Positions 1 to 44,513 of a stretch of DNA of 44,513 nt are shown here, in pieces. Origin of the DNA: Oscillospiraceae bacterium (GTDB lineage: Bacteria > Bacillota > Clostridia > Oscillospirales > Acutalibacteraceae); assembly GCA_015066465.1 (NCBI GenBank), contig SVOI01000014.1:1-44513 (forward strand). Direction: 5' to 3'. A program made the translations under genes and the position numbers. Positions within the stretch are counted from its first letter, which is position 1. Each line of letters begins with the position of its first letter. Below the pieces are notes generated by a model, which made no database searches, had not been told where the DNA came from, and saw only the letters and a list, made by a program, of their open reading frames with translations.

Positions 1-43
1 TTTCATTTTCATATTCACTTATGTGTCGATACTCTCTGGACAT
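1..43 (-). CDS. N-terminal fragment of a transposase-like HTH protein (cut by window edge)
   Basis: An ATG at 43 (minus strand) reads MSREYRHISEYENE before the window ends, so only 14 codons are visible. AGGAGG at 51-56 lies about 7 nt upstream, a strong ribosome binding site. From memory, this opening resembles the start of small helix-turn-helix transposase proteins (IS3/IS150 orfA type) in Clostridia; that is a recollection and not a search result. The ribosome binding site lies inside a stable hairpin (51-83), a usual way of damping transposase translation. The rest of the gene is outside the window, so its integrity cannot be judged. Confidence 0.4.
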   Translation of the reverse strand, partial: MSREYRHISEYENE

Positions 44-50
44 AAAAATT

Positions 51-83
51 CCTCCTATGATAGTTTTATTCTACCATAGGAGG
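51..83. promoter_or_regulatory. Hairpin burying the ribosome binding site of the edge gene; also terminator-like on plus strand
   Basis: The arms CCTCCTATGATAG (51-63) and CTACCATAGGAGG (71-83) are complementary apart from one wobble, with a 7-nt loop. On the minus-strand transcript the second arm contains AGGAGG, the ribosome binding site for the ATG at 43. On the plus strand the hairpin is followed by GTTCTTTTTT, so it could also stop transcription running out of the flanking element. Confidence 0.55.
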
Positions 84-165
84 GTTCTTTTTTCTATTGT
101 CCGTTTTTACTGGACTTGTGCATTCATTTTCACTTTAAATGAACGAATGTAGTTGTTTTTATAAT

Positions 166-203
166 ACTGACTCACTGACCACTGACAACTAACCACTGCA
201 GAA
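166..203. repeat. Heptamer array, TGACCAC type
   Basis: Successive 7-mers such as CTGACTC, ACTGACC, ACTGACA, ACTAACC and ACTGCAG follow one another just upstream of a terminator hairpin. A weak relative of the ACTACATTC hairpin family (about 121-156) precedes it. This is the first of many arrays of this kind in the window. Confidence 0.5.
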
Positions 204-204
204 T

Positions 205-245
205 AACAAAAAACCACAGTAGCATTCGCCACTGTGGTTTTTGTT
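205..245. terminator. Bidirectional rho-independent terminator
   Basis: The 10-bp arms AAACCACAGT (211-220) and ACTGTGGTTT (231-240) are perfectly complementary and flanked by A and T runs on both sides. It begins at the stop codon of the minus-strand gene at 244-540 and would end the pheST-ireB-side transcription. Confidence 0.8.
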
Positions 246-540
246 ATTGTGCATCTTTAAGCGCTCTTTCAAGCCAAATAACGCCTATATCCATTGCAGC
301 CCAAAGACCTTTTTTCTCAGCCTTTTTAACAATAGCTTCTAATGGGTTTACGTTAGGGTCAGTATTTAAAAGCTGAACTGTAACCTTGTCAGCAATCTGA
401 ACGCCGTGAACCTCATGAGAATCTGCAATAGAGAGCATAAGTACGAAAGGGTCATTCATATCACCATAATAAAGTGTGTTGCCCTTACGAACAAGAGGTT
501 TTCCTTTATACTCGAGAAAACTTGTTTCTGATTTAGCCAA
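244..540 (-). CDS. Small conserved protein of unknown function downstream of ireB
   Basis: About 98 aa, soluble, no membrane segment or metal motif, ending ...GLWAAMDIGVIWLERALKDAQ. I recall similar proteins next to ireB in Oscillospirales but cannot name a family. The frame extends to a GTG at 549, but that codon overlaps the AAGGAG ribosome binding site. A TTG at 540 lies 7 nt after it and gives the start MAKSETSFLEYKGKPL, so I place the start there. It sits 26 nt downstream of ireB and is probably co-transcribed. Function unknown. Confidence 0.75.
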   Translation of the reverse strand: MAKSETSFLEYKGKPLVRKGNTLYYGDMNDPFVLMLSIADSHEVHGVQIADKVTVQLLNTDPNVNPLEAIVKKAEKKGLWAAMDIGVIWLERALKDAQ

Positions 541-566
541 ACTAAACACTCCTTAGTTATTGAAGT

Positions 567-812
567 TTATGAATTAAGATATGTTTTGAGAAGTGCTTGT
601 AAAAGTTCGTCTCTGTCAATCTTACGAATTAAACTTCTTGCATTGTTGTGAGTTGTAATGTAGGTTGGGTCCTCCGACAAAATGTAACCTACAAGCTGGC
701 TGGTAGGGTTGTAACCTTTCTCTACAAGTGCATTATAAACCTGAATGAGAATATCTCTCATTTCCTTTTCGTGCTCATCTCTTATCGCAAATTGAATGGT
801 TTTATCTGTCAT
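567..812 (-). CDS. ireB: IreB family regulatory phosphoprotein (UPF0297)
   Basis: An 81-aa protein that begins [20 protein letters not shown] and contains the family pattern of a helical N-terminus followed by [20 protein letters not shown] and [16 protein letters not shown]. The length matches the family. In Enterococcus, IreB is a small substrate of the IreK Ser/Thr kinase and affects cephalosporin resistance; in most Firmicutes the gene lies near alaS and ruvX. Here it instead follows pheT (95 nt gap). AGGAGG lies 8 nt before the ATG. The Thr residues near the N-terminus (T2, T5) are candidate phosphosites by analogy. Confidence 0.9.
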
Positions 813-907
813 AAGAACACCTCCTATAAAAATTATATTTCTATTATAAACTATTATAAAGAAAATTACAACAGTAAATTATTAAGAAATTTCGACAAAT
901 AATTAAA

Positions 908-3271
908 TTATTTCTTAAGAGCAACGTTTATCTTAGAAAGATTTTCTAAAATAGTGTCAATCCAACCTTGAACCTCTTCCATTTCAAGAGTTCTTTCTTT
1001 AGATGAGAAAATAAATCTAATAGCAATACTCTTAACACCATCTTTTTCGAACGTATCAATAACGTTAACGCTTGTAAGCTCTTCTAAGCTTAAAGCTTCC
1101 CAGCATTTTTTGAGTTCTGAGAATTTAGCGCCGTTAGAAATATCTAAAGAAAGGTCATAGTAAGTTGATTGCTGAGTAGATGGCTCAACGAATGAAATGT
1201 TACCATTTGAAACGTCAATTAAATTGTCAATATCAATTTCAACACAAACTGCTTTACCAGTTTTATCAAGCTTAGTTAAAACCGATGGGTGAAGTGTGTG
1301 AAGCACACCAACGTTTTTGCCACTAACAAGAATTTCTGCAGTGTTCTTTGGATGCTCATAAGCGTGAGTAGGTTTAACTTTGTTAAATTCAGGTGCCACG
1401 TGCTTAATTGAAAGAACAAGAGTGTTAACCATATTGAGCGCTTTGAAATATAAATCTTTTTCAGAACCTTTTTTATCAAAAAGAACTACACCTAAAGAAC
1501 GTCTTTCGTTTGCAGTGCCATCAGCCTTTAAGCCTTTAACAACTCTGCCTATTTCAAAAATACCAAAGCTTTCTTTAAAATCTTTGTTGTCAGAAACTGC
1601 AACCAAAAGAGTCGGAAGCATTGAGTTACGAATTGTACCGTTATCAGAGCTTTCGATGTTAAGAACTTTTACGTTATCTTCAACCTCAATGCCAAGCTTC
1701 TTATATCTTCTTACATCACCCCAGATATATGAGTGAACCTCGTGAAGATTGTAGTGCTTAACTAAAATATCTTTAATTTCATTACTTTCAGAGCGAACTG
1801 CTGTGCTTCTTACCGGCTTTAAAGGGCTCTTAGTTGTAATAATTGAGAAGTTATCGTAACCATAAATACGGGTAATTTCTTCAATAATGTCAGCCTTAAT
1901 TGTAACGTCCTTTGTAGCTCTCCAAGATGGAACTTTAATGTGGAAGTTATCACCAGTCATTGTAACCTCGAAGCCAAGACTCTTAAGAGTTGTGTTGATT
2001 CTTTCAGTAGAAATATCAATACCTGTGTATTTATCAACATAAGCTTTATTGAAGTCAATTTCAATTTCAGGGTATTTCTTTGTGTATTCGTCTGTTAATT
2101 GAGAAGCAACACGAGCACCTGAGTCAATAGATTGTAAGAGATATGCAAATCTCTTTGCAGCAGTTACAGTCATTTCAGGGTCAAGCATTTTTTCATATCT
2201 TGCAGAAGCATCTGTACGAAGACCGAGTCTTGAAGATGATTTACGAACAGAAACACCGTCAAAGTTAGCACATTCAAGAACAACTGAATTTGTGTCTCCA
2301 ACAATTTCAGAATCAAGACCACCCATAATACCAGCAATAGCAACTGGTGTTGTAGCGTTCTTAATTAAGAGTGTGTCAGTTGTAATATCTCTTTCTGTGT
2401 TATCAAGAGTAGTGAATTTACAGTCAGAGTCTGGTGTACCAATTTTAATTTCGTCAATCTTGTTGCCATCAAAAGCGTGAGTTGGTTGACCCATTTCGAG
2501 CATAATGTAGTTTGTAAGGTCAGCAAGTAAGTTAATACCACGCATACCGCAGTAGTAAAGACGAATTTGCATTGAAAGAGGGCTCACATTTTTTGTGATG
2601 TTATCCATCTTAACACAAGAATAACGGTAAACAAGGTCAGGTCTTTCAACTGTAACCTTAATTTTTTCGTCACCGCTATATGCTAAATCTGAAAGATTAA
2701 GAGGTTTTAATTCTCTGCCAGAAAGAGCTGAGAATTCACGTGCAATACCATAGTGACCCCAGAGGTCAGGGCGGTTTGTGAGTGATTTGTTATCAACCTC
2801 GAAAATAATGTCATCAATAGGGTAAATCTCTTTTAAATCTGTACCGTTAGGAACGGCAACGTCAATTTCCATAAGACCAGATTTATCATCAGAAAGACCA
2901 AGTTCATAAGCTGAACAGCACATACCCTCTGATTCGTAACCAGCAACAGTAGCTTTTGTAATATCGCCAGCAGGAACTCTGCCACCAGCCTTAACAAAAG
3001 CAATTTTCATATTTTCTCTTACGTTAGGTGCACCGCAAACAACGTCATAAACTCTGTCGCCACCATCAACCTTGAGAAGATGAAGCTTTTTAGAATTAGG
3101 GTGATTTTCAATAGAAAGAATTTCACCAACTACAACGTTTTTAATATCTTCACCTTTAACAATGATGTCTTCTACCTCAGCAGTAGCAAGGGTAAAGCTT
3201 TCAATAAGCTTTTTAATGTCAAGACCAGAAAGGTCAACATATTCTTTAATCCAGTTAATTGAAACAAACAT
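908..3271 (-). CDS. pheT: Phenylalanine--tRNA ligase beta subunit
   Basis: 787 aa, the normal length for a full bacterial PheT. Visible domains in order are an N-terminal OB-fold tRNA-binding (YtpR/EMAP) domain at about 40-150 (VVGEILSIENHPNSKKLHLLKVD), B3/B4 at about 210-385, B5 at about 400-475, a catalytic-like core, and a C-terminal FDX-ACB anticodon-binding domain (from about 695, FVEPSTQQSTYYDLSLDIS). It works as the alpha2beta2 partner of PheS in charging tRNA-Phe, and the B3/B4 region edits mischarged tyrosine. Its start codon shares one base with the pheS stop region, so the two genes are translationally coupled. Confidence 0.97.
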   Translation of the reverse strand: MFVSINWIKEYVDLSGLDIKKLIESFTLATAEVEDIIVKGEDIKNVVVGEILSIENHPNSKKLHLLKVDGGDRVYDVVCGAPNVRENMKIAFVKAGGRVPAGDITKATVAGYESEGMCCSAYELGLSDDKSGLMEIDVAVPNGTDLKEIYPIDDIIFEVDNKSLTNRPDLWGHYGIAREFSALSGRELKPLNLSDLAYSGDEKIKVTVERPDLVYRYSCVKMDNITKNVSPLSMQIRLYYCGMRGINLLADLTNYIMLEMGQPTHAFDGNKIDEIKIGTPDSDCKFTTLDNTERDITTDTLLIKNATTPVAIAGIMGGLDSEIVGDTNSVVLECANFDGVSVRKSSSRLGLRTDASARYEKMLDPEMTVTAAKRFAYLLQSIDSGARVASQLTDEYTKKYPEIEIDFNKAYVDKYTGIDISTERINTTLKSLGFEVTMTGDNFHIKVPSWRATKDVTIKADIIEEITRIYGYDNFSIITTKSPLKPVRSTAVRSESNEIKDILVKHYNLHEVHSYIWGDVRRYKKLGIEVEDNVKVLNIESSDNGTIRNSMLPTLLVAVSDNKDFKESFGIFEIGRVVKGLKADGTANERRSLGVVLFDKKGSEKDLYFKALNMVNTLVLSIKHVAPEFNKVKPTHAYEHPKNTAEILVSGKNVGVLHTLHPSVLTKLDKTGKAVCVEIDIDNLIDVSNGNISFVEPSTQQSTYYDLSLDISNGAKFSELKKCWEALSLEELTSVNVIDTFEKDGVKSIAIRFIFSSKERTLEMEEVQGWIDTILENLSKINVALKK

Positions 3272-4347
3272 TATTTACCCTCCTTTTCATCATCAACAAA
3301 GGTTCTGTTAGTAAATTGTGAAAGTGATTTTAAGCTACAGCTGTTAAATACACGAATGTCTTTAATGCCATAACGCATCATTGCAAGTCTTGTAAGACCT
3401 AAACCAAAAGCAAAGCCTGTGTATTCTTCAGGGTCAATGCCACCCATTGAAAGAACGTTAGGGTGAATCATACCGCAAGGGCAGAGCTCAAGCCAGCCTG
3501 AACCCTTACAAGATGGGCAACCGTCACCACCGCAGATAAGGCATTGAATATCAAGCTCAAAGCCAGGCTCAACGAATGGGAAGAAGCCAGGTCTTAAACG
3601 AACTGTAACATCACGGTTAAATACTTCTGAAAGCATAGTTTTCATAAAGTAAATAAGGTTTGAAATAGAAATATCTTTATCAACCATAATACCTTCCATC
3701 TGGAAGAATGTGTTTTCGTGACAAGCGTCAATTTTTTCATTTCTGAAACATCTGCCAGGGAAAATAACTCTTATTGGTCTACCAGCTTCAAGCTCTTTCT
3801 TATATTTAATAAGAATAGCGTTCTGTGCTGCAGAGGTGTGAGTTTTTAAAAGCTGATTTGAGCTTAAGTAGTAAGTATCCTGCATATCACGTGCTGGGTG
3901 ATGCTTTGGAATATTAAGTGCTTCAAAGCAGTGGTAATCGTCAACTATTTCATCATAGTCTTCAATTGAAAAGCCCATTCCAGCAAAAATATCTTCAACC
4001 TCTCTCTGAACGAGAGTAATTGGGTGATATGAACCTTTATCTTCATTAAGTGGGAAAGATACGTCATAATCTTCAGCAGAATTAATAAGAGCTTCTTCTT
4101 CTGCCTTTTTGATTTCTTCATTTTTTTCTGTAAGTGTTTTTTCAATGAATTGTTTTACTTCATTGATAATCTGACCAGCTTCTTTTTTCTGCTCATTAGG
4201 AATGTTTCTTAATTCGCTCATAAGAGAAGTAATAGGGCCTTTTTTACCGAGGAACTCAATTCTTAATTGTTCGAGTTCAGCTGAAGAAGAGGCACTATTT
4301 ACTTTTTCTAAAAATTGTTCTTTTAAAGCGTTAGCGTTTTCAAGCAT
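3271..4347 (-). CDS. pheS: Phenylalanine--tRNA ligase alpha subunit
   Basis: 358 aa from the ATG at 4347 (MLENANALKEQFLEKV), which has GGAAG about 8 nt upstream. The frame stays open to 4569, but that extension is encoded by a structured repeat and is not part of the protein. An N-terminal coiled coil (about 1-90) is followed by the class II core: motif 2 around RNEKIDACHENTFFQMEG and motif 3 in AFGLGLTRLAMMRYGIKDIR. Motif 3 has Thr where I expect Glu in many PheS proteins. A Cys-rich insert (CLICGGDGCPSCKGSG) resembles that of other Clostridia. Controlled by the T-box at 4672-4918. Confidence 0.97.
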   Translation of the reverse strand: MLENANALKEQFLEKVNSASSSAELEQLRIEFLGKKGPITSLMSELRNIPNEQKKEAGQIINEVKQFIEKTLTEKNEEIKKAEEEALINSAEDYDVSFPLNEDKGSYHPITLVQREVEDIFAGMGFSIEDYDEIVDDYHCFEALNIPKHHPARDMQDTYYLSSNQLLKTHTSAAQNAILIKYKKELEAGRPIRVIFPGRCFRNEKIDACHENTFFQMEGIMVDKDISISNLIYFMKTMLSEVFNRDVTVRLRPGFFPFVEPGFELDIQCLICGGDGCPSCKGSGWLELCPCGMIHPNVLSMGGIDPEEYTGFAFGLGLTRLAMMRYGIKDIRVFNSCSLKSLSQFTNRTFVDDEKEGK

Positions 4348-4389
4348 TTTAGTTCTTCCTTTCAAAATATATATGATAGGGTAGGGTAG

Positions 4390-4666
4390 AGAGTGAGTGT
4401 ATTCGAACCAAATATGCCTTAAATGTCCGATTTCACGCACCTTTTGTATTTTTTTGTCTTGATATACGTCAGTATACCTTCGCCAAATAAAATCCAAAAT
4501 GCACGCAAACTCGGACATTTCAGGTTCTGCGAAGTTTAATACTTGGCAATTTTTTCTGTAACAAGGCAAAACTCGCAGGAATACTGTCGTATTTCAAGAG
4601 TTTTAACGATGTTACAGGGAAAAGTGACTGTATTAAACCATATCTGGTTCGAACACACTCACTCTG
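4390..4666. repeat. 277-bp structured element with 27-bp terminal inverted repeats (MITE-like) in the pheS leader
   Basis: The ends 4390-4416 and 4640-4666 are inverted copies of each other with two mismatches (core GAGTGAGTG-T-TTCGAACCA). Inside are two further hairpins. One spans 4421-4520 (arms AAATGTCCGA / TCGGACATTT, continuing imperfectly toward a TATACGTCAGTATA centre). The other spans 4534-4639 (outer arms GTTTAATAC / GTATTAAAC, inner arms around TCTGTAAC...AAAACTC / GAGTTTTAA...GTTACAGG). It encodes no credible protein. A clear target-site duplication was not found. It lies after the T-box terminator, so it is transcribed as part of the pheS 5' leader. Confidence 0.7.
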
Positions 4667-4671
4667 AGACA

Positions 4672-4918
4672 AAAAAATAACGCCCCATCCCAAAAGGGAC
4701 GAAGACATCTCCGCGGTACCACCCTTATTTTTGCATAAGTGAATTTTCACCATAGAGCAAACACTCTTTTGTAATGTAACGGTTACTCCCGTTGTAGCCT
4801 ACTTAATTTCAACCACACCGCTCACAAGTGAACTTCAAAAGTGTTTTACGAAAATGCTTACAGCCAAGGCACTTCTCTCTGAACAAAAACTGCTTTCTAC
4901 TCTCTTGCTCAATGCGTT
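4672..4918 (-). ncRNA. T-box leader riboswitch, tRNA-Phe specific
   Basis: On the minus strand the transcript contains the T-box core AGGGTGGTACCGCGG (4711-4725) followed by a terminator hairpin CGTCCC-TTTT-GGGATG (4686-4701) and a T run (4672-4678). Upstream is Stem I with an AGAGAG region and the specifier segment GAAGTTCACTTGTGAGC, where TTC at 4830-4832 is the phenylalanine codon. This matches the genes it precedes. Binding of uncharged tRNA-Phe would favour the antiterminator and switch on pheST. The specifier was located by pattern and not by folding. Confidence 0.92.
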
Positions 4919-4924
4919 TAGTGT

Positions 4925-4953
4925 ATTTTAACATAATACCATTTAAAATGCAA
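4925..4953 (-). promoter_or_regulatory. Promoter of the T-box-pheST operon
   Basis: The -35 TTGCAT (4948-4953) and -10 TAAAAT (4925-4930) are separated by exactly 17 bp on the minus strand. Transcription would start close to 4918, just ahead of Stem I of the T-box. Confidence 0.7.
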
Positions 4954-4964
4954 GAGTTTTTTTA

Positions 4965-5148
4965 GTGCTGAGTGCTGAGTGCAAAGTGCTGAGTTTCGGA
5001 AGCCTTACGGCTTGATTATGATTATAATTATATATATAGAGTAATAAAAACTACATTCTCTCATTTTAATTTACCTTAAATGAAAGAATGTAGTTGTTTT
5101 TAATTGTATTTAATAGCGTCGCAGACCCACAACTCAGCACTCAGCACT
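4965..5148. repeat. Mosaic intergenic element 1 (GTGCTGA heptamers, small hairpin, ACTACATTC terminator hairpin)
   Basis: The order is a heptamer array of GTGCTGA type (4965-4993), TTTCGG plus the small hairpin AAGCC-TTAC-GGCTT, an ATTATAATTAT tract, a long hairpin (5051-5066 with 5078-5093, one mismatch, flanked by A and T runs), the tag AATAGCGTCGCAGACCC (about 5112-5128), and inverted heptamers TCAGCAC (5133-5148). The two heptamer arrays are complementary to each other. The long hairpin would terminate the pilin gene (minus strand). Confidence 0.75.
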
Positions 5149-5157
5149 CTAATTCAA

Positions 5158-5610
5158 TCAACCCGCTGCTTCAGGAACTCTGCCATCAGGATTATGAGCT
5201 TCACAATCACAGAAAATATCTATTTTAGGAATACCACTATTCTGAGGAATAACAGTGAAGTAATATGTTCCGCCACTTGGGCAACATGAAACATCGCCGT
5301 TGTGAATATCTACTAACAAAGAATCCAAAGAACCCTGGTCAAGAGGTAAAACATATGACTGAATTAAAGGTTCACCATCAACAGAGATTATTTTATAGTT
5401 ATAATCACCATTAAAATTATTGTCAACACACCAGTTTTTAGCTTCTGATTGCAATTCTCTCATCTGAAGAGCACAGACCTTTTTGTTACTCGCAGCCATT
5501 ACTGAACTATATGCAGGAACAGCTACTGCAACAAGAATGCCAATTACTACAACAACAATCATTAATTCAACTAATGAGAAGCCTTTTTTCGAACACATAA
5601 ATTTTAACAT
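5158..5610 (-). CDS. Type IV prepilin / pseudopilin
   Basis: 150 aa. The N-terminus MLKFMCSKKG|FSLVELMIVVVV is a textbook class III signal: a basic leader, Gly before the cleavage site, Phe as mature residue 1 and Glu at mature position 5, followed by a hydrophobic helix (about 11-33). The globular part carries six cysteines (KKVCALQM, KNWCVDNN, SCCPSGG, FCDC), suggesting disulfides outside the cell. A prepilin peptidase and an assembly ATPase would be needed, and neither is in this window. GGGGG lies 8 nt before the ATG. It could be a competence pseudopilin or a minor adhesion pilin. Confidence 0.9.
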   Translation of the reverse strand: MLKFMCSKKGFSLVELMIVVVVIGILVAVAVPAYSSVMAASNKKVCALQMRELQSEAKNWCVDNNFNGDYNYKIISVDGEPLIQSYVLPLDQGSLDSLLVDIHNGDVSCCPSGGTYYFTVIPQNSGIPKIDIFCDCEAHNPDGRVPEAAG

Positions 5611-5687
5611 AACTGAACCCCCTAAATTTATATTGCGAGAATGTTTTGAGCTGTAAGCGAAACTTTTCCGTAACTCTCTGCATCTTC

Positions 5688-5716
5688 ATTGTAGCATAAT
5701 ATGTTTATTTTGTAAA
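5688..5716 (-). promoter_or_regulatory. Promoter of the pilin gene
   Basis: Minus-strand -35 TTTACA (5711-5716) and -10 TACAAT (5688-5693) with a 17-bp spacer, about 80 nt upstream of the pilin start. Confidence 0.55.
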
Positions 5717-5816
5717 GAAAAAACATAAATGTTTATAACTTTTGTTAAATTTTGCCAAATCGCAATTTTCTCATTTGTTTTATATATATAATAAATTCTG
5801 GGAAAATGTTAATATA

Positions 5817-6146
5817 ATGCAGAATTCAGAATGCAAAATGCAGAATTGGGGAAGGCTATTGAGCATTGAGAATTTTGAGGCTACGCCGTAATTATAATAA
5901 TTGTTGTAACAGTTAATTTATCTTTTCGTTTCTACTGATTATATATTGAAAAAATTTAATATTAAAACTATAAAATACATAATAAAAATTCTATCATTTA
6001 AAGTTATTGCAAACTAAAAATGATAGAATTCATTTTATAAAACAATATTTATAATCAAGTCCGAAGGACTTCCGAAATTATGCATTATGAATTGTGCATT
6101 CTGCATTCTGCATTCAAAATATTAATTCGCTCTGCGAATTAATATT
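5817..6146. repeat. Mosaic intergenic element 2 (GCAGAAT heptamers, TTCTATCATTT hairpin, stop-spanning hairpin)
   Basis: About 300 bp without a gene. It opens with GCAGAAT-type heptamers (5817-5847) and closes with the inverted ATTCTGC type (6079-6115). Between them lie small GC-richer hairpins (AAGTCCGAAGGACTT at about 6057-6071) and a long hairpin with arms AATTCTATCATTT (5987-5999) / AAATGATAGAATT (6018-6030). A second hairpin, AATATTAATTCG (6118-6129) / CGAATTAATATT (6135-6146), covers the stop codon of the beta-helix gene and would act as its terminator. Confidence 0.7.
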
Positions 6147-8295
6147 TTATTCTTGTTCCCGCTTCATATTCCCACGCTTCAAAGCCTGTGTTAAATGCAG
6201 GGGAGTCAGAGTTTAATTTGAAATTACGGTTTTCTGCATCCTTAAAGTTAGGGTCAGCAAATACACCATTGTTATAATAACCACGTTTTTGCATCTTTTT
6301 AACTGAGATATCACTGTTAGAAAAAACCTTTTCTCCGTTTTCGTAATCCCAGTAAAGATTGTTATTATCAATAAACCAATCTTCATCAACGGCGTTATCA
6401 TACATAGCTTCATTGTTGCCGACTAAAATGTTGTTATAAAGGAAAAGTGAGTTGTGTTCTTCTTGTCTTGTAATAAGCATCTGACCATCATCACTGAAAG
6501 CAAAAATATTATTTTTAATTAAGTTGTCTTTACCATAGTGCTGATGAAGTGAGTTAGAAGAGCAATCGTAAACAAGATTCTTTTCAACTGTTATGTAGCT
6601 TGAGCCTTCGTCAAGGTAAACACCCCAGCCACCGTAGCCTGTGCTACCCTCGTAGCAACCAACGTTGTGAATAATGTTACCGCTTAAAACTGTGTCTGGT
6701 TGAATGCCGAGAGTGTAAATACCACCCATATCAGAAAGCCAGCCGTTACCGATATTATAAATTAAGTTGTTTTGTACTTTGATATTATTAGTTGGGTTAT
6801 CAGTGTATCCCCAGTTCCAACCAACAGAAACTGCTGTGTACCAGCCATCGTGAATTTCATTATAAGTAATATCACAATCAGTAGCGTGTGTAATAAGCAC
6901 ACCAATAGAGTTATTATAAATTCTGCCGTAATATTTTATGTGGCAGTCTGTAACGTCAATATTGCTTGTTTTTGCTGGTATTACAAATGGACCATCAATA
7001 AAAATTGCGTTACCGCCAATCTGGTCAAATAAACAACTTGAAACTGCCGAATCCTTTGAGCCTACATCATATTTAATTGCTGTGTTAGATATATTTTTGA
7101 ATTCACAGTTTATAAAGTTAATACTGGAAGAATTTGTAATGTAAATTGAAGCAGGTGTTTCAAATGCAGCCTGTGGGTGAGTTGGATTGTATTTGATTTT
7201 TGCGTAAAGCGGATGCTCTGTATTAAGAGATGAGTTCCACTTTGTACCTGAAACAAAATCCCAGTCAGTATTTTTAAAATCAATACCACTGAAGGTAATA
7301 TCAGAAGCACCATTTATGTTAAAAAAGCTTTCTGTTACAGGAGCAGAAAGTGTAAGACTCTCTGCAGTTTCGCCCTGTTGTGGAATGTAATAAAGCTTTT
7401 TCTCTGTTCTGTCAAGATACCATTCACCTGGTTCTGTTAAAGCTTCTCTTACGTTTTCATAAACGAAGTTGTCACCAACCTCAATTGTCATAGCAGCAGG
7501 TTTTGTAAGTTCAACTCTGCCGGTATTTGGGTCAGTAGAATGAAGTGGAAGAATATCATCGCACCACTTGTGCAAAATTCTTACGTTAACGTCAGAAAGA
7601 TTTTTGAAATCTCTTACTTTGTCTGTGTAAAAAGCAGCGTGTAAATCAAAGAAACCACTTTCGTTATCAAGGTCAAATGCATCTTCATCCTTAGCATCTG
7701 TAACTGTGAAACAACCTGTTTTTGGCCATTTACTGATAGAAAGTCTTTCATCACCCTTAAAAAGTGAACGGAAATAAAGGCTGTCAGTGTCAACGTCTGT
7801 AACAAAAGCTTTTGTTGCATTAATTATTGTAGGAGTCCATTCTGTGAAATCAACTGAACCGGTAAATATAACTTCTTCGTCAGGATATGAGCGATATGTA
7901 ACGTTACTGCAGTCAGAAGAATCAAAGCTTAATTCTTCAGTGTATAAATACGTGCCACTTCTGAACCATACAGTTATTTCTTCATTTGTAACACCCTTTA
8001 AGGCTTTTAATTTTTCTTTAGCACCTTTAAGTGTTTTTAAAGGGCTTTCGAGTGAGCCTTTATTAGCGTCATTACCATCTGGTGAAACAATTAAATCATA
8101 TTTTCCCATTTTAAATTTACCTTCATCAAATTCAACCTGTGTTATAGTTGTGTTATGAAAAACATTGTTTTCAGTGCCACCAGTATTAGCGTCATTATTA
8201 TCAACGCTTGGTGGTGTAGGTGAAATTGAGCTTATAAGCGTAATAAGTGAAGCTATAAGCGAAATCACGGTTTTTAAAATTACAGATACATCCAT
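6139..8295 (-). CDS. Secreted right-handed parallel beta-helix protein (pectate-lyase-like fold)
   Basis: 718 aa. A hydrophobic N-terminus (VILKTVISLIASLITLISS) looks like a signal peptide or anchor, followed by a Thr/Asn/Pro linker. From about 68 the segment YDLIVSPDGNDANKGS matches the DUF1565-type opening of beta-helix proteins. From about 330 many short repeats (ITFSGIDFKNT, INFINCEFKNIS, SAVSSCLFDQIGG, IKVQNNLIYNIG) form the coils of a right-handed helix. The C-terminus (NFKLNSDSPAFNTGF) is typical of such proteins. A polysaccharide lyase or glycan-active role is likely, but no catalytic set is identified. GGGGA precedes the ATG by about 7 nt. Confidence 0.85.
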   Translation of the reverse strand: MDVSVILKTVISLIASLITLISSISPTPPSVDNNDANTGGTENNVFHNTTITQVEFDEGKFKMGKYDLIVSPDGNDANKGSLESPLKTLKGAKEKLKALKGVTNEEITVWFRSGTYLYTEELSFDSSDCSNVTYRSYPDEEVIFTGSVDFTEWTPTIINATKAFVTDVDTDSLYFRSLFKGDERLSISKWPKTGCFTVTDAKDEDAFDLDNESGFFDLHAAFYTDKVRDFKNLSDVNVRILHKWCDDILPLHSTDPNTGRVELTKPAAMTIEVGDNFVYENVREALTEPGEWYLDRTEKKLYYIPQQGETAESLTLSAPVTESFFNINGASDITFSGIDFKNTDWDFVSGTKWNSSLNTEHPLYAKIKYNPTHPQAAFETPASIYITNSSSINFINCEFKNISNTAIKYDVGSKDSAVSSCLFDQIGGNAIFIDGPFVIPAKTSNIDVTDCHIKYYGRIYNNSIGVLITHATDCDITYNEIHDGWYTAVSVGWNWGYTDNPTNNIKVQNNLIYNIGNGWLSDMGGIYTLGIQPDTVLSGNIIHNVGCYEGSTGYGGWGVYLDEGSSYITVEKNLVYDCSSNSLHQHYGKDNLIKNNIFAFSDDGQMLITRQEEHNSLFLYNNILVGNNEAMYDNAVDEDWFIDNNNLYWDYENGEKVFSNSDISVKKMQKRGYYNNGVFADPNFKDAENRNFKLNSDSPAFNTGFEAWEYEAGTRIKY

Positions 8296-8461
8296 AAAAA
8301 ATCCCCTTTACTTAAATCAGATTAAATCAACATTATAATTTTAGTATATTGTTTATGAAAAATCAATTGTTAATAAAATTTTCTCTTTACTTTACAAAAA
8401 TATATGGTAAAATATGTATAATATTATTATTCAACTTTTAAATGTCTAAGGAGTGTTTTTG

Positions 8462-9229
8462 ATGAGCGAAATTAAATTAGGTGTTCAACTCTTTACTTTA
8501 CGAGACAAATGTCAGACTGCAGAAGATTTTGAAGAAACCTTAAAATTCTTACAGAGTATTGGCTGTAACGTAATTCAGATTTCTGCAATAGGCCCTATTG
8601 ACCCTGTAATAGTAGGCGAACTCGTTAAAAAATATAATATGGAGGTTTGTGTTACTCATAAGCCTTATGACAGAATGAAAAACGACTTAGATGCATTAAT
8701 TAAAGAGCACGATTTAATTAACTGTAAAAATATCGGTATTGGTGCTATGCCATTTAACCTTCACGACAGTTTTGAAGGCGTGTGGGGATTTATCAATAAG
8801 TGTAATGAAATCGACGAAAAAATGCAGAAGCAAGGCAAAAAGCTTTGCTACCACAACCACGCTTTTGAATTTGAAGTTAACGATGGCAAAAGAACCTTTG
8901 AAAGACTTATTGAAGAAACTACAATGGATTTCATTCCAGATACATACTGGATGCAGGTCGGCGGTGTAAACCCTGCAGAATATATTAAAAAGTTAAAGGG
9001 TAGAGTAGAAGTTTGCCACTTTAAAGATATGAGAATTGTGAATAACGAGCAACGCTTTGCAGAGTGTGGCACAGGTAATATTGACCTTGGCGCTTGCTAC
9101 AGAGCTTGTAAAGAAATCGGCGTTAAATATATTGTAATTGAGCAGGATTTATGCTATGATATGGATGTATTTGAGTCAGTAAAAATAGGCTTTGAAGGCT
9201 TAAAACGAATCGCAAAGGAGAATGAGTAA
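8462..9229 (+). CDS. Sugar phosphate isomerase/epimerase (xylose-isomerase-like TIM barrel)
   Basis: 255 aa from the ATG at 8462, which has AAGGAG 8 nt upstream. An in-frame GTG at 8453 overlaps that site and was rejected. The sequence fits the AP-endonuclease-2/IolE-like TIM barrel: KLGVQLFTLRD at the first strand, THKPYD, the metal-binding YHNHAFEF, DTYWMQVGG, CHFKDM and IEQD at successive strands. His, Asp and Glu residues in these motifs would bind a divalent metal. Substrate unknown; inositol or keto-sugar conversion is common in the family. Overlaps the RBS of the next gene, so likely an operon. Confidence 0.88.
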   Translation: MSEIKLGVQLFTLRDKCQTAEDFEETLKFLQSIGCNVIQISAIGPIDPVIVGELVKKYNMEVCVTHKPYDRMKNDLDALIKEHDLINCKNIGIGAMPFNLHDSFEGVWGFINKCNEIDEKMQKQGKKLCYHNHAFEFEVNDGKRTFERLIEETTMDFIPDTYWMQVGGVNPAEYIKKLKGRVEVCHFKDMRIVNNEQRFAECGTGNIDLGACYRACKEIGVKYIVIEQDLCYDMDVFESVKIGFEGLKRIAKENE

Positions 9230-9230
9230 T

Positions 9231-9575
9231 ATGTCAAAAGGTAAAATTGCTTTAATAACACTTGCTTTTGTTGCTATAACATTAGTAGTACCTTTACTTT
9301 TATTATTAGCTTTAGTAGATGCAAACAGCTTCAGTGTTTACATTGTTGTTTTCGGAACAATGTTCTTTGGTTCAATAGGCTTCTTGTTTGCAATGCTTCT
9401 TAAAACAAAAGCAGATATAAGAGAAATGGTTGATGAAATCAAAGTTCAGAACGCCGCTATTGCTTTTAAATTAACAGAAATGAAAAAACAAGGCGGACTT
9501 CAGCAAACAACTCCAGTAGAACCAAAACCAATGGTAAAAACTGAGGTTAAAGAGAAGTTTGATGACTTTAATTGA
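9231..9575 (+). CDS. Small two-TM membrane protein, unknown function
   Basis: 114 aa from the ATG at 9231, which has GGAG 10 nt upstream; the ATG at 9222 is too close to that site. Two hydrophobic helices (IALITLAFVAITLVVPLLLL and VYIVVFGTMFFGSIGFLFAM) are followed by a charged helix (KTKADIREMVDEIKVQNAAI) likely to coil, and a flexible tail. It starts one base after the isomerase stop. Its own stop TGA runs directly into a heptamer repeat array. Confidence 0.75.
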   Translation: MSKGKIALITLAFVAITLVVPLLLLLALVDANSFSVYIVVFGTMFFGSIGFLFAMLLKTKADIREMVDEIKVQNAAIAFKLTEMKKQGGLQQTTPVEPKPMVKTEVKEKFDDFN

Positions 9576-9870
9576 ATGCAGAATGCATAATGCAGAATGC
9601 AGAATTTCGGAAGCCTTACGGCTTGGTTATAATTGATACGTATAACAAAAACTACATTCTTTCATTTGTGTTTTAATTGAAAGAATGTAGTTGTTTTATA
9701 CTATTAAAATTCTGCATTTCAAAAAACGCCTCTCTTCGAAGAGAGGGGGACCATCGCTTGCGATGGTGGAGAGTTCTTCGCCACGAGTAAAATTCCAAAA
9801 TTGCAGTCAGTCGGTGGAAAAATTAATTAACTCCCACAACCGTAGGGGCTTAAGCTTGCTCTCGCGCTAT
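9574..9870. repeat. Mosaic intergenic element 3 with extra hairpins
   Basis: GCAGAAT heptamers (9574-9606) begin at the stop codon of the upstream gene. Then come CGG-AAGCC-TTAC-GGCTT, and a hairpin with perfect 14-bp arms ACTACATTCTTTCA (9651-9664) / TGAAAGAATGTAGT (9678-9691) with A and T flanks. Next are an inverted heptamer remnant, the palindrome CCTCTCTTCGAAGAGAGG (9729-9746), a second hairpin ACCATCGCTTGCGATGGT, and a GTAGGGG-CTTAAGCTTGCTCTC motif (about 9843) related to the tandem repeat at 33413. No gene is seen here. Confidence 0.75.
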
Positions 9871-9885
9871 CCATACTAAACAAAA

Positions 9886-9918
9886 TGACCTACAAGTAAT
9901 CAATTTACTTATAGGTTA
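9886..9918. terminator. Terminator of the RHH gene
   Basis: The arms TGACCTACAAGTAA (9886-9899) and TTACTTATAGGTTA (9905-9918) pair apart from two wobbles, with A and T runs on the flanks. It lies directly after the stop of the minus-strand RHH gene. Confidence 0.65.
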
Positions 9919-9924
9919 TTTTTG

Positions 9925-10077
9925 TTATTTTTTCTTTTCAATGTTTTCTAAATGTTTCTTTAAAACAAGATTAATATATTGTGATAATGAACGGTCATCA
10001 TTTTCTGCATATTCACGAAGTTTTTCTAAAATATCGCTATCAATCGTAATACTTATTTTTTCTTTAAGTGGTTTCAT
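9925..10077 (-). CDS. Ribbon-helix-helix small DNA-binding protein (antitoxin-like)
   Basis: 50 aa, starting MKPLKEKISITIDSDILEKL and continuing REYAENDDRSLSQYINLVLKK. A short beta strand (KISITID) followed by two helices with a polar turn is the ribbon-helix-helix pattern seen in CopG/Arc and many antitoxins. GGAG lies 9 nt upstream of the ATG. It is divergent from the 80-aa gene at 10183, and a palindrome overlaps that gene's -10 box (10143-10159), so it may repress that promoter. No toxin family is recognised next to it. Confidence 0.7.
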   Translation of the reverse strand: MKPLKEKISITIDSDILEKLREYAENDDRSLSQYINLVLKKHLENIEKKK

Positions 10078-10125
10078 AATTTATCACTCCTATGAGCAGA
10101 ATATAGCATATTATCTCTTTAAATA

Positions 10126-10159
10126 TTGACAAATAGTATAAAGTAGTATAAAATACTAC
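10126..10159 (+). promoter_or_regulatory. Promoter with overlapping palindromic operator
   Basis: The -35 TTGACA (10126-10131) and -10 TAAAAT (10149-10154) with a 17-bp spacer drive the gene at 10183. The palindrome GTAGTA-N5-TACTAC (10143-10159) covers the -10, and a half-site TAGTATA repeats just upstream. This is a good candidate binding site for the divergently encoded RHH protein. Confidence 0.65.
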
Positions 10160-10182
10160 AACAAACTTAAAGGTGTGGTTCA

Positions 10183-10425
10183 ATGAATTTTTATGAAAAT
10201 TATTACAACGAAATAGCGAAAAGATGTGGCACTGATTTAGAGGGTGCAAAAGTAGTTTTAGAAAAATATATAATTTTATTAAAAGAAAGAATTGATAAAT
10301 CAAACGATGAACATATAAAAACATTGTGGTATGAAGAATTTAACGGCAAAGAATACCCCACACAAGAAGAATTTTTAGAAGCAATGTTTCTTTTTGGTGA
10401 AAATCCATTTATACCTAAAAAATGA
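10183..10425 (+). CDS. 80-aa acidic protein, unknown function
   Basis: Small soluble protein, mostly helical by eye, with the segment EHIKTLWYEEFNGKEYPTQEEFLEAMFLFGENP. No family recognised. AAAGGTG lies about 7 nt before the ATG. It has its own strong promoter with an operator palindrome, and the divergent neighbour is an RHH DNA-binding protein. The pair could be a regulator and its target, or a divergent toxin-antitoxin couple; neither is shown by the sequence. Confidence 0.6.
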   Translation: MNFYENYYNEIAKRCGTDLEGAKVVLEKYIILLKERIDKSNDEHIKTLWYEEFNGKEYPTQEEFLEAMFLFGENPFIPKK

Positions 10426-10435
10426 TTTAAAAGCA

Positions 10436-10486
10436 AAAAACTACATTCTTTCATTTGTGTTTTAATTGAAAGAATGTAGTTGTTTT
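10436..10486. terminator. Bidirectional terminator, second exact copy of the ACTACATTC hairpin
   Basis: The arms ACTACATTCTTTCA (10440-10453) and TGAAAGAATGTAGT (10467-10480) have A and T flanks. About 50 nt including the loop GTGTTTTAAT are identical to the copy at 9647-9697. It lies between two converging genes. Confidence 0.85.
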
Positions 10487-10500
10487 TTTATAATTGATTT

Positions 10501-10725
10501 TTACTTTAAAGGTTTTGGTGTGTCGGTGAATTCTAAAATGAAATCAGCAGAAACATTGTAAAATTCACATAACTTTTTTAGAATGTGTGTAGGAATTTCA
10601 GTTTCTCCCGATTCCCATCTTCTATAAGTTGTAAGTTGTTTGCCTAATATCTTAGCTAATTCTTCTTGAGTTAAGTCCTTATCTTCTCTCAAATCTCTTA
10701 TTCGGGAATAAATGTATTTTTGCAT
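10501..10725 (-). CDS. XRE-family transcriptional regulator
   Basis: 74 aa from the ATG at 10725 (MQKYIYSRIRDLRED), with AGGAG 8 nt upstream; the frame upstream of it runs through the promoter and is not coding. It is a single Cro/C1-type helix-turn-helix: LTQEELAKILGKQLTTYRRWESGETEIPTH, with the usual LCEFYNVSADFIL end. The protein has no other domain. Two palindromes in the divergent promoter region (10757-10794) are likely its operators, so it probably represses itself and the gene at 10831. Confidence 0.88.
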   Translation of the reverse strand: MQKYIYSRIRDLREDKDLTQEELAKILGKQLTTYRRWESGETEIPTHILKKLCEFYNVSADFILEFTDTPKPLK

Positions 10726-10756
10726 ATAATCAACTCCTGTGCTTATTATACATAAA

Positions 10757-10794
10757 AACACAAAAATGTGTTGACAATAACACAAAATTGTGTT
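10757..10794. promoter_or_regulatory. Twin palindromic operators between xre and the DUF6809-like gene
   Basis: AACACAAAAATGTGTT (10757-10772) and AACACAAAATTGTGTT (10779-10794) are nearly the same 16-bp palindrome, 22 bp apart centre to centre (about two helical turns, same face). A TTGACA at 10771-10776 between them is a likely -35 for the rightward gene. On the minus strand TATAAT lies between the operators and xre. Cooperative binding by XRE dimers would shut both promoters. Confidence 0.7.
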
Positions 10795-10830
10795 GTTGTA
10801 ATAACAAACAAATTGAAAGGAGTATGATTT

Positions 10831-11127
10831 GTGAAAAATATAATTATGGATTTATGTAGGGGAAACATTGAGAGTGAAATACTTTCGGAGTTTACAACCC
10901 ATAAATTAAAAGAACTTGAGGACTTGAAAGAGAAAAATCTGAATAACCTTTTAAAAACTTTGAATGATGATGAAAAGATAATTTTAGAAAAATATATAGC
11001 TTGTGTAGATGAAAGTGAGTTTTTAGGTAACGAACAACTTTTTACAAATGCATTTAGTCTAGGTTTACGAGTTGCAAGTGAAGCGTTTATTAACACGGAA
11101 GATATGATAGAAAAAAGTAGTTATTGA
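10831..11127 (+). CDS. DUF6809-like small protein
   Basis: 98 aa from a GTG at 10831 with AAAGGAG 8 nt upstream. It begins MKNIIMDLCRGNIESEIL and ends with an NAFSLGLRVASEAF segment. From memory this matches the DUF6809 pattern (short N-terminal helix after an RG, then a region ending F-G-LG-R), a family often found beside small XRE regulators in Firmicutes. The function is unknown. Shares the operator region with the divergent XRE gene. Confidence 0.6.
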   Translation: MKNIIMDLCRGNIESEILSEFTTHKLKELEDLKEKNLNNLLKTLNDDEKIILEKYIACVDESEFLGNEQLFTNAFSLGLRVASEAFINTEDMIEKSSY

Positions 11128-11333
11128 ATATGTTACTGAGTTGTTTTTCAACACTTTTATGGACTTTTGTTGAAGATTTCGATATTACTTGATTTGTTTT
11201 ATGAAATTTGGTATATTCAAATTAACGAAAGACATTGGACAGCGTAAGATATAGAACCGCCACCTTGTCTTATATCCGCATAACGTTTGTGAAATTAGTG
11301 CGTTTTATATAGCAATAAATAGGAGTTTTTATT

Positions 11334-12218
11334 ATGGGTTTTATATTTAAAGAAAAAATAAGAGATGCATTAAATTATAATGCATTTAAAAAATGGATTG
11401 ATGAGCAAATTACCAAACACGGCTTAGATGACGTTGTTGCATTAAACTTTACTCTCTGTGAAAATGATAGTAAAAAATGGTTTGTTGAACTTGTAGGCAC
11501 ATTCGTATTTTGGGAGAGTGATTCGGATTGGGTTCATTATGAAGTTTTTGATACTCGTGATATTCCTTTTACAATTAAATATAGTGGTGATTCTGATGAA
11601 GTACGCTCTGTTTACAAAAATTATATTTTAAAATACCTTGAATACGGTAATTATAGCGAACAGTTAAAAAACAAAGCGTGCGTTGGATTTTCATTTACAG
11701 ATGGCAATATAGAACTTCTTCACAAGACCCAAAATTTCAAACTACCAAAATCTATAAGTCAATTCCCTTATGTTCAGCCAATGGATGTAAATATGCTGAT
11801 AGAGGTGGTGCAGACTTCTATTGGTACTAACAGAAATTTCAGACTTACCAATAGACAAGATCATCATAAAGTAGTTGAACAAATTAACAAAAAGATTGCA
11901 GGAATATTAGACGGCAAACCATTTCCAGAGGCATATGAAGATATTGAAGATGTAGCTGTTGCTTTTGGTGCAAGGTATGGTTACGCTTTTTATCAGGAAC
12001 GCAAGTGGAAGTGGATGATGGTTGGAGAGAATAAAGAAACTGCACAGGTTTGTATTGCTTCGCCTAAGTTAAATTACTGTATTTTCCCACTTACTTATAT
12101 GCTTAGTATTCTCAAGGGCGAGCACGAGAACAACGCTTTACTATTATGGAATATGACTGAAAATATTGATGATAACCCTATACGCAAAGATGATAAAAAA
12201 TTGTCGGCACTTTCATAA
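11334..12218 (+). CDS. Conserved protein with a DUF3806-like C-terminus
   Basis: 294 aa, soluble, no signal peptide. The N-terminal half (MGFIFKEKIRDALNYN...) has no recognised family. The C-terminal third (VAVAFGARYGYAFYQERKWKWMMVGENKE then YCIFPLTYMLSILKG) resembles DUF3806, a domain found in multidomain proteins sometimes tied to polymorphic toxin immunity; that link is only from memory. TAGGAG lies 9 nt upstream of the ATG. About 200 bp before it (11128-11333) holds no gene I can see. Confidence 0.6.
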   Translation: MGFIFKEKIRDALNYNAFKKWIDEQITKHGLDDVVALNFTLCENDSKKWFVELVGTFVFWESDSDWVHYEVFDTRDIPFTIKYSGDSDEVRSVYKNYILKYLEYGNYSEQLKNKACVGFSFTDGNIELLHKTQNFKLPKSISQFPYVQPMDVNMLIEVVQTSIGTNRNFRLTNRQDHHKVVEQINKKIAGILDGKPFPEAYEDIEDVAVAFGARYGYAFYQERKWKWMMVGENKETAQVCIASPKLNYCIFPLTYMLSILKGEHENNALLLWNMTENIDDNPIRKDDKKLSALS

Positions 12219-12228
12219 AATGAAAATA

Positions 12229-12306
12229 CTAACAACTAAAAACTAACAACTAAAAACTAACACCTAACAACTGTGACCTAACACTACAAATGTAGTGTTA
12301 GGTCAC
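12229..12306. repeat. AACTAAM heptamers plus 16-bp perfect hairpin, overlapping a gene end
   Basis: Heptamers AACTAAC and AACTAAA alternate from 12229 to 12272. They are followed by a hairpin with 16-bp perfect arms, GTGACCTAACACTACA (12273-12288) and TGTAGTGTTAGGTCAC (12291-12306), with a 2-nt loop. It separates two converging genes and encodes the last residues and stop of the minus-strand one. Confidence 0.75.
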
Positions 12307-13486
12307 TTGTCGCATACGACACACACGGGTGAATAATGCCGTGAGAAGTGTCTGAAATTCTTCTTGAGTCAGTTCCTTCTGGAATAAACACGTTTCCTCT
12401 TGTAAGTCTTGCTTTACAAAATCCGCAAGAACCAACTCTGCAATGTGAACGTGCTTCTATTCCAGCTCTTTCGAGTGCTACTAAAATAGTCTCTTCACTA
12501 TTACACGGAATGGTTTTTAAAACCTTTCCGTCTTTTTTTACTCTGAGTTCAAAGGTCTTACCTAAGAATTCAGGGGGAAAATCGGGGATTAATTTAGCCT
12601 CTTTATTTTTACTACCAATGTTAAGTCTTATATCTTTTCTCTCTAAACCCAATTCTGCAATCTGTGTAGAAATAAGGCTTAAAAGCTGTTCTGAGCCGTT
12701 TATAAATACGCTGTATTTTTCTGGTGGTGCATATTTTTCAATTAATTGCTTTGTGATAAAACCACGCTCGTAATTTTCTACCTTTTCATCGCTGAAAACA
12801 AATACGATATTAAAGTTTTTTGTGGTTTTACTTATTTCAATAAGCTCATCCATAAAGAGTGCATCTTGTTTTTTACGGCAACTGTAAAAGAGGGTAAGTT
12901 TTACGTTTAACGATTTTTCTTCAATAGCTCTTGCCATAGATAAAAATGCTGGAATTCCTTCGTTATCAGTAGCACCAACTAAAAATGGGTTGTCTCTTAA
13001 AACCTGGTAATAAAAATTACCGAGTGGCTGTGAGGCTACAACCTCAGAGCCTTTTTGCCAGTTGTTAAAAATGTAATTTGAAGCAAACCCGTGCATAACC
13101 TTTTTAACTTTTATCATATAAAAGTCGTCGTTACTTGAGTCAAGGGGAGATGAGCAGATTGTAAAAGGTCTTGTGAGAACCGATTGCCCAATGTTAAGTG
13201 TAATACTCAAGTATTGCCCAGGTCTGAAATACGCTAACTTTCCTGTGCCGTGAGCAGAGTCGGGGTAAAGAACGTAGCAACGCTCATCTCTCGAAAGTTC
13301 AATTACTTCTCTTATTTTTAAATATTGCACCTGTGGGTGAAGAAAATTTGCTGTTGAGTTAACGTTAAAATTTTTCCTTACAGGTGTTTTAAGCGCATTG
13401 TTAATAGCATTTTTTCTTGCTTCTGGAATTCTTATGAATTCAGAAAAATCTTTTGAGGGGGAATGAACGCTTACTTTTTCTTTCAC
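12284..13486 (-). CDS. Flavodoxin-reductase-like protein with C-terminal 2Fe-2S ferredoxin domain
   Basis: 400 aa. An FAD-binding barrel (about 50-155) carries RPFTICSSP, a ferredoxin-reductase FAD motif. An NAD-binding-like fold (about 165-290) follows, and a plant-type 2Fe-2S domain ends the protein with Cys349, Cys354, Cys357 and Cys388. The usual glycine-rich NAD loop (GGSGITP) reads GATDNEGIPAF here, so pyridine-nucleotide binding may be altered. Starts with GTG overlapping the TAG of the upstream gene (TAGTG), with GGGGG before it. Likely passes electrons to the partner desaturase. The last six residues (DLTLHL) are encoded by a repeat hairpin. Confidence 0.88.
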   Translation of the reverse strand: MKEKVSVHSPSKDFSEFIRIPEARKNAINNALKTPVRKNFNVNSTANFLHPQVQYLKIREVIELSRDERCYVLYPDSAHGTGKLAYFRPGQYLSITLNIGQSVLTRPFTICSSPLDSSNDDFYMIKVKKVMHGFASNYIFNNWQKGSEVVASQPLGNFYYQVLRDNPFLVGATDNEGIPAFLSMARAIEEKSLNVKLTLFYSCRKKQDALFMDELIEISKTTKNFNIVFVFSDEKVENYERGFITKQLIEKYAPPEKYSVFINGSEQLLSLISTQIAELGLERKDIRLNIGSKNKEAKLIPDFPPEFLGKTFELRVKKDGKVLKTIPCNSEETILVALERAGIEARSHCRVGSCGFCKARLTRGNVFIPEGTDSRRISDTSHGIIHPCVSYATSDLTLHL

Positions 13487-15039
13487 TATTTAACCCCCTT
13501 ATCTTCTTTTTCTATATCATAAAGTGTGGCGTAGCAAGTGTTTCTGCCAGAAGCAATAGCAGAATGAACACCAGCACCCTGTGTGCCGAAGCCACCGCAA
13601 AATCTTAAACCCTTTGTGTCAGAGTCGCTTTCTTCTGTCATAAAACGAGAAAGCATATTGTCAGTGGTGTCAGTAGAGTAGCCGTAAATTACGCCTTGAG
13701 GTGTGTTTAAATATCTTGCAAAGGTTAAAGGTGTTGCAATTTCTAATTCTTCAATATTTTCGCTTATTTTAACCCCACAAGAGTCCTCATAAAGCTTTAT
13801 AATACGTTTTGCAAAAGCATCTTTTTCTTCAAAATAGTTTTCAGGGTCAATATTAGCCCAGCAGTTTTCTGTAAAAAGTGTAGTAAACGTAAGAATTGCA
13901 GTGCCCTTAGGTGAAGCCTCTGGGTTTATAGCGTTAAGGCAAGATACTCTACACATATTGTTACTGCTTAAAGTTCTCATTAAATCATACTGAACAGAAG
14001 AGTCAGCACTTTCTGTAATAATTGTGTTGCAGTCGGTTATGCCTAAATCGTTCATAGAACGGTTTAAACCAACGTAAATAGCGGCACCTCTTGCACCAAA
14101 TGTTCTCATATTACTTCTTTTTGTTGCAGTAACAGGCACGTCAGTTGCTTTCATCATTTTTGAATATGCAAATGTAGGTGAGCAGTTTGCAATAATGTGA
14201 TTGCAAAGTATTTTTTCGCCATTACTTAAAATAACGCCTTTTGCTTCGTTGTTTTCAAAAATTATTCTTGCTACTTCTGAACCTAACCAAATCTGACTGC
14301 CGTTATCTTCAATGAAACCAGCGAGTGTAAGCGCAATTTCACTGCTTCTGTTTTTTGGCACGTAGCCACCAAATTGAATATAATTATAAAGTGTGAGAAT
14401 GTATTCCGTAAAGCTTAATCTGTCACAGTCTACGCCGTGAAAAATCCATAAAGAAGAAAGAATTTCACGTGCTCTTTGTGGTATGTTTAAAGCTGAGAAA
14501 ACTTCGTTTACTGTGTAAGGCGCAGTCCTTACAAAATTGCCGTACTCTTTTAAAAGATTTTTAGCAAAGCTCATATTGATTTTTTCTTCAGTAGCACAAA
14601 GATGGTTTATTCCATCAACAGTAACTTCTGCTACGTCAAAAAGCTTTTCTAAAGAAGCAGTGCTCTCTGGCACGTATTCTTCCATAGCTTTTATAAAGTT
14701 TTCAATGCCAAAGGGGAGAGTGGCGTCAATTTTTTCGCCGTTTTTAGATTTTGTAATTACTCTGAATGCAGTAGGTAACTTGCACCATTCAATTTTGTTA
14801 GAAATACCAAGTTCATCAAAAATAATGCGCACGTCACCAACACCTTGCGTGTTTGAATACCCGCAAAGTGAGTGTAAAGAAGCTTCAAATTCAAATCTGC
14901 CACGTGTAAAGCTTGTTGCACTACCGCCTGGTGTCAGATTTCTTTCTAAAACTAAAACTTTTTTGCCATTCTTGGTAGCACAGGCAGCAGCCGTTAAGCC
15001 ACCAAGCCCTGCACCAATTACAATAATATCAAAATCCAT
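13486..15039 (-). CDS. Phytoene-desaturase-like FAD oxidoreductase
   Basis: 517 aa. The N-terminal dinucleotide-binding motif IIVIGAGLGGLTAAACATKNGKKVLVLER and GGSATSFTRGRFEFE are typical of CrtI/retinol saturase-like enzymes, as is the C-terminal RFCGGFGTQGAGVHSAIASGR FAD loop. No carotenoid biosynthesis gene is present, so carotenoid desaturation is not implied. The enzyme may reduce or isomerise a conjugated C=C bond in another lipid or polyene. Its stop overlaps the start of the iron-sulfur reductase gene by one base, which argues that the two work as an electron-transfer pair. Substrate unknown. Confidence 0.88.
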   Translation of the reverse strand: MDFDIIVIGAGLGGLTAAACATKNGKKVLVLERNLTPGGSATSFTRGRFEFEASLHSLCGYSNTQGVGDVRIIFDELGISNKIEWCKLPTAFRVITKSKNGEKIDATLPFGIENFIKAMEEYVPESTASLEKLFDVAEVTVDGINHLCATEEKINMSFAKNLLKEYGNFVRTAPYTVNEVFSALNIPQRAREILSSLWIFHGVDCDRLSFTEYILTLYNYIQFGGYVPKNRSSEIALTLAGFIEDNGSQIWLGSEVARIIFENNEAKGVILSNGEKILCNHIIANCSPTFAYSKMMKATDVPVTATKRSNMRTFGARGAAIYVGLNRSMNDLGITDCNTIITESADSSVQYDLMRTLSSNNMCRVSCLNAINPEASPKGTAILTFTTLFTENCWANIDPENYFEEKDAFAKRIIKLYEDSCGVKISENIEELEIATPLTFARYLNTPQGVIYGYSTDTTDNMLSRFMTEESDSDTKGLRFCGGFGTQGAGVHSAIASGRNTCYATLYDIEKEDKGVK

Positions 15040-15065
15040 AAAACAACTCTCAAAAAAATTATTTG

Positions 15066-15776
15066 TTAAACATTCTTATCGTCTGTTGCTTCACCTGGTG
15101 AAGAAATAGGAATAACTTCACCTAAATAAGTAGGCTCAGGTTTTATTATGCACCAAATAAAGTCTTTGACTCTCGCTAAAAACTCACGTGAATCATTATA
15201 AAGCTCTTTTGTGAGTGCAAAGTTATAATAACCATCTGCACATACGCCGTAAGCTTCAAGACCTAACTTTCTTGCATCATAAATCGCTCTGTATAAATGA
15301 TACTCCTGCGTTACGATTATTAAACTTTCTACTTCGAAAATTTCTCTTGCTCTGTACATAGATTCATAAGTAGAAAAACCGGCGTGGTCCATTAAAATGT
15401 TTGTAGCAACTGCACCAGCCTCATCTATTGCGAATTGCTTCATAGTGTTAACCTCGTCATAGTCTTCTCTTCCGTGGTCACCACTCATTAAAATCCTATT
15501 GGTGCAACCAGTGTTAAAAACTTCTACACTTTTAAAAATTCGCTCTTGTAAAATATGGGTAGGAGCACCGTCTCTTACACCAGCACCTAATACTAAAACG
15601 CAGTCTACATTATAGTTTTTAGTTTCTTCAACAGTTAATACATATCTGTTTGCATACTCGTAAACATAAGCGTTAATGAGAATAGGTATCTGCGCTAATA
15701 TAATACCCATAACGATAATAAAAGATATAAATTTCTTCAATTTGTTTTCTTTGTTTTTTACTCTTTTAAATTCCAT
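15066..15776 (-). CDS. YdcF/SanA-family (DUF218) membrane-anchored protein
   Basis: 236 aa. One N-terminal membrane helix (FISFIIVMGIILAQIPILI) puts the rest outside. The DUF218 core follows: DCVLVLGAGVRDGAPTHILQERI, ILMSGDHGREDYDEVNTMKQFA, STYESMYRAREIF and VTQEYHLYRAIYDARKLGLEAYG. In E. coli relatives (SanA, ElyC) affect envelope integrity and vancomycin sensitivity; the biochemical role is unknown. Ends 26 bp before the desaturase gene on the same strand, so it may be co-transcribed. Confidence 0.88.
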   Translation of the reverse strand: MEFKRVKNKENKLKKFISFIIVMGIILAQIPILINAYVYEYANRYVLTVEETKNYNVDCVLVLGAGVRDGAPTHILQERIFKSVEVFNTGCTNRILMSGDHGREDYDEVNTMKQFAIDEAGAVATNILMDHAGFSTYESMYRAREIFEVESLIIVTQEYHLYRAIYDARKLGLEAYGVCADGYYNFALTKELYNDSREFLARVKDFIWCIIKPEPTYLGEVIPISSPGEATDDKNV

Positions 15777-15897
15777 AACAAAATTCCTCTTTATTTATTG
15801 CATATTAATACATATAAGATTTTACACTAATAAATTAAATAAATCAACAGAATAATAACATAATTTGGTAATTTTTAATTTAATCTTAATAATATCA

Positions 15898-15926
15898 TTG
15901 ATTTTTATTGTATGATATGCTAATAT
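15898..15926 (+). promoter_or_regulatory. Promoter of the YhhN-AlaX-phosphatase-MBL operon
   Basis: The -35 TTGATT (15898-15903) and -10 TAATAT (15921-15926) are 17 bp apart, about 40 nt before the YhhN start. AAGGAGA follows at -9. Confidence 0.6.
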
Positions 15927-15966
15927 TGAGTAAACACTCACTTTTTGTATTGTAAGGAGATAAAAA

Positions 15967-16662
15967 ATGTTGTTCTATATTTGTTTAGCACTCGGTATTA
16001 TTAATCTGATTTTATTTTTAGCTCAAAGAAAACCAGAGGTATCATTAAAGGTTTTGTTTTTCAAAACCACAACAAGTGCCTTGTTTATTCTGACCGCATT
16101 TTCAGCGTTCTATGAGAATGATAATTGCCCCGAAAAATTAGCACTATTGTTCTTTGCTGGTGCAGTTTGTGGTCTTTTGGGTGATATCTGGCTTGATGCA
16201 AAATATATATTCCCTTCAGAAAAGAATGGACTTTTAAAAGCTGGTTTTATAAGCTTTCTTATAGGTCATATTTTCTTTATTGCGGGTATGTTTATAACTT
16301 ATGGCGTTTCAACTATTTCTATAATCTGTGGTGTTGTGGGCGCTATAGGTGCTCCGTTTTTTTGTATTCTTACAGAAAAACTGTTTAAAGCAGACTTTGG
16401 TAAAGATAAGTTAATAAGCATTGTTTATACAAGTGTTCTTATGTTAGCAACGGGTATTTCACTTGGTATTGCTATTGATAATAATTTTGATTTATCGTCA
16501 CTTGTAAGGTTTATTGGTATGGTATTATTTTTAGCATCAGATGCAGTTCTTGCTAAAATTTACTTCTGCGAAGGTCAGAATACAAGAGTAAACGTAGTTA
16601 TAAATCACGCTCTTTATTATTTAGCACAGTTCTTACTCGCAACATCATTGTTCTTATTTTAA
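15967..16662 (+). CDS. YhhN-family membrane protein (lysoplasmalogenase-like)
   Basis: 231 aa with about eight hydrophobic helices. The family signature is visible in AGAVCGLLGDIWLDAK and GFISFLIGHIFFIAGMF (Asp/His residues in membrane helices) and in NHALYYLAQFLLA near the end. Eukaryotic relatives (TMEM86) hydrolyse the vinyl-ether bond of lysoplasmalogens; Clostridia often contain plasmalogens, so that activity is plausible. First gene of a four-gene run. Confidence 0.85.
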   Translation: MLFYICLALGIINLILFLAQRKPEVSLKVLFFKTTTSALFILTAFSAFYENDNCPEKLALLFFAGAVCGLLGDIWLDAKYIFPSEKNGLLKAGFISFLIGHIFFIAGMFITYGVSTISIICGVVGAIGAPFFCILTEKLFKADFGKDKLISIVYTSVLMLATGISLGIAIDNNFDLSSLVRFIGMVLFLASDAVLAKIYFCEGQNTRVNVVINHALYYLAQFLLATSLFLF

Positions 16663-16673
16663 TAGGTGATAAA

Positions 16674-17828
16674 ATGCAAACAGAAAGATTATATTATAAA
16701 GACAGTTATATAAAAGAATTTACCGCTAAAGCTATCTCTTGTGAAAAAAGAGATGGCTTTTATGCCGTTATATTGGATAAAACAGCCTTTTTTCCAGAGG
16801 GTGGTGGTCAGAAATCTGACACTGGTTTTATTGGCGAAGCCGTGATTTTTGACGTTCAGGAAGAAAACGGCGAAATAATACATAAATCAAAAGAAGAAAT
16901 AAAAGTAAATGAAGAGTATTCCTGTAAAATCGATTGGCAAAAAAGATTTTTAAGAATGCAGAACCATACGGGTGAGCATATTATTTCTGGTATTGTAAAC
17001 AGAAAATACGGCTACGATAACGTCGGCTTTCACCTTGATGATGAATACGTAACGTTCGATTTTAACGGCGAATTAACCCGTGAACAGCTTGATGAAATTG
17101 AAGACGAAGCAAACGATATTATTTATAAAAATATTAAAGTAAATACGTCTTTTCCAGACGAAAAAGAATTGACAACGCTCGAATATCGTAGTAAATTAGA
17201 ACTTACTGAAAACGTAAGAATTGTTACTATTGACGGCGTTGACGTTTGTGCTTGTTGTGCACCACACGTGAGTTCAACTGCAGAAGTCGGAATTATAAAA
17301 TTACTCGACTTTATGAAACATCGTGGCGGTGTCAGAATTGTAATGAAAGCGGGTAAACTTGCACTTTTAGACTATCGTGATAAATATAAAAATGCTTTAG
17401 GTATTTCAAATCTTCTTTCAGTAAAACAACAAGATATTTTTACGGCAGCCGAAAAATTTTATAACGATTTAAGTGAAGAACGTCGCAAATTCTACGAGTA
17501 CAGATTATCTGTCGCAGAGCGTGATAAAGAAAGTTTAACTGAAATAAACGGCTCTTTAATACTCGTAACAAACGGTTACGACAGTGATATGATGAGAGAA
17601 GTAGTAAACTTTGCCGTAGAAAAAACTGAGAAATTCGGTGCAGTTTTCTCTGGTAATGACAGTGACGGCTATTCATTTGTTATTGCTTCAAAGTCACAGG
17701 ATATGAATATCTTAAGAAACGAGCTTAATTCAAAACTCAACGGTCGTGGTGGCGGTCGTGATGGTATGATTCAGGGCAAAGCAGCCACAACAAAACAACA
17801 AATTTTTGATTTCTTTAAGGAAGTGTAA
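16674..17828 (+). CDS. AlaX-type alanyl-tRNA editing protein (long form)
   Basis: 384 aa. The AlaRS-like editing domain has the zinc set H98-x3-H102 (NHTGEHIISG) and C194-x3-H198 (CACCAPH), and an N-terminal barrel with FFPEGGGQKSDTG. A helical region (about 240-300) and a C-terminal DHHA1-like part (LNSKLNGRGGGRDGMIQG) follow, so it is the long AlaX-L form. It hydrolyses tRNA-Ala wrongly charged with Ser or Gly in trans. Eleven bases after YhhN, with AGGTGAT before the ATG. Confidence 0.93.
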   Translation: MQTERLYYKDSYIKEFTAKAISCEKRDGFYAVILDKTAFFPEGGGQKSDTGFIGEAVIFDVQEENGEIIHKSKEEIKVNEEYSCKIDWQKRFLRMQNHTGEHIISGIVNRKYGYDNVGFHLDDEYVTFDFNGELTREQLDEIEDEANDIIYKNIKVNTSFPDEKELTTLEYRSKLELTENVRIVTIDGVDVCACCAPHVSSTAEVGIIKLLDFMKHRGGVRIVMKAGKLALLDYRDKYKNALGISNLLSVKQQDIFTAAEKFYNDLSEERRKFYEYRLSVAERDKESLTEINGSLILVTNGYDSDMMREVVNFAVEKTEKFGAVFSGNDSDGYSFVIASKSQDMNILRNELNSKLNGRGGGRDGMIQGKAATTKQQIFDFFKEV

Positions 17829-17830
17829 AT

Positions 17831-19462
17831 ATGAGTGAATTTAACATAAAACCAGCAAGGGGAAGTACACCAAATCCTGACCATATTTTTATAAGCATTA
17901 AAGGTGACGCTAAAACTTCAATGACAGTTACGTGGCGTACGTCAGTTGACGTTACAAGTGGCTACGCAATAGTCAGAGAAGACGGCAAAACCGACACAGT
18001 AAAATATGAAGCGGCAACAGGTTACTTTAAAAGCGATATTGACGAAAGTAATATGTTCTGGGCAGATATGGTTAATTTAAAACCAGGCACAAAATATTTT
18101 TATACAGTAGGTAACGATGAATTTAGAAGTGAGGAATATTTCTTTACTACTGAAGAAGAAAATGCAGAAAGCTTTAAGTTTATGTGTGTTTCTGACCAAC
18201 AAAAAGGCGAACCGCACGATTTACCAGATTACAGTTACTTCACAAAGGTTTTAAAAACTGTTTTAGAAGAAAACCCAGATATTAAATTCATTCTTACTGC
18301 GGGCGATAATACAGACTGCGGTCAACACGAAGTTCAGTGGAATGGTGCATTCTCAGGTCTTAAGGGTGTTGTTGAATACATACCATTTATGATGACTCTC
18401 GGCAATCACGATAACCGTGGTTTCAAGGATTATAAAAATCATATAGGCAGATATTACGCTGAACCAGCAGAATTTTTCTGCAAACAGTTTAAAGGCTCAT
18501 ATCCATTCAACGGACCAGAAGGCTGGGAAACAGAAAACTATTCATTCAGCTACGGTAATGCTCACTTTAATATAATAAGCGTTAACGAACCAGAAAGAGT
18601 AAACGACTGGTTAATTAAAGATATAGGTGCTACCGACAGAATCTGGAAATTTGGTTCTTACCATTTCCCGATGTATTATGCAGGGCCTGAGCTCAGTAAT
18701 GACGACGGTTACCCAATGATGCGAGAAGGCATTGAAATGCTCGACGTTCTCTTCTCTGGTCACGAGCACAATTTCGCAAGAACATTCCCTATTAAAAATG
18801 AACAGTTATTTGATAAGCCTTCACAAGGTACAATTCACTACGAGTTAGGTAATAGTGACTGTAACCCTCCAGGCACAATGTCTTGCCACAAGGTTTGGCA
18901 CGCTGCTCATTACCCTTGTGAAGAGCAGATTTCAACAGTTGCTATAGTTGAAGTGTTTAAAGATAAGGTGATTCTCACTTCAAAGGTAGTTGAAGACGGC
19001 AGAGTTATTGACCAGTGTATTATAGATAAAAAGAATGACACTATTTACCCAATCGCTTTAGCACCAATCTTTAAGAGAAGAACAAGAACTTTCTATAAAG
19101 GTTTAGGTCTCGGTCTTAGTGAGCGTGAACAGATTCCAGAATTCAAAGATGGAATGTGGTTCTCACCATTAGCAGTTTTATTTACTGCGGTTGGTGCAGA
19201 CGTTAAAAAAGAAGAGGGTAAAGTAACTTTAGGTATCTACGGTAAAACTGCAACATTTACTGAGGGTAGCAATATCGCAGTAACAAATGACGGTGAAGTT
19301 ACACTTCCAGCGCCAGTTTATCGTGGCGAAAACAGTCAGCTTTACATACCGCTTGATGCAATTATTCCTTGTTTCAATATGAAATGGAATTACGCCGAAA
19401 GAAATAATTATCTTTCAATTGAGCACATGACCGAAGCAATCCCAATGACAAAACAACCATAA
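17831..19462 (+). CDS. Purple-acid-phosphatase-like metallophosphoesterase with C-terminal stalk domain
   Basis: 543 aa. An N-terminal Fn3-like PAP domain (about 18-108) precedes the metallophosphoesterase core, with D122 (VSDQQKG), G158-D159 (AGDNTDCG), GNHD at 191-194, H278 and GHEH at 310-313. The C-terminus (about 435-535) looks like a copper-amine-oxidase-N/stalk domain usually seen on secreted proteins, yet no signal peptide precedes MSEFNIKPARG. Motif I lacks the usual GDxG glycine (SDQQ). Two bases after alaX; ribosome binding site AAGGAAG lies in its end. Substrate unknown. Confidence 0.85.
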   Translation: MSEFNIKPARGSTPNPDHIFISIKGDAKTSMTVTWRTSVDVTSGYAIVREDGKTDTVKYEAATGYFKSDIDESNMFWADMVNLKPGTKYFYTVGNDEFRSEEYFFTTEEENAESFKFMCVSDQQKGEPHDLPDYSYFTKVLKTVLEENPDIKFILTAGDNTDCGQHEVQWNGAFSGLKGVVEYIPFMMTLGNHDNRGFKDYKNHIGRYYAEPAEFFCKQFKGSYPFNGPEGWETENYSFSYGNAHFNIISVNEPERVNDWLIKDIGATDRIWKFGSYHFPMYYAGPELSNDDGYPMMREGIEMLDVLFSGHEHNFARTFPIKNEQLFDKPSQGTIHYELGNSDCNPPGTMSCHKVWHAAHYPCEEQISTVAIVEVFKDKVILTSKVVEDGRVIDQCIIDKKNDTIYPIALAPIFKRRTRTFYKGLGLGLSEREQIPEFKDGMWFSPLAVLFTAVGADVKKEEGKVTLGIYGKTATFTEGSNIAVTNDGEVTLPAPVYRGENSQLYIPLDAIIPCFNMKWNYAERNNYLSIEHMTEAIPMTKQP

Positions 19463-19480
19463 TGGAGTGAATAATCAATT

Positions 19481-20788
19481 ATGATTCCATTAATTAAAGA
19501 TAAAAAAGTTTCAGAATACACTTCTGCATATTCTTCAACACTCTGGCTTTTTGAAAACGTAGAAAAGCAGGAATATTTATCACACTTAGAGGATATTAAG
19601 GCGAAAGGCTACAAAGAAGCCTACAAAACAGATATTGAAGATAATTTAACGTCTGTTTTCGAAAATGGCGAAAATCTTATTATTAGCTCTTTCTACCCGT
19701 GTGATAACACTGTAAGAACAGTTTTAGAGAATAACAAAAATCTCCCCGAATTTAAAATGAGGGAAGCTTTAGAAAGAAACTCACAAACAACACTTTGGCA
19801 GTTTGAAGTTGACCATTCTTTAATTGATTGCGGTATGTGTTACATAATCCGTACTTGTGATGGCTCATTCTTCATAATAGATAGTGCCCACACTTACTCT
19901 TGCCGTGATGACGAAAGAATTCACTCCTTTTTAAGAGAAAGAACTCCAAGGGGCGAAAAAATAAGAATTGCTGGCTGGTTTTTCAGCCATGGTCACGATG
20001 ACCATATAACACAATTCAAAAACTTTTTGCTTTATCACTCAGACGACGTAATTATTGAAGGTCTTTACTTCAATTTCCCAACGTACGACCACAGAGATGC
20101 TGGGGAGTGGATGGGTGCAGGTGAGGGTTATGTTAATCAGTTCAGAGCGGCAATTAAGAAAAGACCTGATATACCTGTTTACACACTCCATTCAGGCGAA
20201 ACTTTCTACATAAGAAACTTGAAATTCAATGTACTTTGTTCACACGAAGATGTGTTCCCGAAATCAAATGAAAATTATAACGATTCTTCAGTTGTTTTAA
20301 TGATGACTGCGGAAAATACAAAAGTATGTTTCCCAGGAGACGCTGGTCACGAAGAAAGCTATATTTTAGAGAATCGTTATAAAAACGGCTACTTGAAGTG
20401 TGAAATTATGCAGTCAGCACACCACGCTCATTTTGGTACAACACCTGAATTTTATAAAATGACAAATTCAGAAGTCGCACTCGTGCCATCAACACAAATT
20501 ATGTATGATGGTGACTTGCCTCGGTACGAAGCAACAAGAGTTATGACAGATATTGCAAAATATCTCTTTATCGCTTCAAATGGTACTGTTGAAATTGACT
20601 TGCCATATAAAACAGGTGAATTTAAACTCCACCCCGACGAAACGTTTGAAAACTTCCAAGGCATAAACAACCTCTGGAATTATGAATACACAAACGAAAG
20701 AAAAGCACAGCTTTATAAAGAGTACCGTTCTCGTGGTGGTAAGGTGATTGAAGAATACGAAAAAATGCTGAATGCTGAGACAAAATAG
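19481..20788 (+). CDS. MBL-fold metallohydrolase
   Basis: 435 aa. The metallo-beta-lactamase signature HGHDDH sits at 170-175, later ligands in VCFPGDAGHEES and QSAHHAHFG. The N-terminal 100 residues are not typical of short MBL enzymes and may be a family-specific cap. No signal peptide. Eighteen bases after the phosphatase gene, with TGGAG upstream, so likely the last gene of this operon. Its end (KMLNAETK) is written by two ATGCTGA heptamers, and the stop TAG abuts a longer heptamer array. Confidence 0.87.
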   Translation: MIPLIKDKKVSEYTSAYSSTLWLFENVEKQEYLSHLEDIKAKGYKEAYKTDIEDNLTSVFENGENLIISSFYPCDNTVRTVLENNKNLPEFKMREALERNSQTTLWQFEVDHSLIDCGMCYIIRTCDGSFFIIDSAHTYSCRDDERIHSFLRERTPRGEKIRIAGWFFSHGHDDHITQFKNFLLYHSDDVIIEGLYFNFPTYDHRDAGEWMGAGEGYVNQFRAAIKKRPDIPVYTLHSGETFYIRNLKFNVLCSHEDVFPKSNENYNDSSVVLMMTAENTKVCFPGDAGHEESYILENRYKNGYLKCEIMQSAHHAHFGTTPEFYKMTNSEVALVPSTQIMYDGDLPRYEATRVMTDIAKYLFIASNGTVEIDLPYKTGEFKLHPDETFENFQGINNLWNYEYTNERKAQLYKEYRSRGGKVIEEYEKMLNAETK

Positions 20789-21047
20789 TGCTGAGTGCTG
20801 AGTGCAAAGTGCTGAGTTTCGGAAGGCTATGCCTTGATTGTAATATTTGTAGCAGTGGTTAGTGAGTCAGTAAGTCAGTGGTCAGATATTAGTTTAAAAA
20901 CTTAAAAAAGTTCTATCATTTTCGTAAACTGAAAATGATAGAACTTTTTAATTTTTACAATATTATAATAGCGTCGCAGACCCTTCATTCTGCATTTTGC
21001 ATTCTTAATTCTGCATTTCAAAAAACGCCTCTCTTCGAAGAGAGACG
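20765..21047. repeat. Mosaic intergenic element 4 (heptamers of three types, AGTTCTATCATTTTC terminator, CTCTCTTCGAAGAGAG palindrome)
   Basis: GTGCTGA-type heptamers (20765-20817) straddle the upstream stop codon. Then come CGG-AAGGC-TAT-GCCTT, TGACCAC/TAAGTCA-type heptamers (20852-20886), and a hairpin with 19-bp perfect arms (20905-20923 with 20931-20949). The tag AATAGCGTCGCAGACCC, ATTCTGC heptamers (20986-21018) and a 16-bp palindrome (21029-21044) follow. The long hairpin would end the upstream operon. No gene is seen here. Confidence 0.75.
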
Positions 21048-21083
21048 TTTTGTGTTAGCTAACTCGTTCTACCAACAAAACTA

Positions 21084-21112
21084 TTGATAAATTGGAAAAA
21101 TTATGCTAAACT
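21084..21112 (+). promoter_or_regulatory. Promoter of the LRR-dockerin gene
   Basis: The -35 TTGATA (21084-21089) and -10 TAAACT (21107-21112) have a 17-bp spacer, about 34 nt before the start codon; AGGTGGGG precedes the ATG. Confidence 0.6.
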
Positions 21113-21146
21113 CAAGGTGTATTTAATTTAAAATAGGTGGGGTAAA

Positions 21147-24100
21147 ATGAAATTTTGTGTTAAAGCATCACTAAAAATATTGGTTTCAATTTTTGGATTG
21201 GTTAGTTTGCTTTTTATTAATGTATTTGCAACTTCCGATTCGGGGTATGATGTTGTTAGAGAAGAATTGGGAGGAAGTTACGGTTACATTATTCCGACTG
21301 ATGAAAAATTAGCTGCTCAGGCAAATAACTATTCATTCTCAGGTGATTTTGCTGATTTCTATTTTATGGTTTTTAGTTCTGGAAAAGAAAACTCAAGTTA
21401 CAATATTGAGATATATTCTTCAAACGACTATAATAACGATTCAATAGTATATAGCTATACGAGTGCCTACGGAGAGAAGGGGACTACTCCAATAAATTTA
21501 AAATGGGAGTTTGATGGCTTGGCATCTGGCTGTTATTATGGCAAGTGCTACACTCAGATAACATCAGAAGGTGCTATAACAATTGATACGTCTTCTATAT
21601 GTACTTTTGACATTGATATTAATCGTGATTATCTTACGTTTGAATTACAAAATGATTGTTATGCAATAATAGATTGTGTTAATAATATAACAGGAACAGT
21701 AGAAATTCCAGATGTATACAACGGATTACCAGTAACAACTATAGGTTCGTATGCTTTTAGTGGTTGTAAGAATCTAACCAGTATATTAATCCCCAATAGT
21801 ATAACAAATATTCAATCTTCAGCTTTTGAAAATTGCACTAACATTACCAACATATCAATACCTTATAGTGTTCAAAGTATAGGTTCCTCGGCATTTAATA
21901 ATTGTATTTCACTTGAAAGTGTTGTGGTTTTACCTGGTGTAAAAAGTATAGGGGAAGATGCTTTCAGTAACACAGCATATTACAATGACAGTAATAATTG
22001 GGAAAACGATGTTTTATATATAGGGAATTATTTAATAAAGGCAAAAGATACAATTTCAGGTGAATATGAAATAAAAGATGGTACTAAAATTATTGCTGGA
22101 AATGCTTTTTACGATTGTAATATGCTCACAAGTATATCTATTCCAGACAGTGTAACCAGTATAGGTGAGAGTGCTTTTGGTTATAAAAAAGATTTAATCT
22201 TTACTGTTGTTTACGATTCGCATGCATATCAGTATGTTAAAGATAATGGGTTTAAGTATACAGATAAAACATCAACATATCCTGTTAGTGATTTGGGATT
22301 TGAATTGAATGATGATGGTAATTCCTACAGCGTTTACATTGAGTCGTATTATTTTGGTAACAATATTAGCACTAAGTTGATTGTACCGAGTGAATATAAT
22401 GGTTTGCCTGTAACAAGTATTTTGGGTTCTGATTTTTATAATGAGAATATTATTAGTATTACAATTCCGAATAGTATAAATAATATAAGTGAGGATGCTT
22501 TCAATGGATTCACAGCATTAAAAGAAATAATTGTTGATGAATCTAATCCTAATTATTTAAGTGTAGATGGTGTTTTGTTTAATAAGGATAAAACTGCACT
22601 TCTTTGTTATCCACGAGAAAAAACAGATATTGATTATGTTATCCCAGATAGTGTAACGAGTTTGGATGAAGGTGTATTTAGGGGTTGTGATTATCTTAAA
22701 AATATAACTATATCCAATAGTGTGACGAGTATTGGTGCAGAAACTTTTGTTGGATGTAGTTCTCTTGAAACTGTAAATATCCCTGAAAGTGTGACATATA
22801 TAAATATTGGCGAGGGTTTTCAAACTTCACCTTTTAGCAATTGTACATCATTAAAAGAAATAAATGTTGATGAATCTAATCCTAATTATTCGAGTATAGA
22901 TGGTGTTTTGTTTAATAAGGATAAAACTGCACTTATTTCTTATCCGATTGGAAAAAAGGCGGATAGTTATGTGGTTCCTGATACTGTAATATATATATCA
23001 CGTTATGCTTTTAACGGTTGTTTATATTTAATTAATATAACTATATCAAAAAGTGTACGAAGTATAGGTATGGAGGCTTTTGATTGCCATTCACTTGAAA
23101 ATGTTTATATTACTGATATAAAAAACTGGTGTTTAATAGATTTTGAGCCTGAATATCGTGGGGTGAGTGGTGGCCATACTACAGGGAATTGTATGGGTAA
23201 TCCAATGTATTGTGCAACCAATTTATTTTTAAATGATGAATTAGTAACAGAAATTGTTATTCCAGAAGGCATTACAGAAATTAAAGATTATTCCTTTTTC
23301 GGTTTTGATTCGTTGAAATCTGTGACAATTACAAACGGGGTAACTGAAATAGGTACAGGAGCTTTTGAGGGGTGTTCATCATTAGAAAAAATAACAATTC
23401 CTGAAGGGGTAACCTATATAGGAAGCTGGTCATTCGATGGTTGTAAATCCCTTAAAAGTATAAATATACCTAAAAGTCTAACAACTATAGGAGTAAATAC
23501 TTTTGGGAATTGTGTTTCACTTGAAGCTGTTTATATTACTGATATTTCAAATTGGTGTAGTATTGATTTCTATGTAGATGAATTTATTTCTAATCCATTA
23601 TATTATGCGAATAATTTATATTTGAATGGCGAATTGGTGACAGAGTTAGTAATACCAGATGATGTTACAGAAATAAAACGTAATGCATTTTGCAATTGCA
23701 CCTCACTGATAACGGTAACAATCCCAGACAGTGTAACGAGTATAGATTATTCTGCTTTTGAAAATTGCAGTTCTTTAAAATATGTGTTCTACACAGGTTC
23801 CTCAACTGACTGGAGTAGTATCAGTATTGGTAGTAATAATTCACCACTTACTTCTGCAAAAATCCACTACAATGCAACTGGTCACTCACATAGTTGTTCA
23901 ATAAAAAATGCCCCTACAGAACAAGAAAATGGTAAAGCTATTGATACTTGCCCAGTTTGTGGTTTCATTAATGGTGAAGAAACTCTCGTTTATGTAAACA
24001 ACCACATAACCGCAGTTGACACTAAAAATGTAGTTGTTGATACAACAAGCAACACATTACTTTTAGATGTGTCCGCTTGTAAAGATATTAACGAAGCAAT

Positions 24101-24416
24101 AGTTGAAATGGATGGTTACACATTAACCACAACACCAACTTCGAGTTATGGTTTTATTGGTACAGGCTCAAAGGTGCAAGTTGCTGACTCAACTGGCACC
24201 CAAGTTGCAGAATACACATTAGTAGTCCGTGGTGACGTCAATGGCGACAGTGTCTGCGATGCACTTGACTTAATGCTCATAGAACTTGCAAGGCACGAAA
24301 GCAACAACGTAACACTCGAAGGTGCATATTTTGCCGCCGCTAATTTAGCAGAAGATAGTGAAATTAACATCGACGACTTCAATGCGGTAGTAAATAAAGC
24401 AGTGGCTTTGGCGTAG
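21147..24416 (+). CDS. Secreted BspA-type leucine-rich-repeat protein with C-terminal dockerin
   Basis: 1089 aa. The signal peptide (LKILVSIFGLVSLLFINVFA) is followed by an N-terminal beta-rich domain (about 35-165). Many LRR_5/BspA repeats run from about 170 to 900, with the motif IP.SVT.IG..AF..C.SL. Two near-duplicate inserts (VDESNPNYLSVDGVLFNKDK and VDESNPNYSSIDGVLFNKDK) lie inside. A Cys pair (DTCPVCG) comes before the end. The last 60 residues are a type I dockerin: GDVNGDSVCDALDLMLIELA and a second Ca-binding half with INIDDFNAVVNKAV. It should attach to a cohesin scaffold or cell-surface anchor and bind a host or substrate ligand. Confidence 0.92.
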   Translation: MKFCVKASLKILVSIFGLVSLLFINVFATSDSGYDVVREELGGSYGYIIPTDEKLAAQANNYSFSGDFADFYFMVFSSGKENSSYNIEIYSSNDYNNDSIVYSYTSAYGEKGTTPINLKWEFDGLASGCYYGKCYTQITSEGAITIDTSSICTFDIDINRDYLTFELQNDCYAIIDCVNNITGTVEIPDVYNGLPVTTIGSYAFSGCKNLTSILIPNSITNIQSSAFENCTNITNISIPYSVQSIGSSAFNNCISLESVVVLPGVKSIGEDAFSNTAYYNDSNNWENDVLYIGNYLIKAKDTISGEYEIKDGTKIIAGNAFYDCNMLTSISIPDSVTSIGESAFGYKKDLIFTVVYDSHAYQYVKDNGFKYTDKTSTYPVSDLGFELNDDGNSYSVYIESYYFGNNISTKLIVPSEYNGLPVTSILGSDFYNENIISITIPNSINNISEDAFNGFTALKEIIVDESNPNYLSVDGVLFNKDKTALLCYPREKTDIDYVIPDSVTSLDEGVFRGCDYLKNITISNSVTSIGAETFVGCSSLETVNIPESVTYINIGEGFQTSPFSNCTSLKEINVDESNPNYSSIDGVLFNKDKTALISYPIGKKADSYVVPDTVIYISRYAFNGCLYLINITISKSVRSIGMEAFDCHSLENVYITDIKNWCLIDFEPEYRGVSGGHTTGNCMGNPMYCATNLFLNDELVTEIVIPEGITEIKDYSFFGFDSLKSVTITNGVTEIGTGAFEGCSSLEKITIPEGVTYIGSWSFDGCKSLKSINIPKSLTTIGVNTFGNCVSLEAVYITDISNWCSIDFYVDEFISNPLYYANNLYLNGELVTELVIPDDVTEIKRNAFCNCTSLITVTIPDSVTSIDYSAFENCSSLKYVFYTGSSTDWSSISIGSNNSPLTSAKIHYNATGHSHSCSIKNAPTEQENGKAIDTCPVCGFINGEETLVYVNNHITAVDTKNVVVDTTSNTLLLDVSACKDINEAIVEMDGYTLTTTPTSSYGFIGTGSKVQVADSTGTQVAEYTLVVRGDVNGDSVCDALDLMLIELARHESNNVTLEGAYFAAANLAEDSEINIDDFNAVVNKAVALA

Positions 24417-24422
24417 TTGCTG

Positions 24423-24590
24423 GCTATTAGTTATTAGTTGTTAGTTATAAAAAGTTCTATCATTTTCGTAAACTGAAAATGATAGAACTTTGTTCTTCGT
24501 ATTCAATTATAATCAAGCCGTAAGGCTTCCTTAACTCAGCACTTTGCACTCAGCACTCAGCACTAATTTGACCACTGACCACTTCTGCAG
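24423..24590. repeat. Mosaic intergenic element 5, extending into the tlpA-like coding region
   Basis: TAGTTAT-type heptamers (24423-24448) are followed by a hairpin with 17-bp perfect arms (24451-24467 with 24475-24491; about 42 nt identical to the one at 20905). The inverted small hairpin AAGCC-GTAA-GGCTT follows, then TCAGCAC heptamers and TGACCAC heptamers up to about 24590. It separates converging genes and runs about 40 bases into the reading frame of the minus-strand one. Confidence 0.75.
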
Positions 24591-25179
24591 TTCTGATTAA
24601 CCCAATTCCTTCTTCCAGCGTCTCATAATCAATCATCCCGCCAGCACTTGCTTCTAAATAGCCTTCTTCATCAATAAAAAACGTAGCAGGAAAGCCAGTT
24701 AAACCGTAATTATTTACCGCTTCAATATTTGTGTCAAAATAAATATTGAAGTCGTAGCCTTCATCTTCATAATACTTTTTCGCTGTTTCCATTGTTTCCT
24801 GATATCCGTCAGTAGCATTTATCATTAAAAATTCAACGTCGGGGTATTTTTCAAAGGCAATGTTAAAGTCTGGCATTTCTTCCTTACAATAAAAACACCA
24901 GGTTGCCCAGAAGTTAAGCACAACAGGCTTGCCCTTAAAATCAGAAAGTTTAACTTCATTTCCCTCATAATCAAGCACCGTGAAATCCGGTGCTTGTATT
25001 CTTTCGCTTTCACCAGAATTATTTTGTTGGGCGTTTTCTGTGTTTTGTGCTTCAGTAGTATTTGTTAAAAGCTTATCTCCACCAAAGTCTTTTGAAAGAT
25101 TGTTATAAAGCACAGTTGCTCCACCAATAAGCACAACAAAAGCAACTGCAATTATTATCCATTTTATATTATTTTTCAT
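24550..25179 (-). CDS. TlpA-like membrane-anchored thiol-disulfide reductase
   Basis: 209 aa. An N-terminal anchor (WIIIAVAFVVLIGGATVLY) and an Asn/Glu-rich linker precede a thioredoxin fold with the active site W94-C95-F-Y-C98 in NFWATWCFYCKEEMPDF and the cis-Pro segment GFPATFFIDEEG. It would keep extracytoplasmic thiols reduced, receiving electrons from the adjacent CcdA protein. The last residues (about VVSGQISAEC) are encoded by 7-nt repeats, and the stop TGA lies inside a GTGCTGA unit, so the native tail was probably replaced. It starts 8 bp after the ccdA stop. Confidence 0.92.
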   Translation of the reverse strand: MKNNIKWIIIAVAFVVLIGGATVLYNNLSKDFGGDKLLTNTTEAQNTENAQQNNSGESERIQAPDFTVLDYEGNEVKLSDFKGKPVVLNFWATWCFYCKEEMPDFNIAFEKYPDVEFLMINATDGYQETMETAKKYYEDEGYDFNIYFDTNIEAVNNYGLTGFPATFFIDEEGYLEASAGGMIDYETLEEGIGLIRTAEVVSGQISAEC

Positions 25180-25187
25180 AAAATCAC

Positions 25188-25847
25188 CTACGATAAAAAT
25201 GATAAAAATCTACCGAAAACACCAGTAGCCATTAACACGCCAACTACAATTAAAAGCACACCACAAACTGTGTTTATTATGTTGTAATGCTTTTTTATAA
25301 ACGTGAATGCACCACGTAATTTGTCAATGAGAATTGCACTTATAAAGAATGGAATACCAAGCCCCAAAGAGTAAAGCAGAAGCATTATAACTCCTGTTAA
25401 TACTTTACCCTCACTTGTTGCAAGCATTAAAGCAGAGCCTAAAAATGCACCAACACACGGAGTCCAGCCAATAGAGAATACTACACCAAAAATAAGGGAC
25501 GAAAAGAATCCCAAATTTTCTGTCTTAACACTTTTTGCACCTTTAAAAATATTAAGCTTAAATACACCTAAAAAGTTAAGACCAAAGAAAATTACAATAA
25601 GTCCAGTAATAATATTCACAATCGTTTTATACTCTGTGAGAAGCTTTCCAAAAGTACCAGCCAGAGCACCCATAGAAACAAAAATAATTGTAAAGCCCAA
25701 TATAAATCCTAAAGAATTTTTAATAGTCTTTTTAGTGTTCCTTTCACTGCCACCTGCAAAATATGAAACGTAAACAGGTAACATCGGCAAAAGACAAGGG
25801 GAGATAAACGTGATTATTCCCTCTAAAAACGAAATAAAATATTGCAT
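25188..25847 (-). CDS. ccdA: CcdA-like thiol-disulfide electron transporter
   Basis: 219 aa with six membrane helices, the normal CcdA size. The two redox cysteines lie in SPCLLPMLPVYVSYFAGG (helix 1) and GWTPCVGAFLGSALML (helix 4), both next to prolines as usual. It moves reducing equivalents from cytoplasmic thioredoxin across the membrane to the TlpA-like partner encoded directly downstream. No cytochrome c maturation genes are in the window, so a general role in surface thiol reduction is more likely. Confidence 0.92.
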   Translation of the reverse strand: MQYFISFLEGIITFISPCLLPMLPVYVSYFAGGSERNTKKTIKNSLGFILGFTIIFVSMGALAGTFGKLLTEYKTIVNIITGLIVIFFGLNFLGVFKLNIFKGAKSVKTENLGFFSSLIFGVVFSIGWTPCVGAFLGSALMLATSEGKVLTGVIMLLLYSLGLGIPFFISAILIDKLRGAFTFIKKHYNIINTVCGVLLIVVGVLMATGVFGRFLSFLS

Positions 25848-25974
25848 ATTTTCACCTTAATAAATGTTCTTCTCAATATTATAACCAATTTTTTTAATGA
25901 GTGCAAGTTTCTGAGTATTTTAAAGTGCGAATATATAGTTTATAAGGTTCTGTGATTATATTTTCATATTTCAT

Positions 25975-26002
25975 TTGACAAATAAAATAACTGTTATATA
26001 AT
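25975..26002 (+). promoter_or_regulatory. Promoter of the MFS-glycosidase operon
   Basis: The -35 TTGACA (25975-25980) and -10 TATAAT (25997-26002) are consensus boxes with a 16-bp spacer, about 30 nt before the GTG start at 26034. Confidence 0.75.
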
Positions 26003-26033
26003 TTATACAGTTTATTTTCTTGAGGTGTTTATA

Positions 26034-27215
26034 GTGACAACAATACTTCTAATTGTAATATATATTGCATTTATTGGTCTTGGCGTTCCCGATTCGCTTA
26101 TCGGCTCTGCCTGGCCTGCTATTCATTTGGAATTAAGTATTCCTGTTGAAATGGTGAGTATTCTCACGTTTTTAATTTCTGGTTGCACTGTGCTTTCAAG
26201 TATGTTTAGCACAAGAATTCTCAATAAATTGGGCACAGCAAAGGTTACTGCTTTCAGTACTGCTATGACTGCACTTTCATTGGTAGGGTTTTCTTTAGCA
26301 CCATCTTTCTGGTTTATGATACCTTTAGCAATTGTTTTAGGACTTGGTGCAGGTGCAATTGATTCTGGTCTTAATAATTACGTTGCACTCCATTGTAAAG
26401 CAAGTCATATGAATTTTCTTCACTGCTTTTATGGTGTTGGTGTGTCATTAAGTCCTTATATTATGTCACAGGCGTTCGAGAATGTTGGTTGGCGTGGTGG
26501 TTATCGTTATGCTTTTTATGTGCAGTCGGCAATTGCAATTTTGTTGATTATTTCTCTTCCAATGTGGAAAAAGTCGTCATCTGAAGAACAAGCGGAAGAG
26601 GAGAAAGGCGTAACCCTTACGCTTTTACAGATGGCTAAAAACAGAGATGTACAAAAAGTCTGGGTAATAATGCTTATGACCAATGCAATTGAGTACGCTT
26701 GCGGAGTCTGGGGAAGTACATATTTAGTAGAAGAAAAAGGGTTCAGCATAGAAAAGGGGGCACTTGCTCTTACTATATACTATGTCGGAATGTCTTTAGG
26801 TCGTTTCCTTTCTGGTTTACTTGCAAATAAAATTAAAACGTGGAAACGTATTTTTATAGGTTCAGTAATTCTTGCACCAGCAATTGTTATTATGCTTCTT
26901 CCTTTACCTAATGTTTTTGCCGTTCTTGGCTTATTCCTTATAGGTCTTGGTAATGGTTCTATCTATCCGAATATGATACACTTAACACCACACAATTTCG
27001 GTAAAGAAGTGTCACAATCAATTATGGGCTCACAAATTGCATTTGCATATATCGGCGTTATGTTAGCACCACCTATGGTAAGCCTTATAAGTGGTGTATT
27101 CGGAATAAAGGTTTACCCGATTTTACTCGCATTACTTTATGTTGTAATGGTTATAACTCTTAAATGCTTTGTAAATTGTTTGAAAAAACAAGGCAGATAC
27201 AAAAAGGATATTTAA
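26034..27215 (+). CDS. MFS transporter (sugar-type)
   Basis: 393 aa with twelve hydrophobic helices. The GTG at 26034 has GAGGTG 6 nt upstream, while the GTG at 26025 lies inside that site and was rejected. Family features include GLGVPDSLIGSAWP in helix 1, FLHCFYGVGVSLSPYIMSQ in helix 5, a central charged loop (SSSEEQAEEEKG) and GNGSIYPNMIHLTPHNFG in helix 10. These match fucose/hexose-type MFS permeases. Its stop is one base from the start of a glycoside hydrolase, so it probably imports the sugar or oligosaccharide that enzyme handles. Confidence 0.87.
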   Translation: MTTILLIVIYIAFIGLGVPDSLIGSAWPAIHLELSIPVEMVSILTFLISGCTVLSSMFSTRILNKLGTAKVTAFSTAMTALSLVGFSLAPSFWFMIPLAIVLGLGAGAIDSGLNNYVALHCKASHMNFLHCFYGVGVSLSPYIMSQAFENVGWRGGYRYAFYVQSAIAILLIISLPMWKKSSSEEQAEEEKGVTLTLLQMAKNRDVQKVWVIMLMTNAIEYACGVWGSTYLVEEKGFSIEKGALALTIYYVGMSLGRFLSGLLANKIKTWKRIFIGSVILAPAIVIMLLPLPNVFAVLGLFLIGLGNGSIYPNMIHLTPHNFGKEVSQSIMGSQIAFAYIGVMLAPPMVSLISGVFGIKVYPILLALLYVVMVITLKCFVNCLKKQGRYKKDI

Positions 27216-27216
27216 A

Positions 27217-29499
27217 ATGAAAAATAATGATATTTTCAATATAAATAAGTTTCTTAATCCTGATGTTTCGTGTGCACCTATGTATGTATGGGTATGGAAT
27301 GACACTTGCACAAAAGAAATTATTGATGCTCAGCTAAAAGAAATGCAAAATCTCGGCATAAGGGCATTTTATATTCTCCCTGAACCAAAAGATTTTCGCC
27401 CCAACAGTATGCCAACAAATCTTACACCAGATTATCTCACAGACGAGTTTTTCGAGCTTTCTGAATATGCAATAAAACAAGGCAAAGCACTCAACATGAA
27501 CTGCTGGATTTACGATGAAGGTGGTTGGCCATCTGGTGGTGCTTGTGGCAAGGTAGTAGAGGCACACCCTGAGTTTTCAGTCGAAAATTCTCGCTACCCT
27601 GATTTGCTCAACAAAAAAGCAACAGAATTTTTTATTGAACTCACTCACGAAAAATATTTTGGGGCAATATGCGAAGATTTTAAAAATTACGTTACTGCAG
27701 TATTCACAGATGAACCCAAAGCACCTTTTCATACTTCCAACCAAGAGTTAATAAACAAATATGAAGCTATGTATAGCGAATCAATTTCGCAGTATATTCC
27801 ATTAATTGATGAAGAAGAAGCTCCAACAGAAGAAAACGTTCATATATTGCACCGTTGGTATGATTTATGCAGTCGTGTTTTCTGTGAAAATTTTCTTTTA
27901 CCTTGCAAAAAATGGGCAAATGAAAAAGGCGTTGCTTTTACAGGGCATCTTGATGTTGACCACAGCCCAAACGGCTGTATGAATGGTTGTAACTTCAATC
28001 TAATGCGAGCTCTCAGATATTTCGATATCCCTGGAGTTGATTTTATATGGCGTCAGATTTACCCTGAAAACAGAATACCTAATAAAAATGAATTTAATGC
28101 ATATAATGGGTTTTTCCCGAGGTACGCTTCATCTGCTGCAGCACAGAATGGTACAAAGCTTTCTATGGCTGAAATCTTTGGTGTAGCAGGGGCGAGTATT
28201 TCTTACGATATAATGCGCTACACAGTAGGCTACGGGGCAGTGCGAGGAATAAATATTTTCAATCCGTTTAATTTCCCACTCGGCAGAAGCGGTCAGCTTT
28301 TAGCTCAGGAGTTGCCTGTATTCACAGAAAAACAACCATTCTGCCAGTATCTTAGTCACTTTAATAAATACACAGAAAGATTATCTTACGTAGCCTCTCT
28401 CGGTGAGCGTGTATATGACACTGCTATTTATTATCCTGTTACAGATTTCTGGGGACGCTTGAAATCAGAAGAAATAGCAGAAAAATTCGACTCTCTCGGC
28501 AGAAACCTTGAAGATATTTTAGTCGATTTTGATATTGCAGATGACGACGTTTTACAACAGGCTAAAATTACAGATGATGGCTATATGTGTGTAGGTAATG
28601 CAAAATATAAAAATATAATCATTCCAGATGGTGCATTTATACCCGAAGCCACACAAAAAGCGTTAAATAAATTTATTGAATGTGGTGGCAGAGTTTTACA
28701 CGAGCTTTTAAATCTCACACCAGTAATAAAAGCAGATGGTGTGGGCTTACGTGCTATAAAAAGAAAAGTCCCAAATGGCGATTTATTAATTCTTTTCAGA
28801 GAAACTGGTGAAAATGGTGATTATAACATTCACTTACCATCAGAAAACGGCTATTTGCTCGATTTAACAAATGGCGAATTGCAACATATTGAAACTGAAA
28901 ATGGTGTTTTAAAACTCTCTCTAAATATAGGAGAAACTGCTGTTATTTTATTGACTGATGAAGCTATGAAAGCAGAGGACACAACCCATTTTAAAGATGA
29001 ATTTAATATTACAAGCGACTTTACATTCAAAAAAGAAACAGAACTTATTTGTGATGAAAACGGATTTGATAATATCACCCATTCCGAAAAGCCAGTTCCA
29101 ATAAACCTTGGCGACTGGTCGCAAATTGTTGGTAGTGCTTATTCTGGTAGCGGTGTTTATGAAACTTCCTTTTCACTTCCAACCGAAAAAGCAGGTAAAA
29201 AAGGTGAGCTTAATTTAGGCGACGTGCATTTTATAGCATCAGCCTATCTTAACGGAAATTCCCTCGGCGTAAGCTTAGCACCACCATATAAGTTTAAAAT
29301 ACCCGCTGATGTATTAAAAGGAAAAAACACACTTAAAATAGTCGTGACAAATACTACTGCCAACTGGTATGTTCACACCGATTATTTTAAAAGATGGAAA
29401 AAGGAAGAATTATCTGAGTATTTTGAAGGCGAAATAGAATATGCCAAGGATTTCCTCTCAGGTGGTTTATACGGCTCTATTACCATAGTTACAGAATAA
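27217..29499 (+). CDS. Glycoside hydrolase, GH106-like (putative alpha-L-rhamnosidase)
   Basis: 760 aa, no signal peptide. An N-terminal TIM-barrel-like region (about 20-380) includes YVWVWNDTCTKEIIDAQLKEM, WIYDEGGWPSGGACGKV and VTAVFTDEPKAPFHTS. A middle flavodoxin-like segment follows. A galactose-binding beta domain ends the protein (SGVYETSFSLP, LGDVHFIASAYLNGNSLG). The layout resembles GH106 enzymes but is shorter than most (about 1000 aa). Conserved Glu/Asp in DEGGWPSGG and TDEP are candidate acids. Coupled to the MFS gene, it likely acts on imported rhamnosides or related plant sugars. The specificity is inferred only. Confidence 0.7.
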   Translation: MKNNDIFNINKFLNPDVSCAPMYVWVWNDTCTKEIIDAQLKEMQNLGIRAFYILPEPKDFRPNSMPTNLTPDYLTDEFFELSEYAIKQGKALNMNCWIYDEGGWPSGGACGKVVEAHPEFSVENSRYPDLLNKKATEFFIELTHEKYFGAICEDFKNYVTAVFTDEPKAPFHTSNQELINKYEAMYSESISQYIPLIDEEEAPTEENVHILHRWYDLCSRVFCENFLLPCKKWANEKGVAFTGHLDVDHSPNGCMNGCNFNLMRALRYFDIPGVDFIWRQIYPENRIPNKNEFNAYNGFFPRYASSAAAQNGTKLSMAEIFGVAGASISYDIMRYTVGYGAVRGINIFNPFNFPLGRSGQLLAQELPVFTEKQPFCQYLSHFNKYTERLSYVASLGERVYDTAIYYPVTDFWGRLKSEEIAEKFDSLGRNLEDILVDFDIADDDVLQQAKITDDGYMCVGNAKYKNIIIPDGAFIPEATQKALNKFIECGGRVLHELLNLTPVIKADGVGLRAIKRKVPNGDLLILFRETGENGDYNIHLPSENGYLLDLTNGELQHIETENGVLKLSLNIGETAVILLTDEAMKAEDTTHFKDEFNITSDFTFKKETELICDENGFDNITHSEKPVPINLGDWSQIVGSAYSGSGVYETSFSLPTEKAGKKGELNLGDVHFIASAYLNGNSLGVSLAPPYKFKIPADVLKGKNTLKIVVTNTTANWYVHTDYFKRWKKEELSEYFEGEIEYAKDFLSGGLYGSITIVTE

Positions 29500-29525
29500 T
29501 ATAAAAGGGGATAGGAAAAAAGATG

Positions 29526-29622
29526 CAGAACGGACAAATCGAACAAAAACAAGGCTTTAGTCTTGTTTTTGCTTGCCCGAAGGCGTACATAGGTACGTCG
29601 AGTGGTGAGATTTGTTCGTAGC
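29526..29622. ncRNA. Candidate three-way-junction structured element (RNA or MITE)
   Basis: Outer arms CGGACAAATC (29531-29540) / GATTTGTTCG (29609-29618) enclose two hairpins: CAAAAACAAG (29544-29553) / CTTGTTTTTG (29562-29571), and CGTAC (29584-29588) / GTACG (29593-29597). All arms pair fully with one G.U. The region is non-coding and lies between two converging glycosidase genes. I have an uncertain memory of similar sequence as spurious short proteins in Oscillospirales genomes, which would fit a dispersed repeat. Confidence 0.5.
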
Positions 29623-29668
29623 ATAAAACGAAAAATTTTTTGCAATTTTAGTTTTTTGATAATTTATA

Positions 29669-29703
29669 GGGGTTCTTACAGCTATCTACACTGTAGGAAC
29701 CCC
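29669..29703. terminator. Bidirectional terminator between converging glycosidase genes
   Basis: The arms GGGGTTCTTACAG (29669-29681) and CTGTAGGAACCCC (29691-29703) pair with one wobble, loop of 9 nt, followed by a T-rich stretch. Confidence 0.75.
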
Positions 29704-29757
29704 TTGTTCTATATAGTTTTATGCGGTCTGCGCTTTTTTACAGCCTCTTTTTAGTTA

Positions 29758-32088
29758 TCAGGCACTAAACTCTATTGTTTCGCCTTTTGAAATTTCAACT
29801 TTTAAAATATTATCTTCAATAGCAAATGGCTTGTTTGCTTTGAGATTTTTCGTTTTTTCATTGAGTTTAATTCTCAATGTGGAGCTTTCTTCCGCAGTAA
29901 CTTTAGCACTTTTAAGAATTGAGTTTTCCCAAACAATGTCAAATGTAAAATTGCCCCTTGCTCTTATGCCCTTAACAGAGCCAAAATGCCAGTCATCTGG
30001 TAATGCTGGTAAAAGCTCAGAAATTCTTCTGTCAGGTGAACCAAGATGGCTTTGAAGAAGCATTTCTGTAATACCTGCAACACCACCAAAGTTACCGTCA
30101 ATCTGGAATGGCGGGTGAATGTCAAAAAGGTTGTTTGCAGTGCATTTTTTAAGTAAATATTTAAGGTGGTTGTATGCATTTTCACCATCTTTAAGACGAG
30201 TATAGAAACAAATTGTCCACGCTCTTGACCAACCAGTTGAGCCACCACCATTTTCAATTCTTCTGGCAATAGTTCTTTTTGCCGCCTCATAAATTTCGGG
30301 GTCACTTTCGTTAATCTGGTCACCAGGGAAAAGTCCGAAAAGGTGAGAAATATGCCTGTGACCTGGGTCGGTTTCTTCGTAATCCTTAATCCATTCACGA
30401 ATTGTACCGTAACGCTCACTGATTTCCATCGGTGGAAGTTTCTTTAAAACCTCAGAAAGTGTTTTTGCGAATTCTCCGTCTTTATTAAGAACCTTACAAG
30501 CGTGAATGGTACGTGTAAAGAGCGCATAAATAATCTGAAAATCTATTGTTGCACCTTCTGTGAACATGCTTTCTTGTTTTTCGCCATTAGCGTCAATATA
30601 ATAAAATTCATTTTCAGGAGAGTTAGAAGGTGAGGTGATAAGCTGACCTTTCTCGTTCTCGGTTAAATAATCCTGAACGAATTCTGAGGAGCCTTTTAAA
30701 ATCGGGTAAATATCCTCTAAATATTCTCTACTGTTAGTGTATTCATAATGCTCCCAGAGATTAAGGCAAAGCCACGGACCGGCCATAGGGAAAAATCCAC
30801 AGTCAACACTGTCGTGAACACCGGTTCTACCGAATGCATCAGTAGTGTGGTTAATAACCCAGCCACGTGCACCAAAAAGCTCTTTTGCAGTTTTACTACC
30901 GAAGGAACTCACCATTTTCATAAAATGAATGAACGGAGCAGATGTTTCTGAAAGGTTAGCGTTTTCACTCGGCCAGTAATTCATCTGAAGATTAATATTT
31001 GTGTGGAAATCACTTCCCCAAGGTGGGTTAAAATCGTGACACCAGATACCCTGAAGATTTGCAGGAAGCTTTGCATTCTTACCCGAACTTTCAATTAAAA
31101 GATATCTGCCGAAATTGTAGTAAAGTGAGAATAAATCAGGGTCATATTCATCCCAGTTAAGCTCTTTAAGCCTTTTGTTTGTAGGGAGTTTGCTTATTTC
31201 AGTTTCTTCTAATTTGAGTTCAACGTTACTAAACCATTTTTTGTGTGCCAAAACGTGAGCTTCCTTAATTTTTTCATAGTCTGCATTTATAAGATTTTCA
31301 ATTGTTTTATTTAATTTAAGTTTAATATCAATGCTTTCGTCAATATCATATTTGTTAACGTCATAATTTGTTTCAAATGCAGAGTAAATGAAAATGTAAG
31401 TAGCATCAGTAACAGTTATTGTGCTGTGGTCGTGACTAAGCTCACCGTCTGTTTTAATCTGGAGTTTTGCACCAAACGACATACCTTCGCCACCCTCACC
31501 ATAGTAGTGGTGAGTTGCGTATGTAACTCTGCCGTTCATAATAATTGTGTCAGAATTTATGCAGGAGCTATATGCATCCTGTTTTCTTTTAATGCTCACG
31601 TTACACGAGAATGGTTTATTATCACTTTCAACCTTGTAAACAAAGCCGTCAAAATCTTCACTTATAAAGCATTCGCTTTTAAAATTAATTTTACTCTTTG
31701 TCCAGAAAATACGGCTTATTGCTTCACTTAATTCTAATTCCTTGCGATAGTTTGAGTAAGGGGATTTGTCAAAGAAATCAATAAAAATCTCCCCAAAGCT
31801 TTCATAAGAACGAACAACTGGCGGGTCAGATAAAAACGTTTCACGAGCTTTTTCTGCCGCTTCTTTAAGTTTTTCTTCTCTGACAAGTCGGCGGATTTCC
31901 TCAAGTGCCTCAGGTGAAGCGTGATATTTTTCTTTAATCTGTCTGCCACACCAGAGCGATTCTTCGTTTATTTCAATCTGTTCACAATGCGGGTTACCAT
32001 ATTGCATAGCACCAATTCTGCCGTTACCTAATGGCAACGCCCACATCCAGTCATTTATAAATTCATCATACCAGAGCTTTGTCGACAT
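29758..32088 (-). CDS. GH95 family alpha-L-fucosidase/galactosidase
   Basis: 776 aa, the usual size for GH95. It opens with KLWYDEFINDWMWALPLGNGRIGAMQYG and EQIEINEESLWCG, then an N-terminal beta domain. The (alpha/alpha)6 catalytic domain contains LPANLQGIWCHDFNPPWGSDFH and NINLQMNYWPSENANLSE, where the Asn residues act with a downstream Asp in characterised GH95 enzymes. TSPSNSPENEF, GHRHISHLFGLFPG and FQIDGNFGGVAGITEMLLQSH complete the family pattern. No signal peptide, so it acts inside the cell on imported fucosylated (or L-galactosylated) oligosaccharides. Faces the MFS-GH106 operon. Confidence 0.93.
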   Translation of the reverse strand: MSTKLWYDEFINDWMWALPLGNGRIGAMQYGNPHCEQIEINEESLWCGRQIKEKYHASPEALEEIRRLVREEKLKEAAEKARETFLSDPPVVRSYESFGEIFIDFFDKSPYSNYRKELELSEAISRIFWTKSKINFKSECFISEDFDGFVYKVESDNKPFSCNVSIKRKQDAYSSCINSDTIIMNGRVTYATHHYYGEGGEGMSFGAKLQIKTDGELSHDHSTITVTDATYIFIYSAFETNYDVNKYDIDESIDIKLKLNKTIENLINADYEKIKEAHVLAHKKWFSNVELKLEETEISKLPTNKRLKELNWDEYDPDLFSLYYNFGRYLLIESSGKNAKLPANLQGIWCHDFNPPWGSDFHTNINLQMNYWPSENANLSETSAPFIHFMKMVSSFGSKTAKELFGARGWVINHTTDAFGRTGVHDSVDCGFFPMAGPWLCLNLWEHYEYTNSREYLEDIYPILKGSSEFVQDYLTENEKGQLITSPSNSPENEFYYIDANGEKQESMFTEGATIDFQIIYALFTRTIHACKVLNKDGEFAKTLSEVLKKLPPMEISERYGTIREWIKDYEETDPGHRHISHLFGLFPGDQINESDPEIYEAAKRTIARRIENGGGSTGWSRAWTICFYTRLKDGENAYNHLKYLLKKCTANNLFDIHPPFQIDGNFGGVAGITEMLLQSHLGSPDRRISELLPALPDDWHFGSVKGIRARGNFTFDIVWENSILKSAKVTAEESSTLRIKLNEKTKNLKANKPFAIEDNILKVEISKGETIEFSA

Positions 32089-32282
32089 ATTATCACAACC
32101 TAAAAAGTTTTTGATTTATTATACCACCTGAACAAATTACTTTCAATATTGTTGTAAAGAAATATTATGTAGGATAATAAGGTTGAATGTGGTCTGCTTT
32201 TATTTAGACTCACAAAAGATTGTTTTTTGAGTTGAAAACACAAAAAATAGGAACAATACACCTCTAAATTTATAATAAGATT

Positions 32283-32340
32283 CTTGATATTATTCCTAAA
32301 ATGTGATAAAATAACACGAAATAGGAATAATATAATCAAG
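32283..32340 (+). promoter_or_regulatory. fic promoter inside a long inverted repeat
   Basis: The -35 TTGATA (32284-32289) and -10 TAAAAT (32307-32312) have a 17-bp spacer. Around them lie inverted arms CTTGATATTATTCCTA (32283-32298) and TAGGAATAATATAATCAAG (32322-32340), matching apart from a 3-nt gap. A third half-site TAGGAACAAT lies at 32248-32257. The layout suggests an operator bound by a dimer, perhaps by the Fic protein's own HTH. Confidence 0.65.
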
Positions 32341-32351
32341 AGGTGATATTA

Positions 32352-33251
32352 GTGGAATATGTTAAAATATCTCAGATGGCTGAAAAATGGGGCGTATCTG
32401 CACGTAGAATCCGTGTGCTTTGTGCAGAAGAAAAAATACCAGGAGTTATAAGAAAAGGTAATCTCTATATGATTCCAGCGGATGCACAAAAGCCAGTTGA
32501 TGGTAGATTTTCAAACACTAATCCATTTGCAGAAATTGAAAATAAAAAACAAAAACTTTCTGAGTTACGCCCACTTACGCCTGGCGAAATCCAAAGACTT
32601 CGTGAGGAGTTTATGGTTGAATTTACCTACAACTCAAATGCAATCGAAGGCAACACGCTCACATTAAAAGAAACCGCTATGGTTCTTGAAGGTATAACTA
32701 TCGACCAAAAACCAATGAAAGACCACCTTGAAGCCGTAGGTCACCGAGATGCTTTTCTTTATGTTCAGGAAATCGCAACTCAAGAAGCGGAGTTTTCTGA
32801 GTCTGTTATAAAAAGTATTCACTCGTTAGTGCTTATGAATCGACCAGAAGATAAAGGTAATTATCGCAAAATTCCTGTTCGTATTATGGGTGCATTTACA
32901 GAACCTGTTCAACCGTATATGATTGAACCTAAAATGACAGAATTGCTCGCAAAGAATGAAGAGCGAAAATCCAGAATGACCGATATTGAACGAATTGCTC
33001 TTTTTCATCTTGAATTTGAGGGAATACATCCGTTTATAGATGGCAACGGCAGAACAGGTCGTTTGATTATGAATCTCGACTTGATTCGCAACGGCTACCC
33101 ACCAATCAATGTGAAATTCACCGACCGCAAACGCTATTACGATGCATTTGATTCATACTATCGTGATAACAACCCAACACCAATGACCGAGTTGATTGCA
33201 GAGTATGTCGAAGCAAGGTTAGATGAGTATTTAGAGATATTAAGTAGATAA
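32352..33251 (+). CDS. Fic-domain protein with N-terminal helix-turn-helix
   Basis: 299 aa. The GTG at 32352 has GAGGTGA about 7 nt upstream; the GTG at 32343 lies in that site. The N-terminus (VKISQMAEKWGVSARRIRVLC ... RKGNLYMIPADAQKPVD) is an excisionase/MerR-type DNA-binding fold. The class II inhibitory motif SNAIEGN is at about 95-101, and a complete active site HPFIDGNGRTGR at about 226-237, so AMP-transfer (or related) activity is expected and is held off by the protein's own helix. It sits alone, with a promoter inside an inverted repeat, just before the type I RM operon. Confidence 0.92.
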   Translation: MEYVKISQMAEKWGVSARRIRVLCAEEKIPGVIRKGNLYMIPADAQKPVDGRFSNTNPFAEIENKKQKLSELRPLTPGEIQRLREEFMVEFTYNSNAIEGNTLTLKETAMVLEGITIDQKPMKDHLEAVGHRDAFLYVQEIATQEAEFSESVIKSIHSLVLMNRPEDKGNYRKIPVRIMGAFTEPVQPYMIEPKMTELLAKNEERKSRMTDIERIALFHLEFEGIHPFIDGNGRTGRLIMNLDLIRNGYPPINVKFTDRKRYYDAFDSYYRDNNPTPMTELIAEYVEARLDEYLEILSR

Positions 33252-33260
33252 CACCAAAAA

Positions 33261-33290
33261 AGCACTCCCGTTTTTGAGCGAGAGTGCTTA
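33261..33290 (+). terminator. Terminator of the fic gene
   Basis: The arms AAGCACTC (33261-33268) / GAGTGCTT (33283-33290), preceded by an A run and followed by AAAATTTCTC. Confidence 0.6.
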
Positions 33291-33313
33291 AAATTTCTCT
33301 GATTACTAACCAA

Positions 33314-33340
33314 CCAGCCATACTAGCCATACTAGCCATA
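33314..33340. repeat. Three tandem 9-bp repeats
   Basis: CCAGCCATA, CTAGCCATA and CTAGCCATA follow directly on one another in non-coding DNA after the fic terminator. Confidence 0.75.
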
Positions 33341-33412
33341 CTTAAAAAATATGAAACCTTCCCCATTTTTCGACATATATAAGTAGAGGGGAAATTGATT
33401 TTTATGTTTACC

Positions 33413-33503
33413 GTAGGGGACGAGCTTTGCTCTCCCGCAAGTAGTAGGGGACGAGCTTTGCTCTCCCGCAAGTAGTAGGGGACGAGCTTTGCTCTCCCGC
33501 AAG
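33413..33503. repeat. Three tandem 31-bp repeats
   Basis: A unit starting GTAGGGGACGAGCTTTGCTC begins at 33413, 33444 and 33475, identical in all three within the unit. Each unit can fold through GAGC-TTT-GCTC and GGGGA/TCCC. There are no unique spacers, so it is not a CRISPR array. A diverged single copy is at about 9843. Confidence 0.85.
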
Positions 33504-33722
33504 CGGCAATATTGATAATCTCAAATTAACAAATTTACTTGGTGTAAAAAATAACATATAAGCGAAGCCGAGACCTTCTTTAAAAAGAAGATATCGTATC
33601 GAAGATATATCGCATTTGCCATAGCAAATATATCGCTCATTATTCTTGCGGTGGAAAATTGATTCCCTTGAAACTTGCACACTTGCAACTAAACTAACCA
33701 CTGACCTACTGACTCACTGAAA
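33504..33722. repeat. Non-coding repeat-rich stretch before hsdR
   Basis: This stretch holds small hairpins (CTTCTTTAAAAAGAAG at about 33573, and GATATATCGCATTTGC / GCAAATATATCGC at about 33603-33636) and a heptamer array of TGACCAC/AACTAAC type at about 33680-33722. No gene was recognised in 33252-33808. Confidence 0.5.
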
Positions 33723-33726
33723 TTCC

Positions 33727-33755
33727 TTGAAAAAAAGAAAAATTTGTATTATAAT
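33727..33755 (+). promoter_or_regulatory. Promoter of the type I RM operon
   Basis: The -35 TTGAAA (33727-33732) and -10 TATAAT (33750-33755), 17-bp spacer, followed by AGGAGG 8 nt before the hsdR start. Confidence 0.7.
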
Positions 33756-33808
33756 GTAGTTTGAAATATTATATACACTGACGACACCAAAATATTAGGA
33801 GGTTTTTT

Positions 33809-36547
33809 ATGACACCAGAGCAAAAAGCAAGAGAAGCAATTGATTCAAAATTAATACAATCAGGCTGGATAATTCAAGATGTTAAATCTTTGGATTTGTC
33901 AGCCTCATTGGGCGTTGCTGTGCGTGAATTTCCTACAAGTACAGGTCCGGTTGATTATGCTCTTTTTGTTGATGGTGTGCCAGTTGGTGTTGTAGAAGCT
34001 AAGAAAAGCGAAGTTGGTGAAAATATAACAATAGTAGAAAATCAGTCTGCTCGCTATGCAAATAGCACATTTAAATGGATTAAAAATGATTATAAAATTC
34101 GCTTTGCTTATGAGGCAACCGATAAACTTACTCGTTTCACTGATTATGCAGATGAAAAATATAGGTCTCGTAGTGTTTTTTCTTTTCACCGTCCAGAAAG
34201 CTTACAATCATTGTTAAATAAAAGTGATACTATTCGTAATAATATGAAGCATTTTCCTGAATTCGATTCAACTGGGTTTAGAAAATGTCAGGTAACTGCA
34301 ATTCAGAATCTCGATAAATCTTTTGCCGATAATCGCCCTAAAGCACTTGTACAAATGGCTACAGGTGCAGGTAAAACATTTACTGCAATTACTGCAGCTT
34401 ACCGATTATTAAAATATGGCAAAATCAATCGTATTCTTTTTTTGGTTGATACAAAAGGTCTTGGTGAACAGGCAGAACGTGAGTTTCTTGCTTATACGCC
34501 AAATGATGACCCACGCTCATTCTCACAAATTTATGGTGTGAGTAGATTAAAGTCTTCATTTATTCCAAGTGATGTACAAGTTTGCGTTAGTACTATACAA
34601 AGAATGTACTCAATTTTAAAAGGTGAAGATATTGATGAATCGACAGAAGAAACATCTTTTAATGAATACGTTACAGCAGAATCTAAAGCACCAAAAGAAG
34701 TAGTGTATAATGAAAAATATCCACCAGAGTTTTTTGATTGTATTATTGTCGATGAATGCCATCGTTCAATTTACAATGTGTGGAATCAGGTTTTAGAGTA
34801 TTTTGATGCTTTTATTATTGGTTTAACTGCAACACCAGACAAGCGTACATTTGCTTTTTTTAATGAAAATATTGTTAGTGAATATTCAAGAGAACAAGCA
34901 ATAGTAGATGGTGTTAATGTTGGTGAAGATATCTTTGTTATAGAAACAAATGTTGGTAAAAATGGCGCTCATATTATGAAGCAAATGATAGAGGTAAGAA
35001 GTAGATTATCTCGTGAGAAGCGTTGGAAACAATTAGATGAAGACACTGATTATGTGCCAACACAACTTGATAGAGATATTGTAAATCCAAGTCAGATTCG
35101 TACAGTTATAAAAACTTTTAAAGATAATGTTTTTACAACGTTATTCCCTCGTCGTAAAGAAGTGCCAAAAACTTTAATATTTGCAAAAACTGATAGTCAT
35201 GCAGATGATATTATACAGATAGTGCGTGAAGAATTCGGTGAGGGTAATGAGTTTTGTAAAAAAATAACTTATTCAGCTGAAAATCCTGAAAGTGTGTTAA
35301 GTTCATTCAGAAATGACTATTATCCACGTATCGCAGTTACAGTTGATATGATTGCTACTGGAACAGATGTTAAGCCTATTGAATGTCTACTTTTTATGAG
35401 AGATGTTCGTAGTAAAAATTATTTTGAACAAATGAAGGGTAGAGGAACAAGAACTTTAGATAAAGATGATTTGCAAAAAGTTTCGCCTTCTGCTACTGAA
35501 AACAAAGACCACTTTGTAATAATAGATGCTGTTGGTGTTACAAAGTCTAAAAAATCAGAAACTCGTACTTTAGAGCGTAAGCCATCTGTAAGTATGAAAG
35601 AGTTGATGATGAATGTTGCTTTGGGTGCGAGAGATGAGGATACATTAACATCACTTGCAAACAGAGTAATCAGATTAAATAGTCAGATGTCTTCGGCAGA
35701 GAAAAAATCTTTCGAAGATAACACAGGTATTTCTGCCGGAAGACTTGCAGAAAATTTGTTAAATGCATTTGATGAAGATGTTGTTTTACAAAGAGCAAAA
35801 AAGGTTTTTTCAGTTTCAGAGCCTACAGATGAGCAACTCGAGAAAATTAAAAAAGAGTTGAGGAAAGAAGCGGTTGAACCATTCTTAAAACCAGAAGCAA
35901 GAGAGTTTATTGAAAATGTTCGTCGTAGCCATGAACAAATTATTGACAATGTAAATCTTGACGAGGTTGTTTTTGCTGGATTTGATTCACAACAAGAAGC
36001 AAATGCAGATCGTATTATTAAAACTTTTCGTGATTTTATTGATGAAAATCGTGATGAAATTATTGCTTTACGAATTATCTATAATCAACAGTATAAAGAT
36101 AGACCTATGGTAATAGAAAAACTAAAGGATTTATACGAAAAGTTGAAGTTATCAGGTGTAACAATTGAGCGTTTATGGGATTGTTATGCAATTAAAAAGC
36201 CAGAAAAAGTAAAACGAGGTACAGTATCACAATTAACAGACCTTATTTCTATTATCAGATATGAAATGGGGTATAGTGATAACCTTACACCTTTTGCTGA
36301 TAAAGTGAACTATAACTTTATGCAGTGGACTTTACGTCGCAATGCGGGTGCAGTGCATTTTACGGAAGAACAAATGGAGTGGTTACGACTTATTAAAGAC
36401 CACATTGCAACATCGTTGAGTATTGTGCCAGATGATTTAGATTTAAGCCCATTTGACCGCAAAGGCGGTCTTGGCAAATTCTATGATGTGTTCGGAGATA
36501 AATACGAAGAAATTTTAAATGAAATGAATATAGAATTAGTAGCGTAA
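33809..36547 (+). CDS. hsdR: Type I restriction enzyme R subunit (HsdR, EcoEI type)
   Basis: 912 aa. The N-terminal nuclease motif has E40, D49 and E63-A-K65 in VDYALFVDGVPVGVVEAKK. The SF2 motor follows, with Walker A ATGAGKT (184-190), DECH (315-318), LTATPDK (339-345) and a motif VI-like EQMKGRGTRT. The C-terminal third resembles the EcoEI_R C-terminal domain, which docks the methylase. It cuts DNA after ATP-driven translocation when both strands of the HsdS target lack methylation. All key residues are present, so it should be active. First gene of a five-gene operon. Confidence 0.95.
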   Translation: MTPEQKAREAIDSKLIQSGWIIQDVKSLDLSASLGVAVREFPTSTGPVDYALFVDGVPVGVVEAKKSEVGENITIVENQSARYANSTFKWIKNDYKIRFAYEATDKLTRFTDYADEKYRSRSVFSFHRPESLQSLLNKSDTIRNNMKHFPEFDSTGFRKCQVTAIQNLDKSFADNRPKALVQMATGAGKTFTAITAAYRLLKYGKINRILFLVDTKGLGEQAEREFLAYTPNDDPRSFSQIYGVSRLKSSFIPSDVQVCVSTIQRMYSILKGEDIDESTEETSFNEYVTAESKAPKEVVYNEKYPPEFFDCIIVDECHRSIYNVWNQVLEYFDAFIIGLTATPDKRTFAFFNENIVSEYSREQAIVDGVNVGEDIFVIETNVGKNGAHIMKQMIEVRSRLSREKRWKQLDEDTDYVPTQLDRDIVNPSQIRTVIKTFKDNVFTTLFPRRKEVPKTLIFAKTDSHADDIIQIVREEFGEGNEFCKKITYSAENPESVLSSFRNDYYPRIAVTVDMIATGTDVKPIECLLFMRDVRSKNYFEQMKGRGTRTLDKDDLQKVSPSATENKDHFVIIDAVGVTKSKKSETRTLERKPSVSMKELMMNVALGARDEDTLTSLANRVIRLNSQMSSAEKKSFEDNTGISAGRLAENLLNAFDEDVVLQRAKKVFSVSEPTDEQLEKIKKELRKEAVEPFLKPEAREFIENVRRSHEQIIDNVNLDEVVFAGFDSQQEANADRIIKTFRDFIDENRDEIIALRIIYNQQYKDRPMVIEKLKDLYEKLKLSGVTIERLWDCYAIKKPEKVKRGTVSQLTDLISIIRYEMGYSDNLTPFADKVNYNFMQWTLRRNAGAVHFTEEQMEWLRLIKDHIATSLSIVPDDLDLSPFDRKGGLGKFYDVFGDKYEEILNEMNIELVA

Positions 36548-36560
36548 AGGAGTATTTACT

Positions 36561-37517
36561 ATGGCAGTACCAAGAGTATTTATAAGTTCTACATTTTATG
36601 ATTTGGTTCAAGTAAGATATAACATCGGTGATTTTATTAAAAATCTGGGATATGAACCAGTTATGCACGAAAAATCGGCGATTACATATACGCAGAATAC
36701 AGAATTAGAAAATGATTGTTACAATGAATTATCTAGTTGTGATATTGTTGTGTGTATTATTGGTAATAATTTCGGTACACAATCTCAAGTTAGCGAGTTG
36801 TCTATAACCATGGAAGAATTAAAGACAGCAATAAAATCAAAAAAGAAAATATATGTTTTTATTGCAAAAGATGTTTTTATAGAAAATCGCACATATGAAC
36901 AAAATAAAGATAATGGTAGTTTTAAATCAGCTTATACAGATGATTTAAAAATACATGAGTTTATTCTTAATTTGAAAAAAGAAAGGAAGATAGTAATATC
37001 CTCTTTTGAAACAACTGATGAAATTACCAATACGCTTAAACTTCAATTTGCAGGATTGTTTCAATCTTTTTTACAAGAAAAAGCAAGAGTGACAAATGAA
37101 AAAATTACATATGATTTAGCGGAAACAGCGGAAAATATAAAAAGTCTTATCAATGAAATGGTTGAACATAATCAAGCTTTTATAAGTCATTTTGATGGAA
37201 GTGCATTTGCAGTTAATATGACATTACAATATATACGTAAAAAATTAGGACTAGAGAAAGTATCAATATATGCTAAAAATTTAGATGCACTAGATGAATT
37301 TATGAAGTTCTTGGGGTTTGAATCTGTGGATGTAGATGATTTTATTGATGACGAGCGAAAATATGTTAGAAATGAATTTGATAAAAAATCAACACTGATA
37401 TTAAAAAGTTGTTTGTTAGATGAAGAAAACAATTTTAAAGATATTCGAAACAAAGAAATATTGGATAATAGTGTTATTTGGATAGAAACATCTGTTGAAG
37501 ATGATTTGCCATTTTAA
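36561..37517 (+). CDS. DUF4062 protein (TIR-like signalling fold) inside the RM operon
   Basis: 318 aa. The N-terminus PRVFISSTFYDLVQVRYNI, then CDIVVCIIGNNFGTQS and MEELKTAIKSKKKIYVFIAKD, is the DUF4062 pattern, a Rossmann-like domain related to TIR/SEFIR and often fused to STAND NTPases. Here it is not fused to an NTPase. The C-terminal half (about 175-318) has a helical stretch and no recognised domain. It lies 13 bp after hsdR with AAAGGAG and 15 bp before hsdS, so it is co-transcribed with the RM genes. Possible roles are an accessory effector or sensor of RM failure; both are inference. Confidence 0.82.
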   Translation: MAVPRVFISSTFYDLVQVRYNIGDFIKNLGYEPVMHEKSAITYTQNTELENDCYNELSSCDIVVCIIGNNFGTQSQVSELSITMEELKTAIKSKKKIYVFIAKDVFIENRTYEQNKDNGSFKSAYTDDLKIHEFILNLKKERKIVISSFETTDEITNTLKLQFAGLFQSFLQEKARVTNEKITYDLAETAENIKSLINEMVEHNQAFISHFDGSAFAVNMTLQYIRKKLGLEKVSIYAKNLDALDEFMKFLGFESVDVDDFIDDERKYVRNEFDKKSTLILKSCLLDEENNFKDIRNKEILDNSVIWIETSVEDDLPF

Positions 37518-37532
37518 TTAGGAGAAATAATA

Positions 37533-38705
37533 ATGAATTCTAAATGGAATTATGTACCTTTTGATTCTCTTTTTGATTGGAAACAAAAATCTCATATTAA
37601 ATCTGGTGATGGTCAAAAAAACGGACTGTATAAAATGTTTGTGTGTAGTGACACCGAAATTAAAAGATTTAATGAGTACATAGAATCAGGAGAATCATTG
37701 GTTTTTGGAACTGGCGGAAAAGCGTCATGTCATTTTGTTGACGAGAAATTTGCATATTCTACAGATTGTGTAGTAGCACAGAAGAAAAAATCTGATATAT
37801 GCACCAAGTTTTATTACTACTACTTAAGACAAAATCGATTAAATTCAATACAGCAAACTTTTACTGGTAGTGGACTTCAGCATACATCAAAAAAGAAAAT
37901 AGGTGCATTATTAGTACCAGTTGTTGATTTTGAAACTCAAAAATGTATTGTTGCAAAAATTGAAGAACTGTTTTCTGAACTTGATAATAACATTGAAACA
38001 CTGAAAAACACAAAGCAACAACTTGCAGTATATCGTCAAGCTGTATTGAAAGCAGCGTTTGAGGGAGAATTAACTGGTGTTGTTGATATCAGAAAAATCT
38101 CGCTCAACGATATGGTCTCTGGAAAAGAGGGGTTGAGAAGAGGTCCTTTTGGCAGTTCAATTAAAAAATCATGTTTTGTATCGGAGGGGTTTAAAGTTTA
38201 CGAACAGGGGAATGCAATAAATAACGATCCGTATAGAGGAAATTACTATATTACACCAGAAAAATATGAAGAATTAACCAAATTCCATGTTAAGCCCCAT
38301 GATCTTTTGGTAAGTTGTTCTGGGGTTACTTTGGGGCGTATAGTGGAATTGCCTGATGATGCAAAGTCTGGTGTAATTAATCAAGCTTTGTTACGTATAA
38401 GACTTAACCATAATGTGGTAAATAGCAAATACTTTATTGCATATTTTAGGTCGGAATTGTTTCAAAGAAAGATTTTTGATAAGTCGCAGGGTTCAGCAAT
38501 GCCTAATTTGGTTGGTATTAAAGAATTTAAAAATATTAAGATGAATGTTCCGTTGCAGATATCTGACCAGTTATCCATTGTACATGAAATAGAGTCTCGT
38601 TTTTCCGTTTGCGATAATATCGAAAAAACAGTTAATGATGCTTTACAACAATCTGAAGCGATGCGACAAGGTATTCTAAAACAGGCATTTGAAGGTAAAA
38701 TATAG
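37533..38705 (+). CDS. hsdS: Type I restriction-modification specificity subunit (HsdS)
   Basis: 390 aa with two target recognition domains (about 1-145 and 185-340), each followed by a conserved helical spacer. ELFSELDNNIETLKNTKQQL...AVLKAAFEGELT and ESRFSVCDNIEKTVNDALQQ...GILKQAFEGKI are the two matching copies. Each TRD reads one half of the bipartite target. Full length, with no sign of truncation or of inverted partial hsdS copies nearby for phase switching. AGGAG precedes the ATG. Confidence 0.93.
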   Translation: MNSKWNYVPFDSLFDWKQKSHIKSGDGQKNGLYKMFVCSDTEIKRFNEYIESGESLVFGTGGKASCHFVDEKFAYSTDCVVAQKKKSDICTKFYYYYLRQNRLNSIQQTFTGSGLQHTSKKKIGALLVPVVDFETQKCIVAKIEELFSELDNNIETLKNTKQQLAVYRQAVLKAAFEGELTGVVDIRKISLNDMVSGKEGLRRGPFGSSIKKSCFVSEGFKVYEQGNAINNDPYRGNYYITPEKYEELTKFHVKPHDLLVSCSGVTLGRIVELPDDAKSGVINQALLRIRLNHNVVNSKYFIAYFRSELFQRKIFDKSQGSAMPNLVGIKEFKNIKMNVPLQISDQLSIVHEIESRFSVCDNIEKTVNDALQQSEAMRQGILKQAFEGKI

Positions 38706-38721
38706 AAAGAAGGAAAGACAA

Positions 38722-39588
38722 ATGACATGGTTACAGGAATTGTTAGATAATACATTGTTCCAAACATTTCTTGCGATAATAGCAATTGTTGGTTTTGCAT
38801 ACGGTTTTATATTTCAGCGGATTAACAAAGAGAAGAAAGAATTTTCATATTGTTTAAAATCTAATCATCTTATAAGAAAGAAAAAAAGTAAGTTTGAAAA
38901 AATTTCCATTTCCTATGATGGTAAACAAATCGAAGATTTGTGTGTAAGCAAATTCACAATTTGGAATAGTGGTAATAGAACGTTAAATTCCATAGATATG
39001 GTAGATAGTAAAGAATTAACAATATCAACATTGGATAGTAGTATAATTCTTGATGTTGAGATTATTGCTTGTTCTGATGAAACTAACAAATTTTCGGTCA
39101 AATCAATAGATGATCATACTATTAAAGTTAACTTTGACTATGTAGATAAAAAAGAAGGTGTTATCGTACAGATAATACATACAGGTACGGATTCAGATAT
39201 ACAAATTGACTGCAAAATAAAAGGTGGTAAACAAATAAAAAATATCAATAATAACAAGACCACTAAATTTATTGGACGTTTTTTAAATAGTGCTATATTT
39301 GAAAGTTTTTCTATGTTTTTTTATGGTGTAGCAATTATTCTTTTCTTTTTGATGTTTATTGTTAGTTTTGTGTCAATATTTAACGTTGATTTACAAAATG
39401 CACTTTTTCCATTAGAAAGTTCCTCTATAGAAAATTCATATAGTCCACAAAACTCTGCAATTATAACTTCAATAACATTTTTTGTGTCTTTGATAATAAT
39501 GGGTGGGATGTATTTCCCAATAATAAAAAGATTTTTCAATATGGGGATTCCTAAGTCATTAAAAGATTTATCTGGTTTCAAAAATTAA
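38722..39588 (+). CDS. Three-TM membrane protein inside the RM operon, unknown function
   Basis: 288 aa from the ATG at 38722, with AAGGAAAG before it; the upstream open frame overlaps the end of hsdS and was rejected. One N-terminal helix (TFLAIIAIVGFAYGFIF), a beta-rich soluble domain of about 150 residues (FEKISISYDGKQIEDL, LCVSKFTIWNSGNRTLNSIDM), and two C-terminal helices (SMFFYGVAIILFFLMFIV, SITFFVSLIIMGGMYF). I recall similar isolated proteins in variable regions but know no function. It lies 16 bp after hsdS and 17 bp before hsdM. A membrane effector is an attractive but unproven idea. Confidence 0.75.
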   Translation: MTWLQELLDNTLFQTFLAIIAIVGFAYGFIFQRINKEKKEFSYCLKSNHLIRKKKSKFEKISISYDGKQIEDLCVSKFTIWNSGNRTLNSIDMVDSKELTISTLDSSIILDVEIIACSDETNKFSVKSIDDHTIKVNFDYVDKKEGVIVQIIHTGTDSDIQIDCKIKGGKQIKNINNNKTTKFIGRFLNSAIFESFSMFFYGVAIILFFLMFIVSFVSIFNVDLQNALFPLESSSIENSYSPQNSAIITSITFFVSLIIMGGMYFPIIKRFFNMGIPKSLKDLSGFKN

Positions 39589-39605
39589 TTAAATTGAGGT
39601 GTAAA

Positions 39606-41093
39606 ATGTCAGAACAATCATCAACAATAATTTCAAAAGTTTGGGGTATGTGTAACCCTCTTCGTGATGATGGTGTATCATACGGAGACTATCTTGAACA
39701 ACTTACATATTTAATTTTTTTAAAGATGTCTGACGAGTATTCGCAAAAGCCTTACAATAAGGAAACGGGTATTCCAAATGGCTATACCTGGAGTGATATG
39801 AACACTTTAAAAGGGTCTGAACTTGAAGAACAATATAAGAACACCCTTGAAGAACTTGCTAAACAAGGTGGAATATTAGGTAAGATTTTTGCTCAGGCAA
39901 GTAATAAAATCAGTAATGCTGCTATTTTGTATCGCATTGTGCAAATGATAGATAAAGAAAAATGGGTTTCAATGTCATCTGATGTTAAAGGTGAAATTTA
40001 TGAAGGCTTACTGCAAAAGAATGCAGAAGACGTAAAAAGTGGAGCAGGTCAATACTTTACACCACGCCCACTTATAAAAGCAATGGTTGAGTGTCTTCGT
40101 CCTGAACCTATGAAAACTATTGCTGACCCTTGTTGTGGTTCTGGAGGTTTCTTCTTAGCTGCACAGGATTTTATTACAGATACTAATAATTACAATCTTA
40201 ATCGTGAACAAAAAGAGTTTTTAAAGAATGAAACCTTCTACGGAAATGAATTAGTTAACACTACATTCAAAATGGCTTTGATGAACTTATATTTACATAA
40301 TATAGGTGATATCTATGGCAAAATACCTGTTACTAAAGGTGATTCGCTTTTGTCTGACCCTGGTTATAGAGTGGATTATGTATTAACAAACCCACCATTC
40401 GGTAAAAAGTCATCTATCACAATGACCAACGAAGAAGGCGAAGAGGAAGAAGAGGAACTTGTTTACAATCGTCAGGATTTCTGGACAACAAGCTCTAACA
40501 AACAACTTAATTTTATTCAGCACATAAATACTATTCTTAAGGCAACTGGCAAAGCAGCTGTTGTTGTACCAGATAATGTTTTGTTTGAAGGTGGAGCTGG
40601 TGAAATTATAAGACAAAAGTTGCTTCACACTACAGATTTACATACTATCTTAAGACTTCCTACAGGTATATTCTATAAGCCTGGTGTTAAGGCAAATGTA
40701 CTTTTTTATGATAAAAAACCAGCAAGTCCTGAAATGCAGACAAAAGAAGTCTGGATTTACGATTTTCGTACAAACATGCATTTTACATTAAAGCAACACC
40801 CAATGACAGATGCAGACCTTGTTGATTTCATCGAGTGTTATAATCCCAAAAATCGTTATGAACGCAAAGAAACATGGTCAGAAGAAAATCCTGATGGTCG
40901 TTGGCGTAAATTTAATGTGGATGAAATACTCAAGAGAGATAAAACAAGTTTAGATATCTTCTGGATAAAAGATAAATCTTTAACAGACCTTGATTCTTTA
41001 CCAGATCCCGACGTGCTCGCCGCAGATATTATTGATAATCTCCAGTCAGCACTTGATGGATTTAATGAGTTAATGGGAATGTTGAAGAACTGA
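39606..41093 (+). CDS. hsdM: Type I restriction-modification methyltransferase subunit (HsdM)
   Basis: 495 aa from the ATG at 39606 with GAGGTG before it; the TTG at 39594 overlaps that site. Helical N-terminal domain (about 1-140), then the N6-adenine methylase: GQYFTPRPLIKAMVE, SAM-binding motif I ADPCCGSGGFFLAA (about 173-186), and catalytic NPPF (262-265). A C-terminal helical region binds HsdS. It methylates adenine in both strands of the HsdS target to protect host DNA. Last gene of the operon; in most type I loci hsdM comes before hsdS, so the order here is unusual. Confidence 0.95.
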   Translation: MSEQSSTIISKVWGMCNPLRDDGVSYGDYLEQLTYLIFLKMSDEYSQKPYNKETGIPNGYTWSDMNTLKGSELEEQYKNTLEELAKQGGILGKIFAQASNKISNAAILYRIVQMIDKEKWVSMSSDVKGEIYEGLLQKNAEDVKSGAGQYFTPRPLIKAMVECLRPEPMKTIADPCCGSGGFFLAAQDFITDTNNYNLNREQKEFLKNETFYGNELVNTTFKMALMNLYLHNIGDIYGKIPVTKGDSLLSDPGYRVDYVLTNPPFGKKSSITMTNEEGEEEEEELVYNRQDFWTTSSNKQLNFIQHINTILKATGKAAVVVPDNVLFEGGAGEIIRQKLLHTTDLHTILRLPTGIFYKPGVKANVLFYDKKPASPEMQTKEVWIYDFRTNMHFTLKQHPMTDADLVDFIECYNPKNRYERKETWSEENPDGRWRKFNVDEILKRDKTSLDIFWIKDKSLTDLDSLPDPDVLAADIIDNLQSALDGFNELMGMLKN

Positions 41094-41118
41094 TTATATA
41101 TGTTATGTCGCAAAAATG

Positions 41119-41178
41119 CACAACACCATCACCGCAGCCTAATCCCCACACCACCCACCAATTTCGGCGGGTGGTGTT
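41119..41178. repeat. Direct repeat copy 1 with terminator hairpin, right of hsdM
   Basis: About 60 bp beginning CACAACACCATCACCGCAGC and ending in the hairpin CACCACCCACC (41149-41159) / GGCGGGTGGTG (41166-41176) plus T run. It terminates the RM operon. A second copy lies beyond the GH5 gene in the same orientation. Confidence 0.8.
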
Positions 41179-41190
41179 TTGTAAAATAAA

Positions 41191-42336
41191 TTATGCTTTT
41201 GCATATTCAGAGAGTAATGCGTGGTCGTTCATTGGTTTACAGCAATTTTCTGTTCTTATAGACGACCATTTACGTTCAATTTCTTCGGCAGAGTCGTTGT
41301 TTATATCAACAACGTTTTTCTCGTCATCTGAACCCATCATAAACCATTGGCTTGTTTGTTCCGTGGCACAATGTCCCTTGTAAGTCCACGTCAGCCAGTT
41401 ATATGAGCATTCATTGAAAAGCTTCAGAATATATTCCCAGGTGGCAGTTCCACGACAAGGCGAAAATTCACCTACAAGCACAGGTACGTTGAATTTTTTT
41501 CTTGCATGGTGCAGAGTAGCTTCCTTGAAACTATCATTTGAATCATCATAAAAATGATACTGATACATAACGTTTTCCCATCCACGTTCTTGGGGGTGGG
41601 GGATGTCGTCTGGTGTCCATATTGCCTCAAGTGTTATTATATGATCTGGGTCGTTTGCTCTGACTGCATCGTAAAATAAAGAATAAACGTCGTGATATTT
41701 GCTGTTGATTTTATCGTCGCCCTCATAATCGCACATAGGCTCATTCATTAAGTCGTAGGCGGCAACCGTTCCGTTTCCTGCAAAATGACGGGCAATCTCG
41801 CTCCATAATTCACATGCGAGAGAACGAAAACGAGCACCTTCTTCGGTTTCATCATAAAGTTTACAATGGTTCACACGGCAACAGTGGTGGGCTATGCTCT
41901 GGTGACCGGGTACACCATGCATATCAAGAATAACGTATATATTCCTTTTTTCACATTCCGAAACAATCCAGTCAAGGCGAGAAAAATCAATTTCGCCATT
42001 TTCCCTGCGTTTCCAGGTGCCATTGTCATTAGCCTGAAAATTACGGTACCAGAATGGTACACGCACACAGGTAAAATCGAGCGATTGAATATAGTCAAGG
42101 TCGTATTCGGTTATGTAGTTGTCTTCACGGATTTTTATAAGTCGCTCCGCTTCATCTTTACCAAAACGCTGTTCAAGTGTGGTTACAATATCCCATTGAG
42201 CTTCTCCACCCTTGAAAAATCCCTGCCATAATTCATCAAGCAACCATCCGCCAAGATTCGTTCCTCGTAAAAATACCTGCTTACCCTCGGCGTTGATGAT
42301 TTTTTCACCATCACAATGAAGCATACTAAGACTCAT
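41191..42336 (-). CDS. Glycoside hydrolase family 5 (endoglucanase/exo-beta-glucanase-like)
   Basis: 381 aa from the ATG at 42336, which has AGGAGG 7 nt upstream. TIM barrel with FLRGTNLGGWLLDE, the arginine strand VRVPFWYRNF, ILDMHGVPGHQ, the acid/base E199 in YDLMNEP and the nucleophile E290 in VGEFSP. The N-terminus resembles the EXG1-like GH5 group. No signal peptide or binding module, so it likely acts on imported oligosaccharides. Base composition appears more GC-rich than its neighbours, and two 60-bp direct repeats bound it. Confidence 0.92.
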   Translation of the reverse strand: MSLSMLHCDGEKIINAEGKQVFLRGTNLGGWLLDELWQGFFKGGEAQWDIVTTLEQRFGKDEAERLIKIREDNYITEYDLDYIQSLDFTCVRVPFWYRNFQANDNGTWKRRENGEIDFSRLDWIVSECEKRNIYVILDMHGVPGHQSIAHHCCRVNHCKLYDETEEGARFRSLACELWSEIARHFAGNGTVAAYDLMNEPMCDYEGDDKINSKYHDVYSLFYDAVRANDPDHIITLEAIWTPDDIPHPQERGWENVMYQYHFYDDSNDSFKEATLHHARKKFNVPVLVGEFSPCRGTATWEYILKLFNECSYNWLTWTYKGHCATEQTSQWFMMGSDDEKNVVDINNDSAEEIERKWSSIRTENCCKPMNDHALLSEYAKA

Positions 42337-42544
42337 ACTACGTCCTCCTGTTACAATAAATTCCACGCGCAATATTCATTACAGTCGATTATATCATAAA
42401 AACAAACCCGAAACAATAACGTTGCAAATTGAAAATTTGTGGAATTTTACTGATTTATGTAATATATCTCCATGTCGCGAAAAAATGTAACGTATTGAAC
42501 TCAAGAAAATTTATACTCAAGTAGGGTGAGCCTATTTGAAACTA

Positions 42545-42606
42545 CACACCACCATCACCGCTGCCTAAAACCCACACCACCCACCAAAATTCTGGCGGGT
42601 GGTGTT
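42545..42606. repeat. Direct repeat copy 2 with terminator hairpin, upstream of the GH5 gene
   Basis: About 62 bp starting CACACCACCATCACCGCTGC with the hairpin CACCACCCACC (42575-42585) / GGCGGGTGGTG (42594-42604). Differs from copy 1 (41119) at only a few bases outside the arms and is in the same orientation, about 1.43 kb away. Confidence 0.8.
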
Positions 42607-42611
42607 TCTGA

Positions 42612-42740
42612 TATCATCTCTTGTTACAATGCTTATCAAAGCTCGGGTTAAATGCATAAAAGTTCTTGCTATCCAATTTATCAGTTGCAATCCTTAAGCC
42701 TTCCTCACGATAACAAGCCTTTAAACAAAAATGGTCAATA
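42612..42740 (-). pseudogene. Possible gene remnant (about 41 codons, no start)
   Basis: On the minus strand an open stretch reads DHFCLKACYREEGLRIATD then KLDSKNFYAFNPSFDKHCNKR and a stop. It has no start codon or ribosome binding site and begins right after an in-frame TGA. The residue mix looks protein-like, so it may be the C-terminal end of a deleted gene. Family not recognised. The remainder of 42373-42895 holds no gene I can see. Confidence 0.3.
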
Positions 42741-42895
42741 ACTCAACAGAATTTTCTAAAGCACATAAAAAGAGTAACATAAAATTTTGTTCTACTCTAA
42801 TCATGGAGATAAAAAACGATAAACTAAGATATTTGTTGATAGATAAGTTAAGAAATTAAAACAAAACGCAACCATTCACTTCGGTTGCGTTTAAT

Positions 42896-43606
42896 TTATT
42901 CAATATATTCGTGTTTCGTTGGTTCGTAATTACTGTTATCATATTTTGAATACTTTTCTGATTTTTCATCAGAATTATTAGAATCAGTTTCATATTCAGC
43001 AGGTTTATCACAAATAGCATCTTTCAAAATTGTTTCTAAAGCTTCATATTCTGAATATTCACCTAAACTTGCAAGAACAAAGGCGTTACGTACATAACCC
43101 GCGTTTGCAGAAATAAGTTCCTGATCAAAGAAAAATCCGTAATGCTCTACAAAGAAAGTTATTAGCATAACCACAGTACGAGTGTTGCCCTCACGGAATG
43201 GATGTACTTGCCAGATGGCAGGGAACAGTCTTGTTACTTTTTCGGCAAACTCATCTTTTGATAATTTTGACCAGTTTACTTTATTTATATTTTTCCACGC
43301 TTTATTTAAATCTCGTTCAATATCGTTAGCATTAGAATACCAGACACTTGCGCCTGCAAGAATTTTTTCTCTTTTTTGAATGTTGATTTTTCTGAATTCA
43401 CCGGCCCATTCATATACATCACCAAATAATTCTTTATGAATAAAAGAAATGCCGCCCACAGAAAAATCAGAAAAACCATTTTCATACAACAACATCATAT
43501 TAGCACGCGATAATTCGGCTTCAGCTAAATCTAATTCTTTTTCATCTGTAATCCCAAGCAAATTTTTGAGAACCGAACTGTTTTCTTGTAAATATAAATC
43601 AGTCAT
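42896..43606 (-). CDS. Fic-family toxin with a variant active-site motif
   Basis: 236 aa. Fic core with VYEWAGEFRKINIQK, a flap region, and an active site H135-PFREGNTRTVV. The family consensus HxFx(D/E)GNGRxxR has Gly at the place of T142 and a second Arg at the place of V146; the catalytic His and first Arg remain. The C-terminal 40 residues are acidic/polar and probably disordered. Its ATG is 2 nt after the stop of a VbhA-like antitoxin gene, so they are coupled. It likely modifies a cell target with AMP, or has a changed donor specificity. Confidence 0.88.
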   Translation of the reverse strand: MTDLYLQENSSVLKNLLGITDEKELDLAEAELSRANMMLLYENGFSDFSVGGISFIHKELFGDVYEWAGEFRKINIQKREKILAGASVWYSNANDIERDLNKAWKNINKVNWSKLSKDEFAEKVTRLFPAIWQVHPFREGNTRTVVMLITFFVEHYGFFFDQELISANAGYVRNAFVLASLGEYSEYEALETILKDAICDKPAEYETDSNNSDEKSEKYSKYDNSNYEPTKHEYIE

Positions 43607-43608
43607 AA

Positions 43609-43788
43609 TTATACCTTCTTATGAGCAGCTATAAGTGCAGATTTCATTTCTGCTCCAGAGATTTCACCATTTGCCCATTTATCTGAAAGTTCTATAGCGT
43701 ATTGTGAAACAGGAACGCCTTCAATTTTATTTAAAGCATTTGCCACTTTAACAGCATTTAATCTTTTTAAGCGTTGATTTGGTGACAT
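43609..43788 (-). CDS. VbhA-like antitoxin of the Fic protein
   Basis: 59 aa from the ATG at 43788 (MSPNQRLKRLNAVKV), with AAGGAG 8 nt upstream. The layout VANALNKIEGVPVSQYAIELSDKWANGEISGAEM matches VbhA-type antitoxins, which place an inhibitory Glu into the Fic ATP pocket. The Glu-Gly pair (IEG) is kept, but the Ser/Thr normally four residues before it is Leu. Directly upstream of and coupled to the fic gene, the usual order for this class I pair. Confidence 0.82.
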   Translation of the reverse strand: MSPNQRLKRLNAVKVANALNKIEGVPVSQYAIELSDKWANGEISGAEMKSALIAAHKKV

Positions 43789-43885
43789 AGTTATCACTCC
43801 TTATATCTGTAATTTTACCATAAAGCAAAATTAAATTCAATAGGGGTATAGTGTCAAAATCTTTAACGCATCAAACAAAGAAAAG

Positions 43886-43912
43886 GAGCAGAGATTTAAA
43901 AATTCTCTGCTC
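43886..43912. terminator. Terminator hairpin spanning the stop codon of the metallophosphoesterase gene
   Basis: The arms GAGCAGAGA (43886-43894) and TCTCTGCTC (43904-43912) with A/T-rich loop. The stop codon (43896-43898) lies in the loop, and the last codons are in one arm. Confidence 0.65.
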
Positions 43913-44471
43913 TGTATTTTTCTGCGCCATTTATTATTGTTTCAAGTGGTTGTGGTCGGTAGTTCATATAACTGAGCATACAACCACAGTTATAAATCTG
44001 CGCTGTGTAATCTTCGTTTTCGGATTTTCGTTTTGCAATTTGTCGTTCGTTTTCTTCTGTTCCGTAATTTTTATGTAAATGACCGTGAAGCATAATTTTA
44101 GTTTTATCTGTGTCACCGTCGAAATCTAAAATAGGGTAGTGCGAGAGTAAAACAGTCTTGTCACCATCAGTAATAGTCATCTGCTTTTGAATGTCCACAA
44201 AAAGCTTTCTTATATCGGCAGTGTAATGCTCTGCATCGTGGTTGCCAATAATTAAAACCTTGTTGCCGTTAAGCTCTGAAACAAGTCTTTTCGTCTCACG
44301 CCTGTCCCAGCAAAAGTCACCTAAAATATATACAGTGTCATTTTCTGTAACAACTTCGTTCCAGTTGTCAATCAACGCCCATTCCATCTCGGTAACGTCA
44401 TTAAACGGACGCTCATCTAAATCAATAATCGCCCTGTGCCCAAAATGTAAGTCTGAAATATAATAGTTCAT
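43896..44471 (-). CDS. Small calcineurin-like metallophosphoesterase
   Basis: 191 aa. Complete metal site: D7 and H9 (SDLHFGH), D52 (LGDFCWD), N77-H78-D79 (GNHD), H111 (LSHYP), H131 and H133 (HGHLH). This is the compact YfcE/phage-type phosphoesterase form, typically acting on phosphodiesters or cyclic nucleotides; the substrate is unknown. GGGAG lies about 7 nt before the ATG. No partner gene in the window. Confidence 0.92.
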   Translation of the reverse strand: MNYYISDLHFGHRAIIDLDERPFNDVTEMEWALIDNWNEVVTENDTVYILGDFCWDRRETKRLVSELNGNKVLIIGNHDAEHYTADIRKLFVDIQKQMTITDGDKTVLLSHYPILDFDGDTDKTKIMLHGHLHKNYGTEENERQIAKRKSENEDYTAQIYNCGCMLSYMNYRPQPLETIINGAEKYRAENF

Positions 44472-44513
44472 ATCGTTCTCCCTTTGCTTATTGAAATAAA
44501 TTTAACATAAAAC

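Follow-up and report, generated by a model that had tools for sequence, protein, structure and literature searches.

Heptamer arrays and facing hairpins at gene 3' ends in an Oscillospirales genus: candidate non-autonomous dispersed elements

Results

The window, i.e. the whole 44,513-nt stretch analysed here (contig SVOI01000014.1 of an Oscillospiraceae bacterium), contains period-7 arrays at 166-198, 4964-4994, 5132-5149, 5816-5846, 6077-6115, 9574-9605, 12228-12272, 20787-20817, 20986-21017, 24425-24448 and 24534-24564. At a single threshold, nine arrays of period 7 and seven of period 14, the double period of the 7-nt repeat, were counted, and at most one for every other period between 4 and 15. 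A previous sequence-only reading had named six sites with such arrays at gene 3' ends. An array was found at all six, each of them indeed at a gene 3' end, although the one assigned to 20765 starts at 20787. The sites had also been described as built from the same parts, which is true of the arrays and not of everything else: the CGG hairpin is absent at 12228 and at the left array at 24425, and the right array of the site at 9574 is a mere remnant.

Near the 3' end of the gene at 244-549 (minus strand) lies the right part of an element (122-198), composed of a terminator-like hairpin (ATTCATTT..AAATGAACGAATG) and an array with the minus-strand words AGTGGTT/AGTTGTC/AGTGGTC; a tip hairpin is absent. 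The left array of element 2 (4964-4994, plus strand; AGTGCTG twice, AGTGCAA, AGTGCTG, AGTT) is followed by TTTCGG and the tip hairpin AAGCC-TTAC-GGCTT (5000-5013, plus strand) and by a central, two-way terminator-like hairpin (5050-5094; ACTACATTC..GAATGTAGT) with an A tract on its 5' side and a T tract on its 3' side. The right tip (5112-5149, minus strand) comprises AATAGCGTCGCAGACCC and an inverted GTGCTGA array and lies 8 nt from the stop codon of a pilin-like gene. AATAGCGTCGCAGACCC had been taken for a separate tag; it is the reverse complement of this right-hand tip with its minus-strand hairpin GTC-TGC-GAC. Folding of 4960-5152 as RNA gave z = -7.9. Element 3 (5816-6115) has GCAGAAT-type arrays at both ends (5816-5846 and 6077-6115), the hairpins GGC-TAC-GCC (5879-5887) and AAGTCC-TTC-GGACTT (6056-6070) and a central hairpin at about 5988-6030, and follows a 3'-end hairpin of the gene at 6139-8295 (minus strand). 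In element 4 (9574-9718), a GCAGAAT array (9574-9605) overlaps the stop codon at 9573-9575 and is accompanied by AAGCC-TTAC-GGCTT (9611-9624), a central hairpin (9651-9691) and the right-array remnant (about 9708-9718). Site 5 (12228-12306), between convergent gene ends, consists of an AACTAAC-type array (12228-12272), without a tip hairpin, and a palindrome (12273-12306) which extends into the last codons of the gene at 12284-13486 (minus strand). Element 6 (20787-21017) begins with a GTGCTGA array (20787-20817) that overlaps a stop codon, followed by AAGGC-TAT-GCCTT, a central hairpin at about 20910-20944 and a right tip formed by GTC-TGC-GAC and a GCAGAAT-type array (20986-21017). Element 7 (24425-24564) again lies between convergent gene ends, with a TTAGTTA-type array (24425-24448), a central hairpin (24452-24490), a right tip hairpin within 24511-24530 and a GTGCTGA array (24534-24564).

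The excess of period 7 extends beyond the window. In 21 stretches of this genome (429 kb), 69 arrays of period 7, 48 of period 14 and 11 of period 15 were counted, with zero to six for each of the periods 4-6 and 8-13; eleven stretches of element-free relatives (197 kb) held two of period 7. As is typical of heptamer simple sequence repeats, the arrays are mostly intergenic, and only 2 of 99 array clusters from four genomes fell within predicted ORFs. The common words AATTGAA, AGTGCTG and AATGCAG contain no G tracts.

A recurrent unit, here called the tip, consists of a heptamer array 31-33 nt long (about four units), GG, a hairpin of 3-6 bp with a TNC loop (GNA on the opposite strand) and TTATAAT. 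Most of the six named sites carry it, and the tips face one another around a terminator-like hairpin. When some 169 arrays of five genomes were read on both strands, GG and a hairpin directly followed 112 of 338 array-strands, compared to 4.8 in shuffled sequences. These 112 hairpins have 13 different stems, four of which occur once only; the loop is TNC or TTAC in 108, TTRTA or TTACA follows in 96, and the array measures 31-33 nt in 67. In 30 of 38 facing pairs with stems of the element type, the distance is at most 190 bp, so that, as in REPINs, inverted short palindromes form a hairpin with a spacer; for element 2 the fold value given above is in line with this. As in MITEs, the elements are short, non-coding and bounded by inverted terminal repeats, and copies occur at unrelated loci. 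A hairpin lies between the tips in 22 of 27 facing pairs from the genomes G000 and G011, with tracts on both sides in 16 of the 27; many elements, then, have two-way terminator-like hairpins, in line with the terminator hairpin proposed earlier. Many cores thus resemble intrinsic terminators, with a stable hairpin and a subsequent T tract, and other cores do not; where present, the central hairpin is a putative terminator that may end transcription in both directions. Use of the same word at both ends is a tendency (6/12 facing pairs in G000, permutation 2.8; 8/17 in G011, permutation 4.2; 3/4 in G018, permutation 3.2; 0/1 in G001) and was rejected as a rule.

Concentration at gene 3' ends, as previously claimed, is evident in stretches of four genomes: the 93 clusters whose two neighbours are known comprise 39 convergent, 51 tandem and 3 divergent cases, versus 22.2 divergent expected from intergenic base pairs (P = 4.5e-8), and 37 of the 51 tandem clusters are closer to the 3' end. 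The arrays had further been proposed to provide stops in all three frames. Words bearing TGA or TAA do yield stops in every frame, but GCAGAAT, among the commonest words, holds none. Only 40 of 115 arrays (35%) have a stop in each sense frame and 28 have a stop in no frame, while shuffled and re-tiled words close all three in 64% on average; three-frame closure as the purpose of the arrays was therefore rejected. Nevertheless, all frames are closed more often after occupied than after unoccupied gene ends, both within 45 nt (43/127 vs 151/722) and within 30 nt (21/127 vs 64/722).

Among 22 genomes of this Oscillospirales genus, five carry the hairpin-end pattern (G000, 43; G001, 17; G011, 49; G018, 23; G021, 17) and the other 17 have zero counts; outside the genus it occurs once each in 5 of 38 genomes. 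One tip pattern was not matched in any of 393 further genomes of the order, a sample without other members of the genus, and three AGTGCTG units plus two bases gave none in 397 other genomes of the phylum, other genus members being unlisted. Element 2 had no match among plasmids, and two hairpin-end patterns had none in viral contigs. Elements also occur inside CRISPR repeats.

Three pairs of copies at unrelated loci are the clearest: L003:968-1161 and L161:9655-9848 in G000 (96% identity, 194 bp), and in G011 L038:9489-9687 and L215:5063-4865 (94%, 199 bp) as well as L189:7498-7748 and L190:9340-9090 (94%, 253 bp). All three alignments span outer array to outer array. Many other alignments between elements stop inside them, as gene conversion would give. 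Orthologous gene ends may be empty, carry a common element or carry different ones. The array of element 3 is absent at the orthologous end in G001, G011 and G018. At one operon junction the genes abut in G000 and G008; G011 and G018 have one element in common there (171 of 180 aligned bases identical, plus a single 7-nt gap), and G001 has a different one. Both the dispersal of the elements and the presence of empty sites in relatives, as envisaged in the sequence-only reading, are hence borne out. Shared occupancy was seen in 14 of the 78 orthogroups, somewhat above chance (mean of 9.2 under permutation; equalled or exceeded in 23 of 2000 permutations). The words differed in 27 of the 32 occupied orthologous pairs. 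These observations may reflect either insertion hot spots or the remodelling of elements that stay where they are.

RAYT-like Y1 genes were identified in two of the five element-bearing genomes, G011 and G018 (about 250 aa), and also in G006 and G020, which are element-free by the pattern used; none was found in G000, G001 and G021, each about 81% complete. The repeat or palindrome flanking all four genes is another one, GGGGACGGTTCT, which speaks against the suggested role of a RAYT-like enzyme in moving the elements. No GTAG/CGTC tag was seen beside tip hairpins, and the protein had no sequence match in the PDB. Weak PF01797 matches in G000 and G015 look, by eye, like AraC-type regulators. 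A larger autonomous element was likewise not found: in about 920 kb, no recognisable transposase lay between facing tips. Wider facing tips enclose the window's pilin-like gene, a DUF6809 gene (L170), a Band-7/TPR cluster (L188) and ABC transporters with an HTH gene (L194); among the genes scanned, none had a transposase match in Pfam and two had no match at all. Inspection of the flanks by eye revealed no consistent target-site duplication.

Arrays of AGTGCTG were found on nine viral contigs of varied G+C, and of AATTGAA on nine; they mostly have four to five rounded units, at a threshold that misses arrays under about three units. Since three scrambled control words occurred on one, four and seven contigs, a sharing of words across phyla is not supported, and a universal heptamer lexicon was rejected. 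Positions between -25 and 50 nt from a gene 3' end were taken by 14 of 41 AGTGCTG, 18 of 35 AATTGAA and 13 of 47 control arrays, and by 89 of 171 arrays in the element genomes.

Discussion

We consider it reasonably probable, on the basis of the sequence comparisons, that the arrays and hairpins form non-autonomous REPIN- or MITE-like dispersed cassettes which spread as units and are kept at gene ends. The elements measure about 140-300 bp. Tips, at least one on each side and inverted relative to those opposite, flank a core that in most cases bears a long hairpin, and the outer arrays form the unit ends. Bounded by these arrays, the elements would spread within the genome, presumably by transposition acting on the hairpins, and an enzyme acting in trans presumably mobilises them. 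Copies are proposed to persist mainly at gene 3' ends because insertion there breaks nothing and the element can supply a two-way terminator. Words and hairpins would later be swapped, stacked or altered by 7 nt through recombination and slippage.

As an alternative, the elements might be resident gene-end terminators whose flanking arrays arose by polymerase slippage and were homogenised within each genome by gene conversion. The common orthologous occupancy above random expectation, the gap of exactly 7 nt between the G011 and G018 elements, the free mixing of words and hairpins and the alignments that end within elements would all fit, and slippage has been given as the source of the excess of heptamers in bacteria (Mrazek 2007, as cited in the consulted parts of PMC4679880 and PMC4692102). 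On the other hand, the clearest copies, which sit at unrelated loci, match each other from one array to the other, gene ends of the same clade, including abutting operon genes, are free of elements, free slippage would not result in a length peak at 31-33 nt, and elements also lie inside CRISPR repeats. We therefore regard residence as possible, though rather unlikely.

The remaining explanations appear considerably weaker. That the elements are REPINs which this genus mobilises with its RAYT-like Y1 transposase is suggested by the inverted hairpin pairs without visible target duplication and by the genes in G011 and G018; given the distribution of these genes, their association with GGGGACGGTTCT and the lack of the tag at the tips, this is very improbable. 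A similarly small chance is given to elements acting at the RNA level in the 3' UTR, with the four heptamers as a protein-binding site or a regulator of mRNA decay: the array next to the gene reads in the sense direction near the stop codon and element 2 folds strongly as RNA, but a tip in a tandem pair (20986-21017) also faces the 5' side of the next gene, and from one species to another the same gene usually has a different word, which would not be expected of a specific binding site. Least likely of all are translation insulators, i.e. arrays that exist for three-frame stops after genes; the more frequent closure at occupied ends would support them, and the low share of arrays closing all frames, far below that of shuffled words, argues against them.

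Preference for 7-nt repeats in bacteria has been an open question from 2007 at the latest (Mrazek, as cited in the part of PMC4692102 consulted). If the elements are dispersed cassettes as we propose, gene ends would be places where terminator-like cassettes are gained and exchanged. About four units near stop codons, with words lacking G tracts, here occur in an element with boundaries, copies and empty sites. As such bounded and copied elements with empty sites are present in 5 of 22 genomes of the genus, the question becomes testable by comparison of strains; it may also be approached via a gene that tracks the presence of the element.

The closest parallel is provided by the GGGAATC and GGGGA(C/T)T heptamers of Xanthomonas and Nostoc. 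According to the available sections of PMC4692102, four units are preferred, the arrays are mostly intergenic and at stop codons, convergent pairs occur (70 cases in Xcc, 75 in Xac) and few arrays lie between divergent genes, and the two Xanthomonas species mostly have them at the same gene pairs with varied repeat sequence. To the extent covered by these sections, the elements described here share the four-unit preference, the intergenic position, the convergent pairs at stop codons and the scarcity between divergent genes. The Xanthomonas/Nostoc word is G-rich and forms G-quadruplexes in vitro, to which the four-unit preference was linked, and the sections report raised regional stability and no general association with mobile elements (PMC4692102). 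In contrast, our elements are copied as units. They draw on many words, of which the commonest lack G tracts, GG and a hairpin with a TNC loop often follow, and a terminator-like hairpin is enclosed; the same sections make no mention of a tip hairpin or terminator. The G-quadruplex explanation of the arrays thus cannot be general. It might be speculated, albeit with little confidence, that bacteria of distant phyla have in common a class of non-autonomous elements recognisable by architecture rather than by sequence, with convergent pairs of about four heptamers at stop codons and a free choice of word, comprising the Xanthomonas/Nostoc arrays, those on viral contigs and the Oscillospirales elements. 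Four units would then reflect a spacing need of a mobilising or binding machinery rather than G-quadruplex formation.

Other systems are similar in part. TAACTGA direct repeats of Beggiatoaceae, Cyanobacteria and Bacteroidetes are intergenic and patchy, their word stops all three frames, and they mostly precede start codons in the main genome studied (PMC4679880, in the part consulted). Our elements are likewise intergenic heptamer repeats with a patchy distribution over lineages, unlike this single word mostly before starts, for which that part of the source mentions no hairpin module. REPINs are non-autonomous and extragenic and consist of two short hairpins, inverted and separated by a spacer, and GTAG REPs often supply the stop codon of adjoining ORFs (PMC3116915 and PMC3733652 for the former, PMC3733652 for the latter, as excerpted). 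As far as these excerpts go, our elements match this organisation; they differ in lacking the GTAG/CGTC tag, in having heptamer arrays as ends and in that the RAYT-like genes adjoin a different palindrome. The STRR heptamers are cyanobacterial repeats, and with several different tandem heptamers per genome they resemble the present arrays, as far as the sources cover them. In Calothrix, three tandem heptanucleotides are described (PMC4692102, in part). No counterpart in Firmicutes or Clostridia was found in the literature searched. Four-unit heptamer arrays at stop codons have already been described elsewhere, and the elements reported here are a variant of this known kind.

Results

Period-7 arrays at the ends of genes

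The window forms contig C50 of the draft genome G000 (2.53 Mb, 80.6% complete), the closest named relatives of which, based on one protein, are uncultured Oscillospiraceae, Ruminococcaceae and Clostridia genomes, several of them from goat and deer gut. The sequence-only reading had described heptamer arrays at 3' gene ends, and period-7 arrays were indeed present at such ends at all six sites it named. In 429 kb of G000, 69 period-7 arrays were detected; periods 4-6 and 8-13 yielded 0-6 each, period 14 yielded 48, which represent the double period of 7, and period 15 yielded 11. Stretches of the related genomes G011, G018 and G001 contained 84, 32 and 16 such arrays, while only two occurred in 197 kb of element-free relatives. 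In viral contigs, recurrence of heptamer words was not significant by itself, as scrambled control words also recurred; one viral contig retrieved by a control word (L229) carries seven period-7 arrays with the words AGTCGTG, AGTCGAA, CGACTCC, ACTTCCG and others.

Among 99 array clusters in stretches of four genomes, two lay within ORFs as predicted by a simple longest-ORF script. Where both neighbouring genes were known (93 clusters), 39 were convergent, 51 tandem, with 37 of these closer to the 3' end, and only three divergent, compared to 22.2 expected. Arrays frequently began at the stop codon itself, with 32 of 127 starting between -3 and +4 nt from its end; as most stretches were picked around element matches, occupancy rates do not represent genome averages. 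The role proposed for the arrays, that of providing stops in all three frames, was not borne out: 40 of 115 arrays (35%) close all frames, compared to 64% for shuffled words. Occupied ends had all three frames closed within 45 nt somewhat more often than unoccupied ones (43/127 versus 151/722). A palindrome at 12273-12306 spans the end of the gene at 12284-13486(-), including its last codons; in the orthologues of G001, G011 and G018 its letters vary and its arms are still complementary.

Anatomy of tips and cores

The arrays are part of a tip in which the array is followed, often by way of TTCGG, TTGTGG or TTAAGG, by a hairpin and TTATAAT. In a survey of about 169 arrays on both strands (338 array-strands, stretches of five genomes), GG and a perfectly paired hairpin with a stem of 3 bp or more directly followed the array in 112 cases, compared to 4.8 in mononucleotide shuffles. 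These hairpins have 13 stem versions, four found once each, most commonly AAGGC/GCCTT, AAGTCC/GGACTT, GTC/GAC, GACC/GGTC, AAC/GTT and AAGCC/GGCTT, and the loop is TNC or TTAC in 108 of 112; the hairpin thus persists even though its sequence varies. The upstream array peaks at a length of 32 nt (39/112) and measures 31-33 nt in 67 of 112. When four short oligos were folded as DNA, the stem came out as drawn for AAGGC, on both strands, and for AAGTCC, and did not do so for the 3-bp GTC type.

Tips with element-type stems face each other in inverted pairs, 30 of 38 of which span at most 190 bp (four genomes). In G000 and G011, 22 of 27 facing pairs enclose a central hairpin, which in 16 of the 27 is preceded by an A tract and followed by a T tract; accordingly, some cores lack a terminator. 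Additional tips may be stacked outside each other, and left and right words may differ. The predicted RNA fold of the element at 4960-5152 reaches -65.5 kcal/mol, compared to -35.3 for shuffled sequence (z -7.9). At 4692-4921 lies an ordinary T-box leader (Rfam RF00230) 5' of phenylalanyl-tRNA synthetase genes.

Copies and orthologous sites

The hairpin-end pattern had 17-49 matches in each of five genus members and none in the other 17. With minima of 110 bp and 85% identity, alignments linked 18 element pairs in G000 and 45 in G011; among the 40 listed for G011, the top two represent one locus included twice. Among the matches listed, three clear pairs are 94-96% identical over the full span between and including the outer arrays, and many other alignments stop inside the elements.

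A 20-kb G011 stretch has blocks of more than 4 kb that are 84-88% identical in G000, G001, G018 and G021, and a 5.6-kb block of 74% identity in the relative G008. Orthologous sites differ in their outcome. At the gene end of 5816-6115, no array was seen in G001, G011 and G018. Insertion points are located more coarsely than one base, as element-bearing genomes are at least 12% divergent from one another in the main blocks compared. At an operon junction, the genes abut in G000 and G008, G011 and G018 have one element in common, and G001 holds another element at the same place. The element common to G011 and G018 (L189:10623-10791 and L266 about 12012-12147) is identical at 171 of 180 aligned bases (95%), with one gap of exactly 7 nt, and thus closer than the larger flanking blocks (85-88%), which might reflect conservation, conversion or transfer. 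The gene ending at 20788 is followed by an array in all five element genomes (AGTGCTG, TAGGTGT, AATTAAA, AATTGAA and AATTCGT, two of which differ by one letter) and by none in G008 and G013. Overall, 14 of 78 orthogroups were occupied in at least two genomes, compared to 9.2 expected, a number reached in 23 of 2000 permutations. The words differ in 27 of 32 occupied pairs. Turnover thus occurs alongside inheritance or hot spots.

Other repeats were observed in the genome. Another dispersed hairpin family, ACGCCTCTCTTCGAAGAGAGG, sometimes with GGTGGAGAGTTCTTCGCCACGAG, adjoins elements at 9719-9786, at 21024-21052 and in the stretch L164 (about 11700-12400). A 31-bp unit, GTAGGGGACGAGCTTTGCTCTCCCGCAAGTA, occurs in 2.9 perfect copies at 33413-33503, with similar pieces elsewhere in the genome. 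The stretch L176 (G000:C18) harbors a type VI-D CRISPR locus at about 14250-15880 and an ORF at 15874-19299(-), identified as Cas13d by PADLOC; the Cas13d match covers residues 119-1138 of the protein and is preceded by what appears to be a cold-shock domain at the N terminus (Pfam CSD, residues 12-62). Several repeats of this CRISPR array contain GTGCTGA-array elements at the same left position, some with an inverted partial repeat copy as right flank.

Search for a mobilizing enzyme

A search for Y1 domains (PF01797) identified RAYT-like proteins, each about 250 aa long, in G006, G011, G018 and G020; G049 has a partial one. The genes of the first four genomes are bordered on either side by GGGGACGGTTCT repeats at distances of up to 450 bp, and tips were not seen in these flanks; the GGGGACGGTTCT(A/G)TG palindromes around them (L178, L179, L180 and L181) constitute a separate repeat family of the genus. 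G011 and G018 possess elements; the hairpin-end pattern gave no match in G006 and G020. Hence, the RAYT-like enzyme that had been suggested as a candidate is not supported, since its genes adjoin a different repeat and occur also where this pattern finds no elements. Across about 920 kb, the intervals enclosed by facing tips contained no recognisable transposase; draft genomes of about 81% completeness may miss any one gene.

Discussion

The element is best explained as a non-autonomous mobile cassette that gene ends tolerate and may even profit from, since a two-way terminator-like hairpin often forms its core. A terminator function of the central hairpin is suggested by its structure.

Similar arrays, GGGAATC and GGGGA(C/T)T, with four units preferred, have been described for Xanthomonas and Nostoc (PMC4692102, 2015). 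According to that account, most downstream arrays are found on the coding strand no more than 50 bp from a stop codon; there are 70 convergent pairs in Xcc and 75 in Xac, and few arrays occur between divergent genes. The present arrays resemble those described there in unit number and placement. The authors connect the preference for four with G-quadruplexes; they saw no general link to mobile elements and report that regional stability is increased. However, unlike these G-rich words, the commonest words here, AATGCAG, AGTGCTG and AAAATTG, lack G tracts, and thus another reason for four units is needed. TAACTGA arrays are treated in MacGregor 2015 (PMC4679880). While the tag and cognate RAYT of REPINs and tagged REPs, as described in PMC3116915 and PMC3733652, are absent from the present elements, both share the arrangement of hairpins in inverted pairs.
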